Of a stretch of DNA of 64,000 nt, positions 1 to 64,000 are shown one piece after another. Position 1 is the stretch's first letter; each line of letters opens with the position of its first letter. Both the position numbers and the translations under genes were made by a program. Source of the DNA: Desertivirga arenae (lineage in GTDB: Bacteria; Bacteroidota; Bacteroidia; Sphingobacteriales; Sphingobacteriaceae). Below the pieces are notes generated by a model. It ran no database searches. It had not been told where the DNA came from and saw nothing but the letters and a program-made list of their open reading frames with translations. The stretch lies in assembly GCF_017355785.1 (NCBI RefSeq), contig NZ_JAFEWE010000007.1, forward strand, positions 186,001 to 250,000, in the 5' to 3' direction.

Positions 1-1
1 T

Positions 2-847
2 GCAAAAGTGAAGCAAACCCTTGCTAGTAAGGAAGCTGGCTTAGAGTTCGGATTGGCTGCTACCACAGCGGCAAGCATCCGTGCGGTCTTTCTTCCTGGG
101 TATAAAGCGAATGACGGAGCTATGGCTAACCGTCTTACTACCACTACCTTAAAAAGTATTCGTGCCGCTATTCATAAGCGAAGAGGGGAAAGGAATATAC
201 ATGACGGAGATCCTAATATGTTCTCGGGCTTCCAGTTTAACAAAAATTCTCCTTTGGATGAGTGCCTGAGGGTGAATCCACAGGTTAGAACAACCGAAGA
301 AGGAAGGATAGTCGTCAAGCTTCCGGCTTTTACAGAAAATGAGCTTCGCGGACCAGCAAAAGGTTATTATGTAATTCGTTTGATGGCCGTATCTTTCAAC
401 TTTAAGACTTCTCTGGCAAGTTATTTAAGCAGCAAAGAGATCAAAATTAATTACGGGAAAGGATTTGAAGGTGCTGAAATAGAGGTTCTTGAGTCGCTAC
501 CTCCAGGTCGCCTCGTTTTACTTGGAATGTTTGTTCATGCTTATAATTGGGACACCTTTGATGGATACACCCGACTTAATAGCAAAACCTGGAGTCCCGG
601 GGCAATTATAGGCGGATGGCAAGCACCAGAACAAGAAGAACCAGAAATGACAAATCGACTCGAAAAAGAAAAGGCTGTTGTTGGAGACGTTAAAATGTAT
701 CCATTGAGCTACTCAGGTGTGGAAATTCAAAGAAAATTCGAAGATATTTGGGCAAAGCAGGATAAAAAGGTAAAAGACCCAGTGCAAAAAAGACCTGCAA
801 TGCCTGATATAGATGAAGAACTGCCTATAGGTGATTTCAAGATATAA
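2..847 (+). CDS. Uncharacterised Bacteroidota protein, 5' end outside the window
   Basis: An open frame runs from the first bases of the window to a TAA at 845-847. The first in-window candidate start is a GTG at position 8, but the frame is open upstream of it (Ala-Lys before the Val), so the true start probably lies outside. The visible 281 or so residues show no signal peptide, membrane segment or catalytic motif. The N-terminal part is basic and helical in character (SIRAAIHKRRGERNIHDGD), the middle is beta-rich, and the C-terminus is charged and Lys/Pro-rich (KVKDPVQKRPAMPDIDEE). It resembles a type of uncharacterised protein common in Pedobacter-like genomes, but I cannot name a family or function. 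It converges on ccsBA, so the two are independent transcription units. Confidence 0.6.
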   Translation, partial: AKVKQTLASKEAGLEFGLAATTAASIRAVFLPGYKANDGAMANRLTTTTLKSIRAAIHKRRGERNIHDGDPNMFSGFQFNKNSPLDECLRVNPQVRTTEEGRIVVKLPAFTENELRGPAKGYYVIRLMAVSFNFKTSLASYLSSKEIKINYGKGFEGAEIEVLESLPPGRLVLLGMFVHAYNWDTFDGYTRLNSKTWSPGAIIGGWQAPEQEEPEMTNRLEKEKAVVGDVKMYPLSYSGVEIQRKFEDIWAKQDKKVKDPVQKRPAMPDIDEELPIGDFKI

Positions 848-944
848 AATTGAAATGAATGTGTTGAAGCACTTAAGCACCTAGGGGCCAGTGATTCAAA
901 AAATACTAACTGTTCGGTATAAGATATACGATAAGTGGGAGCAC

Positions 945-977
945 AAAAAAGCCCTGAAGCTATGAGAGCAGCAGGGC
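945..977 (-). terminator. Intrinsic terminator of ccsBA
   Basis: Read on the minus strand, GCCCTG (977-972) pairs with CAGGGC (956-951) and is followed at once by six T residues (950-945). A short internal GCT/AGC pairing can stabilise the loop. It lies about 70 bases past the ccsBA stop and is correctly oriented for that gene. Confidence 0.65.
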
Positions 978-1045
978 AACCTAAACCTTATCACAATTAT
1001 ATATTATACGAATACCTGGATCAAATAGTATACTTCAAGCGGTTT

Positions 1046-4000
1046 TTATTTTCTCTTGGACTTCAAAGGTGCTACAGTTTTTTGAACAATTACTGGCTTG
1101 TTTTTATATCGTTGATAGGACACAATAGCCAGAATAGCTACAATGGATACAGTGATGTATACCCATGATGGAATTGGAACAGGGTCACCCTGTGCATAGG
1201 AATGCAGGCCTGTAAGATAATAGTTCACTCCAAAGTAGGTCATGATGATTACCGAAAAGGCCAGCAGCGAGAGCAGGTTAAAGAGATATTTTCCACGCAT
1301 ACCTGGTATAAGGCGTATATGCAGCACGAAGGCGTAAACAATCACCGAGATGAAAGCCCAGGTTTCCTTTGGATCCCAGCTCCAGTAACGACCCCAACTT
1401 TCATTGGCCCATATCCCTCCTAGGAAAGTTCCAACTGTTAGAAGGAATATACCAACAGTTAGTGACATTTCATTCACGATCGTAAGCTCCAAAACAGAAG
1501 AAGCTACCTTTTTCGCGATCTTTTTGTGGTCGATAATATAGAGTACCAGCACTACCGTACCTAGCAAAGCACTTAGTCCAAAAAAGCCATAGCTGGAGGT
1601 AATAATTGCCACGTGCACCATTAACCAGTAGGATTTAAGTACGGGAACTAGCGGGGTGATCTGCGGATTCATTTGTGATCCTCCATGAGCGAAACCCATT
1701 AGGATAACGGCAATCAGACATCCAGCTGCAGGTATGAAAGCATTACTATTCCTATAAAGCAGCAATCCCGACATAACTCCAATCCAGCTGATAAACATTA
1801 CCGCCTCGTAACCATTACTCCATGGCTCATGACCTGAAATATACCATCGCACTCCAAGACCGAACATCTGTAAGAAGGCCGCTATGCTTATTATTATAAG
1901 GAGAAACTTAACTGCTTTGGACAAAGCGGTGGAATCACTAAAGAGCCTTCCAAAGGCAAGAGCAAGGATCACGGTTCCGAGCAGGGCGTAAGCGATCATC
2001 AGCTTCAGAAAGATGTTCCAGGAATTGTAACGAACTTCCATCTCGACTTTCGCAGCTGATGGTATAATATCTTTGCCTAGTTGAAGCTGTATTTGTTTAA
2101 GCGCTGTAAGTTTCTGGTTTGCCTCATTCCAATTCCCGGCTTCGATTGCATTGTTAACGCTGATCATGTAATCGACAGCTTCATTTTTTTGAGCAGGGGT
2201 ATTTGCCACAGGTGCCTGAGGTGCACTCCATGTATTGTTTTTATCTCCGGCAACAGGAAATACCCTCAAATACTGCCCATTGAGTAGCTGCTGCATTACC
2301 TGTAGCTTGTCGTTCAGATCAATGATATCTTTATCATATCCATTCTGTTCGGAGGGTTTCTTTGCGAAGGATTTTAGATATTCATCCTTAAGCTTAAAAT
2401 CTACGCCTCCATCAGCAGTTTGAGCAAGAAGATTCACCATGCTGGTATATCCTTCTTTATTAGCTTCTACAGTTTCCGATAATCCGGGACCTCCTTTAGT
2501 GCCCACCCTAATCAGTGGGACATTTACCCAATCGAAAGGACGGGCGGACATAGATAAAAAGAATTGGTTAGCACTTAGATTATAGAAGTTGTCTTTCTGG
2601 TAAAGCCGGCGAAGGATTTCCAGGGCCATAGTGTTGACCGGCTCTATACGACCATCAATATTTTGTACCAATAATCTACCAAAATTATCTGCATGGACCT
2701 TATCAATAAGGACAGAATTGGCAAAGGTTTTGGCGTCAAGCATTTGGCCAGCCAACAGCTGCTGGATCGCAGCAGCGTGATCATGGTCAGGTGCTTCAGC
2801 AGCAGCAGCCCTCGATGAGCTATCCTCTGCAGGAGCATGGTTATGCTGACTGTGGTCGTGATCGCTATGATCGTGTTGGCTATGGTCATGCTGGCCTGGC
2901 TCTTTCCCATGCATATCTATCTCCTGGCTTTGGCCAGCGAAAGGCAGGAATAGTAATAGCACTAACGTTGCTTTTGACCTTGATAAATCCTTTAGCTGTT
3001 GACCTAGCTTGTAAAAATGCGACCCCTTCCAGAACAGTGTTACAAAAAGACCTATGAACAGAAGGGCATACCCGATGTAAGTGATCCTGGTTCCCCAAAA
3101 ATCATGATTTACAGACAGTATTGTTCCCAGTTCATCAGGATCGTAACTAGACTGGAAAAAACGGTAGCCCTGTTCGTCCAATACATGGTTCATAAATATT
3201 TTATATGGACGATCAGTCTGTCCATTCTGGATTAATATATCAGACGAATAAGCTGCAGGGCTGTTGCTTCCGGGATACTTTTCCATCTTAAAATCTGTTA
3301 ACTTCAGGAAAAATGGCGCAAGGTATACTCTGGATCCATAGGCCATTGAAATAGGAAGTCCACCGATCTCGCTTTGAGACTGAAAGTCCGTCATACCCCT
3401 GCCTCCGTAGAAAGAAACAGTATCGATAGCTTTTGGTGTAGTAACCTCAACTCGTAGAAAGTCCAGGTCGTGCTCATTAGCCCGCTTATCACCTTCGAAA
3501 TAAATAATAGTACCTGGCTTTGCCGGCTGGGGAACTACAAAAGCAAGGTTGCCGAATTGATAAAGACTTCGAAGATGAAAATCCTGCAGTTTATCACCAG
3601 CAACTACTGCCTTTCTTTCCTGGGTAGCCATGATCATATAACTACCTTGAGATGGGGAGGATATGGTGTAGCCTGATACTCCCTCAGCAATATTAATCGC
3701 ACCAGGTGTCGGTTTATTATAGCTGATGATCATATCCTGTATAAGCTTGACGCTTCCGGATGGAATATACTTGTTAACCCTTTTGCCGTTTTCCAGTACC
3801 ACCAGGTGAAGGGTTGGGGTGCCTGATGGGTTAAGAACAAGCGAGTCTTGTGCACGGGGGTAAAAATCTACCACCCTCATTTTAACCCTTGACCCTTTGT
3901 AGTCGTATTCAGATACAAAAGACTTATGGAAAGGCTTTAGATACCAGGGGATACGGTTTGAAAGTAGGATTACAGGCACATCATCGTAAGCGAGGGCATG

Positions 4001-4393
4001 TTCATTTAAACCAATTTGCACCTTGAAGAACGTAGCCTCGGATACGACTTCATTGCTGGCGTTACCTTCACGGATATGCATTGTGCCTTCAAAACTGATA
4101 TAACGGGTAATAAATCCTCCAATAAAGATTATTATGAAGGCCAGGTGAAATACCAGGAGAGGGAGTTTCTTAACAGAGAGTAATTGATACCTTTTAATAT
4201 TGCCAACAAAATTTAAGATCAGCAATACCATGACAAGTTCGAACCACCAGCAATTATAAATTAATTGCTTTGCGACTGCCGTTCCATAGTCGTTCTCGAC
4301 AAAAGTCGCCAGCGCCATCGAGAATGCATAAAAAAGTAGCAGAGTACCCATCGTTCGGGTAGAGAACAGAATGTTAATGCTTTTGGAAATCAT
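1046..4393 (-). CDS. ccsBA: Fused ResB-CcsA cytochrome c assembly protein
   Basis: System II cytochrome c biogenesis protein that exports haem and attaches it to apocytochrome c outside the inner membrane. The N-terminal third is the ResB/CcsB half: several membrane segments within residues 1-100 and a large extracytoplasmic domain to about residue 440. The C-terminal third (about 740-1100) is the CcsA/CcmC-like half, with many membrane segments and the tryptophan-rich haem motif WGRYWSWDPKE (Asp near residue 1007). Between them lies a soluble region that opens with a histidine-rich stretch, residues 495-539, carrying 11 His in HDH/QHDH repeats. The length of 1115 residues fits the fused form common in Bacteroidota. 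The ATG at 4391-4393 is followed directly by the first hydrophobic segment. It is monocistronic here, divergent from the GH115 gene. The family call is certain; the role of the His stretch is inference. Confidence 0.93.
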   Translation of the reverse strand: MISKSINILFSTRTMGTLLLFYAFSMALATFVENDYGTAVAKQLIYNCWWFELVMVLLILNFVGNIKRYQLLSVKKLPLLVFHLAFIIIFIGGFITRYISFEGTMHIREGNASNEVVSEATFFKVQIGLNEHALAYDDVPVILLSNRIPWYLKPFHKSFVSEYDYKGSRVKMRVVDFYPRAQDSLVLNPSGTPTLHLVVLENGKRVNKYIPSGSVKLIQDMIISYNKPTPGAINIAEGVSGYTISSPSQGSYMIMATQERKAVVAGDKLQDFHLRSLYQFGNLAFVVPQPAKPGTIIYFEGDKRANEHDLDFLRVEVTTPKAIDTVSFYGGRGMTDFQSQSEIGGLPISMAYGSRVYLAPFFLKLTDFKMEKYPGSNSPAAYSSDILIQNGQTDRPYKIFMNHVLDEQGYRFFQSSYDPDELGTILSVNHDFWGTRITYIGYALLFIGLFVTLFWKGSHFYKLGQQLKDLSRSKATLVLLLFLPFAGQSQEIDMHGKEPGQHDHSQHDHSDHDHSQHNHAPAEDSSSRAAAAEAPDHDHAAAIQQLLAGQMLDAKTFANSVLIDKVHADNFGRLLVQNIDGRIEPVNTMALEILRRLYQKDNFYNLSANQFFLSMSARPFDWVNVPLIRVGTKGGPGLSETVEANKEGYTSMVNLLAQTADGGVDFKLKDEYLKSFAKKPSEQNGYDKDIIDLNDKLQVMQQLLNGQYLRVFPVAGDKNNTWSAPQAPVANTPAQKNEAVDYMISVNNAIEAGNWNEANQKLTALKQIQLQLGKDIIPSAAKVEMEVRYNSWNIFLKLMIAYALLGTVILALAFGRLFSDSTALSKAVKFLLIIISIAAFLQMFGLGVRWYISGHEPWSNGYEAVMFISWIGVMSGLLLYRNSNAFIPAAGCLIAVILMGFAHGGSQMNPQITPLVPVLKSYWLMVHVAIITSSYGFFGLSALLGTVVLVLYIIDHKKIAKKVASSVLELTIVNEMSLTVGIFLLTVGTFLGGIWANESWGRYWSWDPKETWAFISVIVYAFVLHIRLIPGMRGKYLFNLLSLLAFSVIIMTYFGVNYYLTGLHSYAQGDPVPIPSWVYITVSIVAILAIVSYQRYKNKPVIVQKTVAPLKSKRK

Positions 4394-4554
4394 TTAGTGT
4401 GAGTTTTTGCCGCCCCAGAAAAGGGACGATATTAGCTATTTTCAAAGGTCAATTTCTAAGTATTATAAAAAAAGATACTGCTATGATATTGGAATGATAC
4501 TCGCGTGAAAATTGCAGAGATTGAATCTTGTTTTATGTATAGCCGTAGATAATC

Positions 4555-4610
4555 TGATACAAATCGACAAAAGGTTGAAGCCGGATTGTGAATTGGGTTA
4601 GCTTATTTTG
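4555..4610 (+). promoter_or_regulatory. PUL 1 operator/promoter, copy A (before GH115)
   Basis: TGA (4555-4557), TCGAC (4564-4568) and TGA (4576-4578) form the shared element TGA-N6-WCGAC-N7-TGA. The promoter box TTATTTTG ends at 4610, exactly 46 bases after the T of TCGAC. No TTTG is seen at the -33 position, which suggests activator dependence. The GH115 start codon follows 33 bases later. Confidence 0.7.
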
Positions 4611-4642
4611 AAGTCTGAGAGTTAGATAACCAGTTTTTCAAA

Positions 4643-7615
4643 ATGAGCCGTTTTCATTCCATTTCTTTAAAGATAATATTAGGTATACTTTTTACAGGTC
4701 TCATTATGCAGGCCAGTGCACAGGTGCGGCTGGCAACAGGTAAGGTAAGCCGGAGTGATTTCTCCTTAATTGGTGCCCGTAATTCTGCTTCACTTTATTA
4801 CGATCAGCAGGATCACGAAGTAGTTAAAAGAATTACCAGGCTGTTTGCAGAGGATATTCGCAACGTAAGTGGAAAGCTCCCTACTGTGTCTTCAGCTGAA
4901 ATAAAACTGTCAGAGAACAGTGTTATAATAGGCACCCTTGGAAGTAATAGATTGATCGATAAATGGGCGCGTGAAGGAAAGATACAAAGCAGCGGCTTGA
5001 AAGGTAAATGGGAGTCGTACCTTATTCAGCTTGTTCAAAATCCCGCGCCTGGCGTCAAAAGAGCTCTGGTAATAGCAGGCAGCGATAGACGGGGGACAGC
5101 TTTTGGGGTTTTTTCTATTTCTGAGGCTATCGGAGTATCTCCATGGTATTGGTGGGCAGATGCTCCGGTGGTGAAAAGATCAGAAATTAGTCTTACCATA
5201 AAGACAATTGTTTCACATGAACCCTCTGTGAAATACCGGGGAATATATGTAAACGATGAAGACTGGGGCTTGCTGCGCTGGGCAAAGAGGACGTATGATG
5301 TAAAGCAAGGCAATATCGGCCCCAAAACATATGCCAAGGTATTTGAGCTTCTTCTCCGTCTTAAGGCTAATTACCTATGTCCTGCTATGCACGAAGCCAG
5401 TACTGCTTTCAATAAGATTCCGGAGAATAAGCTTCTTGCCGATAGTTTCGCTATCGTTATGGGATCGGTTCATGCAGAGCCACTCTTATTTAATAACGCC
5501 AGTGAATGGGATAAGAAGACCATGGGTGAATGGGATTACCTTACAAACAAGGAAGGTATAAATAAGGTGCTGAAGGAGCGGGTGAGAAATAACGGAGCTT
5601 ATGAAAATGTTTATACCCTGGCTTTACGGGGCATTCATGACAAGGCAATGTCTGTAAACAGTTCCATACAAGACAGGGTGAAGGTACTTAGTAATGCCCT
5701 TAGTGACCAGCGACAAATTCTTACAGACGTTATTGGTAAACCTGCAAACCAAATACCGCAGGCATTTACTCCATATAAGGAGGTTCTGGATATTTATTCT
5801 AATGGACTTGAGTTGCCGGAAGATGTAACGATAGTGTGGCCCGACGATAATTATGGTTATATAAAACGCTTGAGTAATTCGGCTGAAAGGAAACGCTCTG
5901 GTCGCTCAGGTGTTTACTACCATGTATCCTATCTTGGAAAACCTCATGATTACCTGTGGCTAAGCTCGACTCCACCAGCCCTGATGTACGAAGAGCTGCG
6001 CAAGGCCTATGATACTTCTGCCGATCGTCTTTGGCTCCTTAATGTAGGTGATATAAAATCATGCGAATTTCCATTCTCCTTATTTATGGATATGGCTTAC
6101 GATATAAGCAAGTTCGACTATAATATGATTGCGGGATATCATGCAACTTGGTTGAGCAAGATCTTCGGCGAACAGTACTATAAACCATTGCTAGATATTA
6201 CTAAATCATATTATCATCTGGCCTTTTCCCGGAAACCAGAAGCCATGGGATGGGGATATGAATGGAACACGAATAAGAATGGCAGAGAACGCACTACGGA
6301 TACCGACTTTTCATTTGCAAATTATCAGGAAGCAGAATCAAGATTAAAAGAATATGATCGTATTGGATCCGCCGCGGAGGATTTGATGAATAAGCTTCAG
6401 GATGATCAGAAAGCGTCTTTTTATCAGTTGCTCTACTACCCCGTGAAGGGCGCTGAACTAATGAATAAGATGCATTTGAATGCTCAGAAGAATCGTTGGT
6501 ACGCGCGCCAGCAAAGAAGCGCTACTAATGATCTGAAAAGCCAGGTAAAAGTTTATTACGATAGCTTACAGGTGATCACCAAGGGATACAACTCGCTATT
6601 AGACGGTAAATGGAATCATATGATGTCTATGGTTCAGGGAGTTACTGCTTCCTATTTTGAATTGCCGCATTTAGATTCTATCAAGTTAGAAGGATCGCCA
6701 CAATTGAATGTATTTGCAGAGGGAGAAGACGTGCTGAAAGGTAAATCAAGCTTTCATGCTCTGCCGTCGTTTAGTACTTATAACAGGCATTCATCCTATG
6801 TCGACATTTATAACAGCGGAAAAGGATCGCTTAACTGGAATATAAAAATCTCCGATAGTTGGATAATAACCAGCAAAAGTAGTGGTACAACAAGCACACA
6901 AGAGAGAATAGCGATCGCCGTTGACTGGAACAAAATACCATGCGGAGAGAAAGTGGCTGGTTCGATCACCATCAGCGCTGCAGGTAAAGAAGAGCAGGTG
7001 CTGATTTCAGTATTTAACCCTGTGTCACCATCTCTGGCTGAAACCAAAGGGTTATTTATAGAAGATAATGGCTATATCTCGATAAATGCAGCTGGCTTTC
7101 ATCGAAAAGTAGAAAACAACGATATAAAGATGAAAGTCATTCCGGGACTTGGTTACGAAGGCGCTTCTGTTCAGCTCGGCGATCCGGTTGCAGCTTTCCA
7201 GAACCCGGCAAGCAGTACAGTTCCTTGTCTTGAATACGATTTTTACACCTTCGATGCAGGTTCAGTAGATGTATACACTTATGCCTTGCCTACTTTTCCA
7301 CTTAGTACAGACAGGCCTCTCGGTCATGAAACTGCAGCCGGAGAAACGAGGTATGGAGTATGCATCAATGATGGTGCTGTTTCCCAACCTTCTACTTCTG
7401 CTATTGAGTATTCTCAGGTATGGTCTGAAAACGTGCTGAGGAACGCTGCTATTAAGAAATCTGTGCTTCATATCAATAAACCTGGCAAGCATACCTTGAA
7501 GATCCTTTGTGGAGACCCGGGACTGATCATTTCAAAAATAGTACTTGATTTTGGAGGTATGAAAAGATCGTACTTGGGGCCGCCGGTAACGAAATCCGGG
7601 GAGGAAGGGAAATAG
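4643..7615 (+). CDS. GH115 alpha-glucuronidase, secreted
   Basis: Likely removes glucuronic acid or 4-O-methyl-glucuronic acid side chains from xylan or a related backbone. The first 27 residues are a signal peptide (hydrophobic core, then QASAQV). The region from about residue 140 to 520 carries family-typical stretches: GSDRRGTAFGVFSISEAIGV, WYWWADAPV, a KYRGIYVNDEDWG stretch and the LKANYLCPAMHE segment. The C-terminal 300 residues are beta-rich, as in known GH115 enzymes, and the 990-residue length fits the family. It is the first gene after operator copy A and is followed 58 bases later by GH105, so the two are probably co-transcribed. GH115 enzymes act on internal as well as terminal glucuronosyl groups, which fits a role as a debranching enzyme. 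The exact substrate cannot be read from sequence. Confidence 0.9.
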   Translation: MSRFHSISLKIILGILFTGLIMQASAQVRLATGKVSRSDFSLIGARNSASLYYDQQDHEVVKRITRLFAEDIRNVSGKLPTVSSAEIKLSENSVIIGTLGSNRLIDKWAREGKIQSSGLKGKWESYLIQLVQNPAPGVKRALVIAGSDRRGTAFGVFSISEAIGVSPWYWWADAPVVKRSEISLTIKTIVSHEPSVKYRGIYVNDEDWGLLRWAKRTYDVKQGNIGPKTYAKVFELLLRLKANYLCPAMHEASTAFNKIPENKLLADSFAIVMGSVHAEPLLFNNASEWDKKTMGEWDYLTNKEGINKVLKERVRNNGAYENVYTLALRGIHDKAMSVNSSIQDRVKVLSNALSDQRQILTDVIGKPANQIPQAFTPYKEVLDIYSNGLELPEDVTIVWPDDNYGYIKRLSNSAERKRSGRSGVYYHVSYLGKPHDYLWLSSTPPALMYEELRKAYDTSADRLWLLNVGDIKSCEFPFSLFMDMAYDISKFDYNMIAGYHATWLSKIFGEQYYKPLLDITKSYYHLAFSRKPEAMGWGYEWNTNKNGRERTTDTDFSFANYQEAESRLKEYDRIGSAAEDLMNKLQDDQKASFYQLLYYPVKGAELMNKMHLNAQKNRWYARQQRSATNDLKSQVKVYYDSLQVITKGYNSLLDGKWNHMMSMVQGVTASYFELPHLDSIKLEGSPQLNVFAEGEDVLKGKSSFHALPSFSTYNRHSSYVDIYNSGKGSLNWNIKISDSWIITSKSSGTTSTQERIAIAVDWNKIPCGEKVAGSITISAAGKEEQVLISVFNPVSPSLAETKGLFIEDNGYISINAAGFHRKVENNDIKMKVIPGLGYEGASVQLGDPVAAFQNPASSTVPCLEYDFYTFDAGSVDVYTYALPTFPLSTDRPLGHETAAGETRYGVCINDGAVSQPSTSAIEYSQVWSENVLRNAAIKKSVLHINKPGKHTLKILCGDPGLIISKIVLDFGGMKRSYLGPPVTKSGEEGK

Positions 7616-7673
7616 GAACCACCCAGACAACTTGATGATAAAACAATATAAATCTGATTTAAACTAAACATTT

Positions 7674-8780
7674 ATGATAAAGCGAAGGATACTTGCGTTA
7701 ATGCTGCTTTTAACTGTGCAGCTTTCATTTGCTCAAAAGAAGCTTTTAAAGAATTTTCCCAAGGGCTATACACCAGAAGAGGTAGGAAACCGGTTAGCCT
7801 ATCGTTTCCTGGATGGAAAGCACATGCTACATGCTGGTAAATGGATCAGCTACCCCGAAACTTTTAATTGGACCGGTGCCCTTAAATTCGCTGCATTCAC
7901 GAAAGACAAGGAGCTTGTACAAAAGTTGCAGGACAGGTTTGAACCTTTATTTTCTTCAGAAAGCAAATTTTTACCTCCCAAGAATCATGTGGATTTGAAT
8001 ATGTTTGGAAGTTTGCCTTTTGAACTTTACCGTGTAACCAAAGACGACCGTTATTTTAACCTGGCAAAACCTTACGCTGATACTCAGTGGATCTTGCCAG
8101 AAAATGCAAATGCAAAGGAAAAGGCATGGGCCGATAAAGGCTATTCCTGGCAAACCCGCTTGTGGATAGATGATATGTATATGATCACCATCGTTCAGTC
8201 CCAGGCTTACAAAGTAACTGGAGATAAAAAATATATCAATAGGGCTGCGAAAGAGATGGTTATGTATCTGGATTCATTGCAGCGTCCAAACGGCCTTTTT
8301 TATCATGCCCCTGATGTGCCCTTCTATTGGGGAAGGGGGAATGGCTGGATGGCGGCAGGTATGGCTGTATTACTGCGAAACCTTCCAAAAGACAATGCAG
8401 ATCGCCCAAGAATACTAGAAGGATACAGGACAATGATGGAAAGTTTGAAGAACTACCAGACACCGAAGGGTATGTGGAATCAGTTAATAGACGACCCTGA
8501 CTGCTGGGCAGAGACTTCAGGATCGGCAATGTTCACCTACGCCCTGATTTCAGGCGTCAAGCAAGGATGGCTTGACGAAAAGGTGTATGCACCGGTAGCA
8601 AGGAAAGCCTGGATGGCTTTAATACCTTATATCAATGAGAAAGGTGACGTAACGGAGGTTTGCGTGGGTACGAACAAGAAAAACGACAAACAGTATTACT
8701 ATGACCGTCCGAGGCATGTGGGAGATTATCATGGGCAGTCACCTTATCTCTGGTGTACTTATGCTCTCCTGGAAAAATAA
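7674..8780 (+). CDS. GH105 unsaturated uronyl hydrolase, secreted
   Basis: Hydrolyses oligosaccharides that carry a 4,5-unsaturated uronic acid at the non-reducing end, the product of polysaccharide lyases (YteR/RhiN-type enzymes). A signal peptide ends near residue 20 (LSFAQ). The (alpha/alpha)6-barrel signatures are visible: TRLWIDDMYM (Asp166-Asp167, where the family has its catalytic Asp), HAPDVPFYWGRGNGWMAAGM and the CWAETSGSAMFTYAL segment. The 368-residue length is normal. It is the second gene of the GH115 unit. No polysaccharide lyase was recognised in this window, so the unsaturated substrate must be made by an enzyme encoded elsewhere or by an unrecognised one here. Family call is firm; the uronic acid and linkage are unknown. 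Confidence 0.9.
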   Translation: MIKRRILALMLLLTVQLSFAQKKLLKNFPKGYTPEEVGNRLAYRFLDGKHMLHAGKWISYPETFNWTGALKFAAFTKDKELVQKLQDRFEPLFSSESKFLPPKNHVDLNMFGSLPFELYRVTKDDRYFNLAKPYADTQWILPENANAKEKAWADKGYSWQTRLWIDDMYMITIVQSQAYKVTGDKKYINRAAKEMVMYLDSLQRPNGLFYHAPDVPFYWGRGNGWMAAGMAVLLRNLPKDNADRPRILEGYRTMMESLKNYQTPKGMWNQLIDDPDCWAETSGSAMFTYALISGVKQGWLDEKVYAPVARKAWMALIPYINEKGDVTEVCVGTNKKNDKQYYYDRPRHVGDYHGQSPYLWCTYALLEK

Positions 8781-8882
8781 GGATAGACGCTGAAGTTTTT
8801 AAATGGTCAGATGATTTTTTCTCAAATAAGGTTTCCTTATCCTTAAATGATCTCAATTATAAAGTCACCTTAATGGAAATCT

Positions 8883-8938
8883 TGAGACGTATCGACAAAA
8901 GGATGAGTGGATTATAGCTGAGGAATCCTTTTATTTTG
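8883..8938 (+). promoter_or_regulatory. PUL 1 operator/promoter, copy B (before GH43-SusCD)
   Basis: TGA (8883-8885), TCGAC (8892-8896) and TGA (8904-8906), then TTATTTTG ending at 8938, again 46 bases from T to G. The core TCGACAAAAGG is identical to copy A over 11 bases, while the sequence between operator and promoter box has diverged. There is no -33 TTTG. The next start codon is 77 bases on. Confidence 0.7.
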
Positions 8939-9014
8939 AGCAATACCAATTAAATCGTAAAACCTTGCGACAGATACCCTGATTTCCCGGATCTATTGCA
9001 AATAAATTTATTTT

Positions 9015-10577
9015 ATGAAAAGACTACCAATTTTTAAACTGATGGCGGCTATATTTTTTATAGCTTCTGCCTGCCAGAAGGGGCCCGCAGATTTCCCGGG
9101 CACCGGGCAACCTGACGTTCCACTGGAACCTGGTGCTACCCTCAGCTCAGCTCCTCTCGGAACTTTAGTAGACAGTGGTATTTACAGGATCCGTGGTTTA
9201 GCATCAATAGAGGGAGGGCCGGTAGTTGAAGTAGCAGGAAAATCCAAAGGTGAAAATGCTATGGTCCATCAATGGACGTGGTTTCCTAATAATGCTCAAA
9301 AATGGCAACTAATTAAGGCTGATTCAAACTACTATCAGTTGAAAAATGCACACAGTAACCGGTTACTTGAATCTCCATCTTCAATTGCCGGCGCTATACT
9401 TCAACAAGGCAAGGAAAAGCACTCTGACGCTCATTTATGGAAGATAACTTATACTGGTAGTAATAACCTTTTTACGCTTACCAACAAGGGAACCGGGATG
9501 AAAATGGTCCTGGATCCTGATAATAATGTTGCGGGGAGTAAGATAAGGCAGAATGTTTCAGTAACTGGCAAGCAAGATGTATTCAATTTTCATAATCTCT
9601 ACTATCAGAACCCGCTTATAGATGTTAGCAGGGCCGATCCCTATGTTGCTGAAAAGGATGGCTCTTATTATTTTATGTATACCAGAGGTGACCGGTTAGG
9701 GCTCAGAAAGACAAAATGGATGTCGCTTGTCAATACGGCTAGAGAGGTGGTAGTGTGGACCCCTCCTGCGGGTACTGCTTACTCAAAAAACATCTGGGCT
9801 CCAGAGCTGCATTTCCTTGAGGGTAAGTGGTATTTATATTTTGCAGCTAACGACGGACAGGGGGATACCCACAGGATGTATGTCCTTGAAAACAGCAATG
9901 CTGACCCTACCACGGGTACCTGGACCTTTAAGGGGAAAATTTCAGATCCTTCTGATCAGTGGGCTATTGATGGAACAGTGCTAACAATCGGCTCCAATCA
10001 CTACTTCGTGTGGTCAGGTTGGGAAAGTGTAAGAACCAGGTACAAACAATATATTTATCTCGCTTCCATGTCTAACCCATGGACTATTAATAGCAACCGT
10101 GTAAGAATATCTGCTCCTACAGAAACCTGGGAAAAGCACGAGCCAAATTCAATCGGTTTAGGTGTGAACGAAGCGCCCATCATGCTCCAGAAAGATGAAG
10201 AAAGCCCTGTATTTATTATATATTCTGCAAGTCGCTACAGCAGCGATAATTATTGCCTGGCGCAAATCCAGCTGAAAGATGGAGGGAATCCATTAAATAC
10301 GGATGATTGGATCAATAAAAAGCAGGTTTTTGTAAAAAGTGAAGCTAATGCTGTATATGGACCCGGACATAACGGATTCTTTACCAGCAGCTTTACGGAC
10401 CCCGACAAGGTAACGCATAAAGAAAACTGGTTTATCTACCATGCTCGCAGTGCCCCTAATACCTCGGGCCCAAGAACGCCAAGAATGCAAAAGCTAACAT
10501 GGAACGCAGACGGATCTCCCAATTTTGGAACCGCGATCGGGCAGGGAGTGAGTATGCAAGTACCGGTAGGCGAATAA
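9015..10577 (+). CDS. Lipoprotein with ricin-type lectin domain and GH43 domain
   Basis: Probable cell-surface exo-acting arabinofuranosidase or xylosidase. The N-terminus is a lipoprotein signal (FIASAC, lipidated Cys20). Residues about 45-195 form a beta-trefoil, ricin-B/CBM13-like domain, with QKWQL and LWKIT repeats typical of the fold. Residues about 198-515 are a five-bladed GH43 propeller: Asp208 in RADPY is the general base, Asp319 in WAIDGT the pKa modulator and Glu386 in NEAPI the acid. The stretch KNIWAPELHF with YFAANDG is typical of arabinan- or arabinoxylan-active members. It is the first gene after operator copy B and lies 25 bases before susC, so it belongs to the import operon. 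The lectin domain probably holds the enzyme on its glycan. Subfamily and specificity are not readable by eye. Confidence 0.87.
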   Translation: MKRLPIFKLMAAIFFIASACQKGPADFPGTGQPDVPLEPGATLSSAPLGTLVDSGIYRIRGLASIEGGPVVEVAGKSKGENAMVHQWTWFPNNAQKWQLIKADSNYYQLKNAHSNRLLESPSSIAGAILQQGKEKHSDAHLWKITYTGSNNLFTLTNKGTGMKMVLDPDNNVAGSKIRQNVSVTGKQDVFNFHNLYYQNPLIDVSRADPYVAEKDGSYYFMYTRGDRLGLRKTKWMSLVNTAREVVVWTPPAGTAYSKNIWAPELHFLEGKWYLYFAANDGQGDTHRMYVLENSNADPTTGTWTFKGKISDPSDQWAIDGTVLTIGSNHYFVWSGWESVRTRYKQYIYLASMSNPWTINSNRVRISAPTETWEKHEPNSIGLGVNEAPIMLQKDEESPVFIIYSASRYSSDNYCLAQIQLKDGGNPLNTDDWINKKQVFVKSEANAVYGPGHNGFFTSSFTDPDKVTHKENWFIYHARSAPNTSGPRTPRMQKLTWNADGSPNFGTAIGQGVSMQVPVGE

Positions 10578-10602
10578 ATTTTAATAAGAAATCAATTGTA
10601 AG

Positions 10603-13600
10603 ATGATGTTATATAATTACTTAAGTTCTAAACGAATGCGGGTTTCGGAAGGGCTGCTATTTGTTCTGTGCTTTTTCCTTGGACAGTTCGCAGTTTTAGC
10701 ACAAAACAGGACAATAAGAGGAACCGTAATGGATGCCACTACCGGCGAAGCGTTGATAGGTGTAGTAGTTAAAGTTGATAACAGTAAAATCGGGACTAGT
10801 ACAGACCTTAAAGGAACATTTACCCTTGCGGTCCCCGCAACTGCAACGCTCAACTTCTCCTATATAGGCTACGAAACCCAAACTGTCGCAATTGGTGACA
10901 GAAATGAAATTCAGGTTAAACTTACTCAAAGCAATAAAACCTTAAATGAGGTGGTCGTGGTAGGTTACGGCACCATGAGGAAGAAAGATCTTACCGGTGC
11001 CATAACGCAGATCAGACCCGATAAAATCGCCGATCAGAATCCTAACACTACTCAGGATATTCTTCGTGGAACTCCTGGTGTTACAGTAGGATTGGATCCT
11101 GGTGCAAAAGGAGGAGGTACGATCAGGATCCGCGGCCAACGATCAGTATACACTGCAGGGGGGCATAATGACCCTCTTCTTGTACTGGATGGAACAATTT
11201 TTTATGGCGAGTTATCCGAGATTAATCCTGACGATATTGAACAGATCGATGTATTGAAAGACGCTTCGGCTGCTGCCGTTTACGGAGCTAAATCTGCTAA
11301 TGGTGTGCTGATCATCACGACAAAAAAGGGAAAGAAGGGAAAACCAAAGTTTAGTGCTACTTCCAATGTTGGCGCGGTAACAATGGGGGTGGATCGCAAT
11401 GTTTTTGATCCGGAAGGCTATATGAAGTACCGGAATGACTGGTACCTGGCAGATACCTATGGTGTAAACACGGCAACCGGTAATTATGAGGCTTACCGTA
11501 CAGCTTCTTCAGCTTCACAAAGTAAAATATTGCCAGGATACTTTGACCGGCCTACTGAAGCTAACCTGTCTAGATACGGACTTACTTTAGACCAATGGAA
11601 AGCTTATACAAATAACGAGGCTGGTGCATCTGATAATGAAATCTGGGCAAAGCGCTTATTATTGCAGGGAACCACTTTAACCAACTTTCTAGGGGGCCAA
11701 ACTTTTGATTGGTACAATCACAGCTTCAGAAGGGGATTCAATCAAGATCATAACTTGAGTGTTTCCGGTGCAAGTGACAGGACAAGTTATTACATGTCTC
11801 TTGGTTATCTTTCCAATGAAGGGGTTACAGTAGGTAACGATTATAAGGCGATACGCTCCAATTTAAAAGTAGACGGCAAAGTAAATAAATGGCTGGATAT
11901 CGGTGCCAATATTAATTTTCAACACCGGACTGATGGAGATCTGGCTGTAGATTTTGACAGGCAGATGCGTTCGAACTCCCCATTCGCCAGCTACAGAGAT
12001 GCAGATGGAAATCTAGTGGTATACCCTATGGGTGAGGCTGTTACTGTTAACCGTGGATATAACTATGATTTTGATATTGACTATCGCGATCTGGACAAAG
12101 GATTCACAACTTTCAATACTATCCTGACAGCCAAAGTCAAGCTTCCTTTCAATATCACATATTCCTTCAATGGTTCTCCACGTTTCCAGTTCTTCCATGA
12201 TCGCTACTGGGAGTCTGCCAGCCATCCTGCCTGGAGGGGAACAAATGGATTGGTTAACAGGGAAGCTACAGAACGCTTCGAATGGTCACTAAATAATACT
12301 CTTAATTGGGAGCATACCTTCGCAAAAAAACACCACTTTAATGTCACTCTAGTGCAGGAAGCTGAACAAAGACAAAGATGGAGGGACAGAATAGAAGCCC
12401 GCAATATTCTTCCTAGTGATGCATTGGGCTATCACGAAACCTTTTATGGTGATAAGAACAAAAGTCTTTACGACAGTGATGATATAAAAGAGACAGCTGA
12501 TGGATTGTTAGGCCGCTTGTTCTATTCCTATGATGGCCGCTATATGCTTACTACCTCGGTTCGTCGTGATGGATATTCAGCATTTGGATCTTCAAATCCG
12601 AGGGCTACATTTTTCTCCGCGGGCCTTGCATGGACATTCAGCAATGAGAAGTTCTTTAAGTGGTCATCAATGAGTAATGGTAAATTAAGAGTGAGCTGGG
12701 GGCAGAATGGTAACAGGCAGCTCGATAATGTTTATATTGCCTTAGCCAACCTTGGTGCGGGTGCCGGGGGAACGATGGGGTATGTTGACGCAAGTGGGAA
12801 CCTGATACAGTACAGATATTTGTATATGGATAGGCTTGCGAGCCCTGGACTGGCTTGGGAGAAGACCGAAGCTTTCAATACAGGACTAGATTTTGGGTTT
12901 TTAAGGGACCGGATAACAGGGTCTTTCGATTACTACATCACCCCAACGGTGGATATGATTATGAGTCGCAACTTACCTGATTTTACTGGCTTTGCCAGTA
13001 TCACCACCAACCTGGGAAAGGTTGAAAACCGTGGATTTGAAATATCTATAAATTCTCAAAATATTCGAAGTAATTCATTTACCTGGAATTCTACCTTGGG
13101 TTATTCTAAATACAAAAACACGATCAAAAACCTTTATTACATCTATGATAATGTCCTGGATGCAAATGGAAACGTAGTTGGGACGAAAGAGCGGGATGAT
13201 ATATCAAACAGCTGGTTTATCGGACAGCCTATCAATTCAATATGGGATTATCGTGTAACAGGAATCTGGCAAGCGAATGAGGTAGAGGAAGCCAAAAAAT
13301 ATGGTCAACGACCGGGAGACCCTAAGGTTGCTAATCTTTATACTGCTGACGACAAGGTTAACGCAGATGGAAGTATTTCGCCAGTTTATAACAACAGCGA
13401 TAAGGAGTTCCTGGGACAGGAAAATGCTCCGATCATGTGGTCACTGAGAAATGACTTCACCTGGAAAAACTTGAGCTTATCCTTTAACATGTATTCCTAC
13501 TGGGGCCATAAGAGCCGTAACTCCAATTACCTGAACCAAACGAACGGAGGGTCGGAGGTAACTTATCTGTGGAATACCTATGAGAGAAATTACTGGACAC

Positions 13601-13890
13601 CAGAAAATCCAAGCAACTTCTACGGTAGGTTAGATGCGAAGGGACCTTCCGGTGTGAATACTCCGAGCAGGATTTACGACCGCTCTTTTATTCGCCTGGA
13701 AAATGTAAGTCTCGGGTACAACTTGCCGTCCAGGTTACTTGCCAGCCATGGTGTTGAGCGGCTAAGAGTCTATGGTACGGTAAGGAATGTTGCCGTATGG
13801 AACAAGGATAAAAACTGGGAATACTGGGATATAGAAACAGGTACAATAGCGCCAAGAATATACACCTTCGGAATGAGTCTAACCTTTTAG
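10603..13890 (+). CDS. SusC-type TonB-dependent transporter (PUL 1, first)
   Basis: Outer-membrane transporter that takes up oligosaccharides bound by its SusD partner. A signal peptide (FFLGQFAVLAQ) is followed by a carboxypeptidase-D-like domain (about residues 37-115, GTVMDATTGEALIGV), the linker LNEVVVVGYGT, a plug domain with DPLLVLDG and the SusC signature VLKDASAAAVYGAKSANGV, then a 22-strand barrel ending in the aromatic-terminal FGMSLTF. There is no STN domain, so it is not expected to signal to an anti-sigma factor; control by the local two-component system is more likely. The frame opens with two possible starts, ATG 10603 and ATG 10636. The second gives a more usual signal peptide length, but the first is kept. 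Stop and susD start are 11 bases apart. Confidence 0.95.
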   Translation: MMLYNYLSSKRMRVSEGLLFVLCFFLGQFAVLAQNRTIRGTVMDATTGEALIGVVVKVDNSKIGTSTDLKGTFTLAVPATATLNFSYIGYETQTVAIGDRNEIQVKLTQSNKTLNEVVVVGYGTMRKKDLTGAITQIRPDKIADQNPNTTQDILRGTPGVTVGLDPGAKGGGTIRIRGQRSVYTAGGHNDPLLVLDGTIFYGELSEINPDDIEQIDVLKDASAAAVYGAKSANGVLIITTKKGKKGKPKFSATSNVGAVTMGVDRNVFDPEGYMKYRNDWYLADTYGVNTATGNYEAYRTASSASQSKILPGYFDRPTEANLSRYGLTLDQWKAYTNNEAGASDNEIWAKRLLLQGTTLTNFLGGQTFDWYNHSFRRGFNQDHNLSVSGASDRTSYYMSLGYLSNEGVTVGNDYKAIRSNLKVDGKVNKWLDIGANINFQHRTDGDLAVDFDRQMRSNSPFASYRDADGNLVVYPMGEAVTVNRGYNYDFDIDYRDLDKGFTTFNTILTAKVKLPFNITYSFNGSPRFQFFHDRYWESASHPAWRGTNGLVNREATERFEWSLNNTLNWEHTFAKKHHFNVTLVQEAEQRQRWRDRIEARNILPSDALGYHETFYGDKNKSLYDSDDIKETADGLLGRLFYSYDGRYMLTTSVRRDGYSAFGSSNPRATFFSAGLAWTFSNEKFFKWSSMSNGKLRVSWGQNGNRQLDNVYIALANLGAGAGGTMGYVDASGNLIQYRYLYMDRLASPGLAWEKTEAFNTGLDFGFLRDRITGSFDYYITPTVDMIMSRNLPDFTGFASITTNLGKVENRGFEISINSQNIRSNSFTWNSTLGYSKYKNTIKNLYYIYDNVLDANGNVVGTKERDDISNSWFIGQPINSIWDYRVTGIWQANEVEEAKKYGQRPGDPKVANLYTADDKVNADGSISPVYNNSDKEFLGQENAPIMWSLRNDFTWKNLSLSFNMYSYWGHKSRNSNYLNQTNGGSEVTYLWNTYERNYWTPENPSNFYGRLDAKGPSGVNTPSRIYDRSFIRLENVSLGYNLPSRLLASHGVERLRVYGTVRNVAVWNKDKNWEYWDIETGTIAPRIYTFGMSLTF

Positions 13891-13901
13891 CTAACAGAAC
13901 G

Positions 13902-15836
13902 ATGAAAAAGAACTTTAACAAGACAATTAGCAAGGCATCAAAATCAGTTTTGGCGGTAATTCTGCTTGCCTTGGGACATTCCGGATGTAAGGAGGATTTT
14001 CTGAAGCCGGAACCTCTTTCTTTCTTTGAGCCTGATGCAACCTTTAGCACTCAAAGCGGTTTGGATGCACAAATGGCCATATGCGACCGTCACCTGCGAT
14101 CTTATTGGACCTTTACTAATACCACCACAGATCTCGGTCGCCCAATGAGCACGGAGTATATGTTTACAGATGTCGCCGTTGCAGGAAAGACTGATGATGG
14201 TAATATCCTTGCCGATATCGCCACCCGGGTAACTCCAACCACAATGCCTGAGCGGATGCCTTTCTTTTGGGATGAAACCTATAATGGGATAAAGTATGCC
14301 AATACGATCTTAACGTATGCTAACAGGGTTAAGGGTTTGACGCCTGCCGAAATAAAAGCTTACGAGGGGCGAGCACTTTTCCATCGTGCAATCCGTTACA
14401 TGTCCCTTTGTTTTCATTTCAAAGATGTCCCTCTAATCACTAAGATCCTGGAAACTCCAAAAACTAATTATCGGAGTACAAAACGTTCGGCAATATTGGA
14501 GATGTTAACCCAGGATATGGAAAAGGCGGTTCAATGGGTTCCTAACCAGGCACAAATGAGCCTTACCGGTATGGTGAACAAAGGTGCATGCCGTCAGCTG
14601 CTGATAAAGTGTTATCTGGCTACCGGACAATGGGACAAAGCGATAGCACAAGCTGATACCCTGATCAACCAATCCGGGTATTCCCTTATGACCAATACTT
14701 TCGGGAACTTTATTAGTCCATATTCTGAAGTATGGCCGGTTACACGTAATGTTATATGGGATTTGCACCGACCAGAAAATAAGGCAATAAATGCCAACAA
14801 AGAAGGTATCCTGGTGATGATTAACCGGAATGAAACCGACATGGCTATTAAGTTGGAAGCAATACGAAATTGGGGGCCAATGCTTGATAACGCAGCCACG
14901 ACGACTCCTGATGGAAAGCAAGCTGTGAGATTTTACGCACGTTCGAATGCAAATTACCGTGCACAGTATGATTATAACAGGGCCTTAGGCCGTGGTATTG
15001 GAGTTATCCGGCCAACTTACTATGCTCAAAAAGGGGTTTGGTACTTGAACGGAGTTGATGATCAGGGTGATTTGCGCCATAGCACTGCAGTAGGCAATTG
15101 GGTTACAATGGAGTCACTGAAGTACAACGACCCCTCAAGTAAGAATTTTGGTGAAAATCTTCGTCTGATTGGTACTGGTGGTAAACTCTTATCTACAGAT
15201 ACTATCCGTAACTGGTTCGGCTATCCGCACTATAAATATTATATCGAAGACCCTGTGGCCACACGTAATGTAAATAATGCGGATCACAGGGGAGGGGCTG
15301 GCGACTGGTATTTTTACCGACTTGCAGAAACTTACCTGTTGCGGGCTGAGGCAAAATTTTATAAGGGAGATATTGGGGGAGCTACTGAGGATGTGAACAT
15401 TGTGAGAAGAAGAGCAAAGTGTAACCAGGTATATACCACTGTTAATATCGGTGATATTATGAGTGAGAGGGCCAGGGAGCTTCATATGGAGGAATGGCGT
15501 TTTACCGAGATGAGCAGAGTATCTTATTGTCTTGCTTTAAGTGGGAAGGCCGATGAGTGGGGAAATGTATATAATGTTAATAATCTGGATCAGAATAGCT
15601 ACTGGTTTCAAAGGATTCAGCATTACAGTGATTTCTATAATAAAGGAAAAGTAACTGTAAGAAACCGTTCTTACACAATGGCTCCACATAATATTAACTG
15701 GCCGGTACCGCAGGGGGAGATCGACGCTAATGGCGGAGCCCGCCTTAGTCAAAATCCAGGGTATACTGGTTATGATGCTAGTATTCCTATGTGGGAGACA
15801 TGGCAAGAAGCAGTGACGGATGAGGGACAAAATTGA
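13902..15836 (+). CDS. SusD/RagB glycan-binding lipoprotein (PUL 1, first)
   Basis: Surface lipoprotein that caps the SusC barrel and binds the incoming glycan. The signal ends in a lipobox with lipidated Cys near residue 29 (LGHSGC). The N-terminal SusD-like helical region holds the usual TPR-like pattern, with GIKYANTILTYANRV and GRALFHRAIRYMSLCFHF. The C-terminal RagB part has the family's YRLAETYLLRAEAKF helix, ERARELHMEEWRFTEM and the ending INWPVPQGEID. The 644 residues are on the long side but within the family range. It follows susC by 11 bases and is the last gene of the unit; a weak hairpin terminator follows. The ligand is unknown. Confidence 0.94.
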   Translation: MKKNFNKTISKASKSVLAVILLALGHSGCKEDFLKPEPLSFFEPDATFSTQSGLDAQMAICDRHLRSYWTFTNTTTDLGRPMSTEYMFTDVAVAGKTDDGNILADIATRVTPTTMPERMPFFWDETYNGIKYANTILTYANRVKGLTPAEIKAYEGRALFHRAIRYMSLCFHFKDVPLITKILETPKTNYRSTKRSAILEMLTQDMEKAVQWVPNQAQMSLTGMVNKGACRQLLIKCYLATGQWDKAIAQADTLINQSGYSLMTNTFGNFISPYSEVWPVTRNVIWDLHRPENKAINANKEGILVMINRNETDMAIKLEAIRNWGPMLDNAATTTPDGKQAVRFYARSNANYRAQYDYNRALGRGIGVIRPTYYAQKGVWYLNGVDDQGDLRHSTAVGNWVTMESLKYNDPSSKNFGENLRLIGTGGKLLSTDTIRNWFGYPHYKYYIEDPVATRNVNNADHRGGAGDWYFYRLAETYLLRAEAKFYKGDIGGATEDVNIVRRRAKCNQVYTTVNIGDIMSERARELHMEEWRFTEMSRVSYCLALSGKADEWGNVYNVNNLDQNSYWFQRIQHYSDFYNKGKVTVRNRSYTMAPHNINWPVPQGEIDANGGARLSQNPGYTGYDASIPMWETWQEAVTDEGQN

Positions 15837-15852
15837 GATTGACTGATACTTG

Positions 15853-15883
15853 AAGCTGCGGTTATGTGAATTAAGCGCAGCTT
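15853..15883 (+). terminator. Weak hairpin after susD
   Basis: AAGCTGCG (15853-15860) pairs with CGCAGCTT (15876-15883), an 8-bp stem with a 15-base loop. Only a short T tract follows, so termination may be partial. The next operator copy begins five bases later. Confidence 0.4.
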
Positions 15884-15887
15884 TAAT

Positions 15888-15943
15888 TGATACGAATCGA
15901 GAAAGGTATGAATCGATTCTCCTGTGGCCAATCGCTTACTTTG
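15888..15943 (+). promoter_or_regulatory. PUL 1 operator/promoter, copy C (before clan-A hydrolase)
   Basis: TGA (15888-15890), TCGAG (15897-15901) and TGA (15909-15911), then TTACTTTG ending at 15943, again 46 bases from T to G. The fifth core base is G instead of C here. The hydrolase start lies 87 bases downstream. Confidence 0.65.
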
Positions 15944-16029
15944 AGTTTCGAGATAATAGGCGCTGCATGTGATTTCGAACAATCTAACAATGTAGATGTG
16001 ATATTACGCAGCCAAGAACAACAACATTT

Positions 16030-17127
16030 ATGAAATCAAAACTATTTATTTTTTTAATCGCGGCCTTCCTCCTACAGGTCCCGGTTGCCTTTTCGCAGCA
16101 GATAATAGCACCGGAAAAAGTATGGTCGGCAGAAAAGGCCCATGAATGGTATGCCAAACAGCCCTGGCTGGTAGGCTCTGATTATATACCCGCTAATGCA
16201 ATTAATCAACTCGAGATGTGGCAGGCCGAGACTTTCGATCCAAAGCGTATTGATAAAGAGCTGGGATGGGCAGAAGGCCTTGGAATGAACACTGCTAGGG
16301 TATATCTGCATAGTCTTGCCTATAAGGCTGATCCGGCAGGATTTAAAAGCCGTATGGACCAGTTCTTAAAAATTGCAGATAAGCATAAAATAAGGCCTGT
16401 ACTGGTATTTTTTGACGATTGCTGGAATAAGATACCTGCAATAGGAAAACAACCGGCGAAAAAGCCGGGTGTACATAATTCGGGTTGGATGCAAGATCCG
16501 GGAGACCCGGCTTACAAAGAGCAATCCAATTATGCGGCTTTGGAGGTATATGTGAAAGATGTTTTGAGGACTTTTTCAAAGGATAAAAGGATACTTCTCT
16601 GGGATTTGTATAATGAACCAGGGAATAGTGGTAAGTTAGGTACTACTATGCCTTTGCTTGCAAAGGTTGTAAGTTGGGCAAGGGAAGTAAACCCTGAACA
16701 ACCATTAACGATGGGCCTCTGGAGCTGGGGAGAGAATTTTGCTGAACTTAATCGTTTTCAGTTGATGAACTCCGACGTGGTCTCTTACCACTGTTATGAT
16801 GATCCAGGTCGTCACTTGAGAACGATCGAACTTTTGAAACTGCATGGTAAACCCTTAATCTGTACAGAATACATGGCCCGTACACGTAATAGTACCTTTA
16901 TCAATACCTTACCGATGTTGAAAAAGGAAAATGTAGCTGCCATCAACTGGGGGTTTGTGGACGGTAAAACCAATACGAAATATGCCTGGGATACACCTCT
17001 GCCAGATGGTAGCGAGCCAAAGCTGTGGTTTCATGATATTTTTAACGCAGATGGTACGCCTTACAAGAAAGAGGAAACGGATCTGATCAGGAAGCTGACA
17101 CAGGAAAAGCTTGTTTCCAAAGAATAG
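16030..17127 (+). CDS. Secreted clan GH-A glycoside hydrolase (GH5-like)
   Basis: A retaining hydrolase of the (beta/alpha)8 clan A type. A signal peptide covers about the first 22 residues (VAFSQ). The acid/base is Glu196 in the NEP motif (WDLYNEPG) and the likely nucleophile is Glu280 in LICTEYMAR; both sit at the ends of predicted strands 4 and 7, as in GH5 and related families. At 365 residues it is a single catalytic domain. Proteins of this type are often labelled 1,4-beta-xylanase or cellulase, but nothing here fixes the substrate. It leads an operon with DUF1080 and Gfo/Idh/MocA genes behind operator copy C, so it may act before or alongside the oxidative steps of those two proteins. 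Confidence 0.75.
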   Translation: MKSKLFIFLIAAFLLQVPVAFSQQIIAPEKVWSAEKAHEWYAKQPWLVGSDYIPANAINQLEMWQAETFDPKRIDKELGWAEGLGMNTARVYLHSLAYKADPAGFKSRMDQFLKIADKHKIRPVLVFFDDCWNKIPAIGKQPAKKPGVHNSGWMQDPGDPAYKEQSNYAALEVYVKDVLRTFSKDKRILLWDLYNEPGNSGKLGTTMPLLAKVVSWAREVNPEQPLTMGLWSWGENFAELNRFQLMNSDVVSYHCYDDPGRHLRTIELLKLHGKPLICTEYMARTRNSTFINTLPMLKKENVAAINWGFVDGKTNTKYAWDTPLPDGSEPKLWFHDIFNADGTPYKKEETDLIRKLTQEKLVSKE

Positions 17128-17206
17128 AGATAGGGCAACCTGAACGATAGATGCATTAACCAGGCTAACAAAAACACACATTTACAATAGAACGATAGTG
17201 TAATTT

Positions 17207-17968
17207 ATGAAAACTAACCAATTACTTTTCGCGGGACTATTAATGTTCTTTGCTTCAGGAACAGCATGGGGGCAAAGCAAGACTTCAAAAGAGCCTTATA
17301 TAAATTCGGTAAGTCAAAGTGAGAAAAAGGAAGGCTTCAAGCTTCTTTGGAATGGTACGAATGGCGAAGGATGGCGAGCTATATTTAAAGATCATTTTCC
17401 TGAAAGGGGCTGGGAAATGAAAGATGGAGTACTTACTATACAACCTTCTAATGGTGAAGAACAAGGTTCGGGTGGAGATATTGTTACTGCTAATCAATAT
17501 TCTGCTTTCATCTTAAAGTTCGACTTCAAACTTACAGAAGGCGCGAATAGTGGTGTGAAATACTTTGTTACTGAAAAGGAAAAAACTGATAAATCAGGAA
17601 TTGGTCTTGAATTCCAGATTTTGGATGATGATCGTCATCCTGATGCTAAGCTTGGAATGAATGGAAATAGAAAGCTGGCCTCTCTTTACGACCTGATTCC
17701 TTCTAATAAACCTTCTTCTTCCATGCGGCCGATCGGGCAGTGGAACTCGGGAGAAATCAGGGTTTACCCCAATAATCATGTTGAACATTGGCTGAATGGG
17801 ATAAAGGTAGTTGAATATGAACGCGGATCAAAAAAGTTCCGTGAATTGGTGGCTAATAGTAAGTATAAGAACTGGGAAGATTTTGGTGAGGCGGAAAAAG
17901 GCCGTATTCTGTTGCAGGATCATGGTAATAAGGTCTCTTACAGAAATATCCGTATAAAAACACTTTAA
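17207..17968 (+). CDS. DUF1080 protein, 3-keto-glycoside lyase/hydrolase type
   Basis: DUF1080 (PF06439) proteins have a concanavalin-like beta-sandwich, and characterised members cleave 3-keto-glycosides, some through beta-elimination. A signal peptide covers about residues 1-23 (SGTAWGQ). Family-typical stretches are KEGFKLLWNGTNGEGWRAIF, GGDIVTANQYSAFILKFDFK, GANSGVKYFV, GIGLEFQILDDDRHPDAK and the C-terminal GRILLQDHGNKVSYRNIRIK. The 253-residue length is normal for one domain. It lies 80 bases after the clan-A hydrolase and 11 bases before a Gfo/Idh/MocA gene. That pairing is what suggests C3 oxidation followed by cleavage. The domain call is firm; activity on this PUL's glycan is inference. 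Confidence 0.85.
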   Translation: MKTNQLLFAGLLMFFASGTAWGQSKTSKEPYINSVSQSEKKEGFKLLWNGTNGEGWRAIFKDHFPERGWEMKDGVLTIQPSNGEEQGSGGDIVTANQYSAFILKFDFKLTEGANSGVKYFVTEKEKTDKSGIGLEFQILDDDRHPDAKLGMNGNRKLASLYDLIPSNKPSSSMRPIGQWNSGEIRVYPNNHVEHWLNGIKVVEYERGSKKFRELVANSKYKNWEDFGEAEKGRILLQDHGNKVSYRNIRIKTL

Positions 17969-17978
17969 GGTTTTATTT

Positions 17979-19334
17979 ATGGAAAATTCGAGAAGGGACT
18001 TTATTAAAAAAGCAGTAATAGCTGCTACCGGAGCTTATGCGGGGACCCTGGGTATGTCGGCAAAAAGCTATGGCAATATAATTGGCGCAAATGATCGTAT
18101 CAGAGTTGGAGCTGTCGGATTTTCAGACAGGTTTCAAAATACCTTGTTCCCCTGTTTTCTGAACCATTATAAGGAGCTGAATTGTGATTTAATAGCTCTT
18201 TCAGATCTCTGGAATTATCGTCGGGACCTGGGAGCCGAGCATATTAAAAAGAAGATCGGTCATGGAATAGCTACATGCAGGAACAATGATGAGCTGTATG
18301 CCTTAAAAGATCTTGATGCGGTTATCATTAGCACTCCAGATTTTTCCCATGCATTGAATGCTATTGAAGCTGTTCAGAATAAGAAGGACGTGTATTGTGA
18401 AAAGCCCTTTGCTGAAACTATGGACGATGCCAGGGAAGCTTTAAAGGCTGTCAGAAAGTCTAAGCAGATTCTCCAGATAGGTTCTCAGAGAAGAAGCGGG
18501 CAGAACTATCAGGCCGCGGCAGATTTTATTAAGCAGGGTAAGTTTGGGAACATCACCATGGTGGAGCTGAGCTGGAATGTGAATCAACCGGGACGCTGGC
18601 GCAGGCCAGAACTTGTATCTAAATTAAAAGAGAAGGATACAGATTGGAAACGATTTTTGTTAAACCGTCCCTTTGAAACTTTTGACCCCCGGATCTATCT
18701 CGAATACCGGTTGTTCTGGCCTTACTCTTCAGGCATGCCGGGGCAGTGGATGAGCCACCAGATCGATACTGTTCACTGGTTCACCGGTTTGCCTCATCCG
18801 CGTAGTGTAACAGCAAATGGGGGGATCTATCAATGGAAAGACGGCAGGCGTAACTGGGATACAACAACCGCGGTGTTTGATTATGGTCCTTTAAATAACA
18901 AGACGGAAGGTTTTCAGGTAGTTTTCAGCTCAAGAATGCATAATGGGGATGAAAGACCTGCAGAAATCTATTACTCAAATGGTGGCGAGCTGAATCTGAT
19001 CACCAATAAAATTTCTCCGCAAGGAGGCTTAACGGAAAAAGCAGCGGCAGCAATGGGGATGAAGGCCAACTTGCTTTCTGAAGTAAAACTTTCTGCTCCT
19101 TCAGCTGCGGCGGCATCCGCCAATACCGGCGCAGATGTATTAAGCTCTAATCATATGAGGAACTGGCTGGAATGTATTCGCAGCCGGAAAGAACCTAATG
19201 CTCCGGTTGAAGCCGGGTATTATCATTCTATTGCCACTATAATGACAAACGCAGCAGTACGTACAGGGGGCAAAGCTACATTCGACCAGGATCGTCAGGA
19301 AGTAATTGTTGATGGTAAAGTCTTCAAGTATTAG
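17979..19334 (+). CDS. Gfo/Idh/MocA family oxidoreductase, Tat-exported
   Basis: NAD(P)-dependent sugar dehydrogenase family. The N-terminus has a twin-arginine signal (SRRDFIKKAVIAATG), so the folded enzyme with its cofactor is likely exported to the periplasm. The nucleotide-binding domain follows (VGAVGFSDR, residues 43-51, a slightly unusual glycine loop), then the family's EKP motif (Glu141-Lys142-Pro143) and the substrate domain with MSHQIDTVHWFTG. An Ala-rich stretch near residues 345-380 looks like a flexible insert. It is the third gene of the operon, 11 bases after DUF1080. A likely role is oxidation of a sugar hydroxyl, probably C3, to give the substrate of the DUF1080 enzyme. The sugar it accepts is unknown. 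Confidence 0.87.
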   Translation: MENSRRDFIKKAVIAATGAYAGTLGMSAKSYGNIIGANDRIRVGAVGFSDRFQNTLFPCFLNHYKELNCDLIALSDLWNYRRDLGAEHIKKKIGHGIATCRNNDELYALKDLDAVIISTPDFSHALNAIEAVQNKKDVYCEKPFAETMDDAREALKAVRKSKQILQIGSQRRSGQNYQAAADFIKQGKFGNITMVELSWNVNQPGRWRRPELVSKLKEKDTDWKRFLLNRPFETFDPRIYLEYRLFWPYSSGMPGQWMSHQIDTVHWFTGLPHPRSVTANGGIYQWKDGRRNWDTTTAVFDYGPLNNKTEGFQVVFSSRMHNGDERPAEIYYSNGGELNLITNKISPQGGLTEKAAAAMGMKANLLSEVKLSAPSAAAASANTGADVLSSNHMRNWLECIRSRKEPNAPVEAGYYHSIATIMTNAAVRTGGKATFDQDRQEVIVDGKVFKY

Positions 19335-19350
19335 AAAGGAAATCAACAGC

Positions 19351-19389
19351 AAAAGCTTCCCTTATCCTTTTCGGCTTTGGGAAGCTTTT
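19351..19389. terminator. Bidirectional terminator between oxidoreductase and response regulator
   Basis: AAAAGCTTCCC (19351-19361) pairs perfectly with GGGAAGCTTTT (19379-19389), an 11-bp stem with a 17-base loop. A residues before and T residues after let it work in both directions, serving the oxidoreductase (plus) and the response regulator (minus), which converge here. Confidence 0.8.
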
Positions 19390-19415
19390 ACGAAAGCCTT
19401 ATTACCGGGAATCTC

Positions 19416-20201
19416 TTAATTGATTTCCTCTTCTTTAGACGACTTGTTGAGAGAGTTCAGGTATTCAAGGGGAGCCATTTTGAAGTAGCGCTGGAAATTC
19501 TTGTTAAAAAGGCTCTGACTTCCATATCCTACCATCTTGGCAATTTCATACTGTGAAAACTCATTTTGTGCCATCAGTCGTACAGCCTTTTTCAAGCGGG
19601 TAACATCTATCAATTCTTTTGGAGACAAAGAGGAAAGCGATTTTACTTTCCTGTACAATGTCGGCCTGCTCATATTCATATGATCTGCAAGCTCATCGAT
19701 ATTCAGATCCGGATCTTTTATGTTCTTGCGTATGTATTCATCCAATTTTTTCAAAAATGCTTCGTCTGTCTTAGAGTGAGCCATTACACGAACATCTTCA
19801 AATGGCGAACTGGCAAAATGTTCTTTTATTTTCAGACGGTTCCTTAGCAGGCTGGCTATTTGGGCTTTAAGCAAACCGGGAGAGAACGGCTTTTGAATAT
19901 AAAGGTCGGCACCTGATTCCAATCCCTCAATGTGAGCCTGGTGTGAGTTTTTCGAAGTTAACAGTACGACTGGAATGTGGCAATATTCAACATTGGATTT
20001 TATAACCCTGCAAAGCTCAAAGCCGTCGATTCCGGGCATCATGATATCTGAAATAATAAGATCCACGATCTCTGTGTTCAGGATTGATAGAGCGCTTTCT
20101 CCATCAAGTGCGGTATATAGCTTGTAATCCTGTCGCAGGACTGTGGATAAGAACTTTAAGATATCCTCGTGATCGTCAATTAATAAAATACTGTCAGTCA
20201 T
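19416..20201 (-). CDS. Response regulator with AraC-type DNA-binding domain (PUL 1)
   Basis: Transcriptional regulator of a two-component system. Residues 1-120 are a receiver domain with the acidic pair Asp9-Asp10, phospho-acceptor Asp52 (IISDIMMPG) and Lys in IQKPF. Residues about 150-250 hold an AraC-type double helix-turn-helix: LNIDELADHMNMSRPTLYRK and SQYEIAKMVGYGSQSLFNKN. The ATG begins one base after the TAA of the histidine kinase gene, in another reading frame, so translation is probably coupled. In most Bacteroidota PULs these two domains are the C-terminal part of one hybrid protein; here they are a separate protein. It is the best candidate for binding the six TGA-N6-WCGAN-N7-TGA elements in PUL 1; that link is inference. 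Confidence 0.93.
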   Translation of the reverse strand: MTDSILLIDDHEDILKFLSTVLRQDYKLYTALDGESALSILNTEIVDLIISDIMMPGIDGFELCRVIKSNVEYCHIPVVLLTSKNSHQAHIEGLESGADLYIQKPFSPGLLKAQIASLLRNRLKIKEHFASSPFEDVRVMAHSKTDEAFLKKLDEYIRKNIKDPDLNIDELADHMNMSRPTLYRKVKSLSSLSPKELIDVTRLKKAVRLMAQNEFSQYEIAKMVGYGSQSLFNKNFQRYFKMAPLEYLNSLNKSSKEEEIN

Positions 20202-20202
20202 T

Positions 20203-23200
20203 TTAGTTTTTATTTTTCCAGCTGCTTAAATTAAATTCAAATTTCTGATGAATGGGTAATGTCAGTTCGAAGATGACGTTGTCTGTTTCCCCTGATAGTA
20301 ACTTTAAGGTTCCACTATGAAGCTCCGTGAGAGATTTAGCCAGCGAAAGACCTATACCTGTTCCTGGTTTGTCCTGACTTTCAACCCTAAAGAACGGCTC
20401 AAATATCTGCTCTCGATAATCATCTGGAATGCCTTTGCCATCGTTCCAGAATTGAATTGAAAAGTGAGAACTATCAGGTCCTATAGCTTCAAGCTGTATT
20501 TTTGAAGCACTTCCTGCATATTTTAATGCATTTGATATAAGGTTAGAAGTTATTTTTACAAGTGCTTCTTTATCTGCAAACGCAATTATATCGTAATCAG
20601 GCAATTCAAGTTGGAGGAAGATCCGTGACTTTTCCGCCTCTTTCTGAAAAGCTACTACCTGTTCCTTTAAAAGCTTGTTGATATTGGTATTAACGAAGTT
20701 TAGCCCGAATTGATGCGTCTCCGTCTTTCGGAAGTCCAGAAGTTGTCCTGTTAATTCAGAAAGACGTTGCGCATGTTTCTCTACCATTAGCAGGTTTTCT
20801 TTCATTTCACTCTCTTCATCCGCATCATTCACCATGAGTTCGACAGGTCCCAGGATAAGGGTTAAGGGTGTCTGTATCTCATGGGCAATATTGGTAAAGA
20901 ATTGAATCTTGGCCTGATAGATCTCTTTCTCTTTCTCATGTTCAAATAGCCTGAGTTTCTGGAGATTTTTTCTTTCTAAATTCCTGTGATAGTAGCGAAT
21001 AGCCCAGAATAGACTAAGCGAGAGGATTAGTATATAAATGACGTACGCAATTTCGCTTTTCCAGAACGGAGGAAGTATCCTAATATGAAGTTTTCGTTCA
21101 TTTCCAATCCAGCTACCTACATTACTTTTAGCTTTTAAAATAAAAGTATATTCTCCGGGAGACAAATCTGTGAAATAAGCCTTTCTGTTTTTACTCAAGT
21201 AGGTACTGCTTTTATCCAAGCCCTGCATTTGAAACTCATAACGGGTAACCTCGGGAGATGAATAGTTTAAGGCTGCGAATTCGATACTGAAATTGTTTTG
21301 ATTATAAGCGAGAACTATCGAGTCGGTATATAAAATAGATTTCTTCAAAGGTCCATTTGGAAGGTCCGGAGTAATTTCTTTGTCATTGATCTGGAAGCCC
21401 GTTATATAGGTTAAGGGTTTGATATCAGTTTGCCTGAACTCTTTAGGGTTAAAAGCTATAAGACCTTTTACAGAGCCAAAGTACATTTTTCCGTTATTGT
21501 CTTTGTATGCCGAATTGAAGTTGAACTGATCGGTGATTAAGCCGTTAGCTTTAGTATAGACCTTGAAATCATATGTGCGCATGTTCAAACAGATTAAACC
21601 TTTAAGAGAACTTATCCAAAGGTGGCCGGTATCATCTTCAAGGATCCTGAAAAGAATATTCGTAGGCAATCCTGTCTGAATGTTAAATTTCTTTATCGTT
21701 CTTCTATCAGGACTTAACCTGATCAGGCCGCCACCTTCGGTTGTAAACCATAGCGCGTGATTACTATCTTCGAAAATGCCATAGACGGCAAACTCATTAA
21801 TAATTTTATCTTTGACCTTGTCACCAAACCTTAGATTGCCATATCTTCCCGTCTTAGGATTGTAATAGAATGCGCCTTGGGATACGCTTCCAGTCCAAAT
21901 ATTACCTTTAGAATCTTCGGTTATGGCAAATACATAGGAGTTGAAAGGAATCTGGCTTATCCTAGTAAACGTTTTCTTCCTTCTGTCATACTTGAAAAGA
22001 CCAGAACCTGTGTAGGCTGTGCCAACGAGAAGGGTACTGTCACGCGTAAGGTAGATGGAGAGGACGAAATCGCTGGTTTGGTCCTCTCCATTTCCGATTA
22101 GCCTGAATCTATTAGTTATCAAACCTGTTCGCATATCCATTATCTCCATTCCATGAAGAAAGGGCCCTATGAATAATTGGTTGTCTAGCGCAAGCAGACC
22201 ATGAATATTAGGATAAGAGATCGCTCCCTTCATACCGTTGGCTTTATAGTTGGTGAAAAGCTGTGTAACAGGATTAAATTTATTTATACCTCCATCCTCT
22301 GTACCTATCCAGAGATTGCCCTTGTTATCCGAACAGATTTCGCGTACTACTTCGCCAGAAAGAGAATTTTCACTATGGACCGGATAGAATTTATTGAAAC
22401 GGGCATTTTCTTTAGAGTAATAGCTCACCCCTCCAAAAAAGGTTCCTGCCCACAAGCCTCCCTGACTATCTCTGCATAAGGTATATACTGCATTGTCTGC
22501 TAAGGAATAAGGATCGCCAGGTTTTTTGCGAAGGTTACGGATCGAATTGCTTTTAAGATTATAAATATAGATCCCAGATTCTGTACCAACCCAATACTCA
22601 TCCTGCTCCCCCTTTGCAATATCACGTACATACATGTCTGAGTGATCACTGCTTCCAAGTGTTAAATTTATAATTGCTCCCGTCTTTCTATTGTAGCTCT
22701 TCAGACCTTGTTTAAAGCATCCGATCAGTATTTCATTTTCATTCACAGGATATATCTCGCTGATTGATCTAAGATGCCGCGGGGTAAGATTATCAAACAA
22801 TTCTATCCTGGTCATAGACTTATTTCTTATACCATACACAGAGATGATACCTTCGTTATTGCCTATCCATAAATTCATTCTCGTGTCTATGGCAAGGCAA
22901 GAGGCGACTATTCCAAAATCCCTTAACTCTTTTTTTTTCTGATCATACTTATACAGCGATGAATTGGCAGAAAACCACAAATTGTTCTCGTCGTCAATCA
23001 CCAGATCATTAATATACGCCTGAGCTGCTCCTTCGAGGGCAGTAAACACTTCTTTCACCGGATCGAACATAAAAACTCCTTTTCCGGTTCCGACCCAAAG
23101 CATCCCATTTTTATCCTCTGCAAGATCCCTTATCACGTTATTGCCTACGTTCCCAAACTTGTTTTTTTTGTTGCGGTAAATTTTGAAACTGTACCCATCG

Positions 23201-23394
23201 AAACGATTAAGCCCACCCCGGGTTCCTATCCACATCAGTCCCCGGCTATCCTGGAAGATAGAAGTAACTGAGTTATGAGCTAATCCATCTTCAGCCTGGT
23301 AATGTTTGAAATAGTATGACTGGGACGAGCTGGTTAAGGCCCAGGAACAGAAAATCATTACCAGGAAAGTTGTGGCTCGAAGTAGGAAGTTCAT
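20203..23394 (-). CDS. Propeller-sensor histidine kinase of PUL 1 (hybrid type without its regulator half)
   Basis: Inner-membrane sensor kinase that reads a periplasmic glycan fragment. After a signal or anchor segment (residues 1-25) come about 14 Reg_prop repeats forming two seven-bladed propellers (for example GLMWIGTRGGLNRFDGYSF, GNLWIGTEDGGINKF), to about residue 660. A Y_Y_Y domain follows (YEFQMQGLD, LSPGEYTFILKAKS), then a membrane helix near 780-800 (IAYVIYILILSLSLFWAI), a HisKA domain with His838 (NIAHEIQTPLTLILGP) and a HATPase domain with N, G1 and G2 boxes (SNALKYA, DGKGIP, GTGIGLSLAKSL). It ends directly after the ATPase domain. Receiver and AraC domains, which normally continue the chain, are in the next gene. 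It is divergent from the glycosidase at 23659. Confidence 0.95.
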   Translation of the reverse strand: MNFLLRATTFLVMIFCSWALTSSSQSYYFKHYQAEDGLAHNSVTSIFQDSRGLMWIGTRGGLNRFDGYSFKIYRNKKNKFGNVGNNVIRDLAEDKNGMLWVGTGKGVFMFDPVKEVFTALEGAAQAYINDLVIDDENNLWFSANSSLYKYDQKKKELRDFGIVASCLAIDTRMNLWIGNNEGIISVYGIRNKSMTRIELFDNLTPRHLRSISEIYPVNENEILIGCFKQGLKSYNRKTGAIINLTLGSSDHSDMYVRDIAKGEQDEYWVGTESGIYIYNLKSNSIRNLRKKPGDPYSLADNAVYTLCRDSQGGLWAGTFFGGVSYYSKENARFNKFYPVHSENSLSGEVVREICSDNKGNLWIGTEDGGINKFNPVTQLFTNYKANGMKGAISYPNIHGLLALDNQLFIGPFLHGMEIMDMRTGLITNRFRLIGNGEDQTSDFVLSIYLTRDSTLLVGTAYTGSGLFKYDRRKKTFTRISQIPFNSYVFAITEDSKGNIWTGSVSQGAFYYNPKTGRYGNLRFGDKVKDKIINEFAVYGIFEDSNHALWFTTEGGGLIRLSPDRRTIKKFNIQTGLPTNILFRILEDDTGHLWISSLKGLICLNMRTYDFKVYTKANGLITDQFNFNSAYKDNNGKMYFGSVKGLIAFNPKEFRQTDIKPLTYITGFQINDKEITPDLPNGPLKKSILYTDSIVLAYNQNNFSIEFAALNYSSPEVTRYEFQMQGLDKSSTYLSKNRKAYFTDLSPGEYTFILKAKSNVGSWIGNERKLHIRILPPFWKSEIAYVIYILILSLSLFWAIRYYHRNLERKNLQKLRLFEHEKEKEIYQAKIQFFTNIAHEIQTPLTLILGPVELMVNDADEESEMKENLLMVEKHAQRLSELTGQLLDFRKTETHQFGLNFVNTNINKLLKEQVVAFQKEAEKSRIFLQLELPDYDIIAFADKEALVKITSNLISNALKYAGSASKIQLEAIGPDSSHFSIQFWNDGKGIPDDYREQIFEPFFRVESQDKPGTGIGLSLAKSLTELHSGTLKLLSGETDNVIFELTLPIHQKFEFNLSSWKNKN

Positions 23395-23407
23395 AATCAG
23401 TCAGTAT

Positions 23408-23415
23408 CAAATATA
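23408..23415 (-). promoter_or_regulatory. -7 promoter box for the PUL 1 sensor/regulator operon
   Basis: Read on the minus strand, TATATTTG matches the Bacteroidota -7 consensus TAnnTTTG at all fixed positions. It lies 13 bases before the kinase ATG, so the leader would be very short. No clear -33 TTTG was found at the usual 19-base spacing. Confidence 0.45.
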
Positions 23416-23540
23416 CTTAATAGGTCCTGATATTGTAACTAAATACTCTATTATTGATAGTATTATCTAAATATTTTTCTGTTTAATTCCTTGATTGTCT
23501 GATTGTTGTGTTTGTTTTTTAAGCGTAATCAGGGCAAGTT

Positions 23541-23596
23541 TGAGACAATTCGACAATAACATGAACAAATAATAGCAACGCCATCAATTTAATTTG
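23541..23596 (+). promoter_or_regulatory. PUL 1 operator/promoter, copy E (before six-hairpin glycosidase)
   Basis: TGA (23541-23543), TCGAC (23550-23554) and TGA (23562-23564), then TTAATTTG ending at 23596, again 46 bases from T to G. The spacer after TCGAC is the most diverged of the set (AATAACA). The glycosidase start is 63 bases downstream, and the regulator operon lies divergently on the other side. Confidence 0.65.
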
Positions 23597-23658
23597 AACC
23601 TGACAGCAAATTAGAATGACAAGCATTCTTCTGCCGGTAAGTAGTCTGATTTTCAACC

Positions 23659-26475
23659 ATGATCAAATCTTATAAAATACTTCTCACAGCGATAGTTTGG
23701 CTAGAGTTACTGGTAAATTCGTTTGCTCAACCAAGTCCGTCAATTTATACTTCCTGGGAAAAAGGATTTACTAATTCTCTCAAAGGAACACATGATATGG
23801 CCCTTCCAGATTGGGGACCATACTCAGACCGTTCTGTTGGTGTTTCTCATATACCTGCAGCAAATAATGGGATCCGCTTTGATGTCGCTGTTCAACCCTC
23901 TTTATATTTTCGAAATCTAACTCCTTTAGCTAATGTCAAGCGTGAATCGGGTTATCATCCCTGGAGAGCTACTCCCGATCTTTCTTATTACTCCTACCGA
24001 TTTGAACTGGAATGGAAAGACAGGGTATTTTGTGATGTCGCAGTTTGTAAGGTAGATGAACGAAGCCGATTGATTAAAGCAGAGTTTGTCAATAATACGG
24101 GCAGCAACAGAAGCCTTGCTTTAAATATTTTTAGTTCAATTACCTACCCCTATGAAAGAAAAGTGGCCGCTGTTTTACCTGCAATGGTAGAATGGTACCG
24201 GGCTCCAGACTATCAACAATTTTTAGAAAGCGTTAAGCCCTGGAACTATAACCTGGTATACGATGGGCAATTGCGGGGACAGGTGAGGGATGAAAGCTCA
24301 GTGAGTAATACGGCAATTATATGTGGGAGGAACGGTAAAGGAACGTTGATATACAAGGTTTCAAACAACAGGAGGCTTAAAAATGGTGTGATCGTGATAA
24401 GAGCCAAAGCTATTTCGGGATCGGGTGCCATACTGCAACCTGTGGTGAATAGACGTCTATTAAAGCCTATTACGATCCAAAGATCTGATGGGTATTCAAT
24501 AGCTGAGATAGATGTGGATGACTTGCCAAATGGTGATTTCGATTTCTCTTTAGAAACGATGAATAACACGATTTGCAGGATCGATGGTTTTGTACTCGTT
24601 AAAAGAACAGAGATTTCATCCATAAATTTTGTTGACCAACAGCTGAACTTTACTCCAAAACAAATAGAGCAGGTACTCCCGAATGCCGCTGTACTTAAAT
24701 TTGATGACATAAAAGAATATTATGGAATTGTTTGGGATGATCATTCTGCAGAAGAGAGAGAATTATCAGACGACAATCCTGATAAAGTACTAAGCATATT
24801 TAATCACCTGGTACGATCTGAAAAGGAAAATGTAAAGCCTACCCGAATTGGAGGTAATGGAAAGGGTTGGTTTAAAAATATCTTTTCTGCCCCGATCAAG
24901 ATTAAGCCCGGACAAAGAGCTTCCCGGTATGTGTATATCGTATCAGGATTTAGCAAAATAGAGGTGATTAATAAGTTAAGATCCTTTGACAGGCGCTGGG
25001 AAGATGGGCAAAGATTACTTGAAAAGGAAAGCGATGCGCTATCTCATCGTTCAATTAATAGAGCTGGTATCCCTTACCAATTCAGTTTGCAGTTATTGGA
25101 AGCGACGACACTTACTAATTTGCTTTACCCCACCTTTACGGTAAATCAATATGTAAAACATACTACCCCTGGAAAAAAATGGAGTTCATTGTATACATGG
25201 GATTCCGGTTTTATAGGTTTAGGCTATTGCGCCCTTAATATGGGTAGGGCTCTTGAAAGTCTTAATGCTTATACGATGGATAGTAAAGAGCAGTCTGCTT
25301 TTTTGGAACATGGCACACCTTTACCAGTTCAGGCCTATCTGTATAATGAGTTATGGAACAAAACCCAGAATCCAGAATATTTAAGCTATTTCTATCCTCG
25401 ACTGAAAAGGTATTATGAATTTCTTGGAGGGGCAGAAAATTCCCCGACAAGAAAATTGCAATCGAATTTACTTAGCACATGGGATATTTTTTATAACTCG
25501 GGTGGCTGGGATGATTACTCTCCGCAAGTATTTGTACATCAGAATAAACTAGAACGGCTTGTAGCACCTACGATCAATACCGCCCATCAAATACGTTTTG
25601 CGAAGCTTTTAAGGATGGCCGCATGGCAACTGGGCAGAAATAGGGATATGGAGCAATACAATTCTGATATTAATATTTATAGCCAGGCTTTGCAGGAAAA
25701 TGCATGGGACGAAGACGCTGGCTATTACGGCTATGTGGAACATGACCAGAACGGTAGGGCTAAAGGCTTACTAAAATTTCGCGATGGTAAGAACTTTAAT
25801 ATGGGGCTTGATGGTTGTAGTCCCTTGATTGCCGGGATCTGTACTTCAGGACAGCAGAAAAAAATACTCGACAACCTTTTTTCTCCAGGCAAGCTTTGGA
25901 CTGACCAGGGTATTACAGCAATAGATCAAAGTGCTCCTTATTACAATAAAGACGGTTACTGGAATGGCCGGGTTTGGATGCCCCATCAATGGTTTTTTTG
26001 GAAGACAATGCTTGATCTAAATGAGCCGGAAAAAGCCATTAAAATTGCTCAGACGGCCTTGGACGTTTGGAAAAGGGAAACGGAAGATTCCTATAACTGC
26101 TGGGAGAATTTTAGTGTAGAAACCGGAAACGGGGGCGGATGGCACCAGTTCGGTGCTCTATCATCGCCGGTATTGAATTGGTTTAGTGCGCTATTTCGTC
26201 CCGGTACAATAACCTATGGCTACAACATATGGCCTCTAGCTCAGAAATTAGGTGCGGATAATGCGTCTTTCGTCGCAAAGTTCAAGCTATTTGATGAAGG
26301 AAATAAAAGAACAAGCATGTTAATCTGCCTGAATGATAAGCATGTTTATCAGGCTAGATGCAATGGGGAAAAAGTCGATTTACAGAAGATATCCGACGGT
26401 CTGTACATTATCAGGATACAATTAACAGAATCAGAAAAGGATGTCTTTAGTTTAGAAGTTACCAAAGCACTTTAA
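23659..26475 (+). CDS. Secreted (alpha/alpha)6 glycosidase, GH63/GH37-like
   Basis: Signal peptide to about residue 23 (LVNSFAQ). Residues 30-470 look beta-rich and resemble the N-terminal sandwich of six-hairpin glycosidases. Residues about 470-860 carry the toroid: LYTWDSGFIGLGYCALN, GTPLPVQAYLYNELWN, NSGGWDDYSPQ, the pattern DGYWNGRVWMPHQWFFWKTM and TYGYNIWPLAQ near the end. The WDS and GGWDDYSP pattern recalls GH63 mannosylglycerate-hydrolase-like and GH37 trehalase-like enzymes, which invert configuration using an Asp and a Glu. I cannot assign a numbered family with confidence. It follows operator copy E and is 45 bases upstream of a sulfatase, so it may act on a sugar exposed by desulfation. 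The substrate is unknown. Confidence 0.65.
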   Translation: MIKSYKILLTAIVWLELLVNSFAQPSPSIYTSWEKGFTNSLKGTHDMALPDWGPYSDRSVGVSHIPAANNGIRFDVAVQPSLYFRNLTPLANVKRESGYHPWRATPDLSYYSYRFELEWKDRVFCDVAVCKVDERSRLIKAEFVNNTGSNRSLALNIFSSITYPYERKVAAVLPAMVEWYRAPDYQQFLESVKPWNYNLVYDGQLRGQVRDESSVSNTAIICGRNGKGTLIYKVSNNRRLKNGVIVIRAKAISGSGAILQPVVNRRLLKPITIQRSDGYSIAEIDVDDLPNGDFDFSLETMNNTICRIDGFVLVKRTEISSINFVDQQLNFTPKQIEQVLPNAAVLKFDDIKEYYGIVWDDHSAEERELSDDNPDKVLSIFNHLVRSEKENVKPTRIGGNGKGWFKNIFSAPIKIKPGQRASRYVYIVSGFSKIEVINKLRSFDRRWEDGQRLLEKESDALSHRSINRAGIPYQFSLQLLEATTLTNLLYPTFTVNQYVKHTTPGKKWSSLYTWDSGFIGLGYCALNMGRALESLNAYTMDSKEQSAFLEHGTPLPVQAYLYNELWNKTQNPEYLSYFYPRLKRYYEFLGGAENSPTRKLQSNLLSTWDIFYNSGGWDDYSPQVFVHQNKLERLVAPTINTAHQIRFAKLLRMAAWQLGRNRDMEQYNSDINIYSQALQENAWDEDAGYYGYVEHDQNGRAKGLLKFRDGKNFNMGLDGCSPLIAGICTSGQQKKILDNLFSPGKLWTDQGITAIDQSAPYYNKDGYWNGRVWMPHQWFFWKTMLDLNEPEKAIKIAQTALDVWKRETEDSYNCWENFSVETGNGGGWHQFGALSSPVLNWFSALFRPGTITYGYNIWPLAQKLGADNASFVAKFKLFDEGNKRTSMLICLNDKHVYQARCNGEKVDLQKISDGLYIIRIQLTESEKDVFSLEVTKAL

Positions 26476-26520
26476 TATAGGTTAGTCAGGAAATTTAAAA
26501 GGGGTTTAAAAGCTTGTGAT

Positions 26521-27927
26521 ATGAAAATAAGAAAAATAAGTCTGAGAATTATTGCAGTTGCCTTTTTACTGATTGCCATAGTTGCATCTGCGTCTAAAAG
26601 ACGAAAACCAGCTTCTGTTATAAAAGAGCAGCGGCCAAATATTATAATTATTATGGCTGATGATCTTGATTCTAAGCAGCTAAGTTGTTATGGAGGTCAA
26701 AATATAAACACGCGGAACATTGATGCCCTTGCCGCGGAAGGCCTGAAATTTAATCAAATTATAGCTTCTGAACCTGTTTGTGTTCCTACGAGGGCTTCGC
26801 TTTTTACCGGGCTTTATCCTGTCAAGCACGGAGCTTACCAAAATCACAAACCGGTATACAACAATATTAAAAGTGTGGCCCATTATCTTGGTAACTTGGG
26901 ATACCGGGTAGGGTTAAGCGGAAAAGACCATGTTACTAAACCCAAAGCAATTTTTCCCTTTCAGATCATTCCAGGTTTTGAACCTAACTGTATTGCAAGT
27001 ACCGATGAATATTTCCTGGATAGTGTGAAAGAATTTGTGGATCAAAAAGACAACCCATTTTGCCTCTTTCTGATGAGCATAAATCCGCATGCTCCCTGGA
27101 CTGTCGGAGATCCTTTAGAGTTCGATCCTTCCAAACTGAAGCTTCCTGCTCATTGGGCTGATACCAAGTTTACACGCGAAGAGTTTTGTAAATATCTTGC
27201 CGAAGTAAGGCGCTTGGACAATCAGGTGGGAGATGTGATCAATTTGCTGAAGGAAAAAGGGCAGGATAAGAACACTATTGTAATATTTCTGGGAGAACAG
27301 GGGCCACAATTTCCGGGTGGCAAATGGAGTTTATACGATAATGGAGTCAAAAGTTCTATGATTGTAAAGTGGCCGGGAGTTACCAGGCCTGGTACAGAAA
27401 ATTCAGCCATAGTGCAGTATGAAGACATTACCCCAACACTTGTCGATATTGCCGGTGGTAAGCCAATTGCAGGCTTAGATGGAAAAAGTTTTCTATCTGT
27501 GATCAAGGGAAAAGCTTTAGAGCATCGCCAGAGTGCTTATCTCATCTACAATAACATTCCTGAAGGACCATCTTATCCAATCCGTGCAATCAGAGATAAA
27601 AAGTTTAAACTGATCAATAACCTCACTGCTGAAAAACCTTATTACATCAAATATATGATGAATACCGCTAACAAGCAGCTTGTCTGGACAAGCTGGGTGG
27701 AGAAGTCAAAAACAGAGGTTTTGGCAAAAAAGCTTACATCGAGGATTGCAAATCGCCCTGCCGTTGAATTTTACGATCTTATTAAAGATCCTGAAGAATT
27801 GAATAATCTGGCTGAAGAAGCAGAATATAAAACCCTTATTACAAATTATCAGCATAAGCTTGATGAATGGATGAGACAACAGGGTGATAAGGGGGCGATG
27901 TTAGATGTCGAATTTGGGGGGGATTAA
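26521..27927 (+). CDS. Formylglycine-dependent sulfatase (S1 family)
   Basis: Removes sulfate esters from the glycan. The N-terminus is a hydrophobic export signal (AFLLIAIVASA), followed by the sulfatase start (NIIIIMADDLDSKQLSCYGG, metal ligands Asp47-Asp48). The catalytic residue is Cys87 in CVPTRASLFTG, the CxPxR motif in which Cys is converted to formylglycine. Further family stretches are GLSGKDH, SINPHAPW and GEQGPQFPGGKWSLYDNGVK. The 468 residues are a normal length. It needs a maturation enzyme (anaerobic sulfatase maturase or FGE), and none was seen in this window. It is the only sulfatase here and follows the six-hairpin glycosidase in the same unit. It is strong evidence that the PUL 1 substrate carries sulfate, though the sulfated position is unknown. 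Confidence 0.93.
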   Translation: MKIRKISLRIIAVAFLLIAIVASASKRRKPASVIKEQRPNIIIIMADDLDSKQLSCYGGQNINTRNIDALAAEGLKFNQIIASEPVCVPTRASLFTGLYPVKHGAYQNHKPVYNNIKSVAHYLGNLGYRVGLSGKDHVTKPKAIFPFQIIPGFEPNCIASTDEYFLDSVKEFVDQKDNPFCLFLMSINPHAPWTVGDPLEFDPSKLKLPAHWADTKFTREEFCKYLAEVRRLDNQVGDVINLLKEKGQDKNTIVIFLGEQGPQFPGGKWSLYDNGVKSSMIVKWPGVTRPGTENSAIVQYEDITPTLVDIAGGKPIAGLDGKSFLSVIKGKALEHRQSAYLIYNNIPEGPSYPIRAIRDKKFKLINNLTAEKPYYIKYMMNTANKQLVWTSWVEKSKTEVLAKKLTSRIANRPAVEFYDLIKDPEELNNLAEEAEYKTLITNYQHKLDEWMRQQGDKGAMLDVEFGGD

Positions 27928-27969
27928 GTGAAAAATTGAGGATGCATGGAGCTCTGGGCTTTAGCAACA

Positions 27970-28025
27970 TGAGACAAGACGACAAAAGGTTGAATAAATT
28001 AACTGTCTGCCATTCACTTACTTTG
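27970..28025 (+). promoter_or_regulatory. PUL 1 operator/promoter, copy D (before the second SusCD unit)
   Basis: TGA (27970-27972), ACGAC (27979-27983) and TGA (27991-27993), then TTACTTTG ending at 28025, again 46 bases. The core starts with A instead of T. The first gene starts 206 bases later, the longest leader of the set. The leader, 28026-28230, holds no clear hairpin terminator; it does contain a 14-codon frame at 28135-28179. Confidence 0.65.
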
Positions 28026-28230
28026 ATATGTAAACCGATAGATGATGCACCGGGTACTGCGTCCTCCTTATTTAGGGGAATGATTTGTTGGGCGATTAAT
28101 AGGGATCGATCTTATAAGCGGCTTTAACAATACAATGAAAAAACTAACCAACAGAATAAGAATAAGTCCTAGCAGCTAAGAAAGCTAAGTAGAGGCTGAC
28201 AATCAGTAATAACCAATTTAACTAAATTTT

Positions 28231-29613
28231 ATGATTAACAAGTACTTATCAGATTTGTACAGGCAAATCCCATGGACCTTATTTTCCATAATTTTTCTAT
28301 GCCTGGGAAGTTGTAAAGAGGAGGAGATAAAACAGGAAGTGGGATTTGACTCCTCCAGGCCGGTAGTTATTTCCGACTTCTACCCAAAAGAGGGGGGCTC
28401 GGGTAGCAGCCTGGTTGTTTATGGCGATAACTTTGGGAATGATCTTTCCAAGATAAAGGTGGTCATAGGAGGAAAAAGCGCTAAGGTGATAGGCGTAAAA
28501 AACAATAGTCTTTATTGTATTATTCCAGAAACAGCCTATAATGGGGATATTCAGGTTAGCATTATGGATGGTGCAAAAGAGGTCGCCCAGGCTGCCGCAA
28601 AAGAAAATTTCTCCTATACCAGAAAATGGCTGGTTTCTACCTTTCTTGGTAAATACTACGAAGTTGCAACCGACTTTCAGGAAAAAGAAGGTCCTTTCAA
28701 CGATTGCGGAGCGTTTAAAGGAATAACCTGGCTGTCTTTCGATCCGAAGAATCGCAATCACCTTTATTTCACTGGCGACAGAAACAGCGCGCGATTGATC
28801 GATTTTGAGAAGCAATATGTCAGTTATTTCAGGACTAACTTTGACAGGGTATCAGTAATAGACTGGAGGATTGACGGAAATCAAGATCTTATTGTATCTC
28901 ACAATCATGCAGTTGATAACAAGTATGGTAATTATCTATTTAGCCGTGAGTCAAACTTTACTCAAAACAAAGCGATCGAAGTTTACTCTCGCGGAGTTAA
29001 TGGAACGATGGTGCATCCTCAGAATGGTGAACTGTATTATTCCCGATTCAGAGCAGGTGACATTCGAAGATATGATTTTACTACTAAGGAAGATAAACTG
29101 GCTTTTAGCAATCCCTATAGCGGAGTTGCAGTATATATGGTGGTACATCCATCTGGTGACTATGCCTATTTGATGGAGTATGACAGGCACTATATCATGC
29201 GGAGTGATTATGACCGCGAAAAGAAGATCTTCAAGGTACCCTATACTGTTTGCGGTTTGGCAGCTAATACGGGCGGCTACGCTGATGGAGTAGGTACCAG
29301 TGCCCGATTAAATAATCCTGTTCAAGGGGTGTTTGTAAAGAATCCCGATTATAGAGAGACGGGTGGTGATCAGTACGATTTTTATTTCTGCGACCGGTCT
29401 AACCACGCGATACGGATCCTGACCCCCCAGGGAAGGGTAAGCACTTTTGCCGGACGGGGCAATAATGGTACGAGCGGTTATGCCAATGGGGATCTGCGTA
29501 CAGAAGCGCGGTTTAACGCTCCCCAGGCCATTGCCTATGATGAAGAGAAGAACTGCTTTTACATTGGAGATTCGAACAATTGGCTTATCCGTAAGATAGC
29601 TAAAGAAGAGTAA
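28231..29613 (+). CDS. IPT/TIG and NHL-repeat surface lipoprotein
   Basis: Probable surface glycan-binding protein of PUL 1. The signal ends in a lipobox (LCLGSC, lipidated Cys near residue 29). An IPT/TIG immunoglobulin-like domain covers about residues 44-130 (VISDFYPKEGGSGSSLVVYG). The rest is an NHL-type beta-propeller, clearest at the end: GYADGVGTSARLNNPVQGVF, NHAIRILTPQGRVSTFAG and a last GDSNNWLIRKI. At 460 residues it matches the Bacteroidota IPT/NHL proteins that accompany SusC/SusD pairs. It is the first gene after operator copy D and sits 23 bases before susC. Being upstream of susC, not downstream of susD, is a less usual order. No catalytic motif was recognised; binding is inference from context. 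Confidence 0.82.
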   Translation: MINKYLSDLYRQIPWTLFSIIFLCLGSCKEEEIKQEVGFDSSRPVVISDFYPKEGGSGSSLVVYGDNFGNDLSKIKVVIGGKSAKVIGVKNNSLYCIIPETAYNGDIQVSIMDGAKEVAQAAAKENFSYTRKWLVSTFLGKYYEVATDFQEKEGPFNDCGAFKGITWLSFDPKNRNHLYFTGDRNSARLIDFEKQYVSYFRTNFDRVSVIDWRIDGNQDLIVSHNHAVDNKYGNYLFSRESNFTQNKAIEVYSRGVNGTMVHPQNGELYYSRFRAGDIRRYDFTTKEDKLAFSNPYSGVAVYMVVHPSGDYAYLMEYDRHYIMRSDYDREKKIFKVPYTVCGLAANTGGYADGVGTSARLNNPVQGVFVKNPDYRETGGDQYDFYFCDRSNHAIRILTPQGRVSTFAGRGNNGTSGYANGDLRTEARFNAPQAIAYDEEKNCFYIGDSNNWLIRKIAKEE

Positions 29614-29636
29614 TTAGAAACCTAAGCAATTTAACA

Positions 29637-32600
29637 ATGAAATATATTCTACTAACCTGTATCCTATTCCTTTCGATATCCTTCAGTTCGCTGGCTCAGC
29701 AGGAGGTAATAGTAAAAGGAAAAGTAACGGATGCAAAGAAAGAACCTCTTATAGGAGTTAGTATTTCCATCAGTAATATGCCAGGACTAGGAACTATTAC
29801 TGATGTTAACGGAAATTATACCATAAAGATGCCCCCTTACCAGACCCTGGTTTTCAACTATATCGGTTTCGATAAGCAGGAGGTATTGGTTAAAGAACAG
29901 CGGGTAGTTAATGTTGTGCTGAAGGAATCGGAAGCCAGTGTACTTAACGAGGTAGTGATAACTGCTACTGGCGCCGAGAAAAAGATAGCAGTTACAGGTG
30001 CCATTACAACGGTTGACGTACGTCAACTCAAATCAAATCCCTCAACATCCATCGCAGATGCTTTAGCTGGTGTGGTTCCGGGTATACAGGCTATGCAGAC
30101 ATCTGGCCGTCCTGGCAGTGTTTCTGAATTTTGGGTTAGAAGTATCTCAACCTTCGGCGCAAGTAACGCGGCTTTGGTTTTGATTGACGGCTTTGAGCGG
30201 GATATGAATGAGATTAATGTGGAAGATGTGGAGTCCTTTACCGTGTTAAAAGATGCTTCGGCAACTGCTATCTATGGTAGCAGGGGAGCTAATGGGGTTA
30301 TTTTAATAAAGACGAAGAGAGGCAAAGAAGGGAAGGTTAATATTAATGCTAAAGTTGAAGGCTTTTATAGTACGTTAACTAAACTACCCCAATTTGTGGA
30401 TGGCTACCAGTATGCTTCGATGGCAAATGAAGCAAAGATTGCCAGAAACCAGGAACCGCTCTTTTCAACAACAGAATTGGAAATATTACGCCTCGGACTA
30501 GACCCGGACCTTTTTCCGAATGTTAACTGGCAGGATGTATTATTGCGTAACGGAGCAAAGAGCCAGCGTAGTATGCTAAACATGAGCGGAGGAGGGAAGA
30601 CTGCGCGTTACTTCCTGTCAGGGAGTTATCAGAACCAGGAAGGGATATACAAGGTTGACAATGCGCTGAAGGACTATAACACGAACGCTAACTTTCACCG
30701 GTATACCTACCGCTTAAGCGTGGATATGGATATCACCAAAACTACCCTGCTTAGTGGAGGTATTTCGGGCTCCTTACGTAAGCAAAATGATCCTGGTGTT
30801 GGTACTGACGCGATATGGACAGCCCTAATGGGGTATAATGCCATCACTGCACCCCTAGTATATTCAGATGGACGAATCCCAGCAGATGACGATGGTAATA
30901 CTAATGCAGATGATGATATAAACAGGTTCAATCCCTGGGTACAGGGAACTATGACTGGCTACAGGGAGAATTGGAATAATAATATTCAAACCACCCTGAA
31001 CCTGAACCAGAAATTAGATTTCATTACTAAAGGCCTGCAGTTTATAGGGCGTTTTGGGTATGATACTTATAACGATAATTGGATTAACAGGTATAAGAAT
31101 CCGGAATTGTGGGATGTTAGCCGTTATCGGAATAATGGGGAACTTGTGTTTAAGCGAATTAAAGAAGAGCAGAAAATGACCCAATCGGCCGGATCGAATG
31201 GAGAAAAGCGCGAGTTCTTCGAGTGGGAAACGCAATACAGCCGCGCTTTTGGCGCTCATACTTTCGGGGCTGTACTTAAGTACAATCAGCAGGCAAAAAT
31301 ATTCACTCAAAATATTGGAGCTGATCTAAAGAACGGTATTTCGCGAAGACTACAGGGATTAGCCGGTCGTGCCAATTATAACTTTAAATCCCGTTACTTC
31401 TTTGATTTCAACTTCGGCTACACAGGTTCTGAGAATTTCCATAAGGATTACAGGTTCGGCTTTTTTCCCGCTATTTCAGGCGCCTGGAATGTTGGAGAGG
31501 AACGTATAATAAAAGAACTTGGATTTGTGGATATGTTTAAGATCCGCTATTCTCATGGAATAACCGGAAATGATAATCTGGGCCGGGATATCAGATTCCC
31601 CTACTTGTACACTATTGAACAAATGACCGGAGGAGGATATAATTTCGGTGATTTTGATTCTTCTAATCCCTGGACCGGCATGCGTTATTCTTCCGTAGCC
31701 TCTCCTGACGTAACCTGGGAAATTGCTACAAAACAGGATCTTGGCCTGGATTATTCTTTCTTCAGAGATAAGTTATCAGGAACTATCGACCTTTTTAAGG
31801 AAAGTCGCGATGGGATCTATATGAGCAGGGATTATCTTCCCGGAATAGTTGGCCTGGAAAGTAATCCGTCTGCAAACGTAGGGAAAGTAGAAGTACAGGG
31901 GATTGATGGAAATATTGCACTGAAACGAAGGGTGCTGGGGATAGACTTAACTCTCCGCGGTAACCTTACTTACAGTAAGAATAAGATCATTGAAAGAGAT
32001 GAGGAAAACACTATTTATACCTATAGGCTCCAGGAGGGTCATAGAGTAGGGCAGGCAAGAGGACTGATAGATCTGGGTTTGTTCAGAGATTATGAAGATA
32101 TACGCAATAGCCCGAGACAGACCTTTGGTGAGGTAATGCCAGGAGATATTAAGTATAAAGATGTAAATGGAGACGGTATTGTTAATGATGCTGATATCGT
32201 TGCTATTGGTGCGACTACCAGACCCAACCTGACCTATGGGTTCGGAACTTCTGCCCGCTGGAAAGGTTTGGATATAAATATGCACTTTCAGGGGGTAGGA
32301 AAGTCGACTTACTTTATAAATGGTACCTCAGTTTACATGTTCAGTTTGGGCGAGAACTGGGGAAATGTCCTTACTGATATGGCTAACAGTAACCGCTGGA
32401 AGCTTGGAGAAAATGAAGATCCTAATGCTGATTTTCCCCGTTTAACTTATGGGCCTAACTCCAACAATTACCGCTCGTCTACATTTTGGCTGAGAGACGG
32501 TTCTTATCTGAGATTGAAAACTCTGGATATAGGTTATTCGCTTCCTAAGGCCTTCGTTAATAAGGCCCATCTTAATAATGCACGTCTGTTTTTGATTGGT

Positions 32601-32717
32601 ACTAACCTGCTTACCTTCAGTAGTTTCAAGCTCTGGGATCCTGAATTAGGAAGTTCTGACGGAAAAGCATACCCCCTAAACAGAACGCTGTCTGCTGGAA
32701 TATCAGTTAGTCTATAA
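29637..32717 (+). CDS. SusC-type TonB-dependent transporter (PUL 1, second)
   Basis: Signal peptide to residue 20 (FSSLAQ), carboxypeptidase-D-like domain at about 25-100 (GKVTDAKKEPLIGVSISI), linker SVLNEVVITATG, then a plug domain with VLIDGF and the SusC signature VLKDASATAIYGSRGANGV. The barrel ends in LSAGISVSL. The 1026 residues and lack of an STN domain are standard. It differs clearly from the SusC at 10603 in plug and barrel loops, so the two probably import different fragments of the same glycan. An EF-hand-like DVNGDGIVNDADIV segment near residue 840 suggests a calcium site, as in other members of this subtype. The susD start is only 2 bases beyond the stop. Confidence 0.95.
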   Translation: MKYILLTCILFLSISFSSLAQQEVIVKGKVTDAKKEPLIGVSISISNMPGLGTITDVNGNYTIKMPPYQTLVFNYIGFDKQEVLVKEQRVVNVVLKESEASVLNEVVITATGAEKKIAVTGAITTVDVRQLKSNPSTSIADALAGVVPGIQAMQTSGRPGSVSEFWVRSISTFGASNAALVLIDGFERDMNEINVEDVESFTVLKDASATAIYGSRGANGVILIKTKRGKEGKVNINAKVEGFYSTLTKLPQFVDGYQYASMANEAKIARNQEPLFSTTELEILRLGLDPDLFPNVNWQDVLLRNGAKSQRSMLNMSGGGKTARYFLSGSYQNQEGIYKVDNALKDYNTNANFHRYTYRLSVDMDITKTTLLSGGISGSLRKQNDPGVGTDAIWTALMGYNAITAPLVYSDGRIPADDDGNTNADDDINRFNPWVQGTMTGYRENWNNNIQTTLNLNQKLDFITKGLQFIGRFGYDTYNDNWINRYKNPELWDVSRYRNNGELVFKRIKEEQKMTQSAGSNGEKREFFEWETQYSRAFGAHTFGAVLKYNQQAKIFTQNIGADLKNGISRRLQGLAGRANYNFKSRYFFDFNFGYTGSENFHKDYRFGFFPAISGAWNVGEERIIKELGFVDMFKIRYSHGITGNDNLGRDIRFPYLYTIEQMTGGGYNFGDFDSSNPWTGMRYSSVASPDVTWEIATKQDLGLDYSFFRDKLSGTIDLFKESRDGIYMSRDYLPGIVGLESNPSANVGKVEVQGIDGNIALKRRVLGIDLTLRGNLTYSKNKIIERDEENTIYTYRLQEGHRVGQARGLIDLGLFRDYEDIRNSPRQTFGEVMPGDIKYKDVNGDGIVNDADIVAIGATTRPNLTYGFGTSARWKGLDINMHFQGVGKSTYFINGTSVYMFSLGENWGNVLTDMANSNRWKLGENEDPNADFPRLTYGPNSNNYRSSTFWLRDGSYLRLKTLDIGYSLPKAFVNKAHLNNARLFLIGTNLLTFSSFKLWDPELGSSDGKAYPLNRTLSAGISVSL

Positions 32718-32719
32718 GT

Positions 32720-34807
32720 ATGAAGAATATGAAAAGAACTTTTATTATTTTAACTTTTATAGCGTCTACATTAATCGTTGGCGGTTGTTCAGATTATCTT
32801 GATTCAGATTATTTGTTCAATGAACGAATGACCACAGAAGACGCTTTTTCCAATCCGGATTATGCTAACCGCTGGTTGGCACGCGCTTACTCTTTCTTGG
32901 GAAATAATTACATGCAGGATGTAAGCAGCAAGAAAAATGTTCCCTTTAATTTCGCTGATGACATGTATTTCGGCGACGAAAATGACCGTTACAGGAAATG
33001 GAAATATGGGCAGTATGATGAAAGTGGAGTGAATGGTGAAAGTGATGATATCTGGAATACGGCTTATGACGGGATCAGGCAAGCTTCTGTTTTTATCAAT
33101 AATATTGATATCAACACCAGATTTTCGCGAGCAGAAATCGCGGATCTGAAAGGACAGGCGCGGTTTTTAAGGGCATATTTTTATTGGATACTCTTGAGAA
33201 CTTATGGCCCTGTACCCATCGTTCCTGATGAAAGTATTGATTATACAAAGGAATATGATGAGATAGCCCTGCCCCGGAATTCGTACGAAGAATGTGCAGA
33301 TTATTTGTCTAAGGAACTCGTTGAGGCGGCTAAGGGACTTCCACTTAAGATGGGCATTCAGCAAATTGCAAGGCCGACACGGGGGGCAGCTTTAGCTTTA
33401 CGCGCCAGGATATTGTTATTTGCAGCGAGCCCATTAGCGAACGGTAAAGCTCCGGCAGACGTAGCAGCAGCATTGATCAATAAAGATGGTAAGCGTTTGC
33501 TTTCGGCCGTTTATGATGAGTCGAAGTGGGCAAAAGCAGCGGCCGCAGCAAAAGACGTAATGGACCTTGGACAATACCAGCTGTATGTAACTTATAAGAA
33601 AACTACGGGTGATATTGCTTATCCGGCAACAGTTACCCCCCCGGCTGATAATAATTTTTCTAATAGCAATTGGCCTGCAGGATGGAAAGATATTGATCCT
33701 TTCGAATCCTACCGGTCGATATTTAATGGAACTGTTCCTGCCTTTCAAAATCCTGAGTTGATCTTCACACGTGGGCAGAATCAGGGAGCTGAAGGAATAA
33801 ACGTACTGGTGATACACCAATTGCCCCGGCTTGAGGGAAAAGGGTATAACTCGCATGGCATGACACAAAAGCAAGTGGATGCTTATTACACCAAGGATGG
33901 TAGCGATATACCAGGCATGAACGATATGTACGCCGGCAGAACGGGGTACGAAGGAAGATATAATACTTCCAAGCGTGCTTCAGGTTATGTAAGTCAGCAG
34001 GAATTGTCAAACTATCCTGAACTAGGCCCCTTAGGTGTAGGTGTCAATAAGCAATTTGCGCAGCGTGAGCCCAGGTTCTATGCTTCAGTTTCTTATAATG
34101 GATCCACCTGGAACTTCCTGAACGCAGAGGCGGTAAGAGATGAAAAGAGTAATGTGCAGATCTACTACTATCGCGGCGATCCAAATGGTTATAAGAATAC
34201 TACATACTGGCCCCGGACCGGGACTGGAATTAAGAAATACGTGCATCCGGATGATATAAGTAATGTGGCAGTAACGGCATATGACCAAAGTAGATTAAAA
34301 CAGAAAGTTGATCCGGCAATACGTTATGCGGAAGTGCTGCTCATCTATGCAGAAGCATTGAACGAATTAAACGGTTCATTTAACGTGCCTTCCTGGGATG
34401 GTACTAAAACGCACGTTATTGCCAGGAATGTAGGTGAGATGAAAAACGGAATTCAACCTATCCGTATCCGCGCAGGATTGCCAGATTATAGTGATGAGGT
34501 GTATTCAGACCCGGTAAAATTTAGAATAAAGCTCAAGCGGGAGCGGCAGATCGAGCTATTCGCTGAAGGCCATCGCTATTTTGACCTTCGCCGTTGGACA
34601 GATGCTCCTGACGAAGAATCAGCTCCAGTTTATGGCTACAATGCTTATGCTACAAAAGCACAGGCTGACCTTTTCCATACGGTTGTAGAAACACCTTCAT
34701 TACCGTCTATTTTCACTTTAAAGATGTGGTTCTGGCCGATTGACTTTAGTGAGCTTAGAAGAAACAAGAACCTGATACAAAATCCAGGCTGGACCAATCC
34801 CGAATAA
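32720..34807 (+). CDS. SusD/RagB glycan-binding lipoprotein (PUL 1, second)
   Basis: Partner of the SusC just upstream. The lipobox is LIVGGC with the lipidated Cys at about residue 23. The SusD N-terminal helices contain NTAYDGIRQASVFINNI and GQARFLRAYFYWILLRTYGPVPIV, a strong family signature, followed by RPTRGAALALRARILLFAASPL. The C-terminal RagB part has RYAEVLLIYAEALNEL, KLKRERQIELFAEGHRYFDLRRW and ends at the usual FSELRRNKNLIQNPGW. At 695 residues it is somewhat longer than typical. Start choice: the ATG at 32720 precedes a second Met three codons on; either gives a normal lipoprotein signal. Translation is probably coupled to susC. Confidence 0.95.
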   Translation: MKNMKRTFIILTFIASTLIVGGCSDYLDSDYLFNERMTTEDAFSNPDYANRWLARAYSFLGNNYMQDVSSKKNVPFNFADDMYFGDENDRYRKWKYGQYDESGVNGESDDIWNTAYDGIRQASVFINNIDINTRFSRAEIADLKGQARFLRAYFYWILLRTYGPVPIVPDESIDYTKEYDEIALPRNSYEECADYLSKELVEAAKGLPLKMGIQQIARPTRGAALALRARILLFAASPLANGKAPADVAAALINKDGKRLLSAVYDESKWAKAAAAAKDVMDLGQYQLYVTYKKTTGDIAYPATVTPPADNNFSNSNWPAGWKDIDPFESYRSIFNGTVPAFQNPELIFTRGQNQGAEGINVLVIHQLPRLEGKGYNSHGMTQKQVDAYYTKDGSDIPGMNDMYAGRTGYEGRYNTSKRASGYVSQQELSNYPELGPLGVGVNKQFAQREPRFYASVSYNGSTWNFLNAEAVRDEKSNVQIYYYRGDPNGYKNTTYWPRTGTGIKKYVHPDDISNVAVTAYDQSRLKQKVDPAIRYAEVLLIYAEALNELNGSFNVPSWDGTKTHVIARNVGEMKNGIQPIRIRAGLPDYSDEVYSDPVKFRIKLKRERQIELFAEGHRYFDLRRWTDAPDEESAPVYGYNAYATKAQADLFHTVVETPSLPSIFTLKMWFWPIDFSELRRNKNLIQNPGWTNPE

Positions 34808-34824
34808 CTATTTAATCTGAAACG

Positions 34825-35829
34825 ATGAAGAAGAATATATACATTATATTTTTAGCAATAACAAGTGCCCTATGCTTTATCTCATGCAATGACGAATGGG
34901 AGAATGAGCAGTTTGTTCAGATGGCATCTTTTAAGGCAGAACCTAATGACCAGGGCGTAACCCCCTCATATTTACGTTATAATCCTGAAGGTAAAGTGAG
35001 GTTCAATCTACCAATCATTATCAGTGGCTCGACTCCTAATAATAAACCCCGTACTATACATATCGGTCTGGATCCTGATACGCTGGCGAGATTAAACCAT
35101 GAAGAATACGGACATCGCCAGGAATTGTACTTTAAACAGCTGGATAAGAAATACTACAGCATGCCCGAAACGATAGAAGTCCCTGCGGGAGTAAGTACGG
35201 TTACTGTCCCTATAGAATTTACACTTGGAGACTTGGATCAGGTTGAAAAATGGGTGCTCCCTCTGCAGATTCTTGATGATCCTTCCTATGATTATAAAGC
35301 GAACCCTAACAAGAACTATAGAAGGGCTATGCTTCGTATCACTCCGTTTAATGACTATTCGGGCGAATATGGAGGAACTTTGTATAAGATCTATCTTGAT
35401 GGAAATAATAGCGAGCCTTTAACTCTGAATAATCACCGTACTTATGTGGTAGACAACAAAACTATATTTCTTTACGCTGGCATCAGGGATATTGACTATA
35501 CGGACCGTAAAAACTATAAAGTGTTTATTAAGTTCACCGATGATGTTATTGATATTCAGAAAAAGAAACTTCAGATCTGGAGTGATAATACCGCTAATAA
35601 CAAGTTTAAGGTAGGGGCAGATCAATCTTACTATACCATAGAGGAGGCCTGGGATCCAAAGCTACCTTATCTGAAGCATATTTATATCACCCTTTATCTG
35701 TCATACGAGTTCGAAGACTATACTACAGTACCGGGGCAGCGTTTAAAATATAAGGTAGAGGGCACCTTATCCATGCAACGTGATTTAAACACCTTGATAC
35801 CTGATCAGGATCAGCAGATCCAGTGGTAA
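34825..35829 (+). CDS. DUF1735-type surface lipoprotein
   Basis: Auxiliary surface protein of the second SusCD operon, probably a glycan binder in the position of SusE. The signal ends in CFISC (lipidated Cys near residue 21). The N-terminal 160 residues match the DUF1735 beta-sandwich pattern (FKAEPNDQGVTPSYLRYNPEGKV... then PETIEVPAGVSTVTVPIEF). The C-terminal half is a second beta-rich domain of the DUF4973/DUF4361 kind found with it in Bacteroidota. At 334 residues it has the usual two-domain length. It follows susD by 17 bases and ends the operon; a hairpin terminator follows. Binding function is inferred from context only. Confidence 0.75.
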   Translation: MKKNIYIIFLAITSALCFISCNDEWENEQFVQMASFKAEPNDQGVTPSYLRYNPEGKVRFNLPIIISGSTPNNKPRTIHIGLDPDTLARLNHEEYGHRQELYFKQLDKKYYSMPETIEVPAGVSTVTVPIEFTLGDLDQVEKWVLPLQILDDPSYDYKANPNKNYRRAMLRITPFNDYSGEYGGTLYKIYLDGNNSEPLTLNNHRTYVVDNKTIFLYAGIRDIDYTDRKNYKVFIKFTDDVIDIQKKKLQIWSDNTANNKFKVGADQSYYTIEEAWDPKLPYLKHIYITLYLSYEFEDYTTVPGQRLKYKVEGTLSMQRDLNTLIPDQDQQIQW

Positions 35830-35840
35830 GGTTAGTTGCT

Positions 35841-35881
35841 AATAGTATGGGTCGCCATTGTTTCAGGCGACTCATATTATT
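35841..35881. terminator. Terminator between the DUF1735 gene and GH130
   Basis: A 16-bp stem, 35841-35856 with 35866-35881, including two G-T pairs, and a nine-base loop. A T-rich stretch follows on the plus strand. The two flanking genes converge, so it probably serves both. Confidence 0.65.
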
Positions 35882-35940
35882 AATTCTTTTCTTTGAGCAT
35901 TAGCTTATTGAAAAAAGAAGTTTCAGTTGGAATAGATGTC

Positions 35941-37110
35941 TTAGTTTTTTAGCTGATATTTTGCTTTTTTCTGCAGTGAATGAGACCTCCCTGGATCATA
36001 GACAGCTACTCCAACCCTTGAATCTGCGCCCCCATAATACAGATACCAACGATCTTTAAACCAAGCCATCCCCTCTATAAATACTGTACCCTTGCTGTAT
36101 TGTCCGCGCTTCTCAAAGGCTTCGGTTGGGATAAAGAATGGTTCATCAAGCCTGTCAATTAGTTTTGCTGGTGCCTTTTTATCAAATAACATTTGTCCAG
36201 CACTGTAAGAGCCTCCGTAATAACGCTTATCACCTCTGGAATCAGAATGGTTCCGTCCATTATAAAATAAGATAATTCCCTTTTTAGTTAGAACAGCAGG
36301 AGGGCCGCATTCGGTCATATCACTATCGAAAAAGCCTTTTCTGGGAGAGGCAAGGATTATAAGGTCTCCCTTATCGTTGGTAAGAGGTTTCCAATCAACA
36401 AGGTTATTAGAAGTTGCAGCATAAACATGTCGCTCACCCCAGTACATAAAATACTGGCCGTTCAACTTTGTGATGATCTGACGATTATCCTTGATCCTGG
36501 TAAGTATAGAGGCAGATTTGGTGGCCATGTTATGAAAAATACCATTATAGGCATCCTGAAAGACAGGGCCGTGCTTTTCCCAGTGAATTAAATCTCTTGA
36601 AGTTGCTGAAGCCAGGCGTGGTACCTTCCGGTTCCACTGTGTATATAACATTAAGTAAGTTCCATCCTCTGTTAATGCTATTCTTGGGTCTTCGCAACCT
36701 CCCGGCCATTCAAAAGCCTTTTGTCCGTCATCAGCAGGAAATAAGATGGGCTGCTTACATCGAGTAAAATGAAAGCCGTCTTTACTTTCTCCATAGCCCA
36801 GACGTGAAGTTCGGGTGCTGATCTTTGCTCCGCTATTATCCTCAGATCTATAGATAACTATTATTTTATCATTCTTAATTGCGGCCGCAGGGTTGAAGGT
36901 GTCATTTGCTTCCCATCGAATAGTTGAGTTACTCATAGGATCAATAAACACGGAACTTGAATCTGGTGAAATTATAGGGTTTACACCAGAAGGACGTAAA
37001 AAAGGTCCCCAGGCCCAGGCAGGCAAAGTACCGCTGTTTTGCGCAAAGGCGATTTTACTTACAAAAAGGGAAACGGAAAGGATGGAGTGAATAAGGCTTT
37101 TTCTAGTCAT
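35941..37110 (-). CDS. GH130 beta-mannoside-active enzyme, secreted
   Basis: GH130 members are inverting phosphorylases or hydrolases acting on beta-mannosides. A signal peptide covers about residues 1-23 (KIAFAQ). The five-bladed propeller motifs are clear: DTFNPAAAI, IYRSED, the hallmark GGCEDPRIA (Glu140-Asp141), DMTECGPP and the C-terminal WYLYYGGADSRVGVAV. Export favours a hydrolase over a phosphorylase, because phosphorylases of the family usually lack signals and work in the cytoplasm. Its ATG overlaps the end of the GH2 gene by 8 bases (ATGACTAG), so translation is coupled. With the GH2 enzyme it points to mannose in the PUL 1 substrate. The linkage, and hydrolysis versus phosphorolysis, are not decided by sequence reading. 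Confidence 0.85.
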   Translation of the reverse strand: MTRKSLIHSILSVSLFVSKIAFAQNSGTLPAWAWGPFLRPSGVNPIISPDSSSVFIDPMSNSTIRWEANDTFNPAAAIKNDKIIVIYRSEDNSGAKISTRTSRLGYGESKDGFHFTRCKQPILFPADDGQKAFEWPGGCEDPRIALTEDGTYLMLYTQWNRKVPRLASATSRDLIHWEKHGPVFQDAYNGIFHNMATKSASILTRIKDNRQIITKLNGQYFMYWGERHVYAATSNNLVDWKPLTNDKGDLIILASPRKGFFDSDMTECGPPAVLTKKGIILFYNGRNHSDSRGDKRYYGGSYSAGQMLFDKKAPAKLIDRLDEPFFIPTEAFEKRGQYSKGTVFIEGMAWFKDRWYLYYGGADSRVGVAVYDPGRSHSLQKKAKYQLKN

Positions 37111-39814
37111 TGCTAACTTTGATTTTAGATCTTATTTCTGCTGAATTGAATGCGCCGGTTATGAGCGTAACTGCTTTTCCGTTTGCTGAGGGAGGAAGCT
37201 CAATTTCAACCTTTTTAGCTTCTCCAGGAAGCAATGAAAAAAAGTTGTCTGAGTAAAAGGCAGGAGAAATGTTGGTTCCGTCGGGATATTGCAGTTTTAA
37301 TTGAGTGAAAAAAGCTATTCCCTGAGTGGGGTTTCTAACCGTTACTGACAAGATTGTCTTACTATCAATAGTTTTTTTGCTTAGAGCAACACTCAAATTA
37401 ACCTTATTCAGCTTATCAATTTCAGAAAAGCCAGATACTGCAGGCCCCGTCATTGTCCATGGTCCTTTGTATTGATCATTTGAGCGCCAGTAAAAGGAAT
37501 CATTTACAAGTTTCCCATTCTTATCTTTTAAAATCAACTTAACAAAGTGCACCTGGCTAAGCCTTTCAGGAAATTCGATCAAGAGTGCATCTTTGACTAC
37601 TCCGTCTGCCGGAATATCAACAACTTTTGTCTTTTTCCAAACGGCTACGGCATCCATGTTATAGACTGTCGCCTCTAGCGTATATCCGGCAAAGGAAGTA
37701 CGGTAATCATTGTAGATAGAGACCGAATTCTTTAAATAATCAAATTGAGGGTGTAAAGGGGCTAATCCATTTTGGGAATAATAAAGCGCGGCAGTTGGTT
37801 CGAGGAACCAATCGTACAAACGAGAGGCCGTTTGTGGAACAGGACTATTGTGATACCAAAATAGGAAGCCGGAAGACCAGCGATCGCCGAAGTTAAATTT
37901 ATTGTAGTTCCATACCTCCCAAATAGCCCGGAAATTTAAAGCTCCTACGAATTGAGCTTTTTTCGCATATTCTTCTATTGAAGACGACTTCCCGAACTCA
38001 TTTACTGCCTGACGGTATTTCGTATTGACCTGGTGGAATCCATTGCCGTCTAAGTAGTTCCATACGGAATCATTAATTGGCCAGAGATCGTTTTCGGGCA
38101 TCATTCGCTTCAGTGATTCAAGTACCGGTGTACAAGGGGCGCCATACTCAGGGTTAAAACCATCTACGCGACTACCGCGGGGAGAGGCAGTGTTCTCGAA
38201 GTATTGCATTGGGTTCTCGTATTTGTAGGGACTTCCATCATGGATCCCGCAACATTCTGATTGTTCCTGATAGCCATGGGTATCATCTAAAGAAAGAATA
38301 AATTCTCCCTCCCCTGGTAATTCTTTAGATTCGTTTGTACCTACGTAATAGGCTATAGAAGCATGATTGCGAATTCGTTTGATAGTGCTACTTACGTTCC
38401 TGAAGTACAAAGCAGTATCAACAGGCATACGTGTATCGCCAGTGATCCAGAATTCGTTCCATACCATCAAGCCCAGCTGGTCGCAAAGTTCGTAGAAGTA
38501 GTCGGACTCTGCCACCCCACCAGCCCAAAGCCTAATCAGATTCAGGCCTGCTTGCCGGGTATAACGTAACTCCGCATAAGTCCGTTGGCGGTTATTTTGC
38601 AACATAGCTTCGGGAACCCAGTTAGTACCACGTATAAATACAGGCTGGCCGTTAACGATAAACCGACGGGACTTGTCGGGGGTATTTTGATCTGAGGTAA
38701 TTGTACGAACTCCGAAACGGGTGTTCAATTGATGGCTTCGCTTATTTTGAACGGAAAAACTCAAATCTAAATTATATAGGTAGGGTGCACCTTTGTTTAC
38801 CGGCCACCAAAGTTTAGGATTATGGATGATTAGATTTTTATGCTTTTCAGGAGTAAAAACAACTGTTTTAGTTTGATAGGGTTCCAAAGTAAGGGGTTGC
38901 GAAAATTGAACTCCCAACTGCTTAATGCTACCGGTAACTATTCCCTGCTTACGAGCAGGGGATGCATTATATACTTCTACGGAGATCGTTTCTTTGGACA
39001 AAGTTGTGTCGGAATCAGGAAATTCTGTTTTGACAAATGGATGTGACAGTGTTACCTCTCCTGTTGCGAAAAGTTCTACGTCCCTCCAAATTCCAGTATT
39101 ACGATCACGAACACCATCCGGTACAGTAAAATCCCATCCAACGCTCATCAGCATACTTACATTTTTTCCTATCTCTCCATCTCCACCATTATGGTTTTCA
39201 CCGACAGCACCTGTCCGCTTAGCTCCAACCTTATCATATGCACCTGGAAAATCCACAGGTTCTATATCTACTGCAAGAGCATTTCCGCCACTCCTATTTA
39301 CTGAGGATGTAACGTCAAAAGTCTGGTCATTAAACATTCCTGTCATGTTACCTAATTTTTTCCCATTTAGCCAGATTGCGCATCTATAGTTAATGCCGTT
39401 AAACTTCAACCAAATGCGCTTTCCCTGAAAAGTATTAGGAACCTTGAAAACTGTTCGAAACCAATAATGATAGAAGTCTCTTCCAGCTTCAGCGATATCA
39501 GGTATAAGATTTCTTTTCTTTCGGTTATTATCTCCAAAGTACGGATTGGGGTAGATACCATTAGCTACTAAATTACTTAGAACAGTTCCCGGTACTTCTG
39601 CAGGAAGCCATGATCTACTATCGTAGTTAAGAGATGAAATCTCTTTTCCGCTGCTAAGTTTAGAAGCTTGCTGCATTTTCCAGCTCTTGCTTTTTCCACT
39701 ATTTAAAAAGATTGAAACATCTGAGCTTGGTGCACATAGTGTTTTGTACTGTTGCGCATTTGCTGATAAGCATAAGGTTATTAGAATGGCAATACAAGTA
39801 AAGATTTTATTCAT
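37103..39814 (-). CDS. GH2 family hydrolase, beta-mannosidase type, secreted
   Basis: Retaining exo-hydrolase. Signal peptide to residue 20 (LSANAQ). Domain order is typical of GH2: jelly-roll sugar-binding domain (about 50-230, AGRDFYHYWFRTVF), immunoglobulin-like domain (about 240-370), (beta/alpha)8 catalytic domain (about 380-680, GVRTITSD... NGQPVFIRGTNWVPEAM), then further beta domains. The acid/base is Glu495 in YVGTNESKEL and the probable nucleophile is Glu556 in NPEYGAPC. The N-terminal and catalytic patterns are those of the mannosylglycoprotein endo-beta-mannosidase and exo-beta-glucosaminidase branch, not beta-galactosidase. It is the first gene of a two-gene unit with GH130, with operator copy F about 170-190 bases upstream. 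Specificity could be beta-mannosidase or beta-glucosaminidase; I favour the former because of GH130. Confidence 0.85.
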   Translation of the reverse strand: MNKIFTCIAILITLCLSANAQQYKTLCAPSSDVSIFLNSGKSKSWKMQQASKLSSGKEISSLNYDSRSWLPAEVPGTVLSNLVANGIYPNPYFGDNNRKKRNLIPDIAEAGRDFYHYWFRTVFKVPNTFQGKRIWLKFNGINYRCAIWLNGKKLGNMTGMFNDQTFDVTSSVNRSGGNALAVDIEPVDFPGAYDKVGAKRTGAVGENHNGGDGEIGKNVSMLMSVGWDFTVPDGVRDRNTGIWRDVELFATGEVTLSHPFVKTEFPDSDTTLSKETISVEVYNASPARKQGIVTGSIKQLGVQFSQPLTLEPYQTKTVVFTPEKHKNLIIHNPKLWWPVNKGAPYLYNLDLSFSVQNKRSHQLNTRFGVRTITSDQNTPDKSRRFIVNGQPVFIRGTNWVPEAMLQNNRQRTYAELRYTRQAGLNLIRLWAGGVAESDYFYELCDQLGLMVWNEFWITGDTRMPVDTALYFRNVSSTIKRIRNHASIAYYVGTNESKELPGEGEFILSLDDTHGYQEQSECCGIHDGSPYKYENPMQYFENTASPRGSRVDGFNPEYGAPCTPVLESLKRMMPENDLWPINDSVWNYLDGNGFHQVNTKYRQAVNEFGKSSSIEEYAKKAQFVGALNFRAIWEVWNYNKFNFGDRWSSGFLFWYHNSPVPQTASRLYDWFLEPTAALYYSQNGLAPLHPQFDYLKNSVSIYNDYRTSFAGYTLEATVYNMDAVAVWKKTKVVDIPADGVVKDALLIEFPERLSQVHFVKLILKDKNGKLVNDSFYWRSNDQYKGPWTMTGPAVSGFSEIDKLNKVNLSVALSKKTIDSKTILSVTVRNPTQGIAFFTQLKLQYPDGTNISPAFYSDNFFSLLPGEAKKVEIELPPSANGKAVTLITGAFNSAEIRSKIKVSND

Positions 39815-39984
39815 TTAGAGAGAATTAGATAAAATGAGGTTTGAGGGGCTAGTTCCATCCTTTAGTTTCATAAGTTCCTGAGTTAATATAAATCTAAAGC
39901 TCATTCATTCTGTAAGAAAGTAGGGTTTGTTTGATAAAACTTGATAAAGGCTTAAAGATATCAAGGAGGCATTTAGAATATCGA

Positions 39985-40008
39985 TCATACTTTTGTCGAT
40001 TTTTCTCA
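39985..40008 (-). promoter_or_regulatory. PUL 1 operator, copy F (before GH2-GH130)
   Basis: On the minus strand: TGA (40008-40006), TCGAC (39999-39995) and TGA (39987-39985), the same spacing as the other five copies, with core TCGACAAAAG. At the position where the others have TTANTTTG (around 39953) only a poor match is seen (CTTTA), so its promoter box is weak or shifted. The rest of 39815-40131 shows nothing else I can name. Confidence 0.6.
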
Positions 40009-40131
40009 TTTGGCTTAGGTAGGTTTAGAAGATTATTGATCAGAAATACTACGGTTTTTTCCATAGTCATCCTGAACCAGAGATCAGCTTAGACATAGTA
40101 GGAAACATGTATGTTAGTTTGGACGGAATAT

Positions 40132-41391
40132 CTATTTCTGTAATGCATTGCTCTGTAAGACTGGCATAGGTCGTCTTAATTTTACTTTCGGCAGTTCAGC
40201 GGTTCCAACTGATTTTTCCGGAGTATTTGTTGTCGTATTCCTTGACTTCTTTTCTTTTTTATTCTTGCCGAATTTCCTTCCCCACCAGACCATGAAACCG
40301 GTGACAGGTAAGCTTGCTCCAATAAGGGCTGCAAGGAATGCCAAGACTTTCCCTGGGAACCCAAGGATACTCCCAACGTGTATGTCGTAATTCATCTTGC
40401 GCAACTTCTGTCCGGATGAGGCCTCGTCAAATGAAATATCATAAACATCAGAGCTGTTGAGGGCTTTTAGGGTATGTTGGTCGAACTTGTAACTCCTGCT
40501 ATTATAGAATTGCCCTTTATCCGGGTAAACGGTTACGGAAATTACTGATTTAGGCTTTGCGGTATCAGGAAAAGAATAATAAAAGCCTTCAGCCTTTGGA
40601 TGTTTGTTCAACACTTGTTTGAAAGCTATATCAATTGCCTGCTCTGGTTTGAAGTGGAGGTTGGCCTGGACAGAGTCTGAAGAAAGCTTGCCTCGTTCAG
40701 GTAAGGTTTGACCACCTGTTGTTACCCAATACAAACCTTTGCTATACCATTCAATTCCCCATACCATTCCTGTCAATGCAATACAGAGGAGAAAAAGCAA
40801 GGAATAAAATCCTAATACATTGTGAAGGTCAAGGTTAACCCGTTTGAAGGATGCTCCCCATTTAATTTTAAAACTTTTGGCACGAGTTGTTTTATTCCAT
40901 TTCTTGGGCCACCACCATATAAGACCAGTGATCAACAGGACCACAAAAATAAGGGTTGAATAATTAACGATCTTTCGTCCTATTTCAAAAGGTAACCAAA
41001 GTGCTCTGTGTCCATTTAGTATAAACCTGAAGAAGTCGAAATCTCCTTTTTTAACCTCTATTTTATCAACCACTTCACCTGTATACGGATTAAGTTTTAA
41101 TGTTGCGCCGCCCTTTTTTCGTTCCCCTAGGCCAATATCGATTGTTCTTCCCTGTTGGTAAGTAGCATAAGATACCTTCATCCCAGGGAATTGTGAGTTT
41201 GCAATTTTTATCAATTGAGATGGCTTAAGTACAGAGCTTTCTTGTTTAGGAATATTGGTTTTTGGTTCAGTAAGTGCTGTTATCTCTTCATTAAAAACCC
41301 AAATGCAGCCTGTTATGCAAACAATCAGCACTACAATTCCCGATGCGAGACCAAGCCATAAGTGGAGCCAGCTATTTACTTTCCTGAACAT
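40132..41391 (-). CDS. PepSY-associated membrane protein, iron-uptake linked
   Basis: Inner-membrane protein of the PepSY_TM type, often encoded beside siderophore receptors and thought to act in reduction or release of iron from siderophores. At least four membrane segments are visible: near residues 10-35 (LGLASGIVVLIVCITGCIWVF), 145-165, 200-225 and 340-360, with PepSY-type domains between. The basic C-terminal tail is cytoplasmic. Start choice: the frame can be opened at a TTG at 41439, but the ATG at 41391 gives MFRKVNSWLHLWLG, the usual start for this family, and leaves the Fur-like box at 41394-41412 outside the gene. The ATG start gives 419 residues. It is divergent from the TonB receptor at 41590. 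Confidence 0.82.
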   Translation of the reverse strand: MFRKVNSWLHLWLGLASGIVVLIVCITGCIWVFNEEITALTEPKTNIPKQESSVLKPSQLIKIANSQFPGMKVSYATYQQGRTIDIGLGERKKGGATLKLNPYTGEVVDKIEVKKGDFDFFRFILNGHRALWLPFEIGRKIVNYSTLIFVVLLITGLIWWWPKKWNKTTRAKSFKIKWGASFKRVNLDLHNVLGFYSLLFLLCIALTGMVWGIEWYSKGLYWVTTGGQTLPERGKLSSDSVQANLHFKPEQAIDIAFKQVLNKHPKAEGFYYSFPDTAKPKSVISVTVYPDKGQFYNSRSYKFDQHTLKALNSSDVYDISFDEASSGQKLRKMNYDIHVGSILGFPGKVLAFLAALIGASLPVTGFMVWWGRKFGKNKKEKKSRNTTTNTPEKSVGTAELPKVKLRRPMPVLQSNALQK

Positions 41392-41393
41392 GC

Positions 41394-41505
41394 TATTTAG
41401 ATTAATTTTAAACAGCGGCAAATATAGAGCATCTTTCAATGTTTCGAAATGTTATTTAGATTAATTCTAATAAATTTATTCTTTTATTTGGATTTATTCT
41501 AAATA
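41394..41505. promoter_or_regulatory. Three Fur-like boxes between PepSY gene and TonB receptor
   Basis: Three related AT-rich elements at 41394-41412, 41453-41474 and 41485-41505 share the pattern TATTTRGATTWATTYTAA. The second contains a clean inverted repeat, TTAGA-N5-TCTAA. The first lies directly before the PepSY ATG and the third overlaps the -33 TTTG of the receptor promoter, as expected for iron-dependent repression of both genes. Binding by Fur itself is inference from the iron-uptake context. Confidence 0.6.
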
Positions 41506-41517
41506 CCCGTACTTTCG
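41487..41517 (+). promoter_or_regulatory. Promoter of the siderophore receptor gene
   Basis: TTTG (41487-41490), a 19-base spacer, then TACTTTCG (41510-41517), close to the -7 consensus TAnnTTTG with one mismatch. The start codon is 72 bases downstream. The third Fur-like box covers the -33 element. Confidence 0.6.
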
Positions 41518-41589
41518 CAGCCAGTTACACAAGAGTTCGCTGTCTTGTGGCACACCGAATTATCGGTCATCCCTAAAAAATAAAGAGTA

Positions 41590-44106
41590 ATGCAATTTAA
41601 AAGAGTACTATTATTAGGTGCATTATGCACCTGCGCCCTTACGAATAATTTGAATGCGGGGGAAAAGAAGACTAGTTTGTATTCAATGGCGTATGAGAAA
41701 AATTTACCAGAGGAAGAGCAGCAATATGGGGTAGTGCGGGGAAAGATTAAGACCTCTGACGGAAATGCAGCTTCCTATGTATCCGTAAAGTTGAAGGGGA
41801 CTAAGTTTGGAGCTATATCAAATGAAAAAGGAGAGTATCAGATAAAAAGAGTTCCGGCAGGAGATTATACTCTTGTAGTGTCGGGAGTGGGACTTGTTTC
41901 TAAAGAAAAACAGATAGCCGTAAGTCCTAAAGGTATAGTGATGGCAGACTTTACGTTAGACGAGGATCACTCTCAGCTGGCGGAAGTACAGATCACCAGC
42001 CGGAAGAATAAGTTTAAGGAGGATAAAGTATCCTCTTCACTTAGGTTACAGTCACCTCTAATTGAAGTACCTCAAAATATAAAGGTTGTAAATCAAAAGC
42101 TGATTGCAGATCAATTGGTATTTGATGTTGTTGATGGAGTAACCAGAAACGTGAGTGGTACTATAAGAACGGGTCACTGGGACGCGCAATATGCCAATAT
42201 CTCTACCCGTGGTACTACTATCCCCGCGTTTAGAAATGGTATGAATATGAAAATGCCCTGGGGACCATTAACAGAAGATGCGGCAACTATCGAACGGATT
42301 GAATTTGTGAAAGGTCCGTCAGGATTTATGATGGCCAATGGAGAACCTGGGGGGATATACAATATCGTAACGAAAAAGCCTACAGGACAAAATCGCAGTT
42401 CAGTAACTTTAAGCGGGGGGGGCTATGGTTTAGGTCGTGCGGCCATCGACTTGGACGGTAAATTATCACGTGATGGACGTCTGCTATTCCGCTTGAATGC
42501 AGCTGCCCAAACAAAAGGAAGTTACAATAAATTCAACTATACGGACAAGTATGTGATTGCACCGGTATTAAGTTACCAGCTTGATTCAAATACCCTGATC
42601 ACGGCAGAGTATACCACTCAACGGGTAGAGGCACAAGCCCTGGGTACTTATGGTTTCTCACCTAAAGGTCTTGGAGCGACTGATCCAAGCTTTTTTATAG
42701 GCGATCCTACCCTGGATCCGAACAAACTGTTCGATCATAATGCTACTTTTTATTTTAGTCATAATTTAAACAAAACATGGAAAGTGAATTCTCAGGTAGC
42801 GTACGTAAAATACGGATTAGCTGGTGGAACGCCATGGCCATCTACTATTGCTGAAAATGGAGATATGAAACGCTATCTGAACATAAGTGAAGAGCTGGCA
42901 ATTAACAAGAATGCACAGTTAAGTATAATGGGAGATGTAGAGACTGGAAGCGTAATTCACAGGATAATGACCGGAGTAGATTACGGGAATTTGAAAACAT
43001 GGGGAGATTTTGCAAGTACGAGAGTAGCTGATCTGCAGCTTACTGGTGATGCTATTTTTAATATTTATAACCCTGTTTACGGTTCTTTGGCAAATCCTCC
43101 TTCTTTTGACCGCTCTAAGAGTATAAAAATTCGTTCTGCATTAGCTGCAAATCTTCCTTATCTTACTAATCTTACTTACACCGGAGCATATTTGCAAGAC
43201 GAGATTCGAATGATTGATGAGAAGCTCCGTTTGACACTTGCAGGACGTTATACTCATGCTGTAACAGTAGGAAAGTCAAATGCAACCCAAATTTCTGATA
43301 ATGCTTTTAGTCCGAGAGTTGGCTTAAGTTATTCCATTACGAAGAATTTTTCTGCTTATACCCTGTACGATCAGAGTTTCCTTCCCCAATCAGGACAAGA
43401 CATAGAAGGAAATATTTTCAAACCTGTTGAAGGTAACAATATAGAATTTGGTGTGAAAAAGGATTGGTTTGATGGTAAGTGGAATGCTGTTGCAGCTATA
43501 TATCAAATTACTAAGGAAAATGTGTTGACAAGCGACCCTAGATCAGGTCAGCTCATTGACCCTAATAATCCTAGTGCTGGAGTTTATGGTAATTATAGTA
43601 TACAGACAGGACAACAACAATTTAAAGGTGTTGAGCTAGATATCTCAGGGGAGATTACTAGAGGCCTTAATGTAGTCTTAAATTATGCTTACACGGATGC
43701 CCGGGTAAGCAAAGATACCAGGGCTGATTATATCAAAAGACATACGCCCAACTCGGTGGATCATATCACCAATGGCTGGCTTTCGTATAGGTATACTAAG
43801 CAAGGCTCTGTGTTAGATGGTTTTGGTCTGACAGGCGGTTACCAGATTCAGCTCGGAAGACACGCTGGTACTATTGCAGCTCCGTTAGCATTACCAGATT
43901 ACTATCGCTTTGACGCAGGGGCAAGTTACGAGAGAGGTAAATTCAGTATTTCTTGTCTTGTTAACAATTTGTTGGATCGCAGACTTCTGACTCAAGGATC
44001 GTTTACAAATGTCGCTAACCCGACTGCGACATCAGTATCCTACTATACATACATCTATGAGGTCCCAAGAAATGCAAGAGTGAGCGTCTCCTATAGATTT
44101 AAGTAA
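41590..44106 (+). CDS. TonB-dependent ferric siderophore receptor
   Basis: Outer-membrane receptor for an iron-siderophore complex, FhuE/FpvA-like. A signal peptide (to about residue 24, NNLNAG) is followed by a carboxypeptidase-D-like domain (about 48-130, GKIKTSDGNAASYVSVKLKG), a plug domain (about 150-275: SPLIEVPQNIKVV, RIEFVKGPSGFMMANGEPGG, YNIVTKKP) and a barrel with the classic siderophore-receptor segments FSPRVGLSYSITKNFSAYTL and EFGVKKDWFDGKWNAVAAIY, ending in SYRFK. It lacks the SusC signature, and no SusD gene follows, so it is not a glycan transporter. At 838 residues it has the usual size. The Fur-like boxes and the divergent PepSY gene support iron control. The siderophore type is unknown. 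Confidence 0.92.
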   Translation: MQFKRVLLLGALCTCALTNNLNAGEKKTSLYSMAYEKNLPEEEQQYGVVRGKIKTSDGNAASYVSVKLKGTKFGAISNEKGEYQIKRVPAGDYTLVVSGVGLVSKEKQIAVSPKGIVMADFTLDEDHSQLAEVQITSRKNKFKEDKVSSSLRLQSPLIEVPQNIKVVNQKLIADQLVFDVVDGVTRNVSGTIRTGHWDAQYANISTRGTTIPAFRNGMNMKMPWGPLTEDAATIERIEFVKGPSGFMMANGEPGGIYNIVTKKPTGQNRSSVTLSGGGYGLGRAAIDLDGKLSRDGRLLFRLNAAAQTKGSYNKFNYTDKYVIAPVLSYQLDSNTLITAEYTTQRVEAQALGTYGFSPKGLGATDPSFFIGDPTLDPNKLFDHNATFYFSHNLNKTWKVNSQVAYVKYGLAGGTPWPSTIAENGDMKRYLNISEELAINKNAQLSIMGDVETGSVIHRIMTGVDYGNLKTWGDFASTRVADLQLTGDAIFNIYNPVYGSLANPPSFDRSKSIKIRSALAANLPYLTNLTYTGAYLQDEIRMIDEKLRLTLAGRYTHAVTVGKSNATQISDNAFSPRVGLSYSITKNFSAYTLYDQSFLPQSGQDIEGNIFKPVEGNNIEFGVKKDWFDGKWNAVAAIYQITKENVLTSDPRSGQLIDPNNPSAGVYGNYSIQTGQQQFKGVELDISGEITRGLNVVLNYAYTDARVSKDTRADYIKRHTPNSVDHITNGWLSYRYTKQGSVLDGFGLTGGYQIQLGRHAGTIAAPLALPDYYRFDAGASYERGKFSISCLVNNLLDRRLLTQGSFTNVANPTATSVSYYTYIYEVPRNARVSVSYRFK

Positions 44107-44188
44107 GCTTATTTTTAAGCCCAATCGTTGGATATGAACTTAGTCATCTGACAAAAATAATGGGCTAACATTCATTTTAGTTGAGCAG

Positions 44189-44220
44189 AAAAACAGCATG
44201 TACTTTGTACGGCTGTTTTT
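44189..44220 (+). terminator. Terminator after the siderophore receptor
   Basis: AAAAACAGC (44189-44197) pairs with GCTGTTTTT (44212-44220), with an inner GTAC/GTAC pairing closing the loop, and T-rich sequence follows. It lies about 85 bases after the receptor stop. Confidence 0.75.
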
Positions 44221-44292
44221 TGTTTTTACAACAGTTTTATTTTCATGTCAGTGTCCTTGACTGCTGGCTCCTATGGACGCTGACGCTCCCTT

Positions 44293-44300
44293 TACCTTTG
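44293..44300 (+). promoter_or_regulatory. Candidate -7 box for PUL 2
   Basis: TACCTTTG matches TAnnTTTG fully but lies 217 bases before the susC start, with no TTTG at the usual -33 spacing. The leader it would give contains a hairpin at 44461-44485 (CTTGAT/ATCAAG with a three-base loop and GACC/GGTC outside). The stretch 44107-44516 holds no gene I can support and no copy of the PUL 1 operator. Confidence 0.35.
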
Positions 44301-44516
44301 CTCTATTATTGTTTAATTTCTGTTAACATTCCATTAAACCTTCGTTATCAACTACCGATAACTTCACTCTGTAACTTAGGCTATACAGTTCTGATTCAAA
44401 TCATTTAACAATTTAGCCCGGGTATTATATGACATAGCAGCCATTTTTTCCTCTCCAACAGACCCTTGATAAGATCAAGTAGGTCCTGCTAATAATTAAC
44501 AAATTCATCAAGTATT

Positions 44517-47500
44517 ATGGAAAAACTTTACAAGAGCCAATGGCTGTCAGGCCATCCAAAGGCAAGCATTTTTTGCTTCCTTACATTTTTTTTCATCGTG
44601 TTAAGCTCTTCATCTATCCTGGCTCAAAGCAGAGACTCGATAAGGATAACAGGTATAGTAAAAGATTCTACCGGTTTGGGGCTTCCGGGTGTTAACTTAT
44701 CTTTTGCCAATGGAAGATCCAGAGGTACGGTTTCAGATCTGAATGGAAAGTTTAAGCTTGTTGCCAGGGAGGGTGATGTTGTTTCTTTAAGCTACATCGG
44801 ATTTCAAACAACAAGTTTCACTGTAAGTGCTGCAAAACCTTTTGTAGAAATCCTGATGCAACCTGATGCTGCAGGTTTAAAAGAAGTAGTGATCACTGCA
44901 TTTGGTAAAAAAGAGCGCAAAGAAGCAGTAGTGGGATCTGTGACAACAATTAATCCCGGACAACTAAAAATTCCATCGAGTAATTTAACAAATGCCCTTG
45001 CTGGCCAGGTAGCAGGTGTTGTAGCATATCAACGTAGCGGACAACCTGGGTTAGATAATTCCACTTTCTTCATCCGGGGGGTAACTACGTTTGGATATAA
45101 GCAGGACCCTCTTATCCTGGTGGATAATATCGAGCTCAGTGCTACTGATATGGCGCGCCTCCAGGTGGACGATATCGCCAGCTTCTCTATTTTAAAGGAT
45201 GCAAGTGCGACATCTTTATATGGAGCCCGTGGAGCGAATGGGGTCATCCTGATCACAACGAAGGAGGGCGCTGAAGGAAAGGCAAAGGTAAATTTAAGGT
45301 ACGAGAATTCTATTTCTGCCCCAACTCAGACACTTCAGATTGCGGATCCTATAACATACATGAAGATGTATAATGAAGCAATAGTAACAAGAAGTCCGCT
45401 AGCTCAACCGATGTTTTCTCAGAATGACATCTTTAACAGGCAGCAAACCATGGCGAATGCTGCGGGCAGCAACAAGTATATGTATCCTGCGGTAAACTGG
45501 CTGGATGAATTATTTAAAGACAGGACAAACAACCAGCGTTTAAACGCCAGTGTTAGTGGTGGAGGAAAGATTGCGAGGTATTTTATCTCATCCAGCTACA
45601 ATCTGGATAATGGTATTCTGAAAGTAAGTTCTGTAAATGACTTTAATAACAACGTTAAGCTTGAGAACTTTCAGTTACGCTCAAACGTCAATATAAATCT
45701 TACTCCTACCACTGAAGCAGTAGTACGGCTTTCAGGAAATTTTGATGAATATAACGGACCCTTAACCTCTGATGGCTCATTTGCCTCGGATCTATATTAT
45801 AAGGCCCTTCATACAAGTCCCGTTCTCTTTCCTGCTTATTTTCCCGACGATCCTTCAACTGCTCAGGAAACTCATATACTTTTTGGAAACAGAGCGGAAG
45901 GCAGTACTGGCACTCAGGTTGCCTATACCAATCCTTATGCAGATATGATGAAAGGGTATCAATCCTTTTCCCGATCAAGGATGTCTGCGCAGCTTGAATT
46001 TCACCAAAAGCTCGACTTTTTTACGAAGGGTTTAAGCTTCCGTGGATTATTTAATACCAATCGCTATTCATACTTCGACCTCACCCGACAGTACAAGCCT
46101 TTCTTTTACAACGCCATCAATTATGACAGGCTGGCAAATTCCTATTCACTTAACTGGATCAACAATGGTAACGGACAGGCAGCGGAATACCTGAATTATA
46201 TACCGGGATCTAAGGATATTAATACTGATATCTACCTGCAGGGCATTCTTGATTATAACAGGGATTTGGGCAAGAGTCACAACATAAGCGGAACTCTAAT
46301 TGCGACCAGGCAACAACGCCTGTATGCAAATGCTGCCGACCCTTTTAATCCCGCCGAGCCAAGCATCCAGTATTCACTTCCTTACCGGAATCTGGGCTTA
46401 TCAGGAAGGGCGAGTTATTCGTATGCAAGCCGCTACTTTCTTGAATTCAACTTTGGCTACAATGGTTCCGAGCGTTTTGCAGAAAAAAACCGGTTCGGAT
46501 TTTTTCCTACAATCGGAGGGGCATGGATAATTTCGAAGGAGAATTTCTGGACAGGCATGATAGCAGATGTTTTCAACAGAGTAAAACTGCGGGCAAGTCA
46601 TGGGCTGGTTGGTAATGATGCAATTGGAGCTCAAAGGTTCTTCTACCTCTCCGAAGTTAAGCTTGATGGGGGTAACCCGGCATGGTTTGGCCAAAATAAT
46701 GGGACGGTAAGACCGGGAGTAAGCATATCGAATTATCCAAACGAGGATGTAAGCTGGGAGACTTCCAGACAAACTAACCTCGGCTTAGAAATGACGGTAT
46801 TGAATAGCCTGAATATAATAGCAGAAGTATATAAGCAGCACCGTTATAACATTCTTATGTCAAGGGCTTATACTCCAGCCTCTCTTGGCCTTGAAGCACC
46901 GATAAGTGCTAATATTGGTACTGCCGATTCGAAAGGGATAGATCTTTCAGCTGATTATAATAAAAATTTCAGCAATGGTTTTCGCCTGGGAGGACGAGCA
47001 AACTTCACTTTTACTCAAAACCGGTACGGAGATTATGAACAGCCCGCCTACGAAGAGCCCTGGAGAATATTATCAGGACAGAAAATAGGAGTGCGGTGGG
47101 GTTATATTGCTGAACGCCTTTTTGTGGATGATAAAGAAGCTGCTGCTTCTCCAAGTCAACTATTCGGCGCAGGATCAGTCGGGCCTAAAGGTGGTGATAT
47201 AAAATACCGCGATATGAATGGTGATGGAAAGATCACAAATGCCGATCAGGTATTCCTTGGACTTCCTTCTACACCTGAGATCGTTTACGGAATGGGGCTT
47301 TCGATGGGCTTTAAACAATTTGACCTTTCTGCATTCTTCCAAGGTTTAGGTCGGACTAATTTCTTTATTGATCCATCACAAGTAAGTCCCTTTTTAGAAG
47401 ACCGGCAGGTGTTACAATCTATTGCCAAGGATTACTGGTCTGAAGATAATCCTAATTTCTATGCGAAGTACCCTCGTCTTGGTACCACCTCAGCTGAGTT

Positions 47501-47756
47501 AAGCAATAATTTTCAAACCAGCAGCTGGTGGATGAGAGATGGTGCTTTCCTTCGCTTAAAGTCACTAGAAATAGGATATACCCTGCCAAAAAAGCTAGCC
47601 AGAAAATTATTCCTTGCGAACTGCCGCCTCTATATGAATGGCCTGAATCTGGCCACGTTTAGCCGGTTCAAAGAATGGGATCCCGAGCTGGCAGCAAACG
47701 GCTTCAGTTATCCCGTGCAGAAAGTATACAACTTTGGTATTAACGTCAATCTTTAA
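44517..47756 (+). CDS. SusC-type TonB-dependent transporter (PUL 2)
   Basis: Oligosaccharide transporter of the second locus. A long N-region precedes the signal core (SSSSILAQ, cleavage near residue 37). The carboxypeptidase-D-like domain is at about 44-115 (GIVKDSTGLGLPGVNLSF), followed by LKEVVITAFGKKERKEAVVG, the plug domain with DPLILVDNIEL and the signature SILKDASATSLYGARGANGV, and a barrel ending in YNFGINVNL. There is an EF-hand-like DMNGDGKITNADQVF segment near residue 900. No STN domain. The susD gene starts 12 bases after the stop. It differs from both PUL 1 transporters in the plug loops, and its operon has no recognisable PUL 1 operator, so a different glycan and regulator are likely. 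Confidence 0.95.
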   Translation: MEKLYKSQWLSGHPKASIFCFLTFFFIVLSSSSILAQSRDSIRITGIVKDSTGLGLPGVNLSFANGRSRGTVSDLNGKFKLVAREGDVVSLSYIGFQTTSFTVSAAKPFVEILMQPDAAGLKEVVITAFGKKERKEAVVGSVTTINPGQLKIPSSNLTNALAGQVAGVVAYQRSGQPGLDNSTFFIRGVTTFGYKQDPLILVDNIELSATDMARLQVDDIASFSILKDASATSLYGARGANGVILITTKEGAEGKAKVNLRYENSISAPTQTLQIADPITYMKMYNEAIVTRSPLAQPMFSQNDIFNRQQTMANAAGSNKYMYPAVNWLDELFKDRTNNQRLNASVSGGGKIARYFISSSYNLDNGILKVSSVNDFNNNVKLENFQLRSNVNINLTPTTEAVVRLSGNFDEYNGPLTSDGSFASDLYYKALHTSPVLFPAYFPDDPSTAQETHILFGNRAEGSTGTQVAYTNPYADMMKGYQSFSRSRMSAQLEFHQKLDFFTKGLSFRGLFNTNRYSYFDLTRQYKPFFYNAINYDRLANSYSLNWINNGNGQAAEYLNYIPGSKDINTDIYLQGILDYNRDLGKSHNISGTLIATRQQRLYANAADPFNPAEPSIQYSLPYRNLGLSGRASYSYASRYFLEFNFGYNGSERFAEKNRFGFFPTIGGAWIISKENFWTGMIADVFNRVKLRASHGLVGNDAIGAQRFFYLSEVKLDGGNPAWFGQNNGTVRPGVSISNYPNEDVSWETSRQTNLGLEMTVLNSLNIIAEVYKQHRYNILMSRAYTPASLGLEAPISANIGTADSKGIDLSADYNKNFSNGFRLGGRANFTFTQNRYGDYEQPAYEEPWRILSGQKIGVRWGYIAERLFVDDKEAAASPSQLFGAGSVGPKGGDIKYRDMNGDGKITNADQVFLGLPSTPEIVYGMGLSMGFKQFDLSAFFQGLGRTNFFIDPSQVSPFLEDRQVLQSIAKDYWSEDNPNFYAKYPRLGTTSAELSNNFQTSSWWMRDGAFLRLKSLEIGYTLPKKLARKLFLANCRLYMNGLNLATFSRFKEWDPELAANGFSYPVQKVYNFGINVNL

Positions 47757-47768
47757 GAAGAACCTGAT

Positions 47769-49691
47769 ATGAGATTTTCAAAAATAGTATGCACGATCAT
47801 AGTGTGTTGTGCTGCTTTACTAAATGGTTGTAAAGAGTATTTAGATGTCACACCCGATAATATAGCGACTATAGATTATGCTTTTAGGAACAGGAACGAA
47901 GCGGAAAATTATTTGTTCACCTGCTACTCGACATTGCAAAAGTTGAACAATGTTATCGCTAATCCCTCTTTCACAACTTCTGGAGAGATTTATTTTCCAA
48001 ATGACCTTACTGAACCAACTTTGGGCAGCAGGCAGAACGAAATAGGCTTTCACCTGATAAGAGGTTCGCAAACCACTGATGATCCGGCTTTAAATTACTG
48101 GAATGGAACTCAACTTGGAGAACCTTTGTATAAGGCAATCAGACGATGTAATATTTTTCTGGATAATATAAATAAACCAACTGATCTTCCTGAGTTTGAG
48201 AGGAACAGGTGGATTGCGGAGGTGAAGTTTTTGAAAGCCTACTACCATTATTATCTCCTGAGAATGTATGGTCCCATCCACCTTATTAAGGAGAACCTTT
48301 CTATAAATGCAGAAACCGATGAAGTTCGTTTAAAAAGAGTACCAGTGGATGAGGCCTTCAGCTATATTATAGAGCTTATAAACGAAGCTACGCCGAATTT
48401 GCCACCTACTATTCAAGATCAGGCGCGGAGCCTTGGAAGGATCACTCAACTGATAGCCCTTTCGTTGAAGGCTGAGATCCTGACTACCCAGGCTAGCCCC
48501 TTTTTTAACGGAAACCCTGACTATGCTAATTTCAGGGATAAAGAAGGAGTTCGACTTTTTCCAGATTACGACGCTAATAAATGGAAATTGGCCATGGAGG
48601 CTTGCAATGCCGCTGTAGAAGCTTGTGAGGGACAAAATATGCGTTTGTATGAATTTATTCCACCAGGTAACCTTCCAGCATTGCCTGCAGAATTGAGAAA
48701 GGTAATGGATATCCGTCAGAGTGTTACAGAGAACTGGAACATTAATCCCGAAATTATTTGGGCCCTGAATACAACTTTTGATTATCAGGGAATGGCAATG
48801 CCTCGAGTAAGTACAGGCATGGTTCAGAATATGGGCGCTGCACCGGGAAATTTTGCCGTTCCGATAGGTGTAGCGGAACTCTTCTATACTAGAAATGGTG
48901 TTCCAATAAATGAGGATAAAACTTATGATTACCGGGGGCGGTTCACTATTCTAAATGTACCTGAAGAAGAGAAAAATTATCTGAGGGAGGGCTATGAAAC
49001 TGTTAAGTTACATACAGGCAGGGAGCCCCGCTTTTATGCAGATCTATCTTTTGATGGCAGCAATTACTTTGGCAACGGTATTACTAATCCGGGTAGCATG
49101 GCTTTTGTACAAGCAAGAGGATCGGCCTCTCTGGCAGGACCTAAAGACAATATCCGGGTTAACGTGACGGGTTATTGGCCCACCAAGCTTGTGCACTACC
49201 AGTCTGCATTTGGTACTGAGGTCTCTCAGGTACCTTTCCGTCTGCCTTTAATACGTCTTGCAGGTTTGTATCTCCTGTATGCAGAAACGATCAATGAAGT
49301 GAACGGACCAACTGCAGATGCTTATAAATATATCGACAAAGTTAGACAGAGAGCCGCCTTAAAAGGAGTTGAGGAGTCTTGGTCCTTGTATTCCAACAAT
49401 CCTGGAAAAGCAACAACTAAGGACGGATTGAGACAGATAATACAGCAGGAAAGGCGAATTGAACTTTGCTTTGAAGGTGGGATTGGTTGGGATCTTCGCA
49501 GATGGAAAACGATGCAACAAGTATTAAGCAAGCCCATTCAGGGATGGAATATTCGCGAATCAGACCCTCTTGGTTATTATAGGCAAAGGACTCTGCTGAT
49601 TCCCGTTTTTGGCCTTCGGGACTACCTCTGGCCAATAGATTATGATGAATTGATAATTAACCCAAATCTGGTTCAAAACCCGTACTGGTAA
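47769..49691 (+). CDS. SusD/RagB glycan-binding lipoprotein (PUL 2)
   Basis: Surface partner of the PUL 2 SusC. The lipobox is ALLNGC with lipidated Cys near residue 21. SusD-type features are YKAIRRCNIFLDNI, EVKFLKAYYHYYLLRMYGPI, the helix SLKAEILTTQASPFF and, in the RagB part, PLIRLAGLYLLYAETINEV with IIQQERRIELCFEGGIGWDL and the usual C-terminal LIINPNLVQNPYW. The 640 residues are normal. It is 12 bases from susC and 23 bases before the next lipoprotein gene, so all belong to one operon. Confidence 0.94.
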   Translation: MRFSKIVCTIIVCCAALLNGCKEYLDVTPDNIATIDYAFRNRNEAENYLFTCYSTLQKLNNVIANPSFTTSGEIYFPNDLTEPTLGSRQNEIGFHLIRGSQTTDDPALNYWNGTQLGEPLYKAIRRCNIFLDNINKPTDLPEFERNRWIAEVKFLKAYYHYYLLRMYGPIHLIKENLSINAETDEVRLKRVPVDEAFSYIIELINEATPNLPPTIQDQARSLGRITQLIALSLKAEILTTQASPFFNGNPDYANFRDKEGVRLFPDYDANKWKLAMEACNAAVEACEGQNMRLYEFIPPGNLPALPAELRKVMDIRQSVTENWNINPEIIWALNTTFDYQGMAMPRVSTGMVQNMGAAPGNFAVPIGVAELFYTRNGVPINEDKTYDYRGRFTILNVPEEEKNYLREGYETVKLHTGREPRFYADLSFDGSNYFGNGITNPGSMAFVQARGSASLAGPKDNIRVNVTGYWPTKLVHYQSAFGTEVSQVPFRLPLIRLAGLYLLYAETINEVNGPTADAYKYIDKVRQRAALKGVEESWSLYSNNPGKATTKDGLRQIIQQERRIELCFEGGIGWDLRRWKTMQQVLSKPIQGWNIRESDPLGYYRQRTLLIPVFGLRDYLWPIDYDELIINPNLVQNPYW

Positions 49692-49714
49692 TAGTATCAC
49701 TTAATTAAGATCAG

Positions 49715-50989
49715 ATGATGAATACAAATGGAACGATGCTGTTGACCCGCATCCTTAAATACTTGCCTGTTGCTTTTTTTGTTGTACAGGTGTTCTTCCT
49801 GCAGTCGTGTAAAGAGAGTGAAGATTTTAATGAGGTTGTTAGCAAGGATCAATCCAAGCCCGGAGTTGTAACTTCTATAAAGGTTAGCAATTACTCGGGC
49901 GGGGCCTTGATCAATTACACTCTTCCGAATACTAAAAACCTTCTGTATATAATGGCTGAATATCAGATTAATGATAAGGTGGTTAGAAAATCAGTTTCGA
50001 GCTATTATAGCGATACTATAAGAGTAGAAGGTTTTGCAAAAAGTGGAGAGTATGATGTAAAACTTTACTCTGTTTCAAGAGCTAATGTTCAATCCGACCC
50101 TGTGATTGTCAAGGTTCATCCGGAAACACCTTCATATCTCGTTTCCTATCCCACGGTAGCTATTCAAACTGATTTTGGTGGGGTTAACGTTACTGCCCGC
50201 AATCCACACAAAAAAGCAATTGGAGTGATCGTAATTTCTGATGACAAGGAATCAGGTAAAATGCTTCCTGTTGAACAGTATTACACAGAGGCAGAAAATA
50301 TAAACTTTAGTGTCAGGGGATTTGATACGCTTCAAAGAAATTTTGGAGTGTATATTACTGATCGCTGGGGTAATGTTTCGGATACACTGGTGCAAAAGAT
50401 CACGCCATTATATGAAACCCTGCTTCCTAAAGACAGGTTTAGCGAATATCGGCTTCCTAGTGATTCGCAACTGGGAGCAACAGGACTAGGTTGGAATACT
50501 ACGCGGCTTTGGGATAATAATACGAACGATCCGGGATGGCATACAGAAGCAGGTTTGGGTAAACCACTTCAAATATGCACTTTCGATATGGGAGTTAAAG
50601 CAAAGCTAAGCCGGTACAAATTATGGGAGCGCGGCTCCGCCTATGGCAATGACTATTCCTACGGTCATGGAAATCCTAAATCATGGACCCTTTGGGGATC
50701 TGCTGTTGCTAATCCCCGGGATACAGAACTACCCGTAAATTCTGTGGTGGGGCAGGTGGTTGGTGACTGGATCAACTTGGGCAACTTTGACTGTCCTCCT
50801 CCTCCTTCAGGAAACCCACCGGGACAAACAACTCCACAAGATCTTGCGGCGGTTCAGGCTGGATTTGAGTTTAATTTTCCAATCTCAGCTCCAAAAGTAA
50901 GGTATATACGCCTGGCAGTGCGGAGTACCTGGGGTAATACAGACTTTGCCCATGTAACCGAAGTGGCCTTCTTTGGTAATACCAAGTAA
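49715..50989 (+). CDS. DUF4959/DUF5000-type surface lipoprotein (PUL 2)
   Basis: Probable surface glycan-binding protein. A long N-region precedes the lipoprotein signal (VFFLQSC, lipidated Cys near residue 32). Two fibronectin-like domains follow (about 45-235; GVVTSIKVSNYSGGALINY, then VAIQTDFGGVNVTARN). The C-terminal 180 residues form an F5/8 type C (galactose-binding-like) domain with TRLWDNNTNDPGWHTE, FDMGVKAKLSRYKLWERG and VRYIRLAVRSTW, interrupted by a Pro-rich loop (CPPPPSGNPPG). The order after susD is the usual place for such proteins. It is followed 21 bases later by a second protein with the same C-terminal domain type. Function is inferred. Confidence 0.75.
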   Translation: MMNTNGTMLLTRILKYLPVAFFVVQVFFLQSCKESEDFNEVVSKDQSKPGVVTSIKVSNYSGGALINYTLPNTKNLLYIMAEYQINDKVVRKSVSSYYSDTIRVEGFAKSGEYDVKLYSVSRANVQSDPVIVKVHPETPSYLVSYPTVAIQTDFGGVNVTARNPHKKAIGVIVISDDKESGKMLPVEQYYTEAENINFSVRGFDTLQRNFGVYITDRWGNVSDTLVQKITPLYETLLPKDRFSEYRLPSDSQLGATGLGWNTTRLWDNNTNDPGWHTEAGLGKPLQICTFDMGVKAKLSRYKLWERGSAYGNDYSYGHGNPKSWTLWGSAVANPRDTELPVNSVVGQVVGDWINLGNFDCPPPPSGNPPGQTTPQDLAAVQAGFEFNFPISAPKVRYIRLAVRSTWGNTDFAHVTEVAFFGNTK

Positions 50990-51010
50990 AATTCATTAAT
51001 CAGCATTCCA

Positions 51011-52216
51011 ATGAAAGTAAAAATATATCTATTAGCCGCTTTCCTACTACTATTGTTAGGTATTAGTTGCAGTAAGGATGCCTTAGACTATCAGAATTAT
51101 TTAAACGATACCGAGAAGGTATATCCTGGTTTCCCGGCCAATATAAAGGCCTTGTCTGGAAATTACCGTGTTAAGCTGGAGTGGAACCCTAGTCCGGATC
51201 CTACGGTTGTTAAATACAAAATCTTCTGGAACTCACGGGCAGATTCGATGGAGTTTTCTTCTAACAATCATAATCCTGCGGAAACGGTGTCAGTAATCAT
51301 TCCAAACCTAACAGAGTATACCTACTCTTTCACCATTTATTCTTATGATTCCGAAGGAAACCGGTCTGTTCCAGTTAACGTTAATAATGTTAAAGTTTAT
51401 GGAGATAGTTACAAGTCGGGGTTGACAAATCGCTTCCTAAGCACTACTCAACCTTATACGCTTACCGGAAACAGTATTATACTTAACTTCCTTGAGCCTG
51501 ATACCATCAATACAGGAACGCTTATTAACTATACATTGATTAATGGTACAGAAGCAAGTGCTACCCTGGCGCCTGATCAAAGTTCCATCAGATTGGATAA
51601 CTATAAGGCAGGAACTAAGATTTATTACCAGTCTGGTTATATTCCGGTGCGTGGCTCAATAGATAATTTCACACCGGCAACCCGGGATTCGATCACAAAT
51701 ATTCTTATTCCTCTTGACAAAAGCACTTTTACTGGTATAAAACTCCCTAATGATGTGGGAACTTATAGCAGTGAAACTAGTTTAAGTAAATTGTGGAATG
51801 GTAATACATCGCCTACCGGTTATCCCAATATTTTCCATAGTGATGGAAGTCATCCTTTACCACATCATTTCACCTTTGATCTTGGAAAACCTTATGCAAA
51901 TCTCTCTCAATTTGAAATAATAGGAAGGGACTGTTGCAATAATCCGACAAAGTTTGAGATCTGGGGGATTGCCGATTTAACAGGCGCAATTACCACTCTG
52001 TCTGGAAATGATGAGGGATGGAAACAAGAGTCGCAGCAGAAGGGATGGGTGCTTCTGAAAGAAGTGAGCCGTTCGGATGATGGAATTGGACCTTATAAAG
52101 TAGCTCTTGGGCCAAACCTCCCTCCTGTGAGCTACATTAGAATTCGTGTGCTGGAGAACGCAAGTGGAGACCCTAACTATAGTAATATCAGCGAAATAAC
52201 CTTCTGGCAAAAATAA
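51011..52216 (+). CDS. DUF4998-type surface lipoprotein (PUL 2)
   Basis: Second auxiliary lipoprotein of PUL 2. The lipobox is LLGISC with lipidated Cys at about residue 20. A fibronectin type III-like domain covers about 35-130 (YRVKLEWNPSPDPTVVKYKI), typical of DUF4998. The C-terminal 150 residues are an F5/8 type C-like domain (KLWNGNTSPTGYPNIFHSDG, HHFTFDLGKPYANLSQFEII, VSYIRIRVLENASG). It lies 21 bases after the preceding lipoprotein gene and 70 bases before the fucosidase gene. The two neighbours share the C-terminal fold but little sequence, which suggests binding of different parts of one glycan. Confidence 0.75.
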   Translation: MKVKIYLLAAFLLLLLGISCSKDALDYQNYLNDTEKVYPGFPANIKALSGNYRVKLEWNPSPDPTVVKYKIFWNSRADSMEFSSNNHNPAETVSVIIPNLTEYTYSFTIYSYDSEGNRSVPVNVNNVKVYGDSYKSGLTNRFLSTTQPYTLTGNSIILNFLEPDTINTGTLINYTLINGTEASATLAPDQSSIRLDNYKAGTKIYYQSGYIPVRGSIDNFTPATRDSITNILIPLDKSTFTGIKLPNDVGTYSSETSLSKLWNGNTSPTGYPNIFHSDGSHPLPHHFTFDLGKPYANLSQFEIIGRDCCNNPTKFEIWGIADLTGAITTLSGNDEGWKQESQQKGWVLLKEVSRSDDGIGPYKVALGPNLPPVSYIRIRVLENASGDPNYSNISEITFWQK

Positions 52217-52286
52217 CACGCACAATTCCTTCGGGGATCTCTTCCCCGGGGGAATATTTTAGATAAAATACCTCTTAATACAAATA

Positions 52287-53708
52287 ATGAAAACACACAA
52301 AATCAAAAATTATCTGATTGCACAGGCTGCAGTCTTTCTAAGCCTCAGCTCAACACCTTCAACCGCCCTTGCACAAGCCAGTTCTGTTTCTAAAAGGCCA
52401 TTAACGGAACTCCAGCAAGAATTTGTAGATCTTGGATTTGGCATGTTTATCCACTACAATATCCCTACTTATATGGATGATGACTGGGCCGATCCTGACG
52501 CTTCTCCTCAAATCTTTGCTCCAAAAAAGGTGGATACAGACCAGTGGGCAAAAGCAGCAAAAACTGCTAATATGACCTATGGCTGCCTTACTACTAAACA
52601 CCATAGCGGCTTTGCAATCTGGGATACGAAAACAACTGATTACAATGTAATGAACAGTCCGTACAAACGAGACGTGGTAAAGGATTATGTAAATTCATTC
52701 AGGAAGCAGGGTTTGAAGGTGATGCTCTATTATTCTATCCTTGATACGCATCATAAACTACGTCCGGGGCAGATCACTCCCTCGCATATAAAGATGATCA
52801 AAGATCAGTTGACCGAACTGTTAAGCAATTATGGTGAGATCTCTGCTATGATCATTGACGGCTGGGATGCGCCATGGTCGCGCATATCTTATGACGACGT
52901 ACCGTTTGAGGAAATTTACAATCTTATTAAGTCCATTCAGCCTAACTGTCTTGTAATGGATTTGAACGCTGCGAAGTATCCTTCAGAAGCTCTATTCTAC
53001 ACCGATATTAAATCTTATGAGCAAGGGGCAGGGCAGCATATTTCCAATAGGAACAGACTTCCGGCTTTGGCATGTCTTCCCTTACAACAGAACTGGTTCT
53101 GGAAAACCTCGTTTCCTACTACTCCGGTAAAGTCGGCGAATGAGATGGTAAATAAAAATGCGATGCCCTATAATCAGATCTATTGTAATTTTATTCTGAA
53201 CGTAGCACCGAACAGGGAAGGAGGCATTGATGATAATGCTTTAACCGCGCTAAAGGAAATAGGAAGCCTTTATAAGAAGCCTGTCAATGCACCGAAGCTG
53301 GAAAAAATTGATGCTCCTATTATTTCTTCTAACATCGCGAAACGCTGTCCGGCTACTGCAAGTTGGAGCAATGATATGGCTATCATGGATTTTGCTACCG
53401 ATGATAATTTTGGCTCTAGCTGGTTTTCTAACCCTAACGTTAAAAATCCCTGGTTTGAAGTGAACCTGCGTAAAGAAGTTCCGTTCAATATGATTGTTCT
53501 ATCAAGGGAACACCCGAGCGTAACTACCTATTCATTAGAATACTTCGTAAATAATAAATGGTTTCCTTTGACACAGGTAGAAGACGGTTCTAAGATTAAA
53601 GTTCACCGCTTCGACCGGATTTGGGCGGAGAAAGTACGGGTGAAGTTTTTGAACTACAAGGACACTCCTTCGATTGCCGAATTAGGCGTATTTAACGAAA
53701 GACGTTAA
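52287..53708 (+). CDS. GH29 alpha-L-fucosidase, secreted
   Basis: Retaining exo-fucosidase. Signal peptide to about residue 30 (STALAQ). The catalytic (beta/alpha)8 domain spans about 40-345: FGMFIHYNIPTY, the KHH site in TTKHHSGFAIWDT (Lys104-His105-His106, with Ser where Asp is common), KVMLYYSILD and the probable nucleophile Asp191 in MIIDGWD. The C-terminal 130 residues form an F5/8 type C/CBM32-like domain (SSWFSNPNVKNPWFEVNL, AEKVRVKFLNYKD). The length of 473 residues fits such two-domain members. Its position at the end of the PUL 2 operon shows that fucose is removed outside the cytoplasm. The linkage is unknown. A strong terminator follows. Confidence 0.9.
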   Translation: MKTHKIKNYLIAQAAVFLSLSSTPSTALAQASSVSKRPLTELQQEFVDLGFGMFIHYNIPTYMDDDWADPDASPQIFAPKKVDTDQWAKAAKTANMTYGCLTTKHHSGFAIWDTKTTDYNVMNSPYKRDVVKDYVNSFRKQGLKVMLYYSILDTHHKLRPGQITPSHIKMIKDQLTELLSNYGEISAMIIDGWDAPWSRISYDDVPFEEIYNLIKSIQPNCLVMDLNAAKYPSEALFYTDIKSYEQGAGQHISNRNRLPALACLPLQQNWFWKTSFPTTPVKSANEMVNKNAMPYNQIYCNFILNVAPNREGGIDDNALTALKEIGSLYKKPVNAPKLEKIDAPIISSNIAKRCPATASWSNDMAIMDFATDDNFGSSWFSNPNVKNPWFEVNLRKEVPFNMIVLSREHPSVTTYSLEYFVNNKWFPLTQVEDGSKIKVHRFDRIWAEKVRVKFLNYKDTPSIAELGVFNERR

Positions 53709-53720
53709 TACAAAATAAGC

Positions 53721-53763
53721 AAAAAGAAAGGGGTTGCGATGTTGTCGCAACCCCTTTCTTTTT
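53721..53763. terminator. Strong bidirectional terminator between GH29 and GH92
   Basis: A perfect 19-bp stem, 53721-53739 with 53745-53763, and a five-base loop (TGTTG). A5 begins and T5 ends the stem, so it terminates transcription from both converging genes. Confidence 0.9.
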
Positions 53764-53790
53764 GACTGGAGACCAGTTAATTTCTATTAA

Positions 53791-56031
53791 TTAGCCATTT
53801 CCCCATTTTTTATTTGGTTTGCTTCCCATCACAAATTCTAGTGTTCCACCGCTTGTGATCTGCTGATGTGTGATGAATGTTTTAGTATAAGGCTTCCCGT
53901 TGAATTTAACGGACTGGACATATACATTGAGAGGAGATGCATTTGAAGTGGTCATGGTAAATTTTCGTCCCCCGCTTAATTGTATCACTGCTTTTTTGAG
54001 AATTGGAGACCCAATTTCATAGATCCCATTCGCTGGATTTACAGGATAAAATCCCATGGAGCTAAAAATGTACCAGGCAGACATTTGACCACAATCCTCA
54101 TTTCCTGAATAACCTGAAGAGGAATTATTGTACAAGGTATTCAGAACTTTAGCTACGTAATTTTGTGTTTTCCAGGGTTCACCAGCGTAGTTATAAAGAT
54201 AAGCTGCGTGGTGACTTGGCTCATTTCCGTGCGCATACTGGCCTATAAATCCAGATGCGTTACCATTTACTTCTTCGGGAAGCGAATTTAATGTGAAGAA
54301 CTTGTCGAGCTTTTCTGTAAATGCTTTGTTGCCGCCAACCAGAGAAATTAGTCCTTTTACATCTTGTGGTACATACCAGAAGTATTGCCAGGCATTACCT
54401 TCGGTGTAAGGGTTTCCACCGTTGCCGCCATATTGAAGAGGGTTGAATGGACTTAGCCATGTCCCATCACTGTTTTTTGCTCTGAAGAAGCCGGTGGTAT
54501 TGTCGTAAAGATTGCGATAGCGTTGAGACCTTTCCATGAAATACTTATAATCATCTTCTTTACCGAGCAGCTTGGCAAATTGGGCCACACACCAGTCATC
54601 GTAGGCCATCTCCAGCGTAATTGAAACAGATTGGGACTGAATGTTTTCGGGGATGTATTTGTATTTGTCCCAGGAAGAAAAAGGAGAACCCTGATGGTCT
54701 GTAACAGAAGAACCTTTTACGGCTGCATATGCCTTATTCAGGTCGAACCCCTTAATCCCCTTTAGTGCCGCATCGACAATTACTGGGATGGCGTGATTTC
54801 CTATCATACAGTAATTCTCTTCTCCCCACAACTGCCATATTGGTAAATAGCCGTAGGTATCGAACTGACGGATCATGCTATTGATAAACCCAGCTGTTCT
54901 TTCCTCCTGAAGTAAAGTATACAGTGGGTGTGCTGCCCTATAAGTGTCCCAAAGAGAAAAAGTCGAGTAATGAGCTTTATCATCTGCTTTTTTTATACTG
55001 AGATCTGTTGCCTGGTACTCTCCGTTAACATCCGCCAGATTATTAGGTTGAATAAATGCGTGATACAGGCCAGTATAATATATTTCTTTTTGTTCCTGCG
55101 TACCCTCAACCACTACTTTGGCAAGTTCTTTTTCCCATTTGCGATCCGCTTCCTGAACTATTTCATCAAAATTCCAATTGGGATTTTCCTGTTGTAAATT
55201 GATGCGGGCATTTTCAATGCTAACAGGAGAAAGACCCACTTTTACAAGTAAGGGCTTTTGAGAGTTTGGTTTGAAACTGGCAAGGGCTTTTATGTTGGTT
55301 CCATTTACAACCGCGGCATCTTTGCGTAGGGTAGAGCCTTCATATAGTTCCATATCGGTAATAGGCTCTGAAAATTCTGCTCTGAAGAAGACTTTTCGTA
55401 GTCGCGCCCAACCTGTCAGGATCCTATACCCCTCGATTGTATTATTATTTACTAATCTGATGCTCGATTCAATTATTTTGCACTCCCAGTAGTTTCGCTT
55501 TTTGCTTAGGGAATGATCCAGATCGATAAGCAGCTTGGCGGTTTGATTTTGGGGGAAAGTATACCGATGAAAACCAGTGTGCTCAGTAGCTGTTAGCTCT
55601 GCATTTACATTATAGTCCTTTAGTTTCACTTGATAATATCCTGCTCTTGCCTGTTCCTGATCATGGGAGAAACTAGATTCATAATGCTTACCCTTGTCGC
55701 CTGTTGCCGGCATGAAAAGGATATCAAAAAGATCTGCCACACCAGTTCCACTAAGGTGGGTATGGCTAAACCCTATTATTTTATTATCATTATAATCGTA
55801 TCCTGATGCCGGCTCTTCTGGATCACGCCTGGTATCAGGACTTAGTTGTACGAATCCAAATGGCAAAGTAGCTCCAGGGAAATTGCTACCGGATAAGCTA
55901 TTCTTATCAACAGCACCTGTACCAATAAAGGGTTTAACAAACTTTGTAAGGTTTTTCTCCTGGGATCTGGAGGTGAAAGGGGCCGTCAGCATAATTGCAG
56001 CTGAAAGAATCCTGACCGTGTATCTATTCAT
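53791..56031 (-). CDS. GH92 alpha-mannosidase, secreted
   Basis: Calcium-dependent inverting exo-alpha-mannosidase. Signal peptide to about residue 24. The N-terminal beta-sandwich starts with FVKPFIGTGAVDKNSLSGSN and FPGATLPFGFVQLSPDT, a GH92 hallmark, with GFSHTHLSGTG. The C-terminal (alpha/alpha)6 domain has FSLWDTYRAAHPLYTLL, EGNAWQYFWYVPQDV, HGNEPSHHAAYLYNY and CGQMSAWYIFSSMGFYPV. The 746 residues are normal. It converges with the fucosidase gene and is divergent from the kinase at 56147, so it is a single-gene unit on the edge of PUL 2. GH92 with GH29 suggests fucosylated, alpha-mannose-containing glycans such as N-glycans or fungal wall material. Linkage specificity is not readable. 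Confidence 0.94.
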   Translation of the reverse strand: MNRYTVRILSAAIMLTAPFTSRSQEKNLTKFVKPFIGTGAVDKNSLSGSNFPGATLPFGFVQLSPDTRRDPEEPASGYDYNDNKIIGFSHTHLSGTGVADLFDILFMPATGDKGKHYESSFSHDQEQARAGYYQVKLKDYNVNAELTATEHTGFHRYTFPQNQTAKLLIDLDHSLSKKRNYWECKIIESSIRLVNNNTIEGYRILTGWARLRKVFFRAEFSEPITDMELYEGSTLRKDAAVVNGTNIKALASFKPNSQKPLLVKVGLSPVSIENARINLQQENPNWNFDEIVQEADRKWEKELAKVVVEGTQEQKEIYYTGLYHAFIQPNNLADVNGEYQATDLSIKKADDKAHYSTFSLWDTYRAAHPLYTLLQEERTAGFINSMIRQFDTYGYLPIWQLWGEENYCMIGNHAIPVIVDAALKGIKGFDLNKAYAAVKGSSVTDHQGSPFSSWDKYKYIPENIQSQSVSITLEMAYDDWCVAQFAKLLGKEDDYKYFMERSQRYRNLYDNTTGFFRAKNSDGTWLSPFNPLQYGGNGGNPYTEGNAWQYFWYVPQDVKGLISLVGGNKAFTEKLDKFFTLNSLPEEVNGNASGFIGQYAHGNEPSHHAAYLYNYAGEPWKTQNYVAKVLNTLYNNSSSGYSGNEDCGQMSAWYIFSSMGFYPVNPANGIYEIGSPILKKAVIQLSGGRKFTMTTSNASPLNVYVQSVKFNGKPYTKTFITHQQITSGGTLEFVMGSKPNKKWGNG

Positions 56032-56146
56032 GAATATAAGAGTATTAACTGGTAAAATTATGAGCAGGGCACTTGCAATATTGTTAATAAAGTGCGAATG
56101 AATTGTTAATGAAAATATAACGGAGCTATAATAATTCAGTGATTAG

Positions 56147-57625
56147 ATGAAATTACATTATTTTTCAGCTTCACAAGTTTCTATGAACGTCTCGGGAAAG
56201 TTCTATACTGCTATTGCTGTTCTCTGTTTTATTGTTTTGCTGTATATACATTATATATTAATATTCAATACCTACGAATTAAAGAATAAGCAGTATAATC
56301 TGGAAGAGAAGGTGATTTTGAACGAAGCTTATGGAGGCTCAATTCCTAATGATAAGGTTTATCCTGGGGGCCAGCGCGTCCTGGATAAGTATATTAACCA
56401 GAACATTCGCCGGTTCGAATTACTGCATAAAACCCGGCCAACTGCTTTTGATCAATTGGCCCGGCGTGTTTGCGATAGTGTTTTCGCAGAATTAAGAGCG
56501 AAAAGCGTAATGGACTCCCTCTTTAGGGAGATCATCAAAAAGTACAATCTTAGTAAAGAACTTAGGTATTTGCTTACTATCGAAAAGCTTTCTGTTACCT
56601 TCGATGGTAATAATTACCACACTCTTTATCCTTTTAGTAAGGGAGCACCTAATAACCCTTATAAATATACCTCGGCAGAAGGGGTGATTATTGACGGTAG
56701 CCTGGCTGCACCAGATAAGCAGAATGAGGTTTCAACAGTATCTGTAACTACTCCGGAAGCTTACAGCTATCAGATCACTTTCAGTCTTTTTGCCGACTAT
56801 GACAATAGAACAATGAAGATCATCCGCGATATGAGTCCGACTTTTCTTTTGTCCTTATCATCCATCCTTTTTGTTGTAGGGATTTACTTTTTTACATACA
56901 GGAATTGGCAGCGCCAAAAGAAACTTTCGGAGATGAAGACAGACTTTCTGAATAGCATTACTCATGAATTCAATACCCCCTTAAGCACTATTCTTGTTGC
57001 AAATAAGAGCCTTCAGAATCCAGAGATCATCGAGAACAGGGATAATGTTTACAACCTTGCCGAAGTTATTCAGAGGCAAGCTACCCGTTTGCAGGCTCTT
57101 ATTAACCTGGCCCTTGATATAACAGCTATGCCTTCACGTAATCTTCAAAAGGAAATTTATGATTTCAACAGCCTGATATCGGAAATTATCGAAGATTATA
57201 AGATAAAATGCCAGAATAAAGTTCAAATCAGTTTTAATAAAGAAATTGCCAGAGAGAATGTCCTTTTGGATCGTTTTCTTTTTACCACCACCCTTTACAA
57301 TCTTTTTGATAATGCGGTGAAGTATAACAGGGCGCAGAACAAGCAAATCCAAATAGAAACTAAATATGAGGGGGATTTTGTTGTTCTTTCCATAGAAGAC
57401 AATGGAATTGGTATTCCAACTATGATAAAAAACCAGGTATTTGATAAATTTTACCGGGGAAAGAATGAAATCGGAGCTGGAGGTCTTGGATTAGGCCTCT
57501 TTTATGTCCGGCAATCCATAGATGCACATGGATGGTCAATAAAAATTAATAGTGAACACGAAAATGGGAGTAAATTTTCTATTTTTATTCCTAGGATGAG
57601 AGAAATAAAGCCAAATGAGGTATAA
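56147..57625 (+). CDS. Sensor histidine kinase, classical membrane type
   Basis: Membrane sensor kinase. One membrane helix at about residues 20-42 (FYTAIAVLCFIVLLYIHYIL), a roughly 190-residue extracytoplasmic sensor region without a family I recognise, a second helix at about 230-250 (FLLSLSSILFVVGIYFFTY), then HisKA with His273 (NSITHEFNTPLSTIL) and HATPase with NLFDNAVKYN, DNGIGIP and GGLGLGLFYVRQS. The 492 residues are standard. Its stop overlaps the start of the next response regulator gene by 11 bases, so the pair is co-translated. It is divergent from GH92, 115 bases away. Whether it regulates PUL 2, which has no other local regulator, or something unrelated cannot be told from sequence. 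Confidence 0.93.
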   Translation: MKLHYFSASQVSMNVSGKFYTAIAVLCFIVLLYIHYILIFNTYELKNKQYNLEEKVILNEAYGGSIPNDKVYPGGQRVLDKYINQNIRRFELLHKTRPTAFDQLARRVCDSVFAELRAKSVMDSLFREIIKKYNLSKELRYLLTIEKLSVTFDGNNYHTLYPFSKGAPNNPYKYTSAEGVIIDGSLAAPDKQNEVSTVSVTTPEAYSYQITFSLFADYDNRTMKIIRDMSPTFLLSLSSILFVVGIYFFTYRNWQRQKKLSEMKTDFLNSITHEFNTPLSTILVANKSLQNPEIIENRDNVYNLAEVIQRQATRLQALINLALDITAMPSRNLQKEIYDFNSLISEIIEDYKIKCQNKVQISFNKEIARENVLLDRFLFTTTLYNLFDNAVKYNRAQNKQIQIETKYEGDFVVLSIEDNGIGIPTMIKNQVFDKFYRGKNEIGAGGLGLGLFYVRQSIDAHGWSIKINSEHENGSKFSIFIPRMREIKPNEV

Positions 57626-58337
57626 ACTACTATTTGTAGAGGATGAAGCGGATCTTGGCAATGTAACCGCACAATATCTTGGGTTTATGAATTTCGATGT
57701 TGTGTGGCGTTCTTCTGCAGAGGAGGCTTTTCAAACGTATCGGGAATCACCCGAAGCGTTTGATCTACTGCTTCTTGACGTTCAATTGCCGGATTTCAGT
57801 GGCTTCGACCTTGCTGAGCGCATCATCAGAATTAACAGCAAGCAACCGTTTCTTTTCCTTACAGCAAAGAATGATAAGAAAGATCGTTTACAGGGTTTGA
57901 ACATTGGCGCTGATGATTACATAATAAAGCCTTTTGATATTGACGAACTTGTTCTTCGTATCCGTAATATCCTGCGCCGGCAATCGAAGACTGAGGAAAA
58001 GGGAGGAAATTCCAATTCAGACGAAATTGTGATAGGTGATATTCTATTCCAGAAAAACCTTCTTCAACTAAACTTTACCAACAATCATACTCTTACATTA
58101 ACGGTAAGAGAGGCCGAGCTTCTGGAATATTTGAGTAAGAACCCGGACCGTGTGCTTAAAAGAGAAGATATTCTTCTGCAATTATGGGGAGATAATGATT
58201 ATTTTATGGGTAGGAGTCTGGATGTGTTTATCTCCAGGTTACGAAAAGCATTAATCCATTCCGCTACAATAAGTATAGATAATGTTTACGGTATGGGCTT
58301 TATTTTTAATACCAGGAAAGGAGATAACGCTCGGTAG
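57615..58337 (+). CDS. OmpR-family response regulator
   Basis: Partner of the kinase just upstream. Residues 1-120 form the receiver: acidic residues Glu9-Asp10, phospho-acceptor Asp55 (LLLLDVQLPDFSG), Thr in FLTAKND and Lys in IIKPFDIDEL. Residues about 140-235 form a winged helix (VIGDILFQKN, LTVREAELLEYLSKNPDRVLK, RSLDVFISRLRKAL, VYGMGFIF). The 240-residue length is normal. The ATG at 57615 lies inside the 3' end of the kinase gene in another frame. The rpsF promoter begins 34 bases after the stop, and no terminator hairpin was seen between them. Confidence 0.94.
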   Translation: MRYKLLFVEDEADLGNVTAQYLGFMNFDVVWRSSAEEAFQTYRESPEAFDLLLLDVQLPDFSGFDLAERIIRINSKQPFLFLTAKNDKKDRLQGLNIGADDYIIKPFDIDELVLRIRNILRRQSKTEEKGGNSNSDEIVIGDILFQKNLLQLNFTNNHTLTLTVREAELLEYLSKNPDRVLKREDILLQLWGDNDYFMGRSLDVFISRLRKALIHSATISIDNVYGMGFIFNTRKGDNAR

Positions 58338-58371
58338 CACTTATTGTGGCTCAGATTTTCTCATTATGCGT

Positions 58372-58402
58372 TTTGATTTTAATTCCTTTATTTCTACATT
58401 TG
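58372..58402 (+). promoter_or_regulatory. Promoter of the rpsF-rpsR-rplI operon
   Basis: TTTG (58372-58375), a 19-base spacer and TACATTTG (58395-58402): a complete match to the Bacteroidota consensus. It lies 45 bases before the rpsF ATG. Confidence 0.85.
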
Positions 58403-58447
58403 CACTCCCTTTGTTAAAGGGTTAATTAATTGATAAACAAACAGAAA

Positions 58448-58813
58448 ATGCAACAGTACGAAACAGTGATCGTTCTTACCCCGTTGTTATCTGATGAAGC
58501 TGCGAAAGAGGTTATTGCCAAATTCCGCGGTGTTTTAACTGATAACGGAGCCGAAATTATCCATGAGGATAATTGGGGTTTGAAAAAACTAGCGTATCCA
58601 ATCCAAAAGAAAACAACTGGATACTATCACCTAATTGAATTTAAGGCTCCGGGTGAATTAATCAATAAACTGGAGGTTGAATACAAGCGTGATGAGCGTG
58701 TGATGCGTTTCTTAACGATTGCTCTTGACAAGCATGCACGTGCTTATAGCGAGAAAAAACGTAGTGGCGCTTTCAATCAGAAAAAACAACAAACTGAGGA
58801 GGTAGCTGGATAA
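58448..58813 (+). CDS. rpsF: 30S ribosomal protein S6
   Basis: Binds 16S rRNA together with S18 in the platform of the small subunit. The protein starts MQQYETVIVLTPLLSDE, with the ferredoxin-like fold typical of S6: LTDNGAEIIHEDNWGLKKLAYPI and YYHLIEFKAPGELINKLE. The C-terminal tail is basic and Gln-rich. Start choice: the frame is open from a TTG at 58430, but the ATG at 58448 gives the standard S6 N-terminus and is preferred (121 residues). Its stop TAA overlaps the rpsR start (TAATG), so translation is coupled. The operon order rpsF-rpsR-rplI is common in Bacteroidota. Confidence 0.97.
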   Translation: MQQYETVIVLTPLLSDEAAKEVIAKFRGVLTDNGAEIIHEDNWGLKKLAYPIQKKTTGYYHLIEFKAPGELINKLEVEYKRDERVMRFLTIALDKHARAYSEKKRSGAFNQKKQQTEEVAG

Positions 58814-59076
58814 TGGCAAGAGAACAAATTCAATACGTAACTGCTCCTAAAGTAGAGGACAACCGTAAAAAGTATTGCCGTTTCAAAAAGAACGGTATTA
58901 AATATATCGATTACAAAGACGCTAACTTCCTTTTGAAGTTTGTTAACGATCAAGGTAAAGTATTACCACGTCGTTTAACCGGTACTTCTTTGAAGTTTCA
59001 GCGTAAGGTGGCTCAGGCGGTTAAGCGTGCTCGTCACATCGGTATTTTACCATATGTTACTGATTCATTAAAATAA
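58813..59076 (+). CDS. rpsR: 30S ribosomal protein S18
   Basis: Small-subunit protein that pairs with S6. At 87 residues it is the usual length. Diagnostic segments are KKYCRFKKNGIKYIDYKD, FLLKFVNDQGKVLPRRLTG and the final KFQRKVAQAVKRARHIGILP. Codon use is that of a highly expressed gene (for example repeated CGT for Arg), unlike the PUL genes. The ATG overlaps the rpsF stop by one base, and rplI follows 16 bases after its own stop. Confidence 0.98.
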   Translation: MAREQIQYVTAPKVEDNRKKYCRFKKNGIKYIDYKDANFLLKFVNDQGKVLPRRLTGTSLKFQRKVAQAVKRARHIGILPYVTDSLK

Positions 59077-59092
59077 TTGGAGGTATTACGAC

Positions 59093-59536
59093 ATGGAAAT
59101 TATTTTAAAACAGGATGTTAAAAACCTTGGCGAGAAAGACGACGTAGTTAAAGTAAAGCCAGGTTACGGACGTAACTACTTAATTCCACAAGGATTTGCT
59201 ACTTTAGCTACTCCTTCTGCAAAGAAAGTACTTGCTGAAAACTTGAAACAAGCTCAATTCAAACAAGAGAAGATTAAAAATGATGCTCTTGCAATTGCAG
59301 CTCGTTTAGAGAATGTTAAACTTACTATCGGCGCTAAAGCTGGTGAAAGTGGTAAAATCTTTGGTGCTGTTAACACTATTCAGGTAGCAGATGCATTGAA
59401 GAAAGAAGGATTCGATGTTGATCGTCGCCGTATTACTTTCGAAACTGAACCTAAGTTTGTAGGTGAATATATTGCTAACTTAAACTTACATAAAGAAGTT
59501 AAAGTTAAAGTTGCTTTTGAAGTTGTAGCTGAATAA
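59093..59536 (+). CDS. rplI: 50S ribosomal protein L9
   Basis: Large-subunit protein with N- and C-terminal rRNA-binding domains joined by a long helix. The N-terminal domain is MEIILKQDVKNLGEKDDVVKVK with PGYGRNYLIPQGFA, followed by the connecting helix (KKVLAENLKQAQFKQEKI) and a C-terminal domain (AGESGKIFGAVNTIQVADAL). At 147 residues it is full length. A GGAGG-like stretch (ATTGGAGGT) lies about 10 bases before the ATG, a clearer ribosome-binding site than most genes here have. A hairpin terminator follows at 59563-59595, and a palindrome (TTTCTTTCGAAAGAAA) lies between. Confidence 0.98.
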   Translation: MEIILKQDVKNLGEKDDVVKVKPGYGRNYLIPQGFATLATPSAKKVLAENLKQAQFKQEKIKNDALAIAARLENVKLTIGAKAGESGKIFGAVNTIQVADALKKEGFDVDRRRITFETEPKFVGEYIANLNLHKEVKVKVAFEVVAE

Positions 59537-59562
59537 GCTTTCTTTCGAAAGAAAATAAAATT

Positions 59563-59595
59563 AAAGTGCTTCTGGTAATTTATCAGAAGCACTTT
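59563..59595 (+). terminator. Terminator of the ribosomal protein operon
   Basis: AAAGTGCTTCTG (59563-59574) pairs with CAGAAGCACTTT (59584-59595), a 12-bp perfect stem with a nine-base loop and a T tract. It ends only 14 bases before the mtgA start. Confidence 0.9.
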
Positions 59596-59609
59596 TTATT
59601 TTTGCCCCG

Positions 59610-60335
59610 ATGCCTCCTGCAAAGAAAAAGTCCCCAAAGAAAAGCTCTACCAGATTCTCCAGATTTCTTTTGATAGCCAAGAAAGTACTTCTATGGTTTT
59701 TTATCATTTCTATATCCTGGGTTATACTCTACCGTTTTATTAATCCTCCTGTTACGCTATTAATGCTCCAAAGAGGAATAGGAGGTGTTGTTTCCGGAGA
59801 TGGGTGGAAACTGGAGAAAGAATGGCGTAGTGCGGATGAATTGTCCAATAATCTTAAGCTTGCCGCTGTAGCTGGTGAAGACGCTAATTTCCTGCATCAT
59901 TTTGGGTTTGATTTTAAATCAATTCAAAAGGCGTATGCGAAAAATAAAGCAGGAAAGCCAATAAGAGGCGGGAGTACTATTAGTCAGCAAACAGCGAAAA
60001 ACGTTTTTTTATGGCCTGGTCGCTCTTATATAAGAAAGGCTTTTGAAGCATATTTTACGCTGCTTATCGAGATCTTTTGGAGTAAAGAAAGGATTCTTGA
60101 GGTATACTTGAACGTTGCTGAAATGGGAGACGGCATTTATGGTGCCGAGGCTGCAACAAGAGAGTACTATCACAAGTCGTCACACCGATTAACGAAAGGG
60201 CAAGCTGCATTGCTTATTGCAGTGCTGCCTAATCCCAGAAAATGGTCGCCCGCTCATCCAACCAAGTATATTTACTATAAGCAGTATTTGATATTGAGAA
60301 ATATGAGGAGAATTGGTAAGCTTCGATTTGACTAG
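59610..60335 (+). CDS. mtgA: Monofunctional peptidoglycan glycosyltransferase (GT51)
   Basis: Polymerises lipid II into glycan strands at the inner membrane. A basic N-terminus is followed by one membrane helix at about residues 22-42 (KKVLLWFFIISISWVILY). The GT51 domain has catalytic Glu90 in AGEDANFLHHFGFD, the RGGSTISQQTAKNVFLWPGR motif, KERILEVYLNVAEMGDGIYG with the second key Glu, and the PNPRKWSP segment near the end. There is no transpeptidase domain, and the 241 residues fit MtgA. A box TATTTTTG lies at 59597-59604, only five bases before the ATG, so a promoter there would give a leaderless or nearly leaderless mRNA. Confidence 0.95.
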   Translation: MPPAKKKSPKKSSTRFSRFLLIAKKVLLWFFIISISWVILYRFINPPVTLLMLQRGIGGVVSGDGWKLEKEWRSADELSNNLKLAAVAGEDANFLHHFGFDFKSIQKAYAKNKAGKPIRGGSTISQQTAKNVFLWPGRSYIRKAFEAYFTLLIEIFWSKERILEVYLNVAEMGDGIYGAEAATREYYHKSSHRLTKGQAALLIAVLPNPRKWSPAHPTKYIYYKQYLILRNMRRIGKLRFD

Positions 60336-60360
60336 TCTGTTCTAATCAAATCAAAAGCTT
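60318..60360. terminator. Probable bidirectional terminator after mtgA
   Basis: AAGCTT (60318-60323) and GATTTGA (60325-60331) pair with TCAAATC (60346-60352) and AAGCTT (60355-60360), with a small internal loop. It spans the mtgA stop codon and lies just beyond the stop of the minus-strand gene at 60370. T tracts are weak. Confidence 0.5.
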
Positions 60361-60369
60361 TCCTGTACT

Positions 60370-60855
60370 TTATCCGACAGGGTTTAGGTTGAAGACTCTT
60401 TTATGCCAGCTTTGCTTAAAGGGAGTCTCCCAATTCTCGTCTAATTCTTTCCTGGTCTGGACTAGATTGTTAAATACTATGGTATCCTCAGTTATTTTTC
60501 CATCCCGAATTAGTCCTTCAAATTCAATTCTGTTACATGATAATACCTGTTCTTGCTGCTTATAGGCAATGTTAAACCGGTCAAAAAGATTTACCTTATA
60601 TTCCGCCTCAATCTGCTGCATAAGTTTAACTGATTTATCAATAGAGCAGCCTGTAGCTCCGGCCTGACTTTCATCAACCATTAATATAAGGAAGCGATCA
60701 AACCTTATTTCTGCAAATGCTGACAGTTGGTGGCCATGAGCTTGCCATTGACCGGTAAAAGCCGTTAATAATGCTTCTATTTCTGTTTTCTCCGTATCTG
60801 TAAAGGGTCGGTCAGACTGATAAATCCATACCCTTGAATTTTCTGAAATTTGCAT
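60370..60855 (-). CDS. Conserved Bacteroidota protein of unknown function
   Basis: Soluble protein of 161 residues with no signal peptide or membrane segment. Proteins like it are found across Sphingobacteriaceae and are sometimes labelled ABC transporter ATPase, but I see no Walker A (GxxxxGKS) or signature motif here, so that label looks wrong. Recognisable stretches are WIYQSDRPFTDTEKTEIEA, FTGQWQAHGHQL, FLILMVDESQAGATGCSIDKS and NLVQTRKELDENWETPFKQSWHKR. The Ala-Gly-Ala-Thr-Gly-Cys segment could be a functional loop. A box TACCTTTA on the minus strand lies just before the ATG, which suggests a very short leader. Divergent from the next gene by 52 bases. Function unknown. Confidence 0.75.
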   Translation of the reverse strand: MQISENSRVWIYQSDRPFTDTEKTEIEALLTAFTGQWQAHGHQLSAFAEIRFDRFLILMVDESQAGATGCSIDKSVKLMQQIEAEYKVNLFDRFNIAYKQQEQVLSCNRIEFEGLIRDGKITEDTIVFNNLVQTRKELDENWETPFKQSWHKRVFNLNPVG

Positions 60856-60907
60856 AATGTAAAGGTACTTAATTCTTAAATTAGTGGAGGTTTAGCTTTT
60901 CCAAATC

Positions 60908-61375
60908 ATGTTTTATAATTGTCAAAAAGGACCTATCCTGATTTTGTTTTTTACCATGTGTTTTCTTTTTTCGGCATATTCAGATGATACTATTCCACAG
61001 AACTTTAGATGGGCTGAAAGTTACGTTAAGAGTTGTTTTGATGCAACTGCTGGTAATCAAAAGCTAAAGAAATGGGAGCTGTCAATCACGGACAAGGGCT
61101 TCTTTAGATTCAGGAAATATTATATAAACGGAAAACAAGAGTATTTTTCATTCAATCTAAAGAGGTTTGATCATCTTACCTACCTGGGGACAGAAGAGTT
61201 TGGCCAAATTGTTTTGAGGACAAAGCAGGATGACATTATTGTTCAAACTTATAACGATCCGAAAGGTAATATAGACTCTATGGCACATGAATTAAAAATT
61301 CCAGTGATTAATGTGCATGTTGAATTGCTGGATAGTTTAAATATTAACCTGTCTTATTTGATGAAAGAAAACTAG
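60908..61375 (+). CDS. Small exported protein of unknown function
   Basis: 155 residues. The N-terminus has a hydrophobic segment at about residues 9-25 (GPILILFFTMCFLFSAYS) that reads as a signal peptide or single anchor. The rest is mixed alpha/beta with many aromatic and charged residues (FRKYYINGKQEYFSFNLKRFDHLTYLG) and no motif I recognise. No lipobox: the Cys at residue 18 is inside the hydrophobic core. It is a single-gene unit, divergent from the minus-strand gene at 60855. I cannot assign a role. Confidence 0.7.
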   Translation: MFYNCQKGPILILFFTMCFLFSAYSDDTIPQNFRWAESYVKSCFDATAGNQKLKKWELSITDKGFFRFRKYYINGKQEYFSFNLKRFDHLTYLGTEEFGQIVLRTKQDDIIVQTYNDPKGNIDSMAHELKIPVINVHVELLDSLNINLSYLMKEN

Positions 61376-61426
61376 CCTAAAATCATACTTTTATTTAAAA
61401 AAGGCCAAGGAATTGTTAATTTATTA

Positions 61427-61456
61427 TTGAATAGATAAGATATATCTCTATTTTTG
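61427..61456 (+). promoter_or_regulatory. Complete promoter without a downstream gene
   Basis: TTG (61427-61429), a 19-base spacer and TATTTTTG (61449-61456), matching the Bacteroidota consensus fully at -7. No reading frame follows it; instead two hairpins follow, which is why a small RNA is proposed. Confidence 0.55.
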
Positions 61457-61462
61457 TTGTGG

Positions 61463-61560
61463 AAGTTAATGCTCTCATAGATTTAACTTCTGATTAATGA
61501 TTAATGTGTTAAAATAAGATGGCTCGTTTCTCCCAAGGCAACGAGCCATACTTATTTTAA
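61463..61560 (+). ncRNA. Candidate small RNA, about 98 nt
   Basis: Downstream of the promoter at 61427-61456 lie two stem-loops and no usable reading frame (the only early ATG is stopped after three codons). Stem 1 pairs GAAGTTAA (61462-61469) with TTAACTTC (61483-61490). Stem 2 pairs 61509-61528 with 61540-61560: 20 base pairs with a single bulged A and an 11-base loop (TCTCCCAAGGC) that is C-rich and could be exposed for base pairing. Stem 2 may double as the terminator, although only TTATTTTAAG, not a clean T tract, is at its end. I know of no named RNA family it matches. The ends are estimates. An alternative reading is that stem 2 is only a transcription terminator for the gene ending at 61375. 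Confidence 0.45.
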
Positions 61561-61692
61561 GCCCTTCCTTAACGGATAGATCAGGTCCAAGCTTACCTGT
61601 CCTATTATTGTAATTCAAACCTCATATAATAGAAGGTTGAAGAGTGGTTTTAAGTTTTTTTTAAAAAAGTTTTTTTAAATCAAAAAAGAACT

Positions 61693-61700
61693 TACATTTG
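61693..61700 (+). promoter_or_regulatory. -7 promoter box of tRNA-Phe
   Basis: TACATTTG, identical to the rpsF -7 box, 15 bases before the tRNA 5' end. At the -33 position there is a T run (GTTTTTTT) instead of TTTG. Confidence 0.7.
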
Positions 61701-61715
61701 CAGCCCCAACGGGAT

Positions 61716-61788
61716 GGTATCATAGCTCAGTTGGTAGAGCAAAGGACTGAAAATCCTTGTGTCGCTGGTTCGATTCCAGCTGATACCA
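61716..61788 (+). tRNA. tRNA-Phe (anticodon GAA)
   Basis: A 73-nt cloverleaf. The acceptor stem pairs GGTATCA (61716-61722) with TGATACC (61781-61787), with A as discriminator. The D-arm contains AGCTCAGTTGGTAGAGC, the anticodon loop is CTGAAAA (GAA), and the T-arm has GGTTCGATTCC. CCA is not encoded, as is usual in the phylum. Confidence 0.97.
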
Positions 61789-61789
61789 C

Positions 61790-61822
61790 AAAAAGGTTTC
61801 TTCTAATAGAAGAGACCTTTTT
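61790..61822 (+). terminator. Terminator after tRNA-Phe
   Basis: Bases 61790-61804 pair with 61808-61822 (AAAAAGGT with ACCTTTTT, a T-G pair, then TCTTCT with AGAAGA) around a three-base loop, followed by further T residues. It starts two bases after the tRNA. Confidence 0.9.
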
Positions 61823-61885
61823 TTATGCTTAAATTCTTCAGTCAATTATTCTTGTAGGTAGGCTTGCTTGAAATTAATAAGGTTA

Positions 61886-62293
61886 TTATGGGTTTATCTT
61901 TGCAAAGATCACACCCGCTACTACAGACTGCACAAAGCCGTACAAAAACCAGCTCGCTACCATTGTTATAGTAATGTCTAAGGAGCTAAATGTGATCCAC
62001 ATTACTGGCAGTAAGGCAACGAGAGCATAGATAAGTCCAAATTCAATACCTCTGAGAAGAAAATGTCCGCTGAATAAACTTTTAAACCTTTCCCAAAACC
62101 AGGAAAGTGCAAAGCTGATGATAAAAGCGTGCAGATAAAAAAGAATATCTCTGCTTCCATCTGAGTTGAAAAGAGGATTATTATAGAGTAGAAAGAATTC
62201 GGGAAAGAATCTAATGGCAAGATACAGTCCGCCGTAACTAATAATGAATAAACTAACACCAGCTATTAGCCCAGAATACAGTATCTTTTTCAT
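61886..62293 (-). CDS. Small membrane protein, four helices, function unknown
   Basis: 135 residues with four likely membrane segments: about 5-30 (SGLIAGVSLFIISYGGLYLAI), 50-68 (ILFYLHAFIISFALSWFW), 83-105 (GIEFGLIYALVALLPVMWI) and 110-132 (ITITMVASWFLYGFVQSVVA). Small proteins of this layout occur in many Bacteroidota. No catalytic or metal-binding motif is visible. It lies 53 bases downstream of the receptor-CRP regulator on the same strand (that gene is transcribed towards lower coordinates and starts at 63465; this gene begins at 62293 after its stop at 62347), so the two could be one operon. Confidence 0.7.
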   Translation of the reverse strand: MKKILYSGLIAGVSLFIISYGGLYLAIRFFPEFFLLYNNPLFNSDGSRDILFYLHAFIISFALSWFWERFKSLFSGHFLLRGIEFGLIYALVALLPVMWITFSSLDITITMVASWFLYGFVQSVVAGVIFAKINP

Positions 62294-62346
62294 CTATCGT
62301 TAGCCCTTTACAACCATGCAGGCATAAGCGAAATTAATGATTTTAA

Positions 62347-63465
62347 CTAAGGTTGGGGATGATCTGTATTTTTTTGAATGGTGACCTCCGTCATTTTTAT
62401 TTCAGAGCCTGGGAAGTTTCTTAATCGTTCCTCATCTAAAATTATAATGCGCCCCTCTTGTATATCAATTAGTTTGTCGGCTTTGAATTCCTTTAGCATC
62501 CTAATCAATGATTCGTGGGCGGATCCAATAATGTGTGCCAGATCTTCCCTTGAGATCTCTATAGAGGAATATCCGCTCCGGGTGTTGCTAAACTTTTCGG
62601 CCACTTCAATGATTCCGTTTGCTATTCTTTTGCGTAAGGGATCGTAAGCCATCTTAATAAGTCTTTCTTCCTTCCGTGTTAATTCATGAGACATAATCTC
62701 CAGGAACTGTCTGGCTGTATGGGTGTCGTGGTTTAGTATTTCCAGAAAGTCTGTTTTCGGAATGAGGATCAGTTCGGCCTCTTCAATCACCTGTGCATTC
62801 TCAGTATAAAGGATCTGTTCGAGAATTTGCCTGTGTCCTAGAAAATCACCCTCTCCATAAATATTTGTAATTAACTCTTTACCTTCATGAAGTCTGTACT
62901 CCTTCAGCTTTCCCGATAGTACATAAAATACTGTCGAGGGTTTCTGGCCTACGCTATATAAAATATGTCTCTTTTTGTACCGGTATGATTCTTTATATCT
63001 GTTTTTAAGATCGATCGTGTTTGCCGGATCTGCCGGCTTTTGCTGCTCCTCAGTGGGATTGGGAGGTGTCGCAAAGGTTTTGCGAAGTTCTTCTGATTTT
63101 TTCAGGCGCAAATCGATGGTCTGGAGAAGTTCAATTTCTTTAAGGGGTTTAATAAGGTAGTCATCTGCACCCATTCCCATTCCCTTTCTCAGATCTTCAG
63201 ACTCGTTTTTACCGCTTAGGAAAATAAAAGGAGTAAGTTTTGTCTGCGGATGCCTGCTCAGGATATTAAGTACACCGTAGCCGTCGATGCCCGGCATTAT
63301 TACATCACATAAGATCAAGTCGGGTATTTCAAGTAGCGCTTTTTCGATTCCGCTTCTTCCATTAGCTGCTGTAATCGGAATGAATTCGCAAAGGGTAAGC
63401 ATTTCAGCGAGGCTATCTCTTAAAGATTCGTCGTCATCGATTAACAAAATCTTTTTCATGTTCAT
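62347..63465 (-). CDS. Receiver domain fused to a CRP/FNR-type regulator
   Basis: A transcription factor with two input modules. Residues 1-125 are a response-regulator receiver: Asp10-Asp11-Asp12, phospho-acceptor Asp54 (LILCDVIMPGIDGYG), and Lys in YLIKPLKEIE. After a Pro/Gln-rich linker (about 130-148) comes a cyclic-nucleotide-binding-like domain (about 160-275; YSVGQKPSTVFYVLSGKLKE, YGEGDFLGHRQIL) and a CRP-type helix-turn-helix (about 285-355; SREDLAHIIGSAHESLIRML). The Arg-Ala segment that binds cAMP phosphate in CRP is not present, so cAMP is probably not the ligand. No cognate kinase is adjacent. A universal stress protein gene is divergent on the other side, a pairing often seen in oxygen- or redox-responsive loci of Bacteroidota. 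Start could be Met1 or Met3. Confidence 0.9.
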   Translation of the reverse strand: MNMKKILLIDDDESLRDSLAEMLTLCEFIPITAANGRSGIEKALLEIPDLILCDVIMPGIDGYGVLNILSRHPQTKLTPFIFLSGKNESEDLRKGMGMGADDYLIKPLKEIELLQTIDLRLKKSEELRKTFATPPNPTEEQQKPADPANTIDLKNRYKESYRYKKRHILYSVGQKPSTVFYVLSGKLKEYRLHEGKELITNIYGEGDFLGHRQILEQILYTENAQVIEEAELILIPKTDFLEILNHDTHTARQFLEIMSHELTRKEERLIKMAYDPLRKRIANGIIEVAEKFSNTRSGYSSIEISREDLAHIIGSAHESLIRMLKEFKADKLIDIQEGRIIILDEERLRNFPGSEIKMTEVTIQKNTDHPQP

Positions 63466-63709
63466 TTGTGTAAAAGCGGATAACAGGAAAACGCAACATT
63501 AAGGGAGGATTGCAAGCGCTATCTTAACATTCATTTAATAATACAAAAGTGTAATGATGGCGGTCTTAATAAAATGAGGAGGGTCATATTTTGGAATTTG
63601 TTATTTTCTCATTAGAGAAGTAGTATAATCAGAGTCAAAAGTATTAGTGATGAAGATCATTGAGCCGTGTGAACTTTTGAGGCAATTTTATAAAAAAATA
63701 GAACCCGGT

Positions 63710-64000
63710 ATGAAGAATATCTTAGTGTTGACTGATTTCTCTGAGAAATCAAAACATGCTGCAGAGGTTGCCTGGACAATAGCTAAACAAGTCAGAGCCG
63801 ACTTGCTTCTTTACAATGTGTGTTACATTCCTGACTCCAAAGCGGTATTGGCGGGCCCCAATAGACTATATTACGATAACTATACTATATACAATGATGC
63901 AACAAGAATAAATCTTCAGGTTATGGCTGATAGACTAGTGCAAAGATTGTTTGTTGCTGGAGAAGAGTTTAATCCTTCCGTAAGATGTACTCATGATATT
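63710..64000 (+). CDS. Universal stress protein (UspA family), 3' end outside the window
   Basis: Open frame running off the end of the window; 97 codons are visible. The start MKNILVLTDFSEKSKHAAEV is the classic Usp first strand and helix, followed by AWTIAKQVRADLLLYNVCYIP, the second strand with its short linker. The ATP-binding GxxGx9GS motif would lie in the missing half, so nucleotide binding cannot be judged. Many Bacteroidota members have two Usp domains (about 280 residues), so the full length is unknown. Start choice: an ATG at 63650 is in the same frame with no stop between, giving 20 extra residues; 63710 is preferred because the Usp fold normally begins within a few residues of the start. 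It is divergent from the receiver-CRP regulator, which may control it. Confidence 0.85.
   Translation, partial: MKNILVLTDFSEKSKHAAEVAWTIAKQVRADLLLYNVCYIPDSKAVLAGPNRLYYDNYTIYNDATRINLQVMADRLVQRLFVAGEEFNPSVRCTHDI

Follow-up and report, generated by a model that had tools for sequence, protein, structure and literature searches.

The window, by which we mean the whole 64,000-nt stretch of DNA that was analysed, contains a glycan locus at 4.6-39.8 kb with six transcription units and one regulatory operon:

4643-8780, plus strand: unit 1, GH115 and GH88/105
9015-15836, plus strand: unit 2, GH43 with a ricin-type lectin domain (Pfam), a SusC-size gene and SusD (Pfam)
16030-19334, plus strand: unit 3, GH5-like protein, 3-keto-disaccharide hydrolase and Gfo/Idh/MocA oxidoreductase
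19416-20201, minus strand: response regulator with receiver and HTH_18 (AraC-type) domains (Pfam) and the CHIP motif of HTCS receivers, the putative operator-binding protein
20203-23394, minus strand: sensor histidine kinase (Reg_prop, Y_Y_Y, HisKA, HATPase_c), a separate gene directly upstream of the regulator
23659-27927, plus strand: unit 4, MGH1/GH63-like protein and sulfatase
28231-35829, plus strand: unit 5, TIG-domain protein, SusC, SusD and DUF4973/BT_3044-like protein
35941-39814, minus strand: unit 6, GH2-type glycosidase and GH130-like protein

The gene at 10603-13890 is a putative SusC, named so from its size and its place beside SusD. Together, GH115, GH88/105, GH43 with a ricin-type domain, the sulfatase and GH130 would presumably fit a glucuronic-acid-bearing heteroglycan such as arabinogalactan. 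No one glycan target was singled out by the closest structures or by the available sections of PMC11036162.

As in HTCS proteins, the kinase has a Reg_prop/Y_Y_Y sensor, predicted to be periplasmic, with HisKA/HATPase domains, and the regulator has a C-terminal AraC-type (HTH_18) domain; the closest full-length solved relative of the regulator is 12aw, a 'hybrid two-component system protein'. The fusion that defines HTCS is absent, kinase and regulator being two ORFs. HTCS receivers carry an S/CHIP motif that goes with a conserved D and K in the DNA-binding domain; of these features, we found CHIP in the translation of the window regulator and in 16/16 ortholog loci (L009-L024), in which the regulator ORF is 251-264 aa long. 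In 13 of these 16 loci the ORF immediately upstream of the regulator encodes a separate, full-length kinase (1051-1108 aa); the kinase ORF is short in L015 and L023 (615 and 648 aa) and none was recovered in L013. Judged by their sequences, the regulator and the kinase are a split (non-hybrid) relative of HTCS.

Upstream of the first gene of each unit lies one copy of a candidate operator, given here in the 35-column frame used below:

4555-4589, plus strand: operator copy 1, first half in columns 1-14, second half in columns 22-35 degenerate, before the GH115-GH88/105 unit
8883-8917, plus strand: operator copy 2, before the GH43-SusC-SusD unit
15888-15922, plus strand: operator copy 3, scoring lowest over the 35 columns, before the GH5-like/3-keto-disaccharide hydrolase/Gfo-Idh unit
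23541-23575, plus strand: operator copy 4, second half good, between the divergent kinase gene and the MGH1/GH63-like and sulfatase unit
27970-28004, plus strand: operator copy 5, second half good, before the TIG-protein/SusC/SusD/DUF4973 unit
39974-40008, minus strand: operator copy 6, before the GH2-GH130 unit

A search of both strands for TGA-N6-WCGA-N8-TGA matched at 4555, 8883, 15888, 23541 and 27970 (plus strand) and at 40008 (minus strand), with zero further matches in the 64,000-nt window, whereas 200 dinucleotide shuffles of the window gave a mean of 0.24 and a maximum of 2. An earlier reading made from the sequence only had listed these six copies and placed one before each of six transcription units. 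We recovered both results, the first T of each copy lying 88-261 bp upstream of the first gene's start codon, and the exception to one copy per transcription unit is the regulator's own operon. The genome-wide scan which that reading had proposed gave a divided answer: the loose pattern was not enriched (37 matches against 31 for the backward reading) but the longer consensus common to the copies, with up to 3 mismatches, had 10 matches in 6.19 Mb, six of them the window copies, against 1 in the backward control. The longer consensus is thus specific, unlike the loose pattern. With a six-site matrix the window copies scored 30.6-36.0; lowering the cut to 12 added two weak window matches (12.2 and 12.9), and the reversed control also had 2.

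The same six-site matrix found sites in 16/16 ortholog loci (regulators of 67-81% identity) with 0 in reversed controls, and at more distant loci in 2/17, weakly, with 2 in reversed controls as well. Because these ortholog sites came from the window's own matrix, the unmodified pattern and a set of new loci provide more independent tests. The unmodified pattern had 16 matches in 10/16 ortholog loci, two of these matches belonging to a local duplication in L024; 20 shuffles gave a mean of 0.5 and a maximum of 3. For comparison, L025 (49%) had 0 matches, a set of 16 distant loci had 2 (mean of 1.35 and maximum of 4 in shuffles) and 47 receiver-only loci had 8 (mean of 3.55 and maximum of 9). Among the new loci, kept outside matrix building, a site was present in 11/11 non-duplicate loci (regulator identity 64-79%; reversed controls 0), L175 being uncounted as a duplicate of L020; L177 and L009 seemingly come from a single genome, as do L172 and L180. 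Many orthologs likewise have an operator that is divergent from the kinase gene. In L017 and L022 there is overlap between the site and ORFs called mechanically. The targets in ortholog loci also resemble those of the window, 16/18 scanned downstream proteins being glycan-related (22 seen in all). The genome-wide counts of the loose pattern (37 and 31) would by themselves favour the copies being chance matches or debris of a repeat element. This idea is refuted by the shuffle counts, by the full-architecture matrix (the window copies score 23.5-46.5, 100 shuffles at most 5.9), by the flanks of the six copies, which are unrelated to one another, and by the ortholog conservation, and we give it practically no credence.

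The ortholog sites further revealed that the 24-bp element, present as the sequence-only reading stated it, is incomplete: it forms the upstream portion of a 35-bp direct repeat that has a 21-bp period and whose second half-site occupies columns 22-35. The statement that the stretch between element and box lacks conservation is correct for the six copies in the window and incorrect for the family. The second half emerged from sites scoring at least 13 with full flanks (n=29, a few of them weak, one locus-edge copy lost), and the ortholog set used for 35-column scoring, period and box analyses had scores of at least 18 (n=25). Second halves are poor in three window copies, and strongly conserved columns stop at 27. 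Within each copy the TGA triplets are 21 bp apart, a distance that had been ascribed to an AraC-type protein; the HTH_18 domain agrees with this, and period 21 had the highest identity (0.447) among periods 8-29 in the 47 sites outside the window. The half-sites share one orientation and stand two turns apart, as in AraC-type tandem operators, and a direct repeat of this period upstream of SusC/SusD and glycosidase genes is also what characterizes HTCS operators.

Downstream of each operator copy we found a promoter-like box in columns 49-57:

4603-4611, plus strand: promoter-like box TTATTTTGA, copy 1
8931-8939, plus strand: promoter-like box TTATTTTGA, copy 2
15936-15944, plus strand: promoter-like box TTACTTTGA, copy 3
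23589-23597, plus strand: promoter-like box TTAATTTGA, copy 4
28018-28026, plus strand: promoter-like box TTACTTTGA, copy 5
39952-39960, minus strand: degenerate promoter-like box TATCTTTAA, copy 6, same register

In the five plus-strand copies the T of WCGA (A in copy 27970) is column 10 and the G of TTANTTTG is column 56, a distance of 46 bases, exactly as the sequence-only reading had it; the copy at 40008, which it had omitted, has TATCTTTA in the same columns 49-56, and all six copies therefore hold one register to the box. Two further statements of that reading stood, namely that no copy has a -33 TTTG (columns 20-40 lack TTTG in 6/6 copies) and that the box is unusual in having A one place later than TAnnTTTG: it is TTANTTTG, and TANNTTTG occurred at 0/6 window, 0/25 ortholog and 1/22 new operator-linked sites. 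The best box started at column 49 in 6/6 window sites, 18/22 new sites and 22/25 ortholog sites, the last having supplied the box matrix itself, and lay elsewhere or was absent in 4/22 new and 3/25 ortholog sites. In the 47 sites outside the window, the G of TTANTTTG fell at column 56 in 27/28 occurrences.

As a general box of this genome TTANTTTG was rejected, with 8 forward matches in 133 promoters (the window's five and that of the C39 paralog described below presumably included) against 8, 8 and 11 in the three controls used. In these promoters TAnnTTTG with A or C after it had 21 matches, the controls 11, 12 and 8. A general SusC promoter rule for this genome was rejected as well, in an underpowered comparison over 122 promoter regions in the vicinity of fused HTCS genes and of SusC genes, with complete SusC-size ORFs following only 11 of them (TTANTTTG 6 against 5 in the reversed control, TANNTTTG 29 against 28). 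Likewise underpowered, a comparison over 32 non-STN SusC promoters, taken from 54 SusC regions, had no 21-bp repeat that rose above shuffles.

The fixed orientation and the fixed spacing to the downstream box, together with an ECF sigma gene downstream of one ortholog operator (L009), could also suggest that element and box, instead of being a transcription-factor site, form a promoter for an alternative sigma factor of the ECF type or encode a leader RNA with a structure. However, the strongly conserved columns end more than 20 bp before the box at column 49, a gap that exceeds the spacer of ECF promoters, and what is conserved is a 21-bp direct repeat that tracks an AraC-type regulator. We consider this explanation highly improbable.

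In 151 family genomes, the operator was present in 10/12 of those with a regulator of at least 64% identity and in 3/139 others (Fisher p=1.4e-11), in a table that is partly non-independent, the window's own genome being counted in, the pattern having been loosened at two columns after the ortholog sites were known and the 64% cut having likewise been chosen post hoc. With the looser cut of E<=1e-90, operators were found in 10/17 regulator genomes and 3/134 others. Three operator-bearing genomes have no close regulator, and the site looked at among these (L189) has no box. The two remaining genomes of the window's genus lack both the site and a close regulator. For regulators of 52-59% identity, we recovered an operator in L182 (59%) and a weak one in L184 (57%); the window operator was absent from L183, L185, L186, L187 and L188, and the kinase-start regions of L183-L188 and L025 had no TTANTTTG or TAnnTTTG box with upstream room for an operator. 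Another query, a fused HTCS, had matches in only 4/151 genomes.

Operator and regulator also covary. SRPT-type regulators have A at operator column 3 in 38/38 sites and SRTT-type regulators G in 9/11, the other two keeping A, including the only site in one of 8 loci. The change from SRPT to SRTT in the recognition helix thus accompanies the change at operator position 3, and counts as a single evolutionary event since SRTT has one origin on the tree. Co-occurrence and covariation both argue for the regulator at 19416-20201 as the cognate protein, in agreement with the sequence-only reading. Its sole control of the operators is likely, and is graded only so because the genome encodes two more paralogous split regulators, C39:331916 (67%) and C12:706610 (64%), each with one similar site at its locus and TTTG in the same columns. 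One of these sites precedes a GtaA/DUF4964 gene and is divergent from the kinase of its paralog; the other stands before a GH127 gene. Cross-binding can be envisaged from these similar sites, and the first recognition helix of the paralogs is nearly identical to that of the window regulator (MSRPT, then L or F, then YRK); either paralog could thus bind the window operators wholly or partly, making them a shared or cross-regulated set and not a private regulon. Against this, within columns 12-15 the paralog sites depart from the consensus of the window copies, the second helix-turn-helix of the paralogs is different, and window-type operators pair with this regulator type within about 10 kb in ortholog loci. 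We regard cross-regulation as rather unlikely.

It is very probable, in our opinion, that the six elements are operators of the AraC-type regulator 19416-20201, partnered by the kinase 20203-23394, and serve to activate the six units. The periplasmic propeller of the kinase would sense a glycan fragment, the presumed sugar signal, and phosphorylate the receiver domain. The phosphorylated regulator would then bind the 21-bp-period direct repeat TGAgACAAATCGAC-N7-TGAaCAAATTTTAC, whose second half is degenerate in several window copies, as a head-to-tail dimer and abut RNA polymerase at the TTANTTTGA box, with 46 bp from the central T to the G of this box. Since the downstream half-site lies where a -33 element would be, the regulator would sit against the polymerase, and the six glycan units would be activated together from their putative start sites.

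Activation rather than repression is what we infer, solely from the geometry. A related clade, for which the window's family was sampled, has the TTTG of the equivalent 21-bp repeat at column 67 (13) or 66 (6) among 30 sites; in these 19/30 sites the repeat lies 10-11 bp further from its TTTG, one helical turn. The same protein might act as a repressor (or in both ways), with the operator keeping polymerase out until release by a signal. In favour of this, the downstream half-site overlaps the place where the -33 region is expected, and the non-consensus HTCS protein BT2391 represses according to the available sections of PMC11253607. But repressor sites need no phasing, and here the spacing between box and operator has almost no tolerance and the related clade is one helical turn off; moreover, the regulator retains CHIP, in a motif that the same sections tie to inhibited, phosphorylation-dependent DNA binding. 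Repression appears improbable. Returning to activation, we lean slightly towards the view that split HTCS-type activation has a geometry base-pair-fixed within a clade (for the window, Sphingobacteriaceae and Chitinophagaceae loci) and helix-quantised between clades, the TTANTTTG box being a clade-specific, activator-dependent variant. If true, operators and regulons of unstudied glycan loci could be read straight from sequence.

Operators of Bacteroides glycan-sensing two-component systems have already been predicted; a fixed operator-to-promoter distance was not found in the literature searched, nor were this operator sequence, the exact operator-to-box spacing or the TTANTTTG box. The available sections of PMC12125979 (XylR-like regulator), PMC4942465 and PMC6989115 had no bearing on spacing. 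The present data tie together operator, promoter register, regulator and target genes across some two dozen genomes, which offers a handle for regulon assignment at uncharacterised glycan loci of related Bacteroidota and would allow face-of-helix activation to be tested in a phylum whose primary sigma factor is unusual.

Classical AraC-family class II activators bind tandem half-sites two helical turns apart, the downstream one beside polymerase. The window operators share the tandem half-sites and this two-turn separation, but control would pass through a receiver domain and a kinase instead of a sugar-binding arm. The Bacteroidota primary-sigma promoter, with TAnnTTTG at -7 and TTTG near -33 (PMC7366714, available sections), shares the TTTG core with the window boxes, which unlike it read TTA-N-TTTG, with TTANTTTG in place of the TAnnTTTG -7 element. 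There is a close resemblance in architecture with the Bacteroides HTCS, whose motifs have an average 21-bp spacing and example half-sites of 12-16 bp in the part of PMC3878776 available. Both combine a sensor kinase, an S/CHIP receiver and a C-terminal AraC-type domain (PMC3878776, PMC11253607; available sections), and in both SusC/SusD glycan loci would be controlled from a direct-repeat operator of about 21-bp spacing (PMC3878776). Unlike in Bacteroides HTCS, kinase and regulator each have a gene of their own, both in the window and in those ortholog loci in which the two ORFs are readable.

The six copies of TGA-N6-WCGA-N8-TGA proposed by the sequence-only reading were confirmed at 4555, 8883, 15888, 23541 and 27970 (plus strand) and 40008 (minus strand), and the window held no other match; in 200 dinucleotide-preserving shuffles of the window we obtained a mean of 0.24 matches and a maximum of 2. 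The copies resembled each other well beyond this pattern. The genome-wide scan suggested by the same reading depended on the motif used: the loose pattern was not specific (37 matches in 6.19 Mb versus 31 for the pattern read backward), whereas the longer consensus TGANACRWATCGACAAAAGNWTGA, with up to three mismatches, gave 10 matches, six of them the window copies, versus 1 for the backward control. With an operator and box matrix built from ortholog sites (the box being the promoter-like sequence at columns 49-57, counted from the first T of the operator), the window copies scored 23.5-46.5 and the best score in 100 window shuffles was 5.9. The six-copy operator finding is real and largely correct.

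One copy per transcription unit, as had been claimed, held for the six units drawn from ORF order and gaps rather than from transcripts, the first T of each copy lying 88-261 bp upstream of the first start codon of its unit.

Units preceded by an operator copy, and the regulatory genes
GH115 and GH88/105
GH43, SusC-size gene and SusD
GH5-like, 3-keto-disaccharide hydrolase and Gfo/Idh
MGH1/GH63-like and sulfatase
TIG-domain protein, SusC, SusD and DUF4973
GH2 and GH130, minus strand
19416-20201, minus strand, regulator (receiver and HTH_18)
20203-23394, minus strand, kinase

The gene at 10603-13890 was outside the Pfam scans, its SusC label coming from its size and its position beside SusD. 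The kinase-regulator operon was the sole unit of the locus without an operator copy, and neither the window pattern nor the matrix detected a copy at the next SusC gene (44517).

A scan of genome contigs provided at least 80 loci, among them 16 ortholog loci (L009-L024) with regulators at 67-81% identity. The unchanged pattern gave 16 matches in 10 of these 16 loci, two of the matches corresponding to a local duplication in L024 (20 shuffles: mean 0.5, maximum 3). No match occurred in L025 (regulator 49%); the 16 distant loci had 2 (shuffles: mean 1.35, maximum 4) and the 47 receiver-only loci 8 (shuffles: mean 3.55, maximum 9). The six-site matrix recovered all 16 ortholog loci (reversed control 0). 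Among 17 more distant loci it matched 2, weakly, and the reversed controls did equally well there (2). Across 151 genomes of the family, including that of the window, the operator was present in 10 of the 12 genomes whose regulator had 64% identity or more and in 3 of the 139 others (Fisher p = 1.4e-11), the pattern having been loosened at columns 19-20 after the ortholog sites were seen and the 64% cut chosen once the list was seen; with a cut of E<=1e-90, the figures were 10/17 versus 3/134. Operator matches without a close regulator were G016:C100:214831, which has no box, G060:C23:145431 and G095:C4:104231. The two further genomes from the same genus as the window lacked both a close regulator and the site. 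In previously unused stretches around family regulators (64-79% identity), all 11 non-duplicate loci had a site (reversed control 0), including both genomes missed by the strict pattern. At 52-59% identity the window-type site was mostly gone, being found in L182, weakly in L184, and not in L183 or L185-L188.

Downstream of the ortholog operators were 22 distinct ORFs, and 16 of the 18 scanned belonged to the same gene kinds as the window targets: GH43 (6), GH88/105 (5), GH5/GH2-like (2, one below the curated cut-off), SusC/TonB (2) and 3-keto-disaccharide hydrolase (1). The remaining two encoded an acyltransferase (L018, whose site lacks the box) and an ECF sigma factor (L009). The L009 operator, at 6115 and divergent from the kinase, precedes the sigma-factor gene (5384-5950), hinting at a regulatory cascade.

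The 29 aligned ortholog sites were conserved from column 1 to about 35 as TGAgACAAATCGAC, followed by AAAAnnW and TGAaCAAATTTTAC. Among periods of 8-29, the best was 21 (identity of columns n and n+21 0.447, next 0.392; 47 ortholog and new sites). The 24-base element first described falls short of the whole site: it takes in the first half and the middle, but only the opening triplet of the second half. The copies at 8883, 23541 and 27970 had good 35-column scores and those at 4555, 15888 and 40008 lower ones, which suggests graded affinity.

The strongest new element is a nearly invariant, helix-phased promoter register. The promoter-like letters shared columns in all six copies, and the asserted 46 bases from the T of TCGA to the G were recovered as column 10 to column 56, with the minus-strand copy in the same columns. 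Five window copies carried TTANTTTG with G at column 56, the sixth TATCTTTA. Column 49 was the best box start in 6/6 window, 18/22 new and 22/25 ortholog sites, the latter being those from which the box matrix was made; TTANTTTG occurrences had G at column 56 in 5/5, 14/15 and 13/13 cases, and TANNTTTG occupied the box position in 0, 1 and 0. TTANTTTG was not enriched in 133 promoters of the window genome (8 versus 8, 8 and 11 in controls), so the box is a feature of this regulon and not a general one of the genome. TTCG replaced TTTG in some sites from Chitinophagaceae (4/25); TTCG-type boxes in Chitinophagaceae or related loci were L012:16328, L012:17731, L015:3950, L023:6734 and L023:14298. 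The downstream half-site (columns 22-35) occupies the expected position of the -33 element. A weakly conserved ATT was present at columns 43-45 of ortholog sites, 3 bases before the box, and was not clearly visible in the six window copies. We found no report of a fixed operator-to-promoter distance, the TTANTTTG box or this regulon among the open-licence PMC papers searched.

The first recognition helix begins with SRTT, not SRPT, in eight loci, forming one clade on the tree (94/87). With a pattern allowing A or G at column 3 and up to three mismatches, SRTT loci had G in 9/11 sites (7/8 loci) and SRPT loci A in 38/38 sites (20 loci; p = 2.7e-8 by site and 6.8e-6 by locus, in tests that ignore shared ancestry). 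L021 and L022, Chitinophagaceae near the SRTT clade, combine SRPT with A, which argues that the operator tracks regulator type rather than family, although the change represents a single evolutionary event.

The window genome encodes two more split regulators (67% and 64%) and one fused to its kinase (50%). Close to each split paralog lay a single operator-like site whose TTTG occupied the columns seen in the window copies (L096:6614, G000 C39; L097:16246, G000 C12), preceding a GtaA/DUF4964 gene and a GH127 gene, and cross-regulation with the window regulon would be possible. Relatives of the fused protein (51-65% identity) form a clade present in 41/151 genomes, with split regulators of about 260-297 aa and fused ORFs of about 1311-1396 aa; since both kinds are mixed at such identities, kinase and regulator seem to have fused and separated often. 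A de novo word search of 25 loci of this clade found the best word in 24, versus at most 19 for reversed words. Scans in which no locus contributed to the matrix applied to it recovered the operator of this clade (L224-L243, L183, L184, L186 and L187), TGAgACAAAw-N11-TGAtACAAAT, again a 21-bp direct repeat, in 16/17 split and 2/8 fused loci (reversed control 0). In 30 split-locus sites the G of TTTG was at window-type column 67 (13) or 66 (6) versus 56, which provisionally places TTTG, in 19/30, a helical turn (10-11 bp) beyond its position in the window clade.

The regulator (261 residues; 251-264 aa in the ortholog loci) comprises a receiver domain and HTH_18, and the adjoining separate kinase Reg_prop, Y_Y_Y, HisKA and HATPase domains (Pfam). 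A full-length separate kinase ORF lay directly upstream of the regulator in 13/16 ortholog loci; the ORFs in L015 and L023 were short, and none was recovered in L013. The closest full-length solved relative, 12aw, is labelled a hybrid two-component system protein. The receiver contains CHIP, as in 16/16 ortholog loci, part of a motif that, according to PMC11253607, keeps DNA binding suppressed in hybrid two-component system (HTCS) proteins until they are phosphorylated. The fused kinase-regulator polypeptide that defines HTCS is absent here. From the domains, the 12aw relative, CHIP and the separate kinase, the window system is therefore HTCS-type but not hybrid. HTCS activators are its work-alike, with kinase and regulator fused in HTCS and separate in the window, and the direct repeat of the ortholog sites matches the design of 16 Bacteroides HTCS motifs, described in PMC3878776 as direct repeats with an average spacing of 21 bp.
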